Source: Clostridia bacterium
GTDB taxonomy: Bacteria; Bacillota; Clostridia; Christensenellales; Borkfalkiaceae
Direction: 5' to 3'
Assembly (NCBI GenBank): GCA_017886545.1
Contig: JAGHJS010000038.1
Coordinates: forward strand, 1 to 39,750
DNA: 39,750 nucleotides
In this document: positions 1 through 39,750 of the stretch, in pieces
How positions within the stretch are numbered: position 1 is the stretch's first letter
Layout: every line of letters begins with the position of its first letter
Notes under the pieces: model-generated
What the model saw: only the letters and a program-made list of their open reading frames with translations
Told to the model about the DNA's origin: nothing
Databases searched by the model: none
Made by a program: the position numbers and the translations under genes

Positions 1-239
1 ATAGAGATCCTTCGAAGGCGCGCGTAGTTTTACTTTGCTTGCAAGGGGTAAAACGAGCGCGCCGCAATCGGCGGCATATGGGCGCATGCCCATGGCAAAT
101 TGTTGCCGAAAGCGTCAGCTTTTTTGCCGCCGATTACTCCGCTTCGCTCCGCTCAGGATGACAGTGAGTAGCCGCTACGCTCAGGATGACAGAGGGGTGA
201 ACGCACGCGATTTCTGATAAACGCTTGCAAAAGCAAAAA
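1..239. repeat. Intergenic repeat fragments at the left window edge
   Basis: No convincing gene is visible. The stretch opens with ATAGAGATCCTTCGA, which is the reverse complement of the end of the 37-bp tandem array near 26274-26285. It also holds two direct copies of CGCTCAGGATGACAG near 158-193, the reverse complement of part of the same 37-bp unit. It is therefore a scattered relative of that array. The small open frame here has no ribosome binding site or recognisable domain and is not called. Confidence 0.6.
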
Positions 240-676
240 TCACACTTTTTGCTTTTGCTCTTTGCGCTTTATGGAAAGCGTTACGGAAGAGGGTGAATTT
301 TCGCCCGTTCTATAATACGAAGCCCTAAAAAAGGGCAAAAAGAGGGGGAAACCAACATCCCGTAAGGGTGTCGGTTTCCCCCTTAACTCACGGCAAATCG
401 CAGCGCCGTTGCGCGAGATTTGCGTGAACCTTTTATAAGAATCCCCTGCGCGTCCGAAAACCACGCTTTTCGGAAAGCGCCCCCAATTTGCCGCATACTT
501 GCGGCTCAATTCGGAAAGAGTGAATGCGGCGCGCTGATAATCGAGAGCATTTGGCGCGCGCCGCAGAGAGAAAACCAAATGCAGAGCCGCGCTTTGTCGC
601 GGCGAACATTTGGTTGTCTCTCAAATCACGGAAAAAAGTTTTGTCTCTTTCAAAACTTTTTTCGTGACCCCCCTTC
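240..676. repeat. Structured repeat island A (two units facing the peptidase gene)
   Basis: This gene-free stretch holds two tandem copies of the multi-hairpin element. Unit A1 has an M2-type hairpin at 343-383 (stem AGGGGGAAACC with GGTTTCCCCCT) and an M3 hairpin at 388-427. Unit A2 has M1 at 448-534, with stem-loops at 453-474 (TCCGAAAA with TTTTCGGA) and 490-505 (GCCGCA with TGCGGC). Its M2 is at 566-621 and its M3 at 626-667. A2's M3 ends 9 bp from the stop codon of the M1-type peptidase gene. In the minus-strand transcript the A2 M3 hairpin would fold just after that stop codon. Confidence 0.75.
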
Positions 677-2119
677 TCACATCACCACTTTCCCTTCCCG
701 GAACGCGGCGATGATCTCCTCCGCCCCCTTATTGCGAAAGCTCGCCGCCAGGTCTTCGGGCGCGGCGAGCTTTCCCGCATAGTCCGCATAATAGCGGCGC
801 AGCCCCGCAAAAAAGCGGCGCTCGCCCAGCCCCTCGCGCAGGGTATCGAACAGCAGTTCCCCCTTGGCGTAGGAGAGCGCGACGTATTCGTATTCGCCGA
901 AGTCGGTAAGCGCCCTGTCCAGCGTGGTATCCGCTTCGCCGAACACCTGCATGCGCACCGAATAGTAGGCGTTGTACATGCCCTTCGCCGTGCGCAGCAG
1001 CCCTTCGCGCGTGAACCCGTACGCGCCGCCCGCTTCAAAGTACAGGAGCGCGGAATACTCTGCCAGCCCCTCGTCCTGCCAGGCGTGCATGGTCTGGTCG
1101 CTGCCGACGGCGGCATACCACCATTGGTGCGCCGTTTCGTGCACGAGCGTGTACGCCGCGTCCTCCTCCGCGAGCGCGTCCGAAACGTACACGAGCGCGG
1201 GGTACTCCATGCCGCCGTAGCAAAAGCCCGTCTGCACCACCGAATAGGTTTCGTACGCATATTCGCCGAACGTATCCGAAAACCAGAGCAGGCAGTCGCG
1301 CGCAAGGTCCGCGCTCCGCTGCGGCGCGGCGTCGTCATAGTAGTAATACAGGACGGTCGTCTCCCCCGCCGTGCGCTGTTCGACGGAAAATTCTTCGCTC
1401 AATACAACGGCGAAGTCGCGCGCGTTTTGCAGCGCCATTTCGTACTGCCTGCGCCCGCCGCTCTCCTCCGCCGCCGCGACCGTCCCCGATGACGCCGCCG
1501 TATACGAGGCGGGCACGGTCAGAGAAACGGCATAGTCGGCGCAGGCGCTGTAAAAGGGGTCGCCGTTCGAGGCGTACACGCATTCGCGGTAGCCGCTCCC
1601 CGCCTCCCACACGCACAGCACGGGATAAAAATTGCCGAGGTTGACGGTATGCTCCGTCACGCCCGTGCGGTGATCGACGTTCGCGAGCGTGAGCGTATAC
1701 GCCACCGAAATTTCGCACCGCCCGCCCGCGGGTACGGGCGAGGCGAGCCGCACGCGCAGCACGTTCTCGTCCGCGCCGCACACCTCCCATTCCGCGCAGG
1801 GCGAAACGGAGGAAATGCGCATCTCCCCGTAGCTTTCCCCCGCGTAATAGGCGGACGCCGCAAAATTTTTGGACACGGGCGCATACGCCGCCCCTTCGCG
1901 GTAGGCGTTGCCGCAGAGGTTGAACCGAAGTTCCTCCTGTTCCGCGCCCGTATCGTTGCAATAGCCGAAAGTCATCTCCGCCGTGAGCGTACCGTCCTCG
2001 TACGCCGCGTCGATCGTATAGGTGCTGCGCTCCCCCTCCCCCGCGCACCCCGCAAACAGGGCGAGCGCGAGCGGGCAGACGAGCGCCGCGCAGACAAAAA
2101 AGAGAAGCAGACGTTTCAT
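677..2119 (-). CDS. M1-family (gluzincin) metallopeptidase, predicted lipoprotein
   Basis: This is a zinc metallopeptidase of the M1 aminopeptidase type, predicted to be anchored outside the membrane. Residues 1-24 are a signal peptide ending in the lipobox LFAGC, with lipidated Cys25. The zinc site is HETAH at 327-331 followed 18 residues later by Glu350, inside WQDEGLAEY, the classic HExxH-x18-E arrangement. GGMEYP at 312-317 matches the substrate-binding GxMEN loop of the family. At 480 residues it keeps the N-terminal beta domain and the catalytic domain but lacks the long C-terminal helical domain of larger aminopeptidases. A strong site (GGAAGGAG) lies 8 bp before the ATG. It follows another lipoprotein gene by 80 bp, so the two are probably co-transcribed. 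The substrate is unknown. Confidence 0.85.
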   Translation of the reverse strand: MKRLLLFFVCAALVCPLALALFAGCAGEGERSTYTIDAAYEDGTLTAEMTFGYCNDTGAEQEELRFNLCGNAYREGAAYAPVSKNFAASAYYAGESYGEMRISSVSPCAEWEVCGADENVLRVRLASPVPAGGRCEISVAYTLTLANVDHRTGVTEHTVNLGNFYPVLCVWEAGSGYRECVYASNGDPFYSACADYAVSLTVPASYTAASSGTVAAAEESGGRRQYEMALQNARDFAVVLSEEFSVEQRTAGETTVLYYYYDDAAPQRSADLARDCLLWFSDTFGEYAYETYSVVQTGFCYGGMEYPALVYVSDALAEEDAAYTLVHETAHQWWYAAVGSDQTMHAWQDEGLAEYSALLYFEAGGAYGFTREGLLRTAKGMYNAYYSVRMQVFGEADTTLDRALTDFGEYEYVALSYAKGELLFDTLREGLGERRFFAGLRRYYADYAGKLAAPEDLAASFRNKGAEEIIAAFREGKVVM

Positions 2120-2147
2120 AGAAAAGATCTCCTTCCCCTATCATATG

Positions 2148-2182
2148 CACAGCCCTCCCGCGCAATGCGCGGGAGGGCTGTG
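2148..2182 (-). other. Perfect stem-loop between two lipoprotein genes
   Basis: A 35-bp near-perfect palindrome (arm begins CACAGCCCTCCC) lies between the lipoprotein stop codon and the peptidase gene. No T-run follows on either strand, so it does not look like a standard intrinsic terminator. It may stabilise or process the upstream message, or reduce expression of the downstream gene. Confidence 0.6.
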
Positions 2183-2199
2183 TTCGGCTTTCGCTTCCC

Positions 2200-3639
2200 C
2201 TATGCCTGTGCGGCGTAGCTGTCCACCGCGTCCGTTATCGTCTGCGGGAATTCGATCGGCTGCGTTTCTCCGATATCCGCAATGATCAGCGTCAGCGCGT
2301 CCACCCCGGGAAAGGCGGGGACGGAAAGCCCCGTCGCCGTAATGAAGTACGACCCGTCCTCCCGGAACTCGATCTCGATATTATCGCAGTAATTGTACCA
2401 CGCTTTCCCCGTATCGGTCAGCGTCAGCACATTTTCCGTTCCATCTTTCAGCGTGAAATATTCCCGACGGAAAGAGGAGAACGAGAACGTGATCAAAACA
2501 TCGGCCACGCTCTGCGCCGAACCGACCGTAACGAAAGGCACGGCGCCGTACATGCGCACGCTGTAAAATTGCTCGCCGCGGCGCACGGCGGCTGTGATGC
2601 CCTGTCCGCCTTCCGTCCCCGCCGTAAGCTGTTGCAGCTGTTCCCCTTCGTGCAGGTGCGCGTCAAACGAAACGGCCTGCTGCCCTGCCGCCGTAAGAAC
2701 GCCGTCGAAGAGCGCCGAATCTTCCCCCAGCGCCCATTCCATCTGCGCGTACAGCAGGTCTGCCTGCGTGAAAGAGGCGAACGCCTCCCCTGCGGCGGCA
2801 AGCTCGGGCACGTCGCTGTTGGCGCCGAGCCCGCGGAAGGAAAAGGTCACGGAAACGGGGAGCGCCGCCCCGCTCTCCGCCTCGTCCGTCTGTCCGGAAG
2901 AGGAGCCCGTCCATTCTTCTTCCCCGACGGGAGCTGCGCGTTCGCTGTCCGTTCCTTCTCCCGATGCGGAAGACGCTGCCAGGGAAAACGCGATCGTCGT
3001 TCCCTCATCGGAAAAGGTGACTGTCCCCTCCGATATCCCGTAGGCGGGCAGTTCGAACACGATCCCGCTTTCCTCCGCCTGTGCTGCCTCCTGAAACGCC
3101 GCCCAGAACCCGCTCAGATTGAGCAGGTTTTCCGTGACGATGGTCATGCACGCTTTCAGGGTACGCCACGCGGGGCGGTACTCGACGGACGCCTGCCCGT
3201 ACGCAGGATCCCACGGTTCATTTCCCCCGCCCGATTCCGCAAGGGCGAACGAATACAAATAGTCGCCGTCTCTCTTCCAATATTCCCTTTGGTCGTCGCC
3301 TATCCCTATATGCAGCTCCATGTAGCCGTTCACGCCGTCGTTGCAGAATTGCAGCCAGACCTCCTCCTCTTCATAAAGCGGCTCGCCCGTTTCAGGGTCC
3401 AGAACGGGCTTGTATGTACCGGTCAGCGGATCGTACTCCTCTTTTTCCGTCTTCCCTTTCGCATTGAATGCAAAAACAAACTTGTCCGTGTCCTCGTCCA
3501 CCGTATCGATGAACCTTTGCAGCCGCTCCGCCTGCGACGGCTCTTCGGCGGCAGGATCGCATGCGGCAAACGCCAAAAGCCCGCAAAACAAAACCGCCGC
3601 ACCGCAAAGCGCCGCCAGCGTCACCCAAAACTTCCTCAT
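2200..3639 (-). CDS. Predicted lipoprotein of unknown function
   Basis: A 479-residue secreted protein. The N-terminus has a positive start, a hydrophobic stretch to about residue 25 and the lipobox LLAFAAC, with the lipidated Cys near residue 27. I recognise no enzymatic motif in the mature part. It is acidic, rich in Glu, Ser and Thr in the middle, and alternates short beta-like segments, which suits an extracellular lipoprotein. The start is supported by AAGGAGGGAG just upstream and by a promoter at 3674-3702. It heads a probable two-gene unit with the downstream M1-type peptidase lipoprotein, so the two may act together at the cell surface. That link is inferred from position only. Confidence 0.75.
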   Translation of the reverse strand: MRKFWVTLAALCGAAVLFCGLLAFAACDPAAEEPSQAERLQRFIDTVDEDTDKFVFAFNAKGKTEKEEYDPLTGTYKPVLDPETGEPLYEEEEVWLQFCNDGVNGYMELHIGIGDDQREYWKRDGDYLYSFALAESGGGNEPWDPAYGQASVEYRPAWRTLKACMTIVTENLLNLSGFWAAFQEAAQAEESGIVFELPAYGISEGTVTFSDEGTTIAFSLAASSASGEGTDSERAAPVGEEEWTGSSSGQTDEAESGAALPVSVTFSFRGLGANSDVPELAAAGEAFASFTQADLLYAQMEWALGEDSALFDGVLTAAGQQAVSFDAHLHEGEQLQQLTAGTEGGQGITAAVRRGEQFYSVRMYGAVPFVTVGSAQSVADVLITFSFSSFRREYFTLKDGTENVLTLTDTGKAWYNYCDNIEIEFREDGSYFITATGLSVPAFPGVDALTLIIADIGETQPIEFPQTITDAVDSYAAQA

Positions 3640-3673
3640 CTCTCTCCCTCCTTGTATCGGTTTCTATATTTCA

Positions 3674-3702
3674 ATTTTACCATATACATTGTCGAAAAGC
3701 AA
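3674..3702 (-). promoter_or_regulatory. Sigma-A-type promoter for the lipoprotein gene
   Basis: On the minus strand TTGCTT (3697-3702) and TAAAAT (3674-3679) are separated by 17 bp. The -10 box is preceded by TATGG, as in the rplS promoter. Confidence 0.6.
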
Positions 3703-3851
3703 TATTTTTATGAAAAATTAAGAAAAATTGTCTGAAAATGATGATTCGGACAGGTCAAACGCGCATCCTGCCGCCGCAAAAGGGAAAAAAGCGCCTGCTT
3801 TTTTGAAAAAGCAAGCACAAAACGTACGGGCAGCGAGACGCCTTCCGCAAT

Positions 3852-3894
3852 AAAAAAACGCCGCCCCGCTTTCCGTACGGAAAGCGGGGCGGCG
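3852..3894 (-). terminator. Intrinsic terminator downstream of icd
   Basis: A 16-bp GC-rich stem (arms 3859-3874 and 3879-3894, loop GTAC) is followed on the minus strand by seven T residues (3852-3858). It lies about 65 bp past the icd stop. Confidence 0.9.
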
Positions 3895-3904
3895 CAGCAG
3901 CCTT

Positions 3905-3948
3905 TTATTTATGCGCCCGGCCGCCGCCGGATCGCCTGCAAAAAAGCG
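3905..3948 (-). pseudogene. Duplicated remnant of the icd 3' end
   Basis: The last 12 or so codons of icd recur about 52 bp downstream of the originals. The minus strand here reads [11 protein letters not shown]-stop, against [10 protein letters not shown]-stop at the true end. About 35 bp are nearly identical. It looks like a partial tandem duplication and has no start of its own. Confidence 0.65.
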
Positions 3949-3960
3949 ATAGCCGTTGTT

Positions 3961-5172
3961 TTATGCGTCCAGCCGCCGCCGGATCGCCTGCAAAAATTCG
4001 CGGGAGTTCAGCTTTTTCGGCGTTACGCCCTCTGCCTTGAACAGCGAAACGAGGTCGCCCGTCATCTCCCCTTCCTCGATGGTGCGCACCGTCGCCGCCT
4101 CGAGCTTTTTCGCAAACGCGACAAGTTCGGGGATGCCGTCCAGCTCGCCGCGCTTCGCGAGCGCGCCCGTCCAGGCGAAGATGGTCGCCACCGAATTGGT
4201 GGAGGTCTCCTCCCCCTTGAGGTGCTTGTAGTAATGGCGGGTGACGGTGCCGTGCGCCGCCTCGAACTCGTAATTCCCTTCGGGGGAGACGAGCACGGAC
4301 GTCATCATGCCGAGCGAGCCGTAGGCGGTCGCGACCATGTCGCTCATCACGTCGCCGTCGTAGTTTTTGCACGCCCAAACCATGCCGCCCTCGCTGCGGA
4401 TGACCCGCGCGACCGCGTCGTCGATGAGGGTGTACATGTATTCGATGCCCGCCTCTTCGAACTTCTTCTTGTATTCCGTCTCGTAAATTTCGGCAAAGAT
4501 GTCCTTGAAACGGTGGTCGTACGTCTTGGAAATGGTGTCTTTGGTCGCGAACCACAGCGGCATTTTCGCGCCGAGCGCATAGTTGAAGCAGGAGCGCGCA
4601 AAACTCTGAATGGACGTATCGAGGTTGTGCACCGACTGCACGATACCGCCGCCGCTGCTAAAATCCTGAATGAGGATCTTCTCTTTCACGCCGTCCGCGT
4701 TTTCGACGACGAGGTACGCCTTATCGCCCTTTTCGGTGCGCGTCTCCACGCCCGCGTACACGTCGCCGTAGGCGTGACGGGCGAGCGCGATGGGCTTTTT
4801 CCACCCCGGCACATAGGGCGTGATGCCCTTGGCGAGGATGGGCGCGCGGAACACCGTGCCGTCTAAGATGCGGCGGATGGTGCCGTTCGGGCTCTTCCAC
4901 ATCTTTTTGAGCTTGTATTCCTCCACGCGCTGGGCGTTGGGGGTGATGGTCGCGCACTTGACGCCGACCCCGTATTTTTTGTTCGCCTCGGCGGCTTCCA
5001 CGGTGACGGCGTCGTCCGTCTTATCGCGGTTGACAAGCCCCAGGTCGTAGTATTCCGTTTTCAGATCGATGTACGGAAGGAGCAGCTCCTCCTTGATCCA
5101 CTGCCAGAGGACGCGCGTCATTTCATCGCCGTCCATCTCGACGAGCGGCGTTTTCATTTGGATTTTTGCCAT
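3961..5172 (-). CDS. icd: Isocitrate dehydrogenase (NADP+), subfamily II type
   Basis: Oxidatively decarboxylates isocitrate to 2-oxoglutarate with NADP+ in the cytoplasm. The 403-residue protein is collinear with the homodimeric IDH group shared by eukaryotes and some bacteria rather than the E. coli type. Recognisable segments are MDGDEMTR near residue 14, [10 protein letters not shown] near 94-103 with the substrate Ser, Asn and Arg residues, and the cofactor region [10 protein letters not shown] near 308. The metal-binding Asp residues lie in the LIDDAVAR stretch near 250. The start is supported by AAGGAG upstream. It is monocistronic, with its own terminator. The window has no other TCA-cycle gene, so a main role in 2-oxoglutarate and NADPH supply is plausible but inferred. 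Confidence 0.95.
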
Positions 5173-5267
5173 GTTCCCACTCCTTGCTGAATTTTCCCTC
5201 TTATTTTACCAAAAAACGGAGAAAATCACAAGCGTTTGAACATTGCACGGGCGCAGTATTGCCGTAT

Positions 5268-6254
5268 TCAGATTTTAAAGTATCTTTGATTGCGGCTTGT
5301 CGGAGTGTCGGGGTCAGTCATGGCGATAAGCCCCGCTTCCAACGCCGGCTGCAAATAGTTCTTGCGGAACGTTGCGCGCGATTTCAAACCGAGCTTTTCC
5401 ATCAGTTCTGCCGCCGACATAGGATAAGTTTCGATGACGGACATCAAGGCATTGATCTGATTGCTGATATGGCTTTGATGGTTGCGCGTATTCCTTGCAA
5501 GTTCGGAGACTGCCCTTTGGATGATACCGAGCATAAACAGGATAAAACGGTTTGATTTTCCTTCCGACGTCGAAAGCCTGATCGCACGGTAATATTCTTC
5601 CTGATTGTCTTTGATGATACTCTCGATCGGGACCCACTCGAATATCGGCTTCCAACTTGCGAGCAATGCCGTCTGCCATAGCCTGCCCGTTCTGCCGTTT
5701 CCGTCCGCAAAAGGATGGATAAATTCAAATTCGTAGTGGAAGATACTCGAACGGATAAGCATCTGCGTCTTGCTTGTTTTCAGCCAATCGAACAGCTGTT
5801 CCGTCAGCCCTTTCACCATATCGTGCGGCGGAGCCACATGAATGACTTTCCCCTGTTCGTTGATAACCCCGACAGAGCTTGTGCGCAGTTCACCCGCTCC
5901 CTCAACAAGTCCCCGCATCATAACGCCGTGCGCTTTCTTTAAATCTTCCAAAGAAAAGGGATCGAGCTTTGGCAGCATTTTATAGACGGCAAAGGCGTTT
6001 TTAACGGCAAGGATATCGTCCTGCGGCCCTAATACGCGCTTTCCGTCAATGACATCCGTGACCTGTTCCAAAGAAAGTGTGTTGTTTTCAATGGCAAGGG
6101 ACGATTGAATGGACTTGATGCGGTTTACCCTGCGCAGGCGAGGCAATCTTTCCAAATCGCTTACATCGCTCAACCTGCCGAGAGCTTCCGTTATCTCCGC
6201 CGTCAGCTCCAGCATTTTCTCCGTAATCTCATAGGGAGGGACATATTTATCCAT
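5268..6254 (-). CDS. Fic-domain protein, class II autoinhibited AMPylase type
   Basis: Fic enzymes usually transfer AMP from ATP to a hydroxyl of a target protein. The catalytic motif HPFADGNGRTGR is intact near residues 180-191, with catalytic His and anion-binding Asn-Gly-Arg. The inhibitory helix motif SLAIEN (S/TxxxE[G/N]) lies near residues 52-57, ahead of the Fic core, which defines class II proteins whose Glu blocks productive ATP binding. The C-terminus has a winged-helix-like region (about 265-325). I chose the ATG at 6254 because GAGGTG precedes it; a GTG lies two codons upstream. No antitoxin gene is adjacent, consistent with intramolecular inhibition. A strong promoter (6282-6310) suggests independent transcription. 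The target is unknown. Confidence 0.92.
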   Translation of the reverse strand: MDKYVPPYEITEKMLELTAEITEALGRLSDVSDLERLPRLRRVNRIKSIQSSLAIENNTLSLEQVTDVIDGKRVLGPQDDILAVKNAFAVYKMLPKLDPFSLEDLKKAHGVMMRGLVEGAGELRTSSVGVINEQGKVIHVAPPHDMVKGLTEQLFDWLKTSKTQMLIRSSIFHYEFEFIHPFADGNGRTGRLWQTALLASWKPIFEWVPIESIIKDNQEEYYRAIRLSTSEGKSNRFILFMLGIIQRAVSELARNTRNHQSHISNQINALMSVIETYPMSAAELMEKLGLKSRATFRKNYLQPALEAGLIAMTDPDTPTSRNQRYFKI

Positions 6255-6281
6255 ATACACCTCAAAAATTTGATCGCTATA

Positions 6282-6310
6282 ATTATAGCAGAGGTTTCCG
6301 CCAAAGTCAA
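6282..6310 (-). promoter_or_regulatory. Sigma-A promoter for the Fic gene
   Basis: TTGACT (6305-6310) and TATAAT (6282-6287) on the minus strand are separated by 17 bp, about 28 bp before the chosen start. Confidence 0.85.
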
Positions 6311-6375
6311 TTCTTGTATGTTTTCTTAGTCGTTTTCTTATACTTACTTTCCCTGCCCTTACGGAGAAAGGACTT

Positions 6376-7497
6376 TCACCGCCGCTTTGCGCCCGTGCCT
6401 TCGAGGGCGGTCAGGATGCCGCTGTTTTTCAAAAGGCGTTTGGAGTTGCGGCGCTGCGCGTCCTGTATGCCCTGTTCGAGCACGGCGGCAAGCACCTGCG
6501 GGAAGTCGCGCAGGCGTTCGCAGAAAAAGTACCAGCCGAGCGAACCGGGCACGGTGTTCATTTCGTTGAAGTACACCTCGCCCCCGCTCAGAAGGAAGTC
6601 CGCCCGCACAATGCCGCGCAGAGCGGCGCGGCGGTACAAAAGTTTCGTGTACGCGCGCACCTTTTCCGATATCTCCTGCGGCAGGTCGGCGGGGAAGTCG
6701 CCGTGCTCCTCCTTGCCGCCGTCAAAGTACTTGTCTTTAAACGTGAGGAAGGCGTTGCGCGTTTTCGGCTCTTCGCAGGGCGATACGACGATCTCCCCTC
6801 CCACCCTGTAAGCGGCGCAGTTGATCTCGCGCCGATCGGGCAGGTACTGCTCGGCAATGGCGGCGGTATCGTACGCGAAGGCGCATTCGAGGGCGAGTGC
6901 CAGCTCCGCGCGGGTGTGCGCGACGGTGACGCCGATGCTCGAACCGAGCCTGTTCGGCTTGACAATGACGGGGTATCCCAGCCGTTCGGCGCACTTTAAG
7001 GCGAACGCACCCCGCTTTTTGTACTCCGCCTCGCCGAGGCGGAAGTACGGCGCCGTTCTGATGCCGAGCGCCTTGGCAAAGAGTTTGGTGAGCGCCTTAT
7101 CCATGAACAGCGCCGAACCCGCCAGATCGGGCGAGGCGTTCGGGATGCCGTTCAGGTCGAGCAGCCCGCTGACGGCGCCGTCCTCCCCGCCCATGCCGTG
7201 GCAGCAGTTGAGCGCGCAGGCGGGGCGGCACAGCGTGCGCAGCCTGCGCCCGTGCAGGGCACAGAGCGCGCCGTCCGCAAACACGGCGGGGCGGAACTTT
7301 TTTGCGGGGTCTGCCCCGCGGAAGGCGGCGGGCGAAAACAGCTCTTCGCCCGTGAACATGGCACCGCTTTGCGCTATGTACACGGGGAAGACCTCGTACC
7401 TGCCGCGCAGGATATTCGCCGCCATCGTCCCCGTGATGACGGACACCTCGTTTTCGCACGACTTTCCCCCGAACAGAACGACTACGCTTTCCGGCAT
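6376..7497 (-). CDS. ddl: D-alanine--D-alanine ligase
   Basis: An ATP-grasp ligase joining two D-Ala molecules for the peptidoglycan stem peptide. The N-terminal domain begins VVVLFGGKSCENEVS. The central ATP-binding part has VIVKPNRLGSSIGV near residue 165, and the C-terminal metal site reads VRADFL...VYFNEMNTVPG near 300-320. The mature length, 373 residues, is normal. I moved the start 18 codons inside the longest frame to the ATG at 7497, because conserved sequence begins there and GAGGTG lies 8 bp upstream. That site sits in a hairpin (see 7498-7530). The gene follows murF on the same strand across island B, and MurF uses the Ddl product. Confidence 0.95.
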   Translation of the reverse strand: MPESVVVLFGGKSCENEVSVITGTMAANILRGRYEVFPVYIAQSGAMFTGEELFSPAAFRGADPAKKFRPAVFADGALCALHGRRLRTLCRPACALNCCHGMGGEDGAVSGLLDLNGIPNASPDLAGSALFMDKALTKLFAKALGIRTAPYFRLGEAEYKKRGAFALKCAERLGYPVIVKPNRLGSSIGVTVAHTRAELALALECAFAYDTAAIAEQYLPDRREINCAAYRVGGEIVVSPCEEPKTRNAFLTFKDKYFDGGKEEHGDFPADLPQEISEKVRAYTKLLYRRAALRGIVRADFLLSGGEVYFNEMNTVPGSLGWYFFCERLRDFPQVLAAVLEQGIQDAQRRNSKRLLKNSGILTALEGTGAKRR

Positions 7498-7530
7498 AAA
7501 AAAACACCTCGAAGAAAAATTTTTCTTCTT
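7498..7530 (-). promoter_or_regulatory. Hairpin enclosing the ddl ribosome binding site
   Basis: On the minus strand CACC and AAGAAGAAAAA pair with TTTTTCTTC and GGTG. The GGTG belongs to the Shine-Dalgarno sequence GAGGTG, and seven T residues then lead straight into the ATG. The hairpin could hide the ribosome site or act as a weak terminator at the start codon. The same layout occurs before ribU. Confidence 0.6.
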
Positions 7531-7559
7531 TGGTGCCTTACCGCAATTCATGGACTATT

Positions 7560-8028
7560 TTTCGCAAAAGCCTTTGCAAAAGCAAAAACCGCGACCCTTT
7601 TAATGATCTTTACGCGCGTTTTGAATAAGCGTTTTTGATAATTATATTGCGCGCGCAAAAACCACGTTTTTTGCAAGCGCACTCAATTTGCCGAAACCTT
7701 TCGGCTCACCCGAAAGGGGTGAATGCGGCGCGCTTAAATAATACCTCGCAAAAGCAAAAACCGCGGCCCTTTTAATGATCTTTACGCGCGTTTTGAATAA
7801 GCGTTTTTGACAATTATATTGCGCGCGCAAAAACCACGTTTTTTGCAAGCGCACCCAATTTGCCGAAACCTTTCGGCTCACCCGAAAGGGGTGAATACGG
7901 CGCGCTTATGATCGAGAGCATTTGGCGCGCGCCGCAGAGGGGAAAACGGCTGTCCCGCAAGGGCAGCGGTTGCCCCTCAAAATCGCGCAAAACCGCAGCA
8001 TCTCTTTTGCGAGGTTTGCGCGAAAAAA
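7560..8028. repeat. Structured repeat island B with a 172-bp tandem duplication
   Basis: This gene-free stretch between murF and ddl contains a near-identical direct duplication (7576-7747 and 7748 to about 7905). Each copy includes an M1 module: 7649-7733 and 7821-7905. Both M1 copies carry hairpins GCAAAAA/TTTTTTGC, GCCGAAA/TTTCGGC and CACCC/GGGTG between GCGCGC ends. A single M2 follows at 7937-7978, with outer stem GAGGGG/CCCCTC where other copies have GAGAGA/TCTCTC. M3 is at 7983-8023 and ends 5 bp from the murF stop codon. Confidence 0.8.
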
Positions 8029-9648
8029 TCAATTATATATATCCGGCAGATCGTTCAGAAACAGCACGGCGTCGCCCGCCTGCAGCTTCCCGTCCAAAGC
8101 CGCCTGCGCCCTGGCGAGGGTGGGCACGACGCACAGTTTGTCGGGGTCGCCGCCCGCCGCAAGGTAGCCTTCTTTGACGGGCAGCACGAGCGTTTCGCCC
8201 ACCAGAATCACGCCGTCCAGCCCCGCGAGCTGTTCGCCGAGGCTGCGGTTCGCGCTCTCTTCAAGGATTCCCAGCTCCACGAGACCGGGGGTGACGACAA
8301 ACTTTTTCCCTTCAAACAGGCGCAGCACTTCCAGCGCGCACGCCGCGCCCTCGATGTTCGCGTTGTACGCGTCGTCCAGCACGGTCACGCCGCCGCTATC
8401 GATGGGCTGCAGCCTGTGCGGCACATATCCCGCCTGCGCGATGCCGTGCAAAATGTCCTCGCGGCTCATGCCGAGGCTGTGCGCCATCGCCGCCGCGAGC
8501 GCCAGATCGTGCACGCTGTGCCTGCCCAGAAGGCGCGTGCGCACCTCGTGTTCCTCGCCGTTCAGCAGCAGGGTGAACTCCGCCCCGTCCGTTGCAAGGC
8601 GGATGTTCCGCGCGCCGTACGCCTCCCCTTCCCCGACGCGGACGCAGCGAAGGGGCAGCCCTTCGAGCGCGAGCGTCCTCGTGTTTTCGTCCATGCCGAC
8701 GACGGCGACGCCGCCCGCCTTCGTACCGTGCAGGATCTGCTCCTTTTCGGCAAGGACGGCGTGCAGATCGCCGAACGTTTCCAGATGCTGCGGGCACACG
8801 CCCGTCAGGATGCAGTGGTCGGGTCCGACTAAGGCGCACAGTTCGGCGATGTCGCCCGTATGGCGCGCGCCCATTTCGGCGAGGAAAAAGTCCGCGTTCT
8901 GCAGCTGCGCGCCGTCGATCGCCCGCGCAACGCCGACGGGCGTATTATAGGAGGCGGGCGTCATGACGACGCTGTACCGCTCCGAAAGGATGGACGCAAG
9001 GAAGTTTTTGACGCTCGTTTTGCCGAAGCTGCCCGTAATGCCGATGCTCCTGCAGCCCGCCGCCGCAAGTTTTTCTTTCGCCGCGGCGACGTATTTTTTG
9101 TTGCGCGCCAAAGCGTACGGCCGCTCGATGCCCGCCGCCAGCCGCAGCAGCACGGGCAGGAGGATGGGCACTGCGGCAAAGGGCAGGTAGCGCAGGTGGT
9201 CTACGATCTCCGCCGCCGTATAAAAGGCGACCGCGTTCACGCCCAGCGCGAGCGCAAAGCAGACCAGGACCAGCAGCACGACGTTGACCCCGAAGATGCG
9301 CCCCGCGCGGCGGGTGGCGCGCAGCGGCACTTTGAGCGCGCGCCGTTCTGCAACGCAGTACACGGCGACAAACCCGGGCACGGGCACGAGCGCGATGTAC
9401 GCCGCCCATTCGCCCGCAAAGGTGAAACACACGCCGATGACCAGCGATGCGAGCGCGATGAGGAACGCGAGCAGGATATAGCGCGAATACACCATATTGC
9501 CCTTTCTGTGCGTCCAGCGCGCATAGATCTTTCCGTCGTACCCCGCCTGCTGCAGCGCGCCCAGAAGCCTGCGCGTGCAGAGCGCATACAGGAGCGCGGC
9601 GGCGATCGCCACGACGATGTATTCCACGATCGCGGTGAGTGTGAACAT
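8029..9648 (-). CDS. murF: MurF-type UDP-MurNAc-tripeptide:D-Ala-D-Ala ligase with N-terminal membrane region
   Basis: The C-terminal two thirds is a Mur ligase that adds D-Ala-D-Ala to the UDP-MurNAc tripeptide. The ATP-binding loop GITGSFGKTS is near residues 203-212, followed by YNTPVGVARA, AEMGARHTGDI and the late motif LDDAYNAN, all MurF signatures. Unusually, about 190 residues precede it with four to six hydrophobic segments (roughly 5-25, 57-77, 80-100, 120-140, 154-172), so the enzyme is predicted to be membrane-attached. Standard MurF is soluble and near 450 residues; this one is 539. It lies 27 bp after a hydrolase gene in the tsaE-tsaB-rimI unit and upstream of ddl. A MurT/CapB-like ligase is less likely given the MurF motifs. 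Confidence 0.85.
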   Translation of the reverse strand: MFTLTAIVEYIVVAIAAALLYALCTRRLLGALQQAGYDGKIYARWTHRKGNMVYSRYILLAFLIALASLVIGVCFTFAGEWAAYIALVPVPGFVAVYCVAERRALKVPLRATRRAGRIFGVNVVLLVLVCFALALGVNAVAFYTAAEIVDHLRYLPFAAVPILLPVLLRLAAGIERPYALARNKKYVAAAKEKLAAAGCRSIGITGSFGKTSVKNFLASILSERYSVVMTPASYNTPVGVARAIDGAQLQNADFFLAEMGARHTGDIAELCALVGPDHCILTGVCPQHLETFGDLHAVLAEKEQILHGTKAGGVAVVGMDENTRTLALEGLPLRCVRVGEGEAYGARNIRLATDGAEFTLLLNGEEHEVRTRLLGRHSVHDLALAAAMAHSLGMSREDILHGIAQAGYVPHRLQPIDSGGVTVLDDAYNANIEGAACALEVLRLFEGKKFVVTPGLVELGILEESANRSLGEQLAGLDGVILVGETLVLPVKEGYLAAGGDPDKLCVVPTLARAQAALDGKLQAGDAVLFLNDLPDIYN

Positions 9649-9675
9649 CTCGTTTCCTCTTTTTTTGTTTTCCGT

Positions 9676-10389
9676 TCAGCGGAAGAATTCGCGCGCGGCC
9701 GCGTTGAACGCGGCGGGCTGTTCGCTGAAACAAAAGTGTGTGCCGACAAGCCAGACAAGCCCCGCCTGCGGCGTGTTTTTATACAGGATCTCCGCCATGT
9801 ACGGCGGGGTCGCCGTGTCCTTATCCCCGAACACATACAGCACGGGCACGCGGATGCGCGCAAGGCAGGGCGTAAGATCCTCGTTGACGATCTTTTTATA
9901 GCTTTCGCGCATGACGGGCGAAAGTTTTTTGTACTCTTCCGAGCCGAAGTTCCGCTCCGCAAAGCGCGGCGCGAGCTTTTTCGCGATGCGGTAGGCGCGC
10001 ACGCGGCACTTGTAGCGCAGCCCGCGCCGCGGCGGCACGCCCGCACAGCCCGTCAACAGCGCCTTGGAAAAGAGGTCCGGCTCCTCCGCAAGCAGCTTCA
10101 AAGCGACCCTTCCCCCGAAGGAGTGGGCGCACAGCCGCGCCCCGCACACGCCCCTTGCCCGCAGCAGGCGGGAAGTGAACGCCGCGTACTCCCCCACGCC
10201 CCACGCCGCGGGCGCGGCGCCGCTTTTGCCGAAGTTCGGAAAGTCGAAGGCGATCACGCGGTAGTAGCGGCAAAAGTACGCCGTCTGGTAATAGAAGCAC
10301 TCCTTGCACGCGCCCCAGCCGTGCAGGAACACGAGCGGTTCGCCCGCGCCCTCTTCCGTAAGAGAAACGTCGATGCCTTCGAAAAGGAT
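9676..10389 (-). CDS. Alpha/beta hydrolase, probably with a non-ATG start
   Basis: An alpha/beta-hydrolase-fold enzyme with all expected elements: the oxyanion strand VFLHGWG, the nucleophile elbow CAHSFGG, the acid in GDKDTATP and the His in GTHFCF. The substrate is unknown. From the rimI stop (10489) to the HGWG strand there is no in-frame ATG, GTG or TTG. The first standard candidate is a GTG at 10332, inside that strand, which would delete the first two beta strands. The family start aligns with an ATC codon at 10389, preceded six bases upstream by GGGAGG, so I use that. It would give 237 residues. A sequencing error or a lost start is the alternative. The gene sits between rimI and murF on the same strand. 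Confidence 0.7.
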   Translation of the reverse strand: MLFEGIDVSLTEEGAGEPLVFLHGWGACKECFYYQTAYFCRYYRVIAFDFPNFGKSGAAPAAWGVGEYAAFTSRLLRARGVCGARLCAHSFGGRVALKLLAEEPDLFSKALLTGCAGVPPRRGLRYKCRVRAYRIAKKLAPRFAERNFGSEEYKKLSPVMRESYKKIVNEDLTPCLARIRVPVLYVFGDKDTATPPYMAEILYKNTPQAGLVWLVGTHFCFSEQPAAFNAAAREFFR

Positions 10390-10488
10390 GCCGCACCTCC
10401 CGCCGCGCCTGCCGCGGCACGGCGCGCCCGCTTGCCGCCGCGCCGATGTGTTCCGCCTGTCAGAGCGGATCGGAAAGCGCGCCGCGTA

Positions 10489-10929
10489 TCACAGTTTTTT
10501 GCGCATGACCAGCGCGTCCTCGCCGTTGCCGTAGTAGCGTTTGCGCGCATATACGCCGACGTATCCGCGTTTCAGGTACAGAGCCATCGCCGCCGCGTTG
10601 GAAACGCGCACTTCCAGAAACAGCGTGCGCACGCCGCGCTCCCGCGCGCCGTCCTCCAGCCGCCCGAGCAGCGCCGCCGCCACGCCCCTGCGGCGGCACG
10701 CCTGCGCCACCGCGACGTTCGCCACGTCCGCCTCCTCGCCCGCCAGCACGGCAAAGGCGTAGCCGACCAGCGCCCCGTTCTCCTCCGCCGCCACGGTGAG
10801 CGTGTTCTCGGAGAAAAAGGCGTCCGCCAGCATGCGGAAGTTCCACGGATCGGGGAAGCACTCCTTTTCCAATCCGGCGATGGGCAGGATATCCTCGTAC
10901 GCCCACGGCCGCAGGGTCACGCCGCTCAT
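10489..10929 (-). CDS. rimI: Ribosomal protein S18-alanine N-acetyltransferase family protein
   Basis: A GNAT acetyltransferase of the RimI type, which acetylates the N-terminus of ribosomal protein S18 in model bacteria. The acetyl-CoA loop is visible as QACRRRGVAAALL near residues 78-90, preceded by the strand VANVAVA. The C-terminal part has AAMALYLKRGYV. The chosen ATG (10929) overlaps the tsaB stop as ATGA, showing translational coupling and giving 146 residues, a typical length. The tsaE-tsaB-rimI order is common in Bacillota. Specificity of GNAT proteins is hard to fix from sequence, so the substrate is inferred from context. Confidence 0.85.
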   Translation of the reverse strand: MSGVTLRPWAYEDILPIAGLEKECFPDPWNFRMLADAFFSENTLTVAAEENGALVGYAFAVLAGEEADVANVAVAQACRRRGVAAALLGRLEDGARERGVRTLFLEVRVSNAAAMALYLKRGYVGVYARKRYYGNGEDALVMRKKL

Positions 10930-11561
10930 GCCTGCCCCCGCGCGGCGGCAAGGCGCGCTTCGCGCTCCTCCTCCGCCTGGCTCTTTTTCAGGTAAAAGGC
11001 GGCAAGCTCGCCCAGCCGCTCCTCGCCCGCCGCTTCGATGGCGGCGCACAGCCCCGCGGCGGGGTCGGCAATGGTATGCGGCACGGGCAGCGGCTCGTAC
11101 GAACGGGCGGGAAATTCCTGCGCCAGCCGCGCAAGCGCCGCCCCGTCCACCCGCGCGGGGGCGGAGACGGGCTTTTTATCCGCGCCGAAGGCGCACACAT
11201 AGTAGAACCCGCGCCCCGCGGGCACGACGGAGAGGACAGCGCCTTCTGCAGTATATGCGAGCGCTTCCAAAGATGTCACGCCGAGGGCGGGGGCGCCCGT
11301 CGCAGCGCAAAGCCCCTTGACGGCGGAAATGCCGATGCGGATGCCCGTAAAGGAGCCGGGACCCGTCACCGCGCAGAAAAAGTTACATTCCGCAGGCGGC
11401 AGCGCCAGCGCGGCGAGCGCCTCCTCCACGGCGGGCATCAGGCGCACGGAGTGCTGTGCGGCGCAGTCGCGCTCGAACAGCGTATGCACGCGCCCGTCTT
11501 TGCGGGCAAGGACGGTGAGGTACCCGCCCGACGTATCCACGGCAAGAAAATTCCCCTTCAT
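10926..11561 (-). CDS. tsaB: tRNA threonylcarbamoyladenosine complex dimerisation subunit TsaB
   Basis: TsaB is the inactive ASKHA-fold partner of TsaD in making t6A at position 37 of ANN-decoding tRNAs. The protein begins FLAVDTSGGYLTV, the phosphate-1-like strand of the fold. TGPGSFTGIRIG near residues 66-77 is the clearest family signature, followed by KGLCAATG. The length of 211 residues is usual. The start ATG overlaps the end of tsaE by 4 bp, and the stop overlaps rimI, so the three are translationally coupled. The tsaD gene is not in this window. Confidence 0.93.
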   Translation of the reverse strand: MKGNFLAVDTSGGYLTVLARKDGRVHTLFERDCAAQHSVRLMPAVEEALAALALPPAECNFFCAVTGPGSFTGIRIGISAVKGLCAATGAPALGVTSLEALAYTAEGAVLSVVPAGRGFYYVCAFGADKKPVSAPARVDGAALARLAQEFPARSYEPLPVPHTIADPAAGLCAAIEAAGEERLGELAAFYLKKSQAEEEREARLAAARGQA

Positions 11562-11959
11562 TCCGCCTCGATCTCCCTGGTGTTTTCACCCGTTTTGCGC
11601 AGGGTCACTTCCCTGCACCCTTCGGGCAGCACGTCCGCAATGTTCTCCGCCCATTCGATGAGGCACACGCCGCCCGCGTAAAAATAATCGCACAGCCCCA
11701 GCGCCTCCGCCTGCGCGCCGCTTGTAAGGCGGTAACAGTCGTAATGGTACAGCTTTCCGTCGTAGTCGTTCATGTACGCGTAGGTCGGGCTGGTGACCTC
11801 GTCCTCGATGCCCAGTCCCAGCGCCACGCCCTTCGCGAACGCCGTTTTGCCCGCGCCGAGCCCGCCGCGCAGCAGCACGACGTCCCCCGCGCGCAGCGTT
11901 TTTGCGTACGCCGCGGCGAAGCGGATCGTCTCTTCTTCGCTGTTTGTCACCGCATGCAC
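11558..11959 (-). CDS. tsaE: tRNA threonylcarbamoyladenosine biosynthesis ATPase TsaE
   Basis: A small P-loop ATPase that drives the TsaB-TsaD cycle in t6A synthesis. The Walker A loop GGLGAGKT is near residues 32-39, followed by SPTYAYMNDY (the switch-like segment) near 57-66 and HYDCYRL near 72. LIEWAEN near 100-106 is the Walker B-like family motif. The length, 133 residues, is normal. It is the first gene of the tsaE-tsaB-rimI unit, read from the promoter at 12010-12038. The GGAGGGG ribosome site lies about 8 bp before the ATG. Confidence 0.95.
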   Translation of the reverse strand: MHAVTNSEEETIRFAAAYAKTLRAGDVVLLRGGLGAGKTAFAKGVALGLGIEDEVTSPTYAYMNDYDGKLYHYDCYRLTSGAQAEALGLCDYFYAGGVCLIEWAENIADVLPEGCREVTLRKTGENTREIEAE

Positions 11960-11976
11960 AGGCTCCCCTCCAAGGC

Positions 11977-12005
11977 AAAAAATAAAAGAGGCGTTTTTAC
12001 ACCTC
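11977..12005 (-). terminator. Terminator of ribU overlapping the tsaE transcription start
   Basis: A 6-bp stem (GAGGTG with CGCCTC, loop TAAAAA, 11988-12005) is followed on the minus strand by TTTTATTTTTT. It lies about 75 bp past the ribU stop. The tsaE promoter -10 box ends five bases before it. Transcripts from ribU could form the whole hairpin, while those starting near 12003 would lack most of the first arm. Confidence 0.65.
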
Positions 12006-12009
12006 CTTT

Positions 12010-12038
12010 ATTATACTATACCGCGCCGCGGTTTGCAA
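12010..12038 (-). promoter_or_regulatory. Sigma-A promoter for tsaE-tsaB-rimI
   Basis: TTGCAA (12033-12038) and TATAAT (12010-12015) are separated by 17 bp on the minus strand, in the ribU-tsaE gap. Confidence 0.8.
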
Positions 12039-12082
12039 TTAAAACTTGTTTAAAAGGCGCGGATTTTCTGCACTGCCGCCGC

Positions 12083-12985
12083 TCAGAACTTTTTGAACAG
12101 CCAGGAAACGCGCTTGTACAGGAGAATGGTGACAAGGCTCACCGCCGCCCCCTTGATGAGGTTGAACAGGATGATGTACCACCACAGCGCCGCGAACGAC
12201 GACGCCGCTCCGTCGCCTATGAACAGCGGGAAGTTGATGTAGCGGTTGACGGGCAGGGAAGCCGCCACCTGCAGGATCGTGCCGATGACGAGCATGGGAA
12301 TGACCCATTTCAGCCCCTTTTTATAGCGGTAGACGACGGTCGGCACGATATAAAAGGCGAAGTTGATGAGAAAATTTGCGATCTCCCCCACAAAATTCGT
12401 GCCCGAATCGAGCAGGCTCAGGCACTCTTTAAGCAGGCTGATGATGACCGCCGCGAGCGGGCCGTACAGAAATCCGCCCAGCAGCACGAACACGTTGGAA
12501 AAATCCAGCTGCAAAAAGGGCGCCGCAGGGAAGATGGGGAATTCCAGAAAGGTCACCACATACGCCAGCGCCGTCAAAAGCGCGAGCTTTGCGATGCGCG
12601 AGGCGGTGAAATACGCCTTCCCCCGCCTGCGCTCGGCGGGCACTTCCTTTTTTGCGGAAACGGGCTGCGCCCCTTCCGCCTGCGCCCCGCCTGCCTGCGC
12701 GGTCTCTTGCTGCGCGCCCTGCAAGAAAGGCTGCTCCGCGCCGTCCGCGGCGGAGAGGTCCGCCGTCTGCTTTGTTGTTGCCGCGCCGTCCGCCGTCTGC
12801 TTTGTTGTTGCCGCGCCGTCCGCGGTCTGCTTTGTGAAAACTGCTGCCGCGCCGTCCGCCGTCTGTTTTCCCGTTCCCGAACGGAGCGCCGCCGCGCGCT
12901 CTTCCGCCTGTGCGGCCTGCGCCTGCGGCTGCCGCGCCGCGCCCTGCCCCGCACCCTGTGCGTGCTCTGCCTTTTGCCCTACCAT
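12083..12985 (-). CDS. ribU: Riboflavin ECF transporter S component with repeat-rich N-terminal extension
   Basis: RibU is the substrate-binding membrane subunit of an energy-coupling-factor riboflavin importer, working with shared EcfA, EcfA' and EcfT. From about residue 122 the protein has the S-component fold with six hydrophobic helices, starting IAKLALLTALAYVVTFLEF, with FPAAPFLQLDFSN and GDGAASS further on. The FMN riboswitch directly upstream makes riboflavin the likely substrate. Unusual is the roughly 120-residue cytosolic N-terminus rich in Ala, Gln and Glu with repeats KQTADGAATT, encoded by tandem DNA at 12761-12865; typical RibU proteins start close to the first helix. I use the ATG at 12985, preceded by GAGGTG and seven T residues. 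An internal start near the first helix cannot be excluded. Confidence 0.9.
   Translation of the reverse strand: MVGQKAEHAQGAGQGAARQPQAQAAQAEERAAALRSGTGKQTADGAAAVFTKQTADGAATTKQTADGAATTKQTADLSAADGAEQPFLQGAQQETAQAGGAQAEGAQPVSAKKEVPAERRRGKAYFTASRIAKLALLTALAYVVTFLEFPIFPAAPFLQLDFSNVFVLLGGFLYGPLAAVIISLLKECLSLLDSGTNFVGEIANFLINFAFYIVPTVVYRYKKGLKWVIPMLVIGTILQVAASLPVNRYINFPLFIGDGAASSFAALWWYIILFNLIKGAAVSLVTILLYKRVSWLFKKF
12761..12865. repeat. In-frame 30-bp tandem repeats inside ribU
   Basis: A 30-bp unit beginning CGCCGTCTGCTTTG occurs at 12761-12790 and 12791-12820, followed by a diverged 36-bp copy at 12821-12856 and a partial fourth. All keep the reading frame and encode KQTADGAATT-like decapeptides. 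Confidence 0.85.
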
Positions 12986-13047
12986 AAAAAAACACCTCGA
13001 AAAATATATTTTCAAGGGGCAAAGAAAATCCCCGCGAATACGCGGGG
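12986..13047 (-). promoter_or_regulatory. Expression platform between the FMN aptamer and ribU
   Basis: Two hairpins follow the aptamer on the minus strand. The first (13030-13047) has arms CCCCGCG and CGCGGGG followed by ATTTTCTTT, like a terminator. The second pairs CCTTGAAAA with TTTTCGAGG, burying the GAGG of the ribU ribosome site, and runs into seven T residues before the ATG. Either could give FMN-dependent shut-off of ribU. Confidence 0.65.
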
Positions 13048-13101
13048 CGTTTTTTTGGATTTTTTGCACGGCGAAAAGCGCCGCCCGAAAAGCCCAAAAA
13101 C

Positions 13102-13259
13102 ATTCTTTTCCTATCCGGACTATACCGTCGGTACGGGAATTTCACCCGTTCAGAGGTCCGCCGCCCGCCCGTGCGCCATGCGGCGCGCAAAACGCGGAGA
13201 TCGGCATTCCTGTCGCAGACTATACTGCCGGTGGGGAATCGCACCCCGCCCCAAAGAAT
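13102..13259 (-). ncRNA. FMN riboswitch aptamer (RFN element)
   Basis: Read on the minus strand, the segment has the RFN core in order: GGGGCGGGGTGCGATTCCC, ACCGGCAGTATAGTCTGCGA, then GGGTGAAATTCCCG, ACCGACGGTATAGTCCGGAT and a closing GGAAAAGAAT that pairs with GATTCTTT at the other end. These match the conserved loops and closing helix of FMN-sensing riboswitches. It lies between a consensus promoter and ribU, the usual arrangement for repressing riboflavin uptake when FMN is plentiful. Confidence 0.97.
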
Positions 13260-13277
13260 CCTTTTGAATCTGCCGTT

Positions 13278-13306
13278 ATTATACTACCGCGGGCGCGCCT
13301 TGTCAA
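13278..13306 (-). promoter_or_regulatory. Consensus sigma-A promoter for the FMN riboswitch and ribU
   Basis: TTGACA (13301-13306) and TATAAT (13278-13283) on the minus strand are separated by exactly 17 bp, about 20 bp ahead of the aptamer. Confidence 0.92.
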
Positions 13307-13391
13307 CTGTTTCGCCCCGCCGTTTGCGGCGGTATATCGGGCGGTATATCGGGTGAAATATCGTCGGGCGCCCTCCGCACAAAGCGCGGTC

Positions 13392-13428
13392 AAAAACGCC
13401 GCCGCGCGGAAAATTCCGCGCGGCGGCG
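13392..13428 (-). terminator. Intrinsic terminator downstream of the DUF2188 gene
   Basis: A long GC-rich palindrome (arm begins CGCCGCCGCGCGGAA) is followed by five T residues on the minus strand. It lies 25 bp past the stop codon. Confidence 0.85.
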
Positions 13429-13453
13429 CGCCTCGTTCCGTTTTTCGGAACGC

Positions 13454-14065
13454 TCAATACTTCTGTTTGCGGATGCTGCCGTCCTTTTTGTGGATGGTGA
13501 TGTTGCCCTCCTGGTTTTCGGCGAGCTTTTTCGCGTACGCGATCGCCTCCGCCTGCGTATCGAACAGTTTGATCGCCTTTTCTCCCTTGGCGAACTTCAC
13601 CTGCCACTTGCCGTCGGGGCGGTGCGCAACATGATAATTTTTGACAGCAGGTTTCGCCTTTTCGGCGGGAGCGGCTTTTGCGGTCTCCTCCTGCTTTTCG
13701 GCGGCGGGCTTTGCGGCGGGCTTCTCCTCCGCTTTTGCGGGAGCCGCCTTCTTTTCTGCGGGTTTTTCCTTTGCGGGCGCGCTCTGCGCCTTGTCCGCGG
13801 CGGGTTTTTCCGCGGAGGCGGGCGCCTTCGTCTCCTCCTTGGCGGGAGCGGGCGCGGCGGCGGGGCTCTCCGCTTTCACGGCGGGAGCGGGCTGCGCCTG
13901 CGCGGGCTTTGCGGGCGCGGGCTGCGCGGCAGGAGCCGCAGGCGCGGCTTTGCCCTGCTTTTTGGCGAGTTTCGCCTGCTTTTTCGCTTCCTTGGCGGCG
14001 AGTTTTTCCGCCTTTTTCCTGGCTTTGGCTTCCGCCTTCGCCTGCTTCTTTTCTTCCTTGGTCAT
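13454..14065 (-). CDS. DUF2188-domain protein with Lys/Ala/Pro-rich N-terminus
   Basis: The last 60 residues resemble the DUF2188 family: YHVAHRPDGKWQVKFAKGEK, then FDTQAEAIAYAKKLAENQ and ITIHKKDGSIRKQKY. The function of that domain is not established. Residues 1-40 are a highly charged Lys/Ala/Glu stretch likely to form a helix. Residues 40-140 are low-complexity Ala/Pro/Lys/Glu, like histone H1-type or ribosome-linked bacterial tails. A nucleic-acid-binding role is a guess from this composition. The GGAGC site sits a few bases before the ATG. It lies 48 bp after a membrane-protein gene and ends at a strong terminator. Confidence 0.8.
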   Translation of the reverse strand: MTKEEKKQAKAEAKARKKAEKLAAKEAKKQAKLAKKQGKAAPAAPAAQPAPAKPAQAQPAPAVKAESPAAAPAPAKEETKAPASAEKPAADKAQSAPAKEKPAEKKAAPAKAEEKPAAKPAAEKQEETAKAAPAEKAKPAVKNYHVAHRPDGKWQVKFAKGEKAIKLFDTQAEAIAYAKKLAENQEGNITIHKKDGSIRKQKY

Positions 14066-14113
14066 TTTAAGCTCCTTCTTGCCGCCACGGCGGCAGATAA
14101 ATTTTTTCTTTTT

Positions 14114-14674
14114 TCAGAAGTTCGGTCCCGCATAGGGCGGTGGCTGCGTAAAATATGCCTCGACCTGCATCTGCTGTGCCTTCCGCGCGCGGCGCAGACG
14201 GGAAAGACATACCCCCTGTACGGCAACGGCGGCAATGCTCAGCGCGCACAGCCCTGCGCCGACAGATATCATCGACCCGAACGCTGCGTCCGTAAAAATC
14301 TGCAAGCTGCCCAGCGAACCGAACATAAACAGGAAAAAGAGCGCGGCGACCAGCAGCAGGGCGGAAAAGACGAGCCCGAGCACCGTCATGACCACGATAC
14401 GGCGGCGCAGCTCCCCCTTTGCGAACGCGCACACCTGATAGATCCCCGTGCCGAGGCATACGCCCGCCAAAGGAAGCATCGCGATCGCCACAGCGATGCA
14501 GACCGCATAGATAACGACCAATGCCAATACGGCGGGAGCGAGCTCTTCGTCCACCGGCTGCTGCCAGTGGTTCAGCCCCACGAGGAACAGAACGACGAGC
14601 AGGAGCGCCAACACAAAGGCGGCAATGCCGAGCAAGCCCGCCGCGCACATAAGACGGCGAAGTCCCTTTTCCAT
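14114..14674 (-). CDS. Small multi-pass membrane protein of unknown function
   Basis: A 186-residue protein with four or five hydrophobic segments (about 8-34, 45-70, 92-116 and 132-155) and a basic, then Pro-rich, C-terminal tail ending PPPYAGPNF. I recognise no family. The start at 14674 was chosen over a longer frame because the promoter at 14696-14724 would place transcription after any earlier start. GGGGGAAGGA lies just before the ATG. It is probably co-transcribed with the DUF2188 gene 48 bp downstream. The tail is a likely cytosolic segment. Confidence 0.7.
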   Translation of the reverse strand: MEKGLRRLMCAAGLLGIAAFVLALLLVVLFLVGLNHWQQPVDEELAPAVLALVVIYAVCIAVAIAMLPLAGVCLGTGIYQVCAFAKGELRRRIVVMTVLGLVFSALLLVAALFFLFMFGSLGSLQIFTDAAFGSMISVGAGLCALSIAAVAVQGVCLSRLRRARKAQQMQVEAYFTQPPPYAGPNF

Positions 14675-14695
14675 ATCCTTCCCCCCTTTTTTTAC

Positions 14696-14724
14696 AGTAT
14701 ACCACCCTTCACCGCAGCTGTCAA
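14696..14724 (-). promoter_or_regulatory. Sigma-A promoter for the small membrane protein gene
   Basis: TTGACA (14719-14724) and TATACT (14696-14701) on the minus strand, 17 bp apart, start transcription about 15 bp before the ATG. Confidence 0.85.
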
Positions 14725-14777
14725 GAAAAATCCGAAAACCGCCCGCCGCAGCCGCGGCGCGCTGCACTTTCCTTGCA

Positions 14778-14810
14778 TAAAAAAAGCCGACGCTCTTTAC
14801 GAGTACCGGC
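14778..14810 (-). terminator. Intrinsic terminator of the Xre-regulator gene
   Basis: Interrupted stem GCCG/CGGC and CTC/GAG (14786-14810) followed on the minus strand by a T-run, 15 bp past the stop codon. Confidence 0.75.
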
Positions 14811-14825
14811 GCAAGCTGATGTATT

Positions 14826-15068
14826 TTATTCCACTTCCAGCTCTTCGGCTGTAAATACCTCATCGTCCAAAAATTCCAGAAGCGTCATATCAAAGCCGCG
14901 GGCAAGCATGATCACTGTGCTCAACGTCACCGTTTTGTTCCTGCCGTTCATGATACAAGCCATGCTGCCATGAAGGATGCCCGATCTCTGTTCCAGCCGA
15001 TACTGCGACATCTTTTTTTCCGCAAGCAACGCAGCTATGCGTTTTGCCACGGCATCATTTACCGTCAT
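14826..15068 (-). CDS. Xre-family helix-turn-helix protein
   Basis: An 80-residue single-domain DNA-binding protein. The Xre/Cro fold is clear: VAKRIAALLAEKKMSQYRLEQRSG near the start, then the recognition region SMACIMNGRNKTVTLSTVIMLARGFDMTLLEFL. The tail is acidic (DDEVFTAEELEVE). I use the ATG at 15068 because AAGGAGGG sits 7 bp upstream; two upstream ATGs are too close to or ahead of that site. It has its own terminator and stands alone between glyA and a membrane-protein gene. The operator and targets are unknown. No toxin partner is adjacent. Confidence 0.88.
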   Translation of the reverse strand: MTVNDAVAKRIAALLAEKKMSQYRLEQRSGILHGSMACIMNGRNKTVTLSTVIMLARGFDMTLLEFLDDEVFTAEELEVE

Positions 15069-15213
15069 CGGCATCCCTCCTTTGCGCAGTTGTAACCGCA
15101 TACAATTTACCGATGCGAAAGGAAAACCTTATGCAGGCTTGCCTTTCTGCATTCTTACACCGGAACGAGCCTTTTCGTTTCGTGAGCGTTCCGAAGCCGC
15201 TTATACAAACGGC

Positions 15214-15236
15214 GCCGCCCCGCGGTGCGGGGCGGC
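15214..15236 (-). terminator. GC-rich hairpin after glyA
   Basis: A 10-bp stem (GCCGCCCCGC, loop ACC, GCGGGGCGGC on the minus strand) lies 17 bp past the glyA stop. Only a short T-rich stretch follows, so it is a weak or hairpin-only terminator. Confidence 0.55.
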
Positions 15237-15252
15237 AAAATACGTTGTATTT

Positions 15253-16503
15253 TTACTGTACGTCGTTCGGATACAGCGGGTATTTTTCGCAGAGCTTTTT
15301 CACTTCCGCGCGCACGGCATCGAACGCCGCTTCCTTTTCGTCGATGATCTTTGCGATGAGGCGGGCGACGAGCCTTGCGTCCTCCTCTTTGAACCCGCGG
15401 GTGGTGATGCTCGGCGTGCCGATGCGGACGCCGCTCGTCACGAACGGGCTGGTCGTTTCAAACGGAATGGTGTTCTTGTTCGCGGTGATGTTCACCTCGT
15501 CGAGCATCTTTTCCAGCTCTTTGCCCGTCATATTCTTGTCGCGCAGGTCGAGGAGCATGAGGTGGTTGTCCGTGCCGCCCGAAACGAGGCGCACGCCGCA
15601 CTTGGTGAATTCGTCCGCCATCGCCGCCGCGTTTTTGACGACCTGCCGCTGGTACTCTTTGAAGGCGGGCGAAAGCGCCTCTTTAAAGGCGACCGCCTTG
15701 CCTGCGATGACGTGCATGAGCGGGCCGCCCTGCGTGCCGGGGAACACCGCCTTGTCGATCGCCTTGGCGTACTGTTCCTTGCACATGATCACGCCGCCGC
15801 GCGGGCCGCGCAGCGTTTTGTGCGTGGTCGTGGTCACGATATCCGCATACGGCACGGGCGAAGGGTGCAGCCCCGCCGCGACCAGCCCCGCGATGTGCGC
15901 GATGTCGACCATGAGCAGCGCCCCGACCTTGTCCGCGATCTCGCGCAGCTTGGCAAAGTCGATGACGCGCGGATACGCCGACGCGCCCGCGACGATCATT
16001 TTCGGCTTGGCTTCAACGGCGATGCGCTCCAGCTCGGCATAGTCGATGCGCTCGTCCTTTTCGGAAACGCCGTAGGGCACGACCTTGAAGTACTTGCCCG
16101 AAATGTTGACGGGCGAGCCGTGCGAGAGGTGCCCGCCGTGCGAAAGGTTCATGCCGAGGATGGTATCGCCGGGGGTAAGCAGCGCAAAGTACACCGCCGT
16201 GTTCGCCTGCGCGCCGCTGTGCGGCTGCACGTTCGCGTGTTCGCAGCCGAAGAGCTGTTTGCAACGCTCGATGGCGAGGTTTTCGACGATGTCCACATAC
16301 TGGCAGCCGCCGTAGTAGCGCTTGCCGGGCAGGCCTTCGGCGTATTTGTTCGTGAGGTGCGAACCGACCGCCGCCATCACTGCGGGGGAAACGAAGTTTT
16401 CGCTCGCGATGAGCTCGATGTTGTCCCGCTGGCGGGAAAGTTCCAGGCGCATCGCCTCGTATACTTCGGGGTCGGCGTTTTGTATCGTGGTCATGTCGAT
16501 CAT
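15253..16503 (-). CDS. glyA: Serine hydroxymethyltransferase
   Basis: A PLP enzyme interconverting serine and glycine with transfer of a one-carbon unit to tetrahydrofolate. At 416 residues it is full length. Visible signatures are [12 protein letters not shown] near 32-43, YYGGCQYVD near 64-72 and [12 protein letters not shown] near 93. The PLP lysine lies in [14 protein letters not shown] near 223-236. The start at 16503 is preceded by GGAG at about 9 bp; a second ATG three codons in is a weaker alternative. The gene has its own consensus-like promoter (16537-16565) and a hairpin after the stop, so it is probably monocistronic. Confidence 0.98.
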
Positions 16504-16536
16504 AAGTACATTCTCCGTGGAAGTTTATTTTGTATC

Positions 16537-16565
16537 ATTATACCGCAAACGCGCGGAATTGACAA
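16537..16565 (-). promoter_or_regulatory. Sigma-A promoter for glyA
   Basis: TTGTCA (16560-16565) and TATAAT (16537-16542) are separated by 17 bp on the minus strand. Confidence 0.82.
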
Positions 16566-16574
16566 GAAAACGAG

Positions 16575-16606
16575 CCGCGGCGCGCAAATTTTTTTGCGCG
16601 CCGCGG
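16575..16606 (-). terminator. Hairpin ending the hisS-acetyltransferase operon
   Basis: A 14-bp stem with arms CCGCGGCGCGCAAA and TTTGCGCGCCGCGG lies 14 bp past the acetyltransferase stop. The following CTCGTTTTC gives only a short T tract, so termination may be partial. Confidence 0.65.
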
Positions 16607-16620
16607 AAAAACCGAGCCGT

Positions 16621-17217
16621 TTATTCCCTTTCCTCCATCGGGTACCGCCGCGCGTCCTCCTCGCAGACCTGCCGCAGCACCCTGCACGGCACGCCCGCCG
16701 CCACCACGTTTGCGGGAATGGAGCGGGTGACCACGCTCCCCGCGCCGATAACGGCATTGTCGCCGATGGTCACGCCCGCGAGGATGATCGCCCCCGCGCC
16801 GATCCATACGTTGTTGCCGACGGTGATCGGCTTGGCGACTTCGTACCCCGCCTTCCGCAGCTGCGGGTCGACGGCGTGCTCGGCAGTCGTAAAGACGCAG
16901 TTCGGCGCGATGAACACGTCGTCGCCGAAGGTGATTTTTGCGCCGTCCTGCATGGTCACGTTGCGGTTGGCGTAAAAACGGTCGCCCACTTCGATGTTAT
17001 AGCCGTAGTCGCAGCAAAAGGGCGCCACGACCGTAACGTCCTTCCCCGTCCTGCCGAAGAGCCTGCGCAAAAACCGCCGCTGCCTGCGCAGGGCGGCGGG
17101 GCGGATGCGGCTGTACCTGCGGCACTTTGCGCGGCAGGCGTTGACCGCCCTTTCATAAGCGGGATCGCCGCTGCCCCGAAAGAATACGCCGACGGGGACG
17201 TAAGGCCTCTGTTTCAT
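16621..17217 (-). CDS. Hexapeptide-repeat (LbH) acyltransferase, maltose/galactoside O-acetyltransferase-like
   Basis: A 198-residue enzyme of the left-handed beta-helix acetyltransferase group (Maa/LacA/NodL type), which acetylates sugars with acetyl-CoA. The repeat region runs from about residue 62: VVAPFCCDYGYNIEVGDRFYANRNVTMQDG, and later ITVGNNVWIGAGAIILAGVTIG, with regular Ile/Val spacing every six residues. The catalytic His lies in FTTAEHAVDP near 113. The N-terminal helical part is shorter than in typical Maa proteins. The sugar acceptor cannot be told. It is the last gene after hisS-rseC-trxA, with a GGAGG site before the ATG and a palindromic hairpin between it and trxA. Confidence 0.88.
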   Translation of the reverse strand: MKQRPYVPVGVFFRGSGDPAYERAVNACRAKCRRYSRIRPAALRRQRRFLRRLFGRTGKDVTVVAPFCCDYGYNIEVGDRFYANRNVTMQDGAKITFGDDVFIAPNCVFTTAEHAVDPQLRKAGYEVAKPITVGNNVWIGAGAIILAGVTIGDNAVIGAGSVVTRSIPANVVAAGVPCRVLRQVCEEDARRYPMEERE

Positions 17218-17230
17218 GGCGCACCTCCGC

Positions 17231-17261
17231 GTGCGGCGCGGGGCAATGCCCCGCGCCGCAC
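17231..17261 (-). other. Perfect hairpin between trxA and the acetyltransferase gene
   Basis: A 31-bp near-perfect palindrome (arm GTGCGGCGCGGGGC) lies 13 bp past the trxA stop. It lacks a T tract in the minus direction, so it probably shapes mRNA stability between the genes rather than terminating. Confidence 0.6.
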
Positions 17262-17274
17262 AGACCGTTTTTGC

Positions 17275-17589
17275 TTAAATATGCTTTTCGATGAATTCCT
17301 TCATGGCGGACTGCGGCACGAAGCCGACGTTCTTGCCCGCGAGCGCGCCGCCCTTGAACACCATCACGCACGGGATGCTCATGATCGAGTATTCGCGCGC
17401 GAGATCGGGGTTGTCGTCCACGTCGATCTTGACGAATTCCGCCTGCCCTTCGAACTCTTCCGAAAGTTTTTCCATCACGGGCGCGAGCATGCGGCAGGGA
17501 CCGCACCAGGTCGCCCAGAAATCGACGACGAGCGTCTTTTTTTCCTCCATTGCCGCGCGGAACGCCGCGCCGTCAAAGGTCTTTACCAT
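17275..17589 (-). CDS. trxA: Thioredoxin
   Basis: A small redox protein that reduces disulfides in the cytoplasm, normally recharged by thioredoxin reductase. The active site WCGPC lies near residues 28-32, after LVVDFWAT. The cis-Pro loop MSIPCVMVF near 70-78 is intact, with an extra Cys just after the cis-Pro. The length is 104 residues. The ATG at 17589 lies inside the end of the upstream RseC-like gene (17-bp overlap), with GAGGAAAC ahead of it, so translation is coupled. Confidence 0.97.
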   Translation of the reverse strand: MVKTFDGAAFRAAMEEKKTLVVDFWATWCGPCRMLAPVMEKLSEEFEGQAEFVKIDVDDNPDLAREYSIMSIPCVMVFKGGALAGKNVGFVPQSAMKEFIEKHI

Positions 17590-18199
17590 GTTCTGTTTCC
17601 TCCTCGTTTCTGATAGTATGTGCGCCGCCGCCCTCTTCCGATACGGCGGGAACCTCCGTTTTTTCTTCTGCCTGCTCTTCCGCGCTTTCCGCGTCCGTTT
17701 CCGCACCGCCTTCCGCACCTGCCGCGGCGGCCTCTGTGCCGTTTTCCGCGCTTTCCGCGTCCGTTTCCGCGGCGCATTTTGCACCTTCGGGCTGCGCGGG
17801 GCAGACTTCGACCACTTCCATGCCGAACCCGCCAGATCGGGCGAGCAGTTTATCGATGGCGAACACCGCGCCGAACCCGAGCGCCAGCCCGCCCAGGCAC
17901 AGGAGGACGATGTACAGCTCTTCGAGCTTGCACAGCGCGCCGATCAGCACCCCCGCGCCCGCAAGCAGGACGGGCACGATGTACGCAAAAAAGGAAGCGA
18001 GCGTGCGGTTGTCCTTTTCCGCCTGCACGATCACCGTGTCCCCTTTTTTTGCGCCGGCGGCGTTGAGCGCCTTCACTTTGACGCGGCTTTTGCCCGCTTT
18101 GAAGGCGCAGATCTTGCACCCTTCGCAGGCGGGCGACTTTTCGATCTGCAAAACGGCGATCTTCCCCGCCGTTTTCAGAACGGTTGCGCGTTCCCTCAT
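17573..18199 (-). CDS. RseC/MucC-like (SoxR-reducing) membrane protein with acidic repeat tail
   Basis: The N-terminal part matches the RseC/MucC fold. A small Cys-rich cytoplasmic domain (SPACEGCKICAF near 22-33) is followed by a basic strand region and two transmembrane helices near 68-88 and 94-115. In model bacteria such proteins act with Rnf/Rsx electron transport or sigma-E control. Here the partner is unknown and no rnf gene is in the window. The C-terminal 75 residues are Glu/Ala-rich low complexity, with AETDAESAE repeated twice. Its start overlaps the hisS stop (ATGA) and its end overlaps trxA, placing it next to a redox protein. That pairing suggests a redox role, by inference. Confidence 0.75.
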   Translation of the reverse strand: MRERATVLKTAGKIAVLQIEKSPACEGCKICAFKAGKSRVKVKALNAAGAKKGDTVIVQAEKDNRTLASFFAYIVPVLLAGAGVLIGALCKLEELYIVLLCLGGLALGFGAVFAIDKLLARSGGFGMEVVEVCPAQPEGAKCAAETDAESAENGTEAAAAGAEGGAETDAESAEEQAEEKTEVPAVSEEGGGAHTIRNEEETEHGKDL

Positions 18200-19452
18200 A
18201 TGCGCTCCCGCAGATACGCCGCCACGTTTTCCCTGGCGATGCGTTCGGATGCGGAGGCCTGCATGTCTTTGACGGTGTATTCCCCGCTCGCAAGCTCGTC
18301 CGCGCCGATGACGACGACGAACCGCGCGCCGATCTTGCCCGCATACTTGAACTGCGCCTTGACGGAGCGGGAAGCGTGGTCGACGTCCGCCGAAATGCCC
18401 GCCTGCCGCAGCTCGTTCGCGAGCGCAAAGGCGGCGCGCCTGCCCTCCTCGTCCAGCCCCGCGACGTACGCCGTGAGCGGCGGTTCGGCGGGAACGGACT
18501 TGCCCGTGTTTTCGAGCACCAGCAGCATGCGTTCGATGCCGCTGCCGAAGCCCACCGCGGGCACGGACGGGCCGCCTAAGTTTTCGATGAGGGTATCGTA
18601 CCTGCCGCCGCCGAGCACCGTGCCCTGCGAACCGATCGCCGTAGACACGAACTCAAAGACGGTCTTGGAATAGTAATCCAGCCCGCGCACGAGCTTCGGG
18701 TCAATCGTGTAGCGCACGCCGCAGGCGTTCAGAATGCTTTTGAGCTTTTCAAAGTGTTCGCGGCATTCGTCGCAGAGGTACTCCTCCGCGCGGGGCGCGC
18801 CCGCGTTGATCGCGGCGCACGCCTCCTCCTTGCAGTCGAGGATGCGCAGCGGGTTCTTTTCAAACCGCGCGTTGCAGGTCGGGCACATTTCGGAAAGGTG
18901 CGGGCGAAGGTACTCTCTGAGCGCCTCGTTGAACCTGGGGCGGCAGTGCTTGCAGCCGATGCTGTTTAGGTTCAGCTCCACCCCTTCCACGCCGAGCGCG
19001 CGGATGTAGTCGCGCGCGAGCAGGATGACTTCCGCATCCGTTTCGGGGCCCTTTCCGCCGAAGATCTCCACGCCGAACTGGTGGTGTTCGCGCAACCTGC
19101 CCGCCTGCGGGCGCTCATAGCGGAACACGGGGGTCAGGTAGTACATTTTGAGGGGCAGCACGCCGCCCGCCAGGCCGTTTTCGATGAACGCGCGCACAAC
19201 GCCCGCCGTGCCTTCGGGCTTTAAGGTGATGCTGCGCTCTCCCTTGTCGAGGAAGGTGTACATCTCCTTGTTGACGATGTCCGTCGTATCGCCCACACCG
19301 CGCAAAAACAGTTCGGTATGCTCGAACGTGGGGGTGCGGATCTCTCTGAGCCCGTACAGCGCCGCGATGCGCCGCGCCGTGTTCTCGACAAAATGCCACT
19401 TGTATGCCTCGGAAGGCAGAACGTCTTTGGTACCTTTGGGGATGTTTATCAT
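18196..19452 (-). CDS. hisS: Histidine--tRNA ligase
   Basis: A class II aminoacyl-tRNA synthetase charging tRNA-His. Motif 1 lies at the start (IPKGTKDVLP). Motif 2 is FRYERPQAGRLREHHQFGVE near 112-131. The histidine motifs GLDYYSKTVFE and the motif 3 region VGFGSGIERML follow. A Zn-like Cys cluster (CPTCNARFEKNPLRILDC) is present, as in many bacterial HisRS. The C-terminal anticodon domain ends at VAAYLRERI. The start was moved to the ATG at 19452, where the conserved sequence begins. Upstream codons come from repeat island C. GAGG followed by seven T residues precedes it. Confidence 0.97.
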   Translation of the reverse strand: MINIPKGTKDVLPSEAYKWHFVENTARRIAALYGLREIRTPTFEHTELFLRGVGDTTDIVNKEMYTFLDKGERSITLKPEGTAGVVRAFIENGLAGGVLPLKMYYLTPVFRYERPQAGRLREHHQFGVEIFGGKGPETDAEVILLARDYIRALGVEGVELNLNSIGCKHCRPRFNEALREYLRPHLSEMCPTCNARFEKNPLRILDCKEEACAAINAGAPRAEEYLCDECREHFEKLKSILNACGVRYTIDPKLVRGLDYYSKTVFEFVSTAIGSQGTVLGGGRYDTLIENLGGPSVPAVGFGSGIERMLLVLENTGKSVPAEPPLTAYVAGLDEEGRRAAFALANELRQAGISADVDHASRSVKAQFKYAGKIGARFVVVIGADELASGEYTVKDMQASASERIARENVAAYLRERI

Positions 19453-19924
19453 AAAAAAACCTCGTTCACGAAAAAAGTTTTGAAAGAGACAAAACTTTTT
19501 TCCGTGATTTGAGAGACAACCGGCGGGACGCCCGTTCCGCGGGCTAACCGCCGTTTTTCTCTCTGCGGCGCGCGCCAAATGCTCTCCATTATAAGCGCGC
19601 CGCATTCACTCTTTCCGGATTGAGCCGCAGGTATGCGGCAAATTGAGTGCGCTTATTCAAAATGCGATTTTGAAACGCGCAATAAAATCATTTCAATAAT
19701 AACTCGCGCAAGCAAAACCACGCTTTTGCGTTAGCGCAACCCTATTTGGCAATGCCTTGCCTCTTGCAGGAAAGGTGAAGCCGCACGATTTCTTTAATGG
19801 TGTGCCCTAAATCATCGTGCGGCGAGGAAAACCTCCGCCATCTCGAACGCAGTGAGAGTGGCGGGGTTGTCCTCAAATCGCAGGATTTCGCAGGCAGCAG
19901 CCTGCCGAGAAATCCGCGAGCCCC
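19453..19924. repeat. Structured repeat island C (two outward-facing units)
   Basis: The whole gap between hslU and hisS is two copies of the multi-hairpin element pointing outward. The left unit faces hisS: M3 19466-19507, M2 19511-19563, M1 19595-19680. The right unit faces hslU: M1 from about 19705 to 19790, M2 19824-19874, M3 19878-19919. M3 ends lie 13 bp from the hisS start and 5 bp from the hslU stop. The right unit uses GGCAA/TTGCC in its second M1 hairpin and GAGG/CCTC in M2, differing from the left copy but still paired. Confidence 0.8.
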
Positions 19925-21235
19925 TTACAACACATATTTCTTCAGATCCCTGTTGCGGATGATCTTGTCAAGGTGCTCGTCGACGTATTTTTTATCGATG
20001 TTCACGGTGACGGTCGGGTAATCCCCGCCTGCGTTGAAGGAGATGTCTTCCAACAGGTACTCCATGACCGTATGCAGGCGGCGCGCGCCGATGTCTTCAC
20101 TGGTCATATTCATATCCACCGAGATCTGCGCGATCTCTTCGATGGCGTCTTCGCTGAATTTGAGGTCGATGTTGTCTACGCCCAGAAGTTTGCCGTATTG
20201 GGTGGTGATGGCGTTCTGCGGCTGGGTGAGGATCTTGATGAAGTCCTCTTTGGTCAGGCTTTTCAGCTCTACGTTGATGGGGAAGCGCCCCTGCAATTCG
20301 GGGATCAGGTCTTCCACCTTTGAAATATGGAAGGCGCCCGCCGCGATAAAGAGGATGAAGTCCGTTTTGACCGCCCCGTACTTTGTCATGACGGTGCAGC
20401 CTTCGACGATGGGCAGGATATCCCGCTGAACGCCCTCGCGGGAGACGTCTGCCCCGCCGCGGTTTTCCTTGCCGGCGATCTTATCGATCTCGTCGATGAA
20501 GATGATGCCCTGCTCTTCCGCGCGGGAGAGCGCCTCGGCGGTGAGCGCGTCGTTGTCGATCAGCTTTTCGCTCTCTTCGCCGATGATGTACTGCATGGCG
20601 TTTTTGACGCTCATTTTGCGGCGCTTTTTCTTTTTGGGGAGCATGTCGCCGAAGATGCTGCCGAGGTTGATCTCGGCGCCGCCGGGCACCAGTTCCATGG
20701 CTTTGGGTACGTCTACGACCTCGATCTCGATGGGAAGATCGTCATACTTGCCCGCGCGCAGCTCTTCCAAAAGGCGCGCGTCGAACACCTCTTTGGCGAG
20801 CTCGCCGCGCTCGCTCTTTTTCATCTCCGAAAGGACGGAAACGACCTTCGTTTCGGCAACGCCCTTCGCCTTTTCGGAAACGTCGCGCATCTTTTCTTCC
20901 CGCACGAGGCGGATGGAGCACTCCACAAGGTCGCGGATCATGCTCTCCACATCCCTGCCGACGTAGCCCACTTCCGTGTACTTTGTGGCTTCCACCTTGA
21001 TGAACGGCGCTTTGACGAGCTTGGCAAGCCTGCGCGCGATCTCCGTTTTGCCGACGCCCGTGGGGCCCTTCATGATGATGTTTTTGGGCGTGATCTCCTC
21101 GCGGTCGGCTTCGGAGAGCCGGCTGCGGCGGTAGCGGTTGCGCAGCGCGATGGCGACGGCGCGCTTCGCTTCGTCCTGCCCGATGATGTATTTATCCAGT
21201 TCGTTTACGATTTGTTTCGGTGACAGATGATTCAT
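19925..21235 (-). CDS. hslU: ATP-dependent protease ATPase subunit HslU (ClpY)
   Basis: The AAA+ unfoldase that feeds substrates to the HslV peptidase. Walker A is GPTGVGKTE near 57-65, the pore loop GYVGRD lies near 89-94, Walker B is IIFIDEIDKI near 243-252, and sensor 2 lies in SEDIGARRLHTVME. The C-terminal DLKKYVL tail resembles the HslV-docking segment. The variable I domain (about 110-220) is present. At 436 residues it is close to the usual length. It is the last gene of the trmFO-hslV-hslU unit, 93 bp after hslV, with AAGGAGGGG ahead of the ATG. Confidence 0.98.
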   Translation of the reverse strand: MNHLSPKQIVNELDKYIIGQDEAKRAVAIALRNRYRRSRLSEADREEITPKNIIMKGPTGVGKTEIARRLAKLVKAPFIKVEATKYTEVGYVGRDVESMIRDLVECSIRLVREEKMRDVSEKAKGVAETKVVSVLSEMKKSERGELAKEVFDARLLEELRAGKYDDLPIEIEVVDVPKAMELVPGGAEINLGSIFGDMLPKKKKRRKMSVKNAMQYIIGEESEKLIDNDALTAEALSRAEEQGIIFIDEIDKIAGKENRGGADVSREGVQRDILPIVEGCTVMTKYGAVKTDFILFIAAGAFHISKVEDLIPELQGRFPINVELKSLTKEDFIKILTQPQNAITTQYGKLLGVDNIDLKFSEDAIEEIAQISVDMNMTSEDIGARRLHTVMEYLLEDISFNAGGDYPTVTVNIDKKYVDEHLDKIIRNRDLKKYVL

Positions 21236-21328
21236 AATGGTTTACCCCTCCTTCTGTGTTCCGATGCGGCGCCCCAAACGCGGAATTCCGCGCTCTGCAA
21301 AAAGCCTCCGCTCCCGGAACCCCTTCTA

Positions 21329-21865
21329 TCAGACCGTTTCGACGACGATATGGTCGTTTGTGAACACGCAGATCTCGCTCGCGATCTTGAGCGCCTTGTA
21401 GGCGATCTCCTCGGCGGGATACTGCGTCTCCTGCATGAGCGCGCGCGCCGCCGCGAGCGCATAATTGCCGCCGCTGCCGATCGCGCAGACGCCGCCGTCC
21501 GGCTCGATGACTTCGCCGTTGCCGCTGATGATCAGAAGCTGATCCTTGTCGGCGACGATCATCATCGCTTCCAGCCTGCGCGGCAGCTTGTCATTGCGCC
21601 ACAGCTCGGCAAGCTCCACCGCCGAGCGCATGAGGTTGCCCGAAAACTTGTTCAGCATCCCCTCGAACTTTTCGGAAAGCGAAAAGGCGTCCGACACCGA
21701 CCCCGCAAAGCCGAGCACGACTTTGCCGCCGTAAATGCGGCGCACCTTTACCGCGCTGTTTTTGAAAATGACGCTCTCGCCCATGGTGACCTGTCCGTCC
21801 CCCGCGATCGCCGTCTTGCCGTCCTTTTTGACGGCGCAGATGGTTGTTCCCCTGAATTCAGGCAT
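21329..21865 (-). CDS. hslV: ATP-dependent protease peptidase subunit HslV (ClpQ)
   Basis: The proteasome-like peptidase of the HslUV complex. The sequence begins [12 protein letters not shown]; the nucleophile is the first Thr of TTI, so a six-residue propeptide must be removed. This resembles the short leaders of some other bacterial HslV proteins, unlike E. coli, where Thr follows Met directly. The GDGQVT segment near 23-28, Lys of [17 protein letters not shown] near 40-56 and [14 protein letters not shown] near 130 are conserved. The length is 178 residues. It starts 18 bp after trmFO with an AAGGAGG site, in the unit led by the CIRCE-controlled promoter. Confidence 0.97.
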
Positions 21866-21883
21866 AGGTTTGTACCTCCTTTT

Positions 21884-23200
21884 TTACTCCTGTATGCCGG
21901 CAGCGTGCGCCGCCAGCTCTTTTGCGCGCGCCATGGCGCGTTCGGCAAACATGCGGCGTTTTTTCGCCTTGTCGCGCACGTCCTCGCCGAGCGGGCGCAG
22001 GATGCCGTAATTCGCGTTCATGGGCTGGAAATCCTCGTTCGGCGACGAAATGTACTGCGCCAGCGCGCCCGTGACCGTTTCATCCGTCCAGGCAAGGGGC
22101 TGCTTCCCCTTCAGTCTGCAATACACGTTCATCGCCGCGGCGATGCCGCTGCCCGCGCTTTCGACGTACCCCTCGACCCCCGTCAGCTGCCCTGCAAAAT
22201 ACAGCTGCGGGAATTTTTTGCACGAATAATCCGCGTTGAGGACGTTCGGCGAATCGAGATAGGTGTTGCGGTGCATGACCCCGTAGCGCAGGAACTCCGC
22301 GTTTTTGAGCGCGGGGATCATGCGGAACACGCGCGCCTGTTCGCCGAATCTGAGGTTGGTCTGAAAGCCCACGAGGTTATACGCCGTGCCCGCCGCGTTT
22401 TCCTTGCGCAGCTGCACCACCGCGTACGGGCGCTTTCCGTTTTGGTCGTACAGCCCGACGGGCTTCATCATGCCGAAGCGCAGGCTGTCTTTCCCGCGCG
22501 CCGCCATGATCTCGGCGGGCATGCATCCCTCGAACACGTCGCGCTTGTCGAAATCGTGCACGAGCGCCCGTTCCGCCCCCGCAAGCGCGGCGGCGAACGC
22601 CTCGTATTCCTCTTTCGTGAGCGGGCAATTCACGTAGTCCCCGCTCCCCTTGCCGTAGCGGTCGGCGATAAACGCCTTCGTAAAGTCCACGCTCTCCGCC
22701 GCAACGATGGGCGCCGCCGCGTCGAAAAAGTGCAGCCCTTCGCCCAGCTTTTTGCGGATGTCCTCCGCCAGCGCGCCGAAGGTGAGCGGCCCCGTCGCCA
22801 CGATCGCAAACCCTGCTTCGGGCAGCTCTGTGACTTCGCGCGTTTCGCAGGAAATGTTCGGGTGCGAACAAACTTTCTGCGTGACGTACGCCGAAAACGC
22901 CGCCCTGTCCACCGCGAGCGCGCCGCCCGCGGGCACGCGGGTCTTTGCCGCCGCCTCCATCGTGAGCGAGCCGAATACGCGCATCTCCTCCTTTAAAAGT
23001 CCGCACGCGTTGCCGTATGCGTCGTCGCTCTTCAAAGAGTTGGAACACACGAGTTCCGCGAACCCGTCCGCCGTATGCGCGGGCGAACGCTTCTGCGGCT
23101 TGCCGTCGATAAGGCGCACCTTTACGCCGCGCTCTGCCAGCCAATACGCCGCTTCGCACCCCGCCAGCCCCGCGCCGACGACGATGACTTCCTGTTCCAT
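21884..23200 (-). CDS. trmFO: Methylenetetrahydrofolate--tRNA-(uracil-5-)-methyltransferase
   Basis: A folate- and FAD-dependent enzyme that makes 5-methyluridine at tRNA position 54. The FAD site GAGLAGCEAAYWLAERG is near 8-24. Family segments include ELVCSNSLKSD near 49-59, KTRVPAGGALAVDR near 86, and the C-terminal LYFAGQLTGVEGYVESAGSG. The length is 438 residues. It starts 46 bp after the CIRCE element with GGGAGG ahead of the ATG. It leads a heat-shock-type operon with hslV and hslU. The trmFO-hslVU neighbourhood occurs in Bacillota, but HrcA control of it is unusual. Confidence 0.97.
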   Translation of the reverse strand: MEQEVIVVGAGLAGCEAAYWLAERGVKVRLIDGKPQKRSPAHTADGFAELVCSNSLKSDDAYGNACGLLKEEMRVFGSLTMEAAAKTRVPAGGALAVDRAAFSAYVTQKVCSHPNISCETREVTELPEAGFAIVATGPLTFGALAEDIRKKLGEGLHFFDAAAPIVAAESVDFTKAFIADRYGKGSGDYVNCPLTKEEYEAFAAALAGAERALVHDFDKRDVFEGCMPAEIMAARGKDSLRFGMMKPVGLYDQNGKRPYAVVQLRKENAAGTAYNLVGFQTNLRFGEQARVFRMIPALKNAEFLRYGVMHRNTYLDSPNVLNADYSCKKFPQLYFAGQLTGVEGYVESAGSGIAAAMNVYCRLKGKQPLAWTDETVTGALAQYISSPNEDFQPMNANYGILRPLGEDVRDKAKKRRMFAERAMARAKELAAHAAGIQE

Positions 23201-23245
23201 TCCGCATCCTCCCGCGCAAGGTTTGGCACTGTTCGCCTTTAAATG

Positions 23246-23272
23246 TTAGCACTCTTATTTAAAAAGTGCTAA
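23246..23272 (-). promoter_or_regulatory. CIRCE operator (HrcA binding site)
   Basis: The plus strand reads TTAGCACTC, nine bases, AAGTGCTAA. This is the CIRCE inverted repeat (TTAGCACTC-N9-GAGTGCTAA) with one mismatch. It overlaps the expected transcription start, since the -10 box lies at 23277-23282. That is the classic position for HrcA repression, relieved by heat shock. Confidence 0.9.
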
Positions 23273-23276
23273 ATGC

Positions 23277-23305
23277 ATTATACCGCCGCTCCCCCGTCTT
23301 GTCAA
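23277..23305 (-). promoter_or_regulatory. Consensus sigma-A promoter for trmFO-hslV-hslU
   Basis: TTGACA (23300-23305) and TATAAT (23277-23282) on the minus strand with a 17-bp spacer form a perfect-consensus promoter, directly followed by the CIRCE operator. A promoter this strong needs repression, which fits HrcA. Confidence 0.93.
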
Positions 23306-23325
23306 CGGTTTTGCGGGAATTTTCC

Positions 23326-23365
23326 GAAAAAAATTTATGCGGGCGGGGGCAATGCTTCCCCGCCC
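23326..23365 (-). terminator. Possible terminator after topA
   Basis: A stem GGGCGGGG/CCCCGCCC (23341-23365) is followed after about seven bases by a T-run on the minus strand. The gap makes it a weak terminator, separating topA from the CIRCE-controlled operon. Confidence 0.45.
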
Positions 23366-23371
23366 GTACGG

Positions 23372-25702
23372 TCATTCCTCTCCGTTTTTGCTGTGCCCGG
23401 TCTGTTCCCCGCGTGCGGCAGGCTCCTCCGCCTCTGCTTCGCGCGTGTACTTGCACGAGGAGCAGCGGATCTGTTTGCCGCGCCTGATAAGGTATTTGCC
23501 GCATTCGGGGCATTTTTCGCCCGTGGGCAGGTCCCAGCTCATGAACTTGCACTTGGGGTACGCCGAACAGCTGTAATAGATCTTGCCCGCCTTGCTCTTC
23601 ATGCGGCGGGTCGGCGCGCCGCATACGGGGCAGGTGCCCGCAAGCTCGGCGATGGGCTGGCTGCTGCCGCATTTGGGGCAGCTCAGGTACTTGCCGTACC
23701 GCCCCTTGCGGTAGATCATGAATTCCCCGCATTTGGAGCATTTTTCTTTGGAAACTTCGCTCTCGTAGGGCAGGATGGCGTTGCATTCGGGGTAGTTGGG
23801 GCAGGCAAGGAACTTGCCGTACTTGCCGCTTTTGACGACCATGTTCGCGCCGCACTTGGGGCACTTGGTCGCCGTCACTTCCGCGCCCTCGCTTTTGATG
23901 TTCGAACAGGCGGGGTAGTTGGAGCAGGCGAGGAACTTGCCGTACCGCCCGTTGCGGCGGATCATGGGGTGCCCGCACTTTTCGCACAGGATGTCCGTCA
24001 TCTCGTCGCCGTCGTTGGTGGCAAAGACGAGCTTTTCGGCAAAGGGCGGGTAAAAATCCGCTAAGATCTTGTGCCAGTCGCCGCCCTCTTCGATGCCGTC
24101 CAGCTTGTCCTCCATCTTCGCCGTAAAGCCGACGTCCATGATGTCCGTAAAATACTTCATCAGAAGGTCGGTGATCTCGAACGCGACTTCGGTGGGCACC
24201 ATGTACTTGCCCTCTTTGGTCACATATTTGCGGCGGTTCAGGACGGAGATGATGCTGGCATACGTGGACGGGCGGCCGATGCCCTTTTCCTCCATCGCCT
24301 TGACGAGCGACGCGTCCGTATAGCGCAGCGGCGGCTTGGTGAACTTCTGCTCGGAAGTGAGTTTGACGAGGTCGAGCTCCTCCCCCTCTTTCAGGGGCGG
24401 AAGCAGCTTGCCGTTCTCCTCCTCGTCCTCCTTTTTGCCCTCCTGCTGGTAGACGGCGGTATAGCCCGCGAACAAAAGCGCCTTTCCGCTTGCTTTGAAG
24501 GTATAGTCGCCGTTCGCGATCTTCATCTGCATGCTGTTGTACTGCGCCTCGCTCATCTGCGACGCCATAAAGCGGTCGTAGATGAGTTTGTACACGTTAT
24601 AATGCTTTTTATCCAGCGTGCCTTTGAGGCTTTCGGGCGTGCGGTTCATGTCGATGGGACGGATGCACTCGTGCGCGTCCTGCGCGCCCTTTTTGGTCGC
24701 AAAAAAGTTGGGCTTCGCGGGAATGTACTCCTTGCCGAACCGCTCGGCGATGTACGCGCGCGCGGCGCTCTGCGCCTCGGCGGAGACGCGCACGGAGTCG
24801 GTACGGATATAGGTGACGAGCGCGATGTGCCCTTCCTTTTCGGTGTCCATGCCCTCGTACAGGTGCTGCGCAACGAGCATGACGTCCGGCGAGCTCATGC
24901 CGAATTTGTTGGATGCGTCCTGCTGCAGCGTCGACGTGGTGAACGGCGCGGGCGCACGGGACTTCGTCACGCTCTTTTTGACTTCGCGCACGATATAGGG
25001 GTTCCCCTCGAGCGCGGCGCGCACCTTTTCGTTCTCCTCGCCGCTCGCGGGCTGGTACTTTTTGCCCTTGTATTCGGAAAGCAAGGCGCGGAAGGGCGCG
25101 TATTGCTTGGGCTTATCCTGCAATTCCGCGTTGACGTTCCAGTACTCCTGCGGCACGAACGCTTTGATCTCGCGTTCGCGGTCGACGATGAGGCGGAGCG
25201 CGACGGACTGCACGCGCCCTGCCGAAAGCCCCGAATGGATGCGCTTGCACAACAGGGGCGAAAGTTTGTAGCCGACCAGGCGGTCCAGCACACGGCGCGC
25301 CTGCTGTGCGTCCACGAGATTGTAATCGATCTCGCGTGGGTGTTCGAGCGCGTTTTTGACCGCCGCGGGCGAAATTTCGTTGAATTCGATGCGGTTCGCC
25401 CCGTCGGGGAGCTTGAGAACGTTTTTCAGATGCCACGAGATCGCCTCGCCCTCGCGGTCCGGGTCGGTCGCAAGATAGACGCGCGACGCCTTCGCCGCCT
25501 CGTCGGCAAGCCGTTTGATGACCTGCTTTTTATCGGGGTTGATGACGTAACTCGGCTCGAAGTTGTGGTCGATGTCCACGCCCAGCCGCTTTTCGGGCAG
25601 GTCGCGCACATGGCCGCCCGACGCGTCCACGCGGTACTGGCCTTTGAGGTATTTTGCGATTGTTTTTGCCTTGGAAGGCGATTCTACGATGATGAGATCC
25701 AT
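23372..25702 (-). CDS. topA: DNA topoisomerase I
   Basis: A type IA topoisomerase that relaxes negative supercoils. The N-terminal Toprim domain has ESPSKAKTIAKYL near 6-18 and DPDREGEA near 80-87. The catalytic Tyr lies in VTYIRTDSVRVS near 300. After about residue 570 come five Cys4 zinc-ribbon modules, from CEKCGHPMIRRNGRYGK through CPVCGAP to CPECGKYLI and CSSC, more than the three or four common in this family. The protein is 776 residues. Its start follows an M3 hairpin of island D, with GGAG and six T residues before the ATG. dprA and comM lie upstream on the same strand. Confidence 0.97.
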   Translation of the reverse strand: MDLIIVESPSKAKTIAKYLKGQYRVDASGGHVRDLPEKRLGVDIDHNFEPSYVINPDKKQVIKRLADEAAKASRVYLATDPDREGEAISWHLKNVLKLPDGANRIEFNEISPAAVKNALEHPREIDYNLVDAQQARRVLDRLVGYKLSPLLCKRIHSGLSAGRVQSVALRLIVDREREIKAFVPQEYWNVNAELQDKPKQYAPFRALLSEYKGKKYQPASGEENEKVRAALEGNPYIVREVKKSVTKSRAPAPFTTSTLQQDASNKFGMSSPDVMLVAQHLYEGMDTEKEGHIALVTYIRTDSVRVSAEAQSAARAYIAERFGKEYIPAKPNFFATKKGAQDAHECIRPIDMNRTPESLKGTLDKKHYNVYKLIYDRFMASQMSEAQYNSMQMKIANGDYTFKASGKALLFAGYTAVYQQEGKKEDEEENGKLLPPLKEGEELDLVKLTSEQKFTKPPLRYTDASLVKAMEEKGIGRPSTYASIISVLNRRKYVTKEGKYMVPTEVAFEITDLLMKYFTDIMDVGFTAKMEDKLDGIEEGGDWHKILADFYPPFAEKLVFATNDGDEMTDILCEKCGHPMIRRNGRYGKFLACSNYPACSNIKSEGAEVTATKCPKCGANMVVKSGKYGKFLACPNYPECNAILPYESEVSKEKCSKCGEFMIYRKGRYGKYLSCPKCGSSQPIAELAGTCPVCGAPTRRMKSKAGKIYYSCSAYPKCKFMSWDLPTGEKCPECGKYLIRRGKQIRCSSCKYTREAEAEEPAARGEQTGHSKNGEE

Positions 25703-26089
25703 GAAAAAACTCCGTTCACGAAATTTCTTTCAAAAGAGATGAAAGAAATTTCCGTGATTTGAGAGACAACCGGCGGGCACGCCCGCGTTGCGGGCTAACC
25801 GCCGTTTTTCTCTCTGCGGCTCGGCAAAACAACGCCCGCCTTGCTGCGGGTCGGCAATCGCCAACCCGCATGCGCTGCGGCATTGTTTTGCCTCTTTCCC
25901 AAAAATCTCGCACTGCTTTCGCACGCTGCGATTTTCGGGAGCCCTGTAAAATGCTCTCCATTATTAGCGCGCCGCATTCACTCTTTCCGAATTGAGTCGC
26001 AAGTATGCGACAATTTGGGGGCGCTTAGGCAAAAGTGTCATTTTGCCACGCGCAGTTGATTATTTGAAAATTACAAAGATTCTCTACGG
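25703..26089. repeat. Structured repeat island D, unit facing topA
   Basis: Reading away from topA: M3 25716-25757 (arms TCACG...CGTGA), M2 25761-25815 (outer stem GAGAGA/TCTCTC), an extra long hairpin at 25823-25892 (GGCAAAACAA with TTGTTTTGCC), an M3-like hairpin at 25897-25940 with the GCA/GA internal loop, then M1 at 25967-26053. M3 ends 13 bp before the topA ATG, just ahead of its ribosome site. The same insert of extra hairpins, in the same order, occurs in island E. Confidence 0.78.
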
Positions 26090-26285
26090 TGTTATCTTGA
26101 GCGGAGCGGCACAGCAGGCGTTCCCCTGTCATCCTGAGCGGAGCGGCGTAGCAGGCGTTCCCCTGTCATCCTGAGCGGAGCGGCGTAGCAGGCATTCCCC
26201 TGTCATCCTGAGCGGAGCGGCGTAGCAGGCATTCCCCTGTCATCCTGAGCGGAGCGGCGTAGCCGCGCAGTCGAAGGATCTCTAT
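26090..26285. repeat. Five tandem 37-bp repeats
   Basis: Units start at 26090, 26127, 26164, 26201 and 26238, exactly 37 bp apart, each carrying TGTCATCCTGAGCGGAGCGG or a close variant. The first is diverged and the last ends in CGAAGGATCTCTATT. Units are contiguous with no unique spacers, so it is not a CRISPR array. Fragments of the unit recur at positions 1-193, and a shorter related copy follows near 26308-26336. Confidence 0.92.
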
Positions 26286-26829
26286 TAAAATATTGACAGT
26301 ATTCGCATAGAGATCCCTCGACAAGCTCGGGATGACAAAAACAGAAAAATATCTTTCAATAATAACTCGCGCAAGGGAAATCGCAATTTTCCGCAGCGCA
26401 ACCCAATTTGGCAATCCCTTGCCTCTTACAGGAAAGGTGAATGCGCGGCATTGATAAATATGTGTGCCCCAAACAAGGGGTACCCCGAAAATCGCAGGGC
26501 GTAGCCCGAGATTTTTGGGGAAGAGGAGAAACAGTGCCGCGGCGCTTGCGGATTGCCTTTGGGCAAACCGCTGTAACGCGGGTGCTGTTTCGACGAAGCC
26601 GCGCAGAGGAAAACCTCCGCTGTCCCGACCAATTACAGGGTTCCCAAAAATCGCAGCGTGCGAAAGCACTGCGAGATTTTTGGGAAGAGGAGGAGCGGAG
26701 TGCGCATGCGAGCTTTGCACCTTAGGGCAAAGCGAGAGCGCAGCCGACAACTCCGACGAGGGCGGCGGTGTCGCCCTCAAATCGTAAAAATCGCAGGCGT
26801 CAGCTCGCCGAGATTTTTACGAGACCCCC
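26286..26829. repeat. Structured repeat island D, unit facing dprA
   Basis: This gene-free stretch continues island D toward the dprA stop. M1 runs from about 26368 to 26451 (hairpins GGAAA/TTTCC and GGCAA/TTGCC). Three M3-type hairpins with the GCA/GA internal loop follow at about 26481-26520, 26642-26686 and 26777-26823, with M2-like paired segments between. The last hairpin ends 6 bp from the dprA stop codon. Confidence 0.7.
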
Positions 26830-27903
26830 TTATATTTTCTTATATCTATTCCCCCCGCAGCTTGCGATGAGCCCCTTCATCTCCAAAAGGATGAGAACGG
26901 CGGAAAGTTCGTGCTGCGGCAGCCCGCACGCGGCGGAAAGTTCGCCGATGTGCGTCTCGTCGGCAAGGGCGGCAAGCACACTCTGCTCGGCGGGAGAGAG
27001 CGCCTCTTCCTCCGCCGCGGTCAAGTTTATACCAAAAGCGGCGAAAATGTCAACCAAATTATCGGTCAATTTTGCGTATTCTTTGATGAGCGCGTTGCAC
27101 CCCGCACCCGCCGCGGCGCCCGGTTGGTACGGAATCGCGAATACGTCCCGCCCGTATGCGTACGCCCGCTCCGCCGTGATGCGCGTGCCGCTTTTTTCGC
27201 CGCCGCTCACCACGAGCACCCCTTCGGCAAGCCCCGCAAGGATGCGGTTGCGCGCGGGAAACAGATACCCGCGCGGCTGCGTTTCGGGTGGGTATTCGCT
27301 GACGAGCAGCCCGCTCTTTCCGACCTCCGCGACTAAGTTGCGGCTCGTTTCGGGGCTGACGAAATCCAGCCCGTGCGCGAGCACGCAGACGCACTTCCCG
27401 CCCGCGGCGAGCGCGCCGCGCAGCGCCGCCTCGTCCCCGCCGGGCGCGTTGCCCGAAACGATCGCAAAGTGCCGCGCCAGTTCGCCCGCCCACTTTTCGG
27501 TGAGTTTGCGCACGGCGGGCGGGGTATGCCGCGACCCGACGATGCAGAACATGCGCGCCTGCAAAAGCGAAAGATCTCCCCTGCAATACAGCACGAGCGG
27601 CGGGTCGGGCAGCTCTTTGAGCTGCGCGGGGTACCCCTCCGAATAGTAGGTGACGGCGGTGATGCCCTTTTCCGCATACCGCGTAAGCAGGCCGCGCATG
27701 AACGCGGGCGAAGAGAGGGAACGCTCCATGCGCGCAAACGTCTCCTCCCCGACGACGCCGCGCACCGCCGCCGCATACGCGGAAAAGCGGCGCACGAGCG
27801 CGTACGGCGCGGGTACCGGCGCTAAAAGTTTTGCGCGGCGCGCATAGTCGATGTGCAGCCCGTCCAGCCAGAGCGCCGTCTTTTCGTCCTTCGTGTATTC
27901 CAT
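26830..27903 (-). CDS. dprA: DNA-processing protein DprA
   Basis: DprA binds single-stranded DNA entering during transformation and loads RecA. The Rossmann-like core is clear: FCIVGSRHTPPAV near 120, AIVSGNAPGGDEAA near 147-160, VLAHGLDFVSPETSRNL near 174, and ISEYPP-like LLVSEYPPETQP near 200, ending in the ARNRILAGL segment. A C-terminal winged-helix domain (about 290-357) is present. The N-terminal 80 residues are helical. The usual GARxxT...GxD signature is slightly changed (G-S-R-H-T; G-N-A-P-G-G-D). It starts 2 bp after comM, forming a competence pair, though other competence genes are outside this window. Confidence 0.95.
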   Translation of the reverse strand: MEYTKDEKTALWLDGLHIDYARRAKLLAPVPAPYALVRRFSAYAAAVRGVVGEETFARMERSLSSPAFMRGLLTRYAEKGITAVTYYSEGYPAQLKELPDPPLVLYCRGDLSLLQARMFCIVGSRHTPPAVRKLTEKWAGELARHFAIVSGNAPGGDEAALRGALAAGGKCVCVLAHGLDFVSPETSRNLVAEVGKSGLLVSEYPPETQPRGYLFPARNRILAGLAEGVLVVSGGEKSGTRITAERAYAYGRDVFAIPYQPGAAAGAGCNALIKEYAKLTDNLVDIFAAFGINLTAAEEEALSPAEQSVLAALADETHIGELSAACGLPQHELSAVLILLEMKGLIASCGGNRYKKI

Positions 27904-27905
27904 GG

Positions 27906-29429
27906 TCAGCCGAAATTATCGTAACTGCGGTAGGAGACCGCCTCGAGGATGTGCGCGGGCAGGATGCTTTCCTCGCCCGCGAGGTCGGCGATCGTGCGCG
28001 CGACTTTGATGATGCGCGAACGCGCCCGCGCGGAGAGTTTAAGCCGCTCGAAGGAGAGGCGCAGGATGCGTTCGCATTCGGGCGAGAGCGGGCAGAAGGC
28101 GCGCAGCTCGCGCTCGCCCATATCCGCATTCACGCGCACGTCCGTGCCCTCGAACCGCTTGCGCTGCACTTCGCGCGCGCGTTCCACCCGCTTTTTGACG
28201 GCGGCGGAGCTCTCCTCCGCGCCGTCCGCCGCGAGCTGTTCGTATTGCACCGAATCCACTTCGACCTGCAAGTCGATCCTGTCCAGAAGCGGCCCGCTGA
28301 TGCGCGAGCGGTATTTATGGATGGCGGCGGGCGTGCAGGTGCAAACCTTGTCCGCACTGCCGTAGTTGCCGCACGGGCAGGGATTCATGCTCGCGCAGAG
28401 CATGAAATTCGCGGGGAAGGTGACGGCGCCGCCCGCCCTTGTTACGGTGATGCAGCCGTCTTCGAGCGGCTGGCGCAGCGCTTCGAGGGTGGAGCGGTGG
28501 TATTCGGGCATCTCGTCGAGGAAGAGTACGCCGTCGTGCGCGAGGCTGATCTCCCCGGGCTTTACGGTGCGCGTGCCGCCGCCGCACATGGATACGGTCG
28601 TCGCCGTGTGGTGCGGCGAACGGAAGGGCCGCACGGAGACGATCCCCTCCCCGTCCAGCACGCCCGCGACGGAGTGGATCTTGGTCACTTCGAGCGCCTC
28701 GTCGAAGGTCATATCGGGCATGATCGAGGGGATGCACCGCGCGAGCATGGTCTTGCCCGTGCCGGGCGGGCCGACGAGCAGCAGATTGTGCCCGCCGCTG
28801 ACGGCGACTTCGAGCGCGCGCTTTGCCGCGGGCTGGCCCTTGACGTAGGCGAGGTCGAATTTGTACGTTCCCGCGGGCGCGGGGGCGTACTTTGTGACCG
28901 CGAGCGGCGCAAGGCGGGCAAACCCGCGCAGGTGGTCGACGACCGCCGAAAGCGTTTTCGCCGCATAGACGGTGATCCCTTCGATGTACGACGCCTCTTT
29001 CGCGTTCCCCTCGGGCAGGATAAAGCAGGTGTACCCCTTCGCCTTGGCAGAGATAAGCAGCGGCAGGATGCCCGCCACGGGGCGCAGCGCGCCGTCCAGC
29101 GACAGCTCGCCCAGAAATACGATGCCCGCGACGTCCGCCCCGACCAGCTGTTCGGTGGCTTTGAGCACGCCGACGGCGATGGCGAGGTCGAAGTACGAAC
29201 CCTCCTTTTTGAGGTCGGCGGGGGCGAGGTTGACGGTGATCTTCTGCGCGGGGAACTTGCGCCCGCTGTTTTTGAGCGCGGAGCGCACGCGCTCGCGGCT
29301 CTCCTTGACGGCGGCGTCGGGCAGCCCGACCAGCTCGTAGGCGGGCAGGCCGTTGTTGATGTCCGTCTCCACTTCCACGGGCACCCCTTCCAGCCCGCTG
29401 AGCGCAAAGCTCATCACTTTGGATAACAT
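27906..29429 (-). CDS. comM: ComM/YifB family AAA+ ATPase (Mg-chelatase-like)
   Basis: A hexameric branch-migration helicase in species where ComM has been studied, helping to integrate transforming DNA. Residues 1-180 form the Lon-like N-terminal domain (GLPAYELVGLPD near 27-38, VNLAPADLKKEGS near 65). Walker A GPPGTGKT lies near 220-227 and Walker B GVLFLDEMPE near 300-309. A Cys cluster (CPCGNYG...CTC) follows near 350-370, and the Mg-chelatase C-terminal domain ends the protein. The start at 29429 was chosen over a longer frame because the conserved domain begins there and AAGGAG lies 7 bp upstream. It is coupled to dprA. Confidence 0.95.
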   Translation of the reverse strand: MLSKVMSFALSGLEGVPVEVETDINNGLPAYELVGLPDAAVKESRERVRSALKNSGRKFPAQKITVNLAPADLKKEGSYFDLAIAVGVLKATEQLVGADVAGIVFLGELSLDGALRPVAGILPLLISAKAKGYTCFILPEGNAKEASYIEGITVYAAKTLSAVVDHLRGFARLAPLAVTKYAPAPAGTYKFDLAYVKGQPAAKRALEVAVSGGHNLLLVGPPGTGKTMLARCIPSIMPDMTFDEALEVTKIHSVAGVLDGEGIVSVRPFRSPHHTATTVSMCGGGTRTVKPGEISLAHDGVLFLDEMPEYHRSTLEALRQPLEDGCITVTRAGGAVTFPANFMLCASMNPCPCGNYGSADKVCTCTPAAIHKYRSRISGPLLDRIDLQVEVDSVQYEQLAADGAEESSAAVKKRVERAREVQRKRFEGTDVRVNADMGERELRAFCPLSPECERILRLSFERLKLSARARSRIIKVARTIADLAGEESILPAHILEAVSYRSYDNFG

Positions 29430-29448
29430 AGAACGCTCCTTCGCGAAA

Positions 29449-29474
29449 GCGCCGCGCGTATACACGCGCGGCGC
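29449..29474. other. Perfect 11-bp stem-loop between the glycosyltransferase gene and comM
   Basis: Arms GCGCCGCGCGT and ACGCGCGGCGC enclose a four-base loop. It lies 10 bp past the glycosyltransferase stop. No clear T tract follows, so it may be a processing or weak termination hairpin. Confidence 0.6.
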
Positions 29475-29484
29475 CCGTATTCTT

Positions 29485-31695
29485 TTATCGGTACCAACCG
29501 TTGTTTGCAAACGTCGTCCAGCCGAACATCCCCGCCGCGGCAGCCGCCGGGAGCGGAATGCAGAAGACCATGGGAAGCGACAGCACGAAGATGACCGCAT
29601 ACACGGCGAGCAGCCAGAAGAGCACCCACTTTGCGCTGTTCATGCGGATGCGCCCGAACAGCTTTGTGCGCTCGCGCGTGTCCTGCGCCGAAACGGTGTA
29701 GAAGGTCAGCGGGATGAACGCGAGGTAGAAGCAGTTGAACAGCATGCTCTGCGCCGCGCTCACCTGCCCCGCAAAGAGGTACGGCAGCAGCGCGGACACC
29801 AGCCCCGCCAGCAGCACGAAGTACGCGCGCAGCACGGTCGGCGCGTGTTTGGATGCGTACGCCCCCTTCTGCCCGCCCGTAACGCAGTACAGGATCGCGT
29901 ACACGGTGAGGAAGAGGAACCCGACCAGCGCGGTGACCGCCATGGCGAGGTTGACCTGCGCGTTCAAAGCGATATAGGTGCCGTCCGCCGTGGCGGAAAA
30001 GAGAGTCGCGCCCTTCAGGCCGATGAACCAGCCGAAGGCGTTCACCGCATTGCCCGCGGTAAACGACGTCGCGTTCGTCAGCGAGAAGGCGTCCCCGAAC
30101 ATATGCCCGAGCAGGTCGAAGATGCCCGCCGTCGCGCTCGCGGGGTTCGGGTCGTACAGATATACCAGCGCCGAATAGGACGGGATCGCCGAAAGCACGA
30201 TGAGGAGGAAGGAACCGAGCACGAACGCCGCGAAGAACAGCAGATACACCAGCCTGCGCGCATAGGACAGTTCGCCGCCGAGCGCGGCGCTCTTCTCCTC
30301 CGCCGCGGCGGCGTTTTCGAGCATGACCTCGCGCGACGTTTCCTTCGCGTTCGCCTCGCGCATCTCCCCGCGCAGCGCCTGCCGCTTCGCCCTGTACTGC
30401 CGTTCGAGACGCACCACGCCCGCGATGAACAGGGCGACGATGCCCACGCCCGCCAGCAGAATTTTGGGATCGGAGGCGACCGCTAAGGCGAACAACAGCC
30501 CCGAAACGAGGATGTTGCACGCGCTCTTTGCGGGCTTTTCCTCCGAAAGTCCGCGGTCAAAGAAGCGGTACATGAAGTAGAAGGAGCCGACGATGAAGAA
30601 GGCGAGCATGGGCAGGTACAGCCCCAGCCGGCCCACGGTGAGCGCCAGCCCCCCGCCCGCGAACAGGCAGGCGGTCAGGAATGCCCAGCCCTCCTTTTTG
30701 CTGTCGCCGCGCGCGAACAGTTCGCGCGCCAGCAGCCAGACCATCCAGACCGTCGCCGCCATAAAGAGCACCGAAACGATGCGCAGCCCGAACGCGCTCC
30801 GCCCGAAGATGAGGGTAGACAGCGCATAGGGCAGCACGGCAAAGGTGCCGTGGTCGGTATCCGCGTTGAACACGCTCCCCTGCGAAAGCCCGCGCGAGCC
30901 GAGCTCGACGACGTTTTCGATCTGCATGAGCGTGTACATCTCGTCCTCGGTGAAGTTGGAATACGCCGTATCGCCCGCCGTATAATTGTACTGCGCGTCC
31001 AGAAGGTTATATAAACCGTAATGGTGCTTCTCTTCCTTTTTGGTCTGCTCTCTGAAAGCGTCGCCAAACGTGACCCACTTATAGGAAGAGTTTGCGTTGA
31101 AAAAGGCGTGCACGGTATCGTAATCCACATAGGCGGGGATCACGCTGCCGTTCGTATCCACGAACACGACTTCGTTGATGAGCATGTCGCAGGACGCGGT
31201 GATCTGCACCAGCCTGCGCGTGCTCGTCAGCGTGGAATCGTTCGACTCGTCGCGCACCTGCACCCAGTTGTAGTTAGTGCCGACCGCGTTCGCGCTCGAA
31301 GAATAGACGTTGGAAAAGGTCTTGGCGCCGAAACCGTACGAAGAGCCCCACGGAGAATCGCTCGTGCTCGTCGCCGATGCCGTGCGCACGGTGATGGTGT
31401 ACGTCGAACCGATCTCCGTATACGCCGTGCCCGCGTTGATGTACACCTTGTCCAGCGTGGCGCTGTTCTGGTAATCGAGGTAGAACACGACGGAGCTGTC
31501 CGCCTGCAAAAAGCAGGCGCCGCCGCCCCCGTTGAACCCGCCGATGGTGCACGCGCCCACCACAAAGAGCGCAAGCACGAGGATAAGCGCCGCCTTGGTG
31601 AACTTCGACCACCGCGCGAAGAAATTTTTTACCTTTCCGCTTTTGTTTCCGCTGCCGTATGCCTCGGAATACTTTGAAATCTTGTTCGCTGCCAT
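29485..31695 (-). CDS. GT-C-fold (PMT/GT39-like) membrane glycosyltransferase with a large outward domain
   Basis: A 736-residue polytopic protein. A first transmembrane helix lies near 34-54. About 190 hydrophilic, Ser/Thr/Tyr-rich residues follow, beta-rich and resembling F5/8-type C (galactose-binding-like) domains. The GT-C part then starts: TDHGTFAVLPYALSTLIFG, then FGLRIVSVLFMAATVWMVWLLARELF, the region that in lipid-phosphate-sugar transferases follows the catalytic acidic residue. At least eight more transmembrane helices follow. The donor is probably a polyprenyl-phosphate sugar, but donor and acceptor cannot be told. The start at 31695 has AAGGAA upstream and a promoter at 31748-31776. 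The start of an unrelated plus-strand gene lies 237 bp away. Confidence 0.75.
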   Translation of the reverse strand: MAANKISKYSEAYGSGNKSGKVKNFFARWSKFTKAALILVLALFVVGACTIGGFNGGGGACFLQADSSVVFYLDYQNSATLDKVYINAGTAYTEIGSTYTITVRTASATSTSDSPWGSSYGFGAKTFSNVYSSSANAVGTNYNWVQVRDESNDSTLTSTRRLVQITASCDMLINEVVFVDTNGSVIPAYVDYDTVHAFFNANSSYKWVTFGDAFREQTKKEEKHHYGLYNLLDAQYNYTAGDTAYSNFTEDEMYTLMQIENVVELGSRGLSQGSVFNADTDHGTFAVLPYALSTLIFGRSAFGLRIVSVLFMAATVWMVWLLARELFARGDSKKEGWAFLTACLFAGGGLALTVGRLGLYLPMLAFFIVGSFYFMYRFFDRGLSEEKPAKSACNILVSGLLFALAVASDPKILLAGVGIVALFIAGVVRLERQYRAKRQALRGEMREANAKETSREVMLENAAAAEEKSAALGGELSYARRLVYLLFFAAFVLGSFLLIVLSAIPSYSALVYLYDPNPASATAGIFDLLGHMFGDAFSLTNATSFTAGNAVNAFGWFIGLKGATLFSATADGTYIALNAQVNLAMAVTALVGFLFLTVYAILYCVTGGQKGAYASKHAPTVLRAYFVLLAGLVSALLPYLFAGQVSAAQSMLFNCFYLAFIPLTFYTVSAQDTRERTKLFGRIRMNSAKWVLFWLLAVYAVIFVLSLPMVFCIPLPAAAAAGMFGWTTFANNGWYR

Positions 31696-31747
31696 GTTTT
31701 CCTTCCGTTCGGTATGGGCGCCGCCCGCAGGCGTACCCGTATAGTTC

Positions 31748-31776
31748 ATTATACCGCAAAACGGCGTTCGGGTAAA
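31748..31776 (-). promoter_or_regulatory. Promoter for the membrane glycosyltransferase gene
   Basis: TTTACC (31771-31776) and TATAAT (31748-31753) on the minus strand, 17 bp apart. The -35 box is poor but the -10 is perfect. Confidence 0.7.
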
Positions 31777-31932
31777 GCGATTTTCCGTACTTTTTCGGCA
31801 GGAAACAAAAAAGCGGGCTGCGCGCCGCCCCTTCCCCTTCCGTTTTTTACAAAACTTTTACACAGCGATAACGCGGAGCTTACAATCGTGCGGTATACTT
31901 TGGGCAAATCTTCGCAGGAGGGATCGCCGGAC

Positions 31933-32427
31933 ATGATCCTCGATTGCACGCAAAAATACAATGCTTCCTACGCGCGGCTTTTGGGCGAGCGGAGCGGCGA
32001 ACGCGTCGTTCCCCTGCGCGAAACGCTGGAACGCGGCGAGGAATGCGAGCTCTTTTCGGGCAGCGCCTATATCCTTGTTGCGGACTTCAAGACGGTATTT
32101 TCGCGCAAGTTCATCAAAAATTTCAAAAAACTCAGCCTGAAGGGCAGCCGCATGCTGTACTGCGTGTTCGTCTGCTCCTCCGTGCGCGGCGCGGGGAACT
32201 CCCTGAAATTTTCGCAGACGCGCATGTACGAACAGCTCGCCGACATGCTTTTGCGCAGCTGCGGGCTAGTTCTGTTCGGGTACGACTGCATCTGCGGCGA
32301 GGAAGACATCTCTTCCCTCTCCCGCGTGGCGGCGTATGCGCGGGACGCGCGCCCCTTTGACTGGAACGGCGAATTCCCCCGCCGCGCCAAAACGGCGCAG
32401 CGCAAGCCCGCCGCCGCGAAGGCGTAA
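31933..32427 (+). CDS. Conserved-looking protein of unknown function, the only plus-strand gene
   Basis: A 164-residue protein with no domain I can name. The middle (about 45-115) alternates hydrophobic strands and helices, as in AYILVADFKTVFSRKFIKNF, MLYCVFVCSSVRGAG and LLRSCGLVLFGYDCICGEED, a pattern that loosely recalls flavodoxin-like folds. The tail is Lys/Ala-rich. I chose the ATG at 31933 because GCAGGAGGG precedes it; upstream codons in the same frame have no ribosome site. A TATACT box at 31894 may be its -10, without a clear -35. A bidirectional-looking terminator follows at 32621-32658. Codon use is like that of the neighbours, so it is probably a real gene. Confidence 0.65.
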   Translation: MILDCTQKYNASYARLLGERSGERVVPLRETLERGEECELFSGSAYILVADFKTVFSRKFIKNFKKLSLKGSRMLYCVFVCSSVRGAGNSLKFSQTRMYEQLADMLLRSCGLVLFGYDCICGEEDISSLSRVAAYARDARPFDWNGEFPRRAKTAQRKPAAAKA

Positions 32428-32620
32428 ACGACCCGCACACGGCGGCGCAACGCCCCTGCCCTTTCAAGGGGTGAGGCGCGGCTGACCGAAACGCGGCGCA
32501 GCGCATGCTTGCGGCAATGCCCCTGCCCGCCTTTGCGCGGCAAGGGCGAAAGCCCCTCCGTTTTCTGCATACCCTCTGCGGCGATACCGCCGTATTGTGT
32601 TCATCCTATCCTCTTTTTAT
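32428..32620. other. Gene-free gap after the plus-strand gene
   Basis: About 190 bp with no start-plus-ribosome-site combination, no recognisable RNA gene and only short GC-rich palindromes. Nothing I can name is present before the terminator at 32621. Confidence 0.5.
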
Positions 32621-32658
32621 AAAACGCCCTCCCCCGCATTGCGGAGGAGGGCGTTTTA
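32621..32658 (+). terminator. Intrinsic terminator of the plus-strand gene
   Basis: Arms AAAACGCCCTCC and GGAGGGCGTTTT enclose a GC-rich loop, followed by TTTTATT on the plus strand. It has A/T tails on both sides, so it may work in both directions. Confidence 0.85.
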
Positions 32659-32759
32659 TTGCCTCTGACGAAAAACCGCGGCGCCGATACGCCGCGGCGC
32701 GAAGTAAAGCCGCCCCGCTCCGTTCAGGAGGACAGCATAGGGGGAAGCCACTTTTCAAT

Positions 32760-33121
32760 AATCGAATTGCGCGCGCAAAAATCACACTTTTTGCAAGCGC
32801 ACTCAATTTGCCGCAAACCTGCGGCTGAACGGGAAAGAGTGAATGCGGCGCGCTAATAATGGAGAGCATTTCACAGGGCTCCCGAAAATCGCAGCGCTTT
32901 CGCGCGCTGCGAGATTTTTGGGAAAAAGGCAAAACAATGCCGCTGCGCTTGCGGGTTGGCATTTGCCGACCCGCGGCATGGCGGGCGTTGTTTTGCCGAG
33001 CCGCAGAGAGAAAACAAAATGCAGAGCCGCCGCAGGGAAACCCTGCGGCGGCGAACATTTGGTTGTCTCTCCGATCACGGAAAAAAGTTTTGTCTCTTTC
33101 AAAACTTTTTTCGTGAACCCT
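32760..33121. repeat. Structured repeat island E, facing rplS
   Basis: One complete element: M1 32769-32853 (hairpins GCAAAAA/TTTTTGC and GCCGCA/TGCGGC), an M3-like hairpin with GCA/GA loop 32880-32923, a long hairpin 32928-32997 (GGCAAAACAA/TTGTTTTGCC), M2 33006-33071 with a very strong inner stem GCCGCCGCAGGG/CCCTGCGGCGGC, and M3 33075-33116. M3 ends 5 bp from the rplS stop. The order of modules is the mirror image of the topA-facing unit in island D. Confidence 0.82.
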
Positions 33122-33466
33122 TTACCTTACTTCTTTGATCTTCGCCGCTTTGCCCGTCCTGCCGCGCAGATAGTACAGCTTGGCACGGCGCACTTTGCCC
33201 TTGCGGATGACCTGGATATCCGCGATCTTGGGAGAGTGCACGGGGAAGGTGCGCTCTACGCCGACACCGTACGAAAGACGGCGCACGGTGAACGTCTCAC
33301 GGATGCCGCCGTTCTTCTTTGCGATCACAACGCCTTCAAACGCCTGGATGCGCTCGCGCGTACCTTCGATGACCTTCACGCTCACCTTTACGGTATCGCC
33401 GACGTTGAACTGGGGGACGTTCTCTTTCAGTCCTTCCTTTTCGATCGCTTCGATCAACCCTTTCAT
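33122..33466 (-). CDS. rplS: 50S ribosomal protein L19
   Basis: A large-subunit ribosomal protein at the 30S-50S interface. The family signatures are all present: [22 protein letters not shown] near 20-41, [11 protein letters not shown] near 41-51, the [18 protein letters not shown] block near 62-79, and the C-terminal [20 protein letters not shown]. The length is 114 residues. GGAGGTAA lies ahead of the ATG. In many Bacillota rplS directly follows trmD, but here rbgA, rnhB and yraN intervene and rplS has its own promoter and leader. Confidence 0.98.
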
Positions 33467-33497
33467 CGACTTTTACCTCCTTGTTACAGTGCGTTCA

Positions 33498-33513
33498 TTG
33501 CGCCGATGCGCAA
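33498..33513 (-). promoter_or_regulatory. Leader hairpin of rplS, possibly an L19 autoregulatory element
   Basis: TTGCGC and GCGCAA pair around ATCG in the rplS 5' leader, between the promoter and the ribosome site. Bacillota have a known L19 leader RNA family. Whether this leader belongs to it needs a covariance search. Confidence 0.45.
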
Positions 33514-33537
33514 GAGGACCGCCCGAAGTCTTTTGCT

Positions 33538-33566
33538 ATTTTACCATAAACCGCACGGCAACGCAA
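33538..33566 (-). promoter_or_regulatory. Sigma-A promoter for rplS
   Basis: TTGCGT (33561-33566) and TAAAAT (33538-33543) are separated by 17 bp on the minus strand, giving a leader of about 65 bases before the rplS start. Confidence 0.75.
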
Positions 33567-33622
33567 CCGTTTTTGCTTTGCGTGCGGCAAGTTTTTTCTC
33601 TTTTGCAAAAAATTCTTTGCGC

Positions 33623-33985
33623 TCACGCGCCGAACGCGTTTTCGATGTGGCGGACGCGGTCGTCGAACACTTCCACCACGTCGAAGCGGATAAACAGCTC
33701 CTCCCCCGCCAAGCTCTCGTAGTAGCGCGCGATCTTTTTATAACGCTCCCGCTTGTGGTACTCCACCGCCTCGGCGGGAGTGCCGAACGCCTCCGAAAGG
33801 CGCGTTTTGACCTCGCAGAAGACGATCGTCTCCCCGTCCTTTGCCACGATGTCCGCCTCGCCGAAGGGCGTTTTATAGTTTTTGGCGAGCAGCTTGTAGC
33901 CCAGCTTTTTCAGGTATTTTGCGGCGCGCCGTTCCCCCGCCCTGCCGAGAGATTTTTTGTGAACGTCTTTCGATGGATCGGGCAT
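33623..33985 (-). CDS. YraN/UPF0102 family protein (nuclease-like fold)
   Basis: A 120-residue protein of the UPF0102 group, which has an endonuclease-like core but no settled function. The fold-defining residues are visible: GRAGERRAAKYLKKLGY near 14-30, FGEADIVAKDGETIVFCEVKTR near 41-62 (Glu, Asp and ExK of a PD-(D/E)xK site), and HKRERYKKIARYYES near 77-91. The start at 33985 was set by where the family begins. It overlaps the end of rnhB by 76 bp in another frame, unusually deep. The rbgA-rnhB-yraN order is typical of Bacillota. Confidence 0.9.
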   Translation of the reverse strand: MPDPSKDVHKKSLGRAGERRAAKYLKKLGYKLLAKNYKTPFGEADIVAKDGETIVFCEVKTRLSEAFGTPAEAVEYHKRERYKKIARYYESLAGEELFIRFDVVEVFDDRVRHIENAFGA

Positions 33986-34566
33986 AGACCGTACTCCCTT
34001 ATGGCGGCGATGTGCGCCGCCGTGCCGTACCCCTTGTGTTTTGCGAACCCGTACTGCGGGTACTGCGCGTCGTACTCGCACATGAGCGCGTCGCGGTACA
34101 CCTTTGCGAGGATGCTCGCCGCGCCGATGCTGTACGAGAGCGCGTCCCCCTTGACGATGTTCAGCTGCGGAAGATCGATCCCGATGCGGAAGTTCCCGTC
34201 CGTGAACACGACGTCGGGGACGATCGCAAGCTGTTCGACGCAGCGCTTCATGCAGCGCTTTGTCGCCTCTAAAATGTTGATCTCGTCGATGGCGGCGGCG
34301 CTCTCCTCGCACACCGAATAGGCGACGGCGCGTTCGCGGATGAGGGCGGCGAGCCGTTCGCGCTCGCTCTCCTTCACCTTTTTGCTGTCGTCCACGCCTT
34401 CGATGAGCGACGCTTCGTCCAGCGGCAGGATGACCGCCGCGCACACGACGGGCCCTGCCAAAGGTCCCCTGCCGACTTCGTCGACGCCCGCGATGTACTG
34501 CGCGTGCGCCGCGAGCATCTCGCGCTCGAAACGGAGCTTTTCCTCCGCGTTCCACTGTCTTTTCAT
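33910..34566 (-). CDS. rnhB: Ribonuclease HII
   Basis: Removes ribonucleotides and RNA primers from DNA. The N-terminal catalytic block GVDEVGRGPLAGPVVCAAV near 27-45 holds the first acidic pair, DDSKKV follows near 58, and later acidic residues lie in FTDGNFRIG and the YRD after ASILAKV. HRKTF near 200 is the usual family end. The last 14 residues (LSAGRGNGAPQNT) extend past it and lie in the overlap with yraN, so the tail is probably not important. It starts 18 bp after rbgA. Confidence 0.96.
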   Translation of the reverse strand: MKRQWNAEEKLRFEREMLAAHAQYIAGVDEVGRGPLAGPVVCAAVILPLDEASLIEGVDDSKKVKESERERLAALIRERAVAYSVCEESAAAIDEINILEATKRCMKRCVEQLAIVPDVVFTDGNFRIGIDLPQLNIVKGDALSYSIGAASILAKVYRDALMCEYDAQYPQYGFAKHKGYGTAAHIAAIREYGLCPIHRKTFTKNLSAGRGNGAPQNT

Positions 34567-34584
34567 GCGTATGCCCCTGCTCTT

Positions 34585-35442
34585 TCAGCCGAAAAAGCCG
34601 CGGAAGTCCTCCGCGCGCTCCAACGTGATCCTGCCCAGCCGCCCCTTGCGGAAGTCGTCCACGACCGCCTTGCCGCCGCGCTCGTAGTCGAACGCGCCGC
34701 CGCGCAGCAGAAAGCCGCGCGCGCGGCACACCTGCTCGTACATGGCGAGCGGCGCGGAAAAATCGGTGATGCTGTAGCGCGCGGTCAGATACTGCGGATA
34801 CGCCTGCGCGATCTCGCCCAACAGCTCGAGCGCGATCTCGTCCATGTCGAGGATGTCGTCGTTGATGCTGCCGATGTAGGCGAGGTGTCTGGCAAGCGCC
34901 TGGTTTTCAAAGGAGGGCGGCATGGTGCCGGGGGTATCGAGGAGTTCGAACCCTTCGCAGCGGATCCATTGTTTGCCACGCGTGACCCCCGCCTTATCGC
35001 CCGTAACGGCGCGCTTTGCGCCGCTGAGCGCGTTGATGACGGTGCTCTTGCCCGTGTTCGGGATGCCCGCCACCATCAGCCGCGGGGGGCGGGTCATGCC
35101 CTTTGCCGCGTCCCGCGCGAACTTTTCTTTCAACAGTTCGGGGAGTTTTGCCGCGATCTTCGAAGCCGCACCCTGCGCCGTCGCCGTGCATTTGAGGGCA
35201 AAGGCGGACTTTGCGATCTCCGCGACGAAGGCGTCCGTCTTTGCCTCGTCGGCAAGGTCGCACTTGTTCAGCAGATATAAGACGGGTTTTGCGCCGAACA
35301 GCTTTTTTAAGTTTTTGTTAAACGTCGCCGCGGGCGCGCGCGCGTCGAGGACAAAGAGCACGCCGTCCACGAGCGGCACGTTCTCCTCCATCATGCGCAT
35401 GGCTTTCGTCATGTGCCCGGGGAACCATTGGATGTGTTTCAT
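34585..35442 (-). CDS. rbgA: Ribosome biogenesis GTPase RbgA (YlqF)
   Basis: A circularly permuted GTPase that completes late 50S assembly. The permuted order is visible: G4 NKCD near 58-61 comes before G1 GIPNTGKST near 124-132, then G3 DTPG near 168-171. The N-terminal IQWFPGHMTKAMR near 4-16 is typical. The C-terminal helical domain runs from about 190 to 285. The length is 285 residues. It is preceded by an M3 hairpin of island F with GAGG between the hairpin and the ATG. It leads the rbgA-rnhB-yraN unit. Confidence 0.97.
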   Translation of the reverse strand: MKHIQWFPGHMTKAMRMMEENVPLVDGVLFVLDARAPAATFNKNLKKLFGAKPVLYLLNKCDLADEAKTDAFVAEIAKSAFALKCTATAQGAASKIAAKLPELLKEKFARDAAKGMTRPPRLMVAGIPNTGKSTVINALSGAKRAVTGDKAGVTRGKQWIRCEGFELLDTPGTMPPSFENQALARHLAYIGSINDDILDMDEIALELLGEIAQAYPQYLTARYSITDFSAPLAMYEQVCRARGFLLRGGAFDYERGGKAVVDDFRKGRLGRITLERAEDFRGFFG

Positions 35443-36142
35443 AAGAAAACGACCTCACACGTTTCTCGCGCAAAGGCGCTGCGAAACGTCGTGATTTTAG
35501 GGAGACACCATTGTTCGCGGCTTTGCCGCTCGGCAATGGTTTCTCCGCTCTTTTCGCCCTCTTTCAGGGCTTTCCTATTATAGAATGGGCGAAAATTCAC
35601 CCTCTTCCCGTAAGCCGCAGGTATGCGGCAAATTGGGTGCGCTTTCCGAAAAGCGCGGTTTTCGGACGCGCAATAATTTCCCTCGTGCAAACCTCGCCGA
35701 GCTGTCCGCTGCGGTTTGCTGCGACTTTGAGGACAACCCCACTGCTCTCACTTCGTTCAAGACAGCGGAGGTTTTCCTCGCCGCACGATGATTCAGGGCA
35801 CACCATTATAGAAATCGTGCGGCTTCACCTTTCCTGCAAAAGGCAAAGCATTGCCAAATGGGGTTGCCCTGCGGAAAATTGTGATTTCCCTTGCGCAAGT
35901 TATCATTGAAATGATTTTACTGCGCGTGCCAAAATCGCAATTTTGGCTAAGCGCACCCAATTTGTCGCATACTTGCGACTCAATCCGGAAAGAGTGAATT
36001 TGCGCGATTTTTTAATAGGTGAAGCCATTATGATCGCGCAAAGAGAGAAAAACGGCGGTTAGCCGCAACGCGGCGTGCCCGCCGGTTGTCTCTCAAATCA
36101 CGGAAAAATTTTTTGTCTCTTTCAAAAAATTTTTCGTGAACA
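35443..36142. repeat. Structured repeat island F (three units, outward-facing)
   Basis: The 700-bp gap between trmD and rbgA holds three copies. F1 faces rbgA: M3 35455-35494, M2 35501-35545 (stem GGAGA/TCTCC), M1 35588-35671. F2 has the same direction: M3 35691 to about 35735, M2 35739-35789, and a C2-like M1 up to about 35900. F3 faces trmD: M1 35922-36007, M2 36043-36094, M3 36098-36139. The outermost M3 hairpins end 12 bp from the rbgA start and 3 bp from the trmD stop. F3's second M1 hairpin is GTCGCA/TGCGAC, a compensated change from GCCGCA/TGCGGC. Confidence 0.82.
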
Positions 36143-36805
36143 TCACAGCATATCCGGCCTCTTCTCCCTCGTGAGCTTTTCCGACTGTTCGCGGCGCCAT
36201 TTGTCGATCGCGGCGTGGTTGCCGCTGCGCAAAACTTCGGGCACGGTCAACCCGCGGTACTCCACGGGGCGGGTGTACTGCGGGTATTCGAGCCTGTTCT
36301 CCGAAAAGCTCTCCTGCACCAGAGACGCGGCGTTGAGCACCCCGTCCGCATACCGCGCCACGCAGTCCGCAACGACCATCGCGGGCAGCTCGCCGCCCGT
36401 CAGAACATAGTCGCCGATGCTGATCTCCTCGTCGATGAACAGGTCGATGACGCGCTGGTCGATCCCCTCGTAATGCCCGCAAAGCAGAATGAGGTGTTCG
36501 TATTCCAGAAGTTCGAACACCTTCTGCTGGCGGAACACCTCCCCTTTGGGCGAAAGGTAGATGCGCCGCGCGGCGTGCTCGGGGTCGAGCGCCTCGATCG
36601 CCGAGCCGATGGGCTGGGGCGTCATCACCATGCCCGCGCCGCCGCCGAAGGGGTAGTCGTCGCACTTCAGGTGCTTGTCCTCGGTGTAGTCGCGGATGTT
36701 CACGACGTTTATCTCGATCTTGTTTTCCCTCTGCGCGCGCCCCAAAATGCTCGCCTGCATGGGCGCGAACATTTCGGGGAAGAGGGTAAGGATATCGATC
36801 TTCAT
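36143..36805 (-). CDS. trmD: tRNA (guanine(37)-N1)-methyltransferase
   Basis: A SPOUT methyltransferase that methylates G37 of tRNAs to prevent frameshifting. Signatures include IDILTLFPEMF near 3-13, DDYPFGGGAGMVMTPQP near 49-65, LLCGHYEGIDQRV near 107-119 and ISIGDYVLTGGELPAM near 128-143, which forms the knot. The protein is 220 residues, slightly shorter than usual because the C-terminal tail is brief. The start overlaps the SGNH hydrolase stop (ATGA), so it is translationally coupled to an unrelated gene. M3 of island F begins 3 bp after its stop. Confidence 0.96.
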   Translation of the reverse strand: MKIDILTLFPEMFAPMQASILGRAQRENKIEINVVNIRDYTEDKHLKCDDYPFGGGAGMVMTPQPIGSAIEALDPEHAARRIYLSPKGEVFRQQKVFELLEYEHLILLCGHYEGIDQRVIDLFIDEEISIGDYVLTGGELPAMVVADCVARYADGVLNAASLVQESFSENRLEYPQYTRPVEYRGLTVPEVLRSGNHAAIDKWRREQSEKLTREKRPDML

Positions 36806-37533
36806 GCTTCAAAAATCGTTTCCAACAGCGAAACGGCGAACAGATCGTGCATTTCGCGTGCGGGATGGTTGATGCGGTTGCACAGCAGCGCCGTCGTATC
36901 CACGCCCGCCGCGTGCAGCTTCTGCCAGCGTGCAAAGCAGTCGCACACCTTTACGCCGCACTCTTCGGCGACCGCCTTTGCCGCGGCGACGTACTGTTCC
37001 TGCCTGCCCTCCGCCACGGCTGCCGCCGTGACGGCCGCTCCCTGCCGCTCCGGCTCGCTGCGGATATCCGCCGCAACATAGTCGCACATGCGGTTGGGGG
37101 TCATGAAGATGACCTCGCTCCCGCTCTCCTGCAAGCGGGTAAAGATCGTGCGCAGCGCCGAACAGTACGCCTCGCGCTTCTCCTCCTCCGCGCCCGCCAT
37201 GCAGTCGTTCAGCCCGAAGCACACGATTGTAAGGTCGGGGCGGAAGGGAAGCACGTCCCGCTCCAGCCGCTTTGCACCGTTCTGTGCATTGTCGCCGCTG
37301 ATGCCCGCATTGATCAGATTGATCTGTGCGCGCGGGTACAGGTAATTGAGCATGCGCACCAACCGCGCCGCATACGAATTGTGCCGCTCGAACACCGTAT
37401 CGAAACTGTTTTCGCTTGTAAGATACAGTTCGAAGCAGCCGTTCGTGACGCTGTCTCCCACAAAGGCGACCGTCACGGGCGGTTCGCCGTACATATCGCC
37501 GTTTTTCTTCGCGAGTTTTTCCAAAAAACGCAT
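36802..37533 (-). CDS. SGNH/GDSL-family hydrolase
   Basis: An esterase/lipase-type hydrolase. The four SGNH blocks are present: nucleophile Ser in AFVGDSVTNG near 24-33, the Gly of NAGISGDNA near 76-84, Asn of CFGLNDCM near 104-111, and the His of NRINHPAREMH near 220-230. No signal peptide is seen, so it is probably cytoplasmic, though many relatives act on cell-envelope esters. The start at 37533 was chosen because GAGGAG precedes it; an upstream GTG overlaps the end of rimM. It overlaps trmD by 4 bp. Its place inside the rimM-trmD translation operon is unexpected. Confidence 0.88.
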   Translation of the reverse strand: MRFLEKLAKKNGDMYGEPPVTVAFVGDSVTNGCFELYLTSENSFDTVFERHNSYAARLVRMLNYLYPRAQINLINAGISGDNAQNGAKRLERDVLPFRPDLTIVCFGLNDCMAGAEEEKREAYCSALRTIFTRLQESGSEVIFMTPNRMCDYVAADIRSEPERQGAAVTAAAVAEGRQEQYVAAAKAVAEECGVKVCDCFARWQKLHAAGVDTTALLCNRINHPAREMHDLFAVSLLETIFEA

Positions 37534-37547
37534 TTTGCTCCTCTCCT

Positions 37548-38051
37548 TCACTGCTCCACCAGCACTTCGCCGAACCGCTTTTTATCCACGGTGACGGCGC
37601 CCTTTTCGACGTCGATCTCCAAGATCACGCCGTCGGCGGCGGGGAACATCCATTCTTTCCCGCCGTTTTTCATGACGAAGATATCCGTCTTTGCGGGCAA
37701 AACGTTTGTGACCTTTCCGAGCGGTTCGCCCTCTTCCGTGCAGACGGTGCAGCCTATCACGTCCACGATGTAGAACCTGCCCTCCGGGGGCGCGGGCACG
37801 TCCTCGCGGGCGGCTTCCACATCCTTCCCGCGCAGAAGCTCCGCCGCGTCGCGGTCGGGAACGCCCGCAAGCCCGAGATAGGCGAACGAGGCGTCGCAGC
37901 GGGCGGAGAGGACTTTGTACTCTTTCCCCGCGATCGTAACGCGCGGAATGTGCTTTATGTCCGCAATATCGTCCAGAAGCGGCTTGACCTTGACCTCGCC
38001 GCGCACGCCCTGCGGCTTTAATACCTGCCCGATGACAATGGTTTGCTGCAT
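37548..38051 (-). CDS. rimM: Ribosome maturation factor RimM
   Basis: Helps fold the 30S head by binding ribosomal protein S19. The protein begins IVIGQVLKPQGVRGEVKVKPL, the typical N-terminal barrel, and FYIVDVIGCTVCTEEGEPLGKVTNVL marks the PRC-barrel domain near 97-122, ending with the MFPAADGVILEIDVEKGAVTV block. The start at 38051 was set by the conserved beginning and a GGAGA site. It gives 167 residues. A terminator-like hairpin lies in the gap to khpA. Confidence 0.96.
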   Translation of the reverse strand: MQQTIVIGQVLKPQGVRGEVKVKPLLDDIADIKHIPRVTIAGKEYKVLSARCDASFAYLGLAGVPDRDAAELLRGKDVEAAREDVPAPPEGRFYIVDVIGCTVCTEEGEPLGKVTNVLPAKTDIFVMKNGGKEWMFPAADGVILEIDVEKGAVTVDKKRFGEVLVEQ

Positions 38052-38060
38052 GTTTCTTCT

Positions 38061-38097
38061 CCGAAAAAAGAAAGGGAAAAGCCGCACGGTTTTTCCC
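38061..38097 (-). terminator. Terminator-like hairpin between khpA and rimM
   Basis: Arms GGGAAAA and TTTTCCC enclose a GC-rich inner stem (38074-38097), followed on the minus strand by TTTCTTTTTT. Placed inside the operon, it would give partial termination and lower rimM-trmD expression compared with rpsP-khpA. Confidence 0.7.
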
Positions 38098-38144
38098 TTC
38101 TGATGCAACGGGCGCAGGCACATGCCCGCCGCCCCTGCGGCAAT

Positions 38145-38390
38145 TTACTCTGCCTTTGCCTTTTCCTTGATCTCGACGTTGTAGCGCTTGCTCTCTTTTG
38201 CGGACGCGCAGCGGACGAGCGTGCGCAGGGCTTTTGCGATCTTGCCCTGTTTGCCGATCACCTTGCCCATGTCCGACTCGTCCAGCCACACGGTGATATC
38301 CACCGCGTTCTCGCGCTCGTTGACGTCGTACACGATGTCCTCTTTGTGTTCGGCGAACTGTTCGACAATGTATTTGACCAAATCAACCAT
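38145..38390 (-). CDS. khpA: KH-domain RNA-binding protein KhpA (YlqC)
   Basis: A small RNA-binding protein that pairs with KhpB in Bacillota and affects cell division and translation. The 81 residues form one KH domain with the GxxG loop GKQGK in MGKVIGKQGKIAKALR near 41-56. The start VDLVKYIVEQFAEHKEDI is typical. It sits 24 bp after rpsP and shares its promoter, the usual rpsP-khpA-rimM order. Confidence 0.95.
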   Translation of the reverse strand: MVDLVKYIVEQFAEHKEDIVYDVNERENAVDITVWLDESDMGKVIGKQGKIAKALRTLVRCASAKESKRYNVEIKEKAKAE

Positions 38391-38414
38391 ATGCTGCCCC
38401 CTTTCGGAAAAGAA

Positions 38415-38708
38415 TTACTTCTTCTTCCTGGTCTTGGTACGGGGCACGGAGAGCTTGGTCGGCTTTTCGATGATCCCCTCGCGGATGAGAAGGGTGCGGA
38501 CGGTATCCGTCGGCTGCACGCCCTTGGAGAGCCAGTCCTTCGCCTTGTCTGCGTCGATGACGAGCTGCACAGGTTCCTTGGTGGGGTCGTAGTGACCGAT
38601 CTTCTCGATATACTCGCCGTCGCGCGCCTTGCGGCTGTCTACGACAACGATGCGGTAGAAGGGAGATTTTTTGTCGCCCAACCGCGTCAACCTCATTTTG
38701 ACTGCCAT
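38415..38708 (-). CDS. rpsP: 30S ribosomal protein S16
   Basis: A small-subunit assembly protein. The start [21 protein letters not shown] and the block HYDPTKEP near 39-46 are diagnostic, as is [17 protein letters not shown] near 58-74. It has 97 residues and a basic tail. The start at 38708 was chosen by the conserved beginning and AGGAG upstream; earlier codons lie before the promoter's transcription start. It is first in the rpsP-khpA-rimM-SGNH-trmD unit. Confidence 0.97.
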
Positions 38709-38741
38709 GGTTTGTATGCTCCTTTTGTTTTGTACCGCCAC

Positions 38742-38770
38742 AGTATAGCCGAAAAAAAGACGCCTGTCAA
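38742..38770 (-). promoter_or_regulatory. Sigma-A promoter for the rpsP operon, embedded in the ffh terminator
   Basis: TTGACA (38765-38770) and TATACT (38742-38747) are separated by 17 bp on the minus strand. The -35 box lies within the second arm of the ffh terminator hairpin, so the same bases serve both signals. Confidence 0.82.
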
Positions 38771-38790
38771 GCAATTTCACTTGACAGGCG
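38752..38790 (-). terminator. Intrinsic terminator of ffh
   Basis: Arms CGCCTGTCAAG and CTTGACAGGCG (38761-38790) are followed by TCTTTTTTT on the minus strand, 8 bp past the ffh stop. Confidence 0.92.
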
Positions 38791-38798
38791 GAAAGATT

Positions 38799-39749
38799 TT
38801 ACCGCATGAACGGCAGTTTTTTGCCGTTTCTGACCTGTTTCATCATGATCTTGGTCTGGTCGAACTGTTTTAAAAGCTGGTTGATGTCCTGCACGCTCGT
38901 GCCCGAGCCCGCCGCGATGCGCTTTTTGCGGGAGGAGTTGATGATCTCGGGCTTTTCGCGCTCGCGCGGGGTCATCGAAAGGATGATCGCCTTGATGCGC
39001 TCGACCTTCTTTTCGTCGAAGTCGCTCTCCTTTATCTTGAGCTTGCCCATTCCCGGCATCATTCCCATGACGGAGGCGATGCCGCCCATCTTTTTGAGCG
39101 ACTCGAACTGTTCAAGGTAGTCCTCCAAAGTGAACGAGGCGTCGCGGAGCTTTTTCTCCATCTTCTTCGCCTGTTCCTCGGTGACCGCCTCCTGCGCCTT
39201 TTCGATGAGGGACAGGACGTCGCCCATGCCCAAGATGCGGCTCGCCATGCGGTCGGGGTAGAAGGGTTCGAGGTCTGTGAGCTTTTCGCCCACGCCGATG
39301 AACTTGATGGGCTTGCCCGTCACCGCCTTGATGGAGAGGCAGGCGCCGCCGCGCGTGTCGCCGTCAAGTTTGGTGAGGATGACGCCCGTCACGTCGAGGC
39401 GCTTGTTGAAGGTCTCGGCGACGTTGACGGCGTCCTGCCCCGTCATGGCGTCCACGGTGAGCAGGATGTCGCTGGGCGAAACTTCGCGCTTGATATTCTC
39501 CAGCTCCTGCATGAGCGCGTCGTCGATATGCAGGCGCCCCGCCGTATCGATGATGACGGGGTCAAACCCCATCGAGCGCGCGTATTCGACCGCCTGTTTC
39601 GCCGTCTTTGCGGGAGCCTGCGTCCCCTTTTCAAAGACCTCGGTCTCCGCCTTGGCGCCGACGATCTTCAGCTGCTCGATCGCCGCGGGCCGATAGATAT
39701 CGCAGGCGACCAGCAGGGGCTTTTTCCCCTGTTTTTTCAGAAGATACGC
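38799..39749 (-). CDS. ffh: Signal recognition particle protein Ffh (partial, 5' end outside window)
   Basis: The GTPase subunit of the signal recognition particle, which with 4.5S RNA carries membrane proteins to the FtsY receptor. The visible 316 residues start after the P-loop, with LLVACDIYRPAA near the window edge. G3 IIDTAGR and G4-region LTKLDGDTRGGA follow. The Met-rich M domain contains GIASVMGMMPGMGKLK and the RNA-binding GSGTSVQDINQLLKQF. The first part of the gene, with the N domain and P-loop, lies beyond 39750. Confidence 0.97.
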   Translation of the reverse strand, partial: AYLLKKQGKKPLLVACDIYRPAAIEQLKIVGAKAETEVFEKGTQAPAKTAKQAVEYARSMGFDPVIIDTAGRLHIDDALMQELENIKREVSPSDILLTVDAMTGQDAVNVAETFNKRLDVTGVILTKLDGDTRGGACLSIKAVTGKPIKFIGVGEKLTDLEPFYPDRMASRILGMGDVLSLIEKAQEAVTEEQAKKMEKKLRDASFTLEDYLEQFESLKKMGGIASVMGMMPGMGKLKIKESDFDEKKVERIKAIILSMTPREREKPEIINSSRKKRIAAGSGTSVQDINQLLKQFDQTKIMMKQVRNGKKLPFMR

Positions 39750-39750
39750 C

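Follow-up and report, generated by a model that had tools for sequence, protein, structure and literature searches.

A modular, hairpin-rich intergenic repeat of gut Clostridia, probably a short mobile DNA element with a fold under selection

The window analysed here, 39,750 nucleotides long, is contig C64 in the metagenome-assembled genome G000 of an uncultured gut bacterium, an assembly of 2.06 Mb that is 85% complete. Its gene junctions, among them topA/dprA, hisS/hslU and those beside rplS and trmD, carry copies of a structured repeat. The covariance model R1 gave 12 core matches, spread over six islands. This agrees with the earlier note on this DNA, which had described a multi-copy modular element in six intergenic islands; its count of about ten copies from position 343 was too low, and one more copy begins near 209. 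The copies are as follows, and the core starts are the first coordinates of the R1 core ranges.

E1, 209..429, plus strand: class 2, with H1 GCAAAAGCAAAAATCACACTTTTTGCTTTTGC, linker GGAAGAGGGTGAAT, H4, and H5 ending GCGTGAAC; R1 core 209-350, H4 and H5 read from the sequence.
E2, 431..668, plus strand: class 1, complete; R1 core 430-574, with folds and sequence.
E2 parts, 5' portion, plus strand: leader; H1 448-480 (inner stem 453-474); H2 490-505; linker 513-525; from folds and sequence.
E2 parts, 3' portion, plus strand: H3 525-565; H4 566-622; H5 626-667; from folds and sequence.
E3, 7576..7759, plus strand: partial copy; R1 core 7631-7759.
E4, 7803..8024, plus strand: complete, with linker and H4 of GGGG type; R1 core 7803-7945.
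E5, 19466..19698, minus strand: class 1, head-to-head with E6, the 5' leaders overlapping; R1 core 19555-19698.
E6, 19688..19920, plus strand: class B, with a GGAAAGG linker and GAGGAAAAC H4; R1 core 19688-19831.
E7, 25716..26071, minus strand: class 1, its H3 holding an optional nested hairpin module (about 25820-25947); R1 core 25806-26071.
E8, 26351..26824, plus strand: class B, with nested hairpin modules; R1 core 26351-26491.
E9, 32751..33118, plus strand: class 1, H3 with a nested hairpin module; R1 core 32751-33014.
E10, 35455..35689, minus strand: chimeric, H1/H2 of class 1, and linker, H3 and H4 of class-2 type; R1 core 35542-35689.
E11, 35683..35914, minus strand: class B, head-to-head with E12; R1 core 35772-35914.
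E12, 35904..36141, plus strand: class 1, complete; R1 core 35904-36051.

Together with E4, E3 is part of a 172-bp tandem duplication (7576-7736 versus 7748-7908, 98%). About 5 bp separate the end of E6 from the stop codon of hslU, and E12 ends directly before that of trmD.

A complete copy typically has a T-rich flank, an AATAATC start and a GTGAAC end, and without nested modules measures about 230 bp. Folding of the copy at 441-669 as DNA and as RNA gave five hairpins, H1-H5, with fold energies of z = -9.9 (DNA) and -7.6 (RNA); the third, H3, is formed by GCGGCGCGC...GCGCGCCGC. There are distinct sequence classes, all with one common module order, and the nested hairpin modules are optional, present in some copies. 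The module order, stem swaps and A-G mismatch noted earlier are all present in the sequence, while H3, the sequence classes and the nested modules had been overlooked. Sequence comparisons also indicate that modules have been shuffled between copies. A single unit has no terminal inverted repeats, as judged from its start and end and from end logos, which include redundant and reversed matches. Head-to-head dimers can show GTTCACG-type ends at both sides.

A covariance model and a genome search had been proposed earlier. With 448-667 as the sole BLAST query, the genome gave 56 matches; the single covariance model gave 108 core matches (E up to 0.001, with 150 of 1035 candidates scored), which group into 64 clusters. 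The window is enriched in cores (12 observed against 2.1 expected), and so are contig starts, with 10 cores within 300 bp against 1.4 expected, as near-identical copies would cause. BLAST detected the element in 34 of the 37 genus genomes searched and in none of 24 that represent other families within the order; 13 candidates were scored per genome in this survey, so that the counts per genome are lower bounds. The covariance model found it in 32 of 121 genomes of the family, again as lower bounds on element counts (25 candidates scored per genome). So far, then, the repeat family has been found in one family of gut Clostridia. Phage carriage was considered, since nine IMG/VR loci fit the DNA pattern, and was rejected: the best model score was only 16 bits (E 0.014), which is not convincing. 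Of the 85 pattern-matched stretches, 80 had a title listed, and seven of these 80 are from outside Clostridia/Firmicutes (L032, L067, L072, L074, L083, L094 and L107); the seven had no model match, and are thus pattern matches by chance.

The element had not been recognised earlier as a named family, and this stands. Rfam (4227 models) gave no family at gathering score for the element in the window, the sole match being an FMN riboswitch, and the 10 matches to positions 1-700 at E up to 10 were all at chance level, far below gathering scores. No published description was found in the open-licence PMC literature.

The pairing of H1-H3 is kept while the letters change. In the MAFFT alignment A1, which comprises 72 of 74 core sequences (one was too long and one was cut at a locus end) drawn from 94 stretches, 86.8% of cells pair; sliding the partners by 1-3 columns lowers this to 35-49%. 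For A2, an alignment fitted to the model that retains the best 150 of 171 matches and draws on 93 chosen sources, the figures are 93.8% and 39-51%. The distance from the slid-partner controls excludes chance pairing. Against a tree-simulated null, 23 of the 26 tested pairs covary, the test being limited to H1-H3, and 14 of 26 do so in an alignment not fitted to structure. The covariation above this null supports selection on the fold, as had been proposed earlier.

Compensating changes could also be produced without selection by quasi-palindrome correction. On this explanation the copies are resident intergenic palindromes, paired through template switching and gene conversion, in islands remodelled by recombination between copies. 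The shuffled modules and local tandem duplications (window 7576-7908; G024) fit it. However, correction should erase the conserved blocks and the A-G mismatch of H4, which is present in the fold and in the commonest H4 types and accounts for 27 of 71 single-mismatch hairpins. H4 was parsed in 138 of the 150 A2 rows (9 lack the 5' tract and 3 the 3' strand), with a permissive parse that is doubtful in some cases.

Orthologous gene junctions were compared between genomes of about 65-98% identity in aligned blocks; species differ in whether a junction has the element, in which copy it has and in the orientation. The topA/dprA gap has R1 cores in the window and G009, and none in G021, G025 and G031; an H5-like remnant is visible by eye in the core-less G021 and G025, which implies that loss occurs as well as gain. 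On the rplS side there is one R1 core in the window and in G009, and none in G021 and G022, while on the trmD side there are cores in the window, G009, G021 and G031, and none in G022. At hisS/hslU, cores occur in the window, G009, G025 and G031, and G021 has only a lone H5-like hairpin. The window and G009 elements there differ, yet they have a common start point, CCTC|GTTCACG. The leuC/leuD gap contains a forward core in L036 and L103, a reverse core in L141, and no core in L020, L062 and L106.

Islands that share an end point at one junction and differ in their interior are what resident, recombining palindromes could give, and part of the turnover could indeed be recombination between resident copies. 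Presence and absence at orthologous junctions, on the other hand, requires gain or loss of whole units, and we consider it unlikely that resident palindromes account for the family. A clean empty site was sought between species and none was found; the intergenic DNA does not align. L078 and L098, on different contigs of one assembly (CASDPE, matching G009), are 94% identical over 236 columns, from AATAAT to GTGAAC. The other listed pairs above 96% come from duplication in place (window 7576-7908, L108), from orthologous stretches or from a match over part of a copy only (L015/L016), which leaves the recent spread of complete copies a proposal.

Orientation relative to genes is mixed. Of 55 model matches, 52 were entered and 44 had a picked open reading frame on both sides: 14 codirectional-sense, 9 antisense, 13 convergent and 8 divergent. 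These calls are crude, as the picker takes the longest frames in a GC-rich genome, and 18 of the 52 overlap a picked frame. Neighbouring copies make up 75 pairs, of which 56 lie in tandem, 19 head-to-head and none tail-to-tail, in a count that pools the own genome with A2 rows from other genomes and whose rows are not independent. In 11 of the 19 head-to-head pairs the leaders share 9-12 bp, and 11 tandem pairs overlap by 30-31 bp (fused cores). G024 has a tandem array with 99% identity, and G027 a 215-bp pair with 99.5%. A filter for remnants of 3' tails behind complete ends gave 0 of 98; it also removed cases visible by eye, and the count was set aside.

Both a non-coding RNA and a mobile element had been suggested earlier. 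A structured RNA class, acting in trans or in cis within mRNAs and duplicated many times, would match the covarying hairpins, the conserved sequence blocks and the length of about 230 nt, and its AATAAT leader may look like the -10 box of a promoter. The wobble counts bear on this. Over all cells of A2, G-T (51) is not above A-C (54), compared with 8:0 in FMN riboswitches (29 of 30 loci, the window's own omitted) and 9:4 in 17 tRNAs (Fisher test of element against RNA controls, p = 0.008). For pairs flanked by Watson-Crick pairs the ratios are 28:20 and 15:4, which is not significant (p = 0.16). The unfiltered count of single-mismatch hairpins is 17:4, as in the RNA controls, and falls to 6:4 without the H5-like hairpins, which carry an extra G. 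These last two counts make wobble pairs a weak argument for DNA over RNA, and the fold may yet form in RNA. It is the polymorphic orthologous junctions, where the element can be missing, and the occurrence in both orientations to flanking genes that favour a mobile element; a discrete non-coding RNA gained no positive support, and we regard it as improbable.

Candidate genes for a mover were searched for in G000 and in 40 genomes of the genus, and none emerged as the mover. The Y1 (HUH) transposase PF01797 gave no match in G000, and matches in 23 of the 40. Y1 and element counts are negatively correlated (Spearman -0.38, p = 0.02, in the 37 of 40 genomes in the BLAST survey, ignoring kinship; rank-sum p = 0.11). 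The IS110 transposase PF01548 was found in 5 of 40 and reverse transcriptase PF00078 in 4 of 40, neither of them in G000; a retron or group II intron was rejected as the driver on this rarity. The Y2 transposase PF04986 (IS91/helitron-like) gave 0 of 40, in a search where control genomes gave no match either. Ten of 21 element-rich genomes have no detectable Y1, reverse transcriptase or IS110 gene.

REP, REPIN and BIME repeats occur as inverted pairs and mosaics. The element resembles them in having hairpin units, many copies and possibly a structure-reading transposase, as far as the available parts of the descriptions go (PMC3116915, PMC6006769, PMC3733652, PMC8266576). It differs in length, about 230 bp against the 20-40 bp given for REPs in the available part of PMC3733652, and in the missing Y1 match in its own genome; a GTAG/CGTC-type RAYT tag at the hairpin foot was not seen in the end logos. 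IS200/IS605 elements likewise have subterminal secondary structure and no terminal inverted repeats (partly from the accessible part of PMC6006769), whereas the element has five hairpins and a T-rich flank. Classical MITEs have the terminal inverted repeats that its single unit lacks. The element might be a member of a known structure-recognised family, namely REP/REPIN with a Y1 RAYT, or a remnant of IS200/IS605 or of IS110 with its bridge RNA. Its hairpins, its single unit without terminal inverted repeats, its REPIN-like inverted pairs and the Y1 matches within the genus are as such a family would have. The lack of a Y1 match in G000 and in 10 of 21 element-rich genomes, the negative correlation of Y1 with element counts, and the scarcity of IS110 make this very doubtful.

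The BOX elements of Streptococcus pneumoniae are judged by their authors to be parasitic mobile repeats, a mobility proposed from similarity to the terminal inverted repeats of insertion sequences (available part of PMC3049150). In that description BOX, like the element, is small, dispersed, modular and variable in length, with strong predicted secondary structure; set against the description only, the element differs in its single unit without inverted repeats and its widely variable stem sequences.

We conclude that the copies are probably one family of short, non-autonomous mobile DNA elements with a fold under selection. The best reading is that the element works like REPIN or BOX repeats, with membership in neither shown and BOX compared by description. 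A putative protein would recognise the hairpins in their folded state, which is most likely that of single-stranded or extruded DNA, and would insert the element beside AT-rich sites. The leader of a copy already in place would be one such site, and insertion there would give head-to-head dimers. Modules would then be shuffled by recombination, and the fold may be kept by selection since only foldable copies would spread.

A bolder suggestion, which we hold only tentatively, is a new class of mobile DNA that lacks inverted repeats and that a putative structure-reading enzyme would move in the form of a folded single strand. The purine tracts of the linker and of the H4 5' strand are nearly the same and change together, and this suggests a possible pairing switch: either tract might serve as partner of the H4 3' strand, in a two-state switch during strand exchange.

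In our judgement, it seems unusual for a bacterial repeat that is mobile and non-coding to show such clear covariation over three hairpins. Should selection act on the fold, the copies offer a ready-made set of natural variants with which to look for the protein that recognises it. More generally, structure-conserved intergenic DNA in metagenomes needs a comparison of orthologous sites and of strands before it is labelled as regulatory RNA.

The genome containing the window comprises 2.06 Mb in 91 contigs and is 85% complete. The window carries many housekeeping genes, for example hisS, hslU, topA and trmD, together with genes for DprA, a Mg-chelatase-like ATPase, ribosomal protein L19 and SRP54. 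It also holds an FMN riboswitch (13099-13262, minus strand, 97.7 bits) and a 479-residue open reading frame (2200-3639) that matches nothing in NCBIfam or Pfam at E up to 0.001.

The element, a multi-copy intergenic repeat, was folded in two copies. Window 441-669 forms five hairpins, with z scores against shuffled sequences of −9.9 as DNA and −7.6 as RNA; a second copy, at 35911-36141, gave −7.2 as RNA. The parts are listed below.

Parts of the element, in 5' to 3' order
Leader: 5' start; T-rich flank, then AATAATC
H1: after the leader; outer GCGC paired with GCGC, inner stem AAAA/TTTT plus a changing clamp
CAATTT: between H1 and H2; missing from class 2
H2: hairpin between CAATTT and the linker
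Linker: between H2 and H3; purine, with TGAA at its end
H3: after the linker; AT-rich tip
H4: after H3; outer stem purine/pyrimidine, A-G mismatch usually retained
H5: last hairpin; long palindrome, often with CGTGAAC at its end

The ends were determined from base logos, and from a pair of copies matching at 94%, which lie on separate contigs of the same assembly. They are variable, since the window copy at 431-668 terminates in CGTGACC rather than CGTGAAC.

The earlier note claimed that the stems keep pairing while their sequence changes, and this is borne out. In A1, a structure-independent MAFFT alignment of 72 core sequences, 86.8% of cells are paired, compared with 35-49% in slid controls; in A2, a model-fitted alignment of the best 150 of 171 matches, the figure is 93.8%. 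Both-side changes occur in 24 of the 26 pairs in each alignment. Covariation was scored by G-test with average-product correction, against 60 alignments simulated without structure along the inferred tree. At E < 0.05, this null is exceeded by 23 of the 26 H1-H3 pairs in A2 and by 14 in A1, where all four outer GCGC pairs fail, as do five of the six in H2. Beyond the given structure, columns 33/37 covary strongly and would lengthen H1 by one pair. The linker also covaries strongly with the H4 5' strand, in a relation that is repeat-like and non-complementary: GAAAGAG accompanies GAGAGAAAAC, GGAAAGG accompanies GAGGAAAAC and AAAGGGG accompanies GAGGGGAAAAC, with exceptions.

Whether the folded molecule is RNA or DNA was addressed through mismatches. 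The A2 mismatch cells show no G-T excess (51 G-T, 54 A-C), and differ from RNA controls (G-T:A-C 8:0 for FMN riboswitches from the family, n = 29, and 9:4 for tRNAs, n = 17) when all cells are used (Fisher p = 0.008); restricting the comparison to flanked cells removes the significance (p = 0.16). Counted separately, single-mismatch hairpins give an RNA-like 17:4, but only 6:4 when H5-like hairpins are excluded. We lean, weakly, towards folding as DNA.

Sequence classes 1, 2 and B have a common hairpin order, and all are matched by a single covariance model, R1, which spans the leader through the 5' strand of H4. With an E cutoff of 0.001, R1 finds 108 cores genome-wide and 12 in the window, where 2.1 would be expected, a density about six times the genome average. 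Optional hairpin modules are nested in or near H1, inside H3 and inside H4. Examples lie at window 25820-25947, 26480-26770 and 32870-33014, and in loci L009, L012, L017 and L216 from other sequences; they often start with ACAGGG(C/T)TCCC, and their H3 position is similar across different species. Partial elements also occur in a local tandem duplication (window 7576-7908, 172-bp spacing, 98% identity) and in an array at a contig end in another genome (G024 contig C1 1-547, L222; period 210 bp, 99% identity). A second repeat family, TGTCATCCTGAGCGGAGCG...GAAGGATCTCTAT, is present at about 130-195 and at 26090-26285, with a 37-bp tandem array at 26090, and similar stretches adjoin several element islands on other contigs.

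In a BLAST search with window 448-667, 34 of the 37 genus genomes showed the element, against none of 24 genomes that each represented a different other family of the order. R1 at E up to 1e-8 detected it in 32 of 121 family genomes, representing 5 of 18 genera. Most of the named relatives that show this pattern are uncultured Clostridia, including Ca. Gallimonas caecicola and Ca. Borkfalkia faecavium (Ca. Borkfalkia is placed in Christensenellales by NCBI). Record titles of some of these relatives point to a gut origin.

Neighbouring copies form 75 pairs, 56 tandem, 19 head-to-head and none tail-to-tail. The leaders overlap by 9-12 bp in 11 of the 19 head-to-head pairs, and many of the junctions listed centre on ATTATT-NN-AATAAT. 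In the window, nine H5 ends face outwards, and each lies about 1-14 bp from the end of a flanking gene.

Species share collinear gene blocks, whose breaks fall at gene ends. The gap between topA and dprA measures about 1.1 kb in the window; in three relatives it is 112-144 bp and holds no core. Differences are also seen at the rplS, trmD and hisS/hslU gaps. The leuC/leuD gap holds a forward core in two genomes, a reverse core in one and none in three. One genome (G021) retains a lone H5-like hairpin where the island is otherwise gone. Such hairpins probably arise by deletion between both palindromic H5 ends of a dimer.

Candidate mover genes were sought. No Y1 transposase was found in the 85% of the genome represented here. 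Among 40 genus genomes, Y1 matches occur in 23, with a negative rank correlation with element counts, reverse transcriptase in 4 and IS110 in 5; all three were undetected in 10 of 21 element-rich genomes, an absence that is not proof because draft genomes miss genes.

The element is best read as a new family of mobile repeats, non-autonomous and conserved in structure, similar in its working to REPIN or BOX repeats and assigned to neither.
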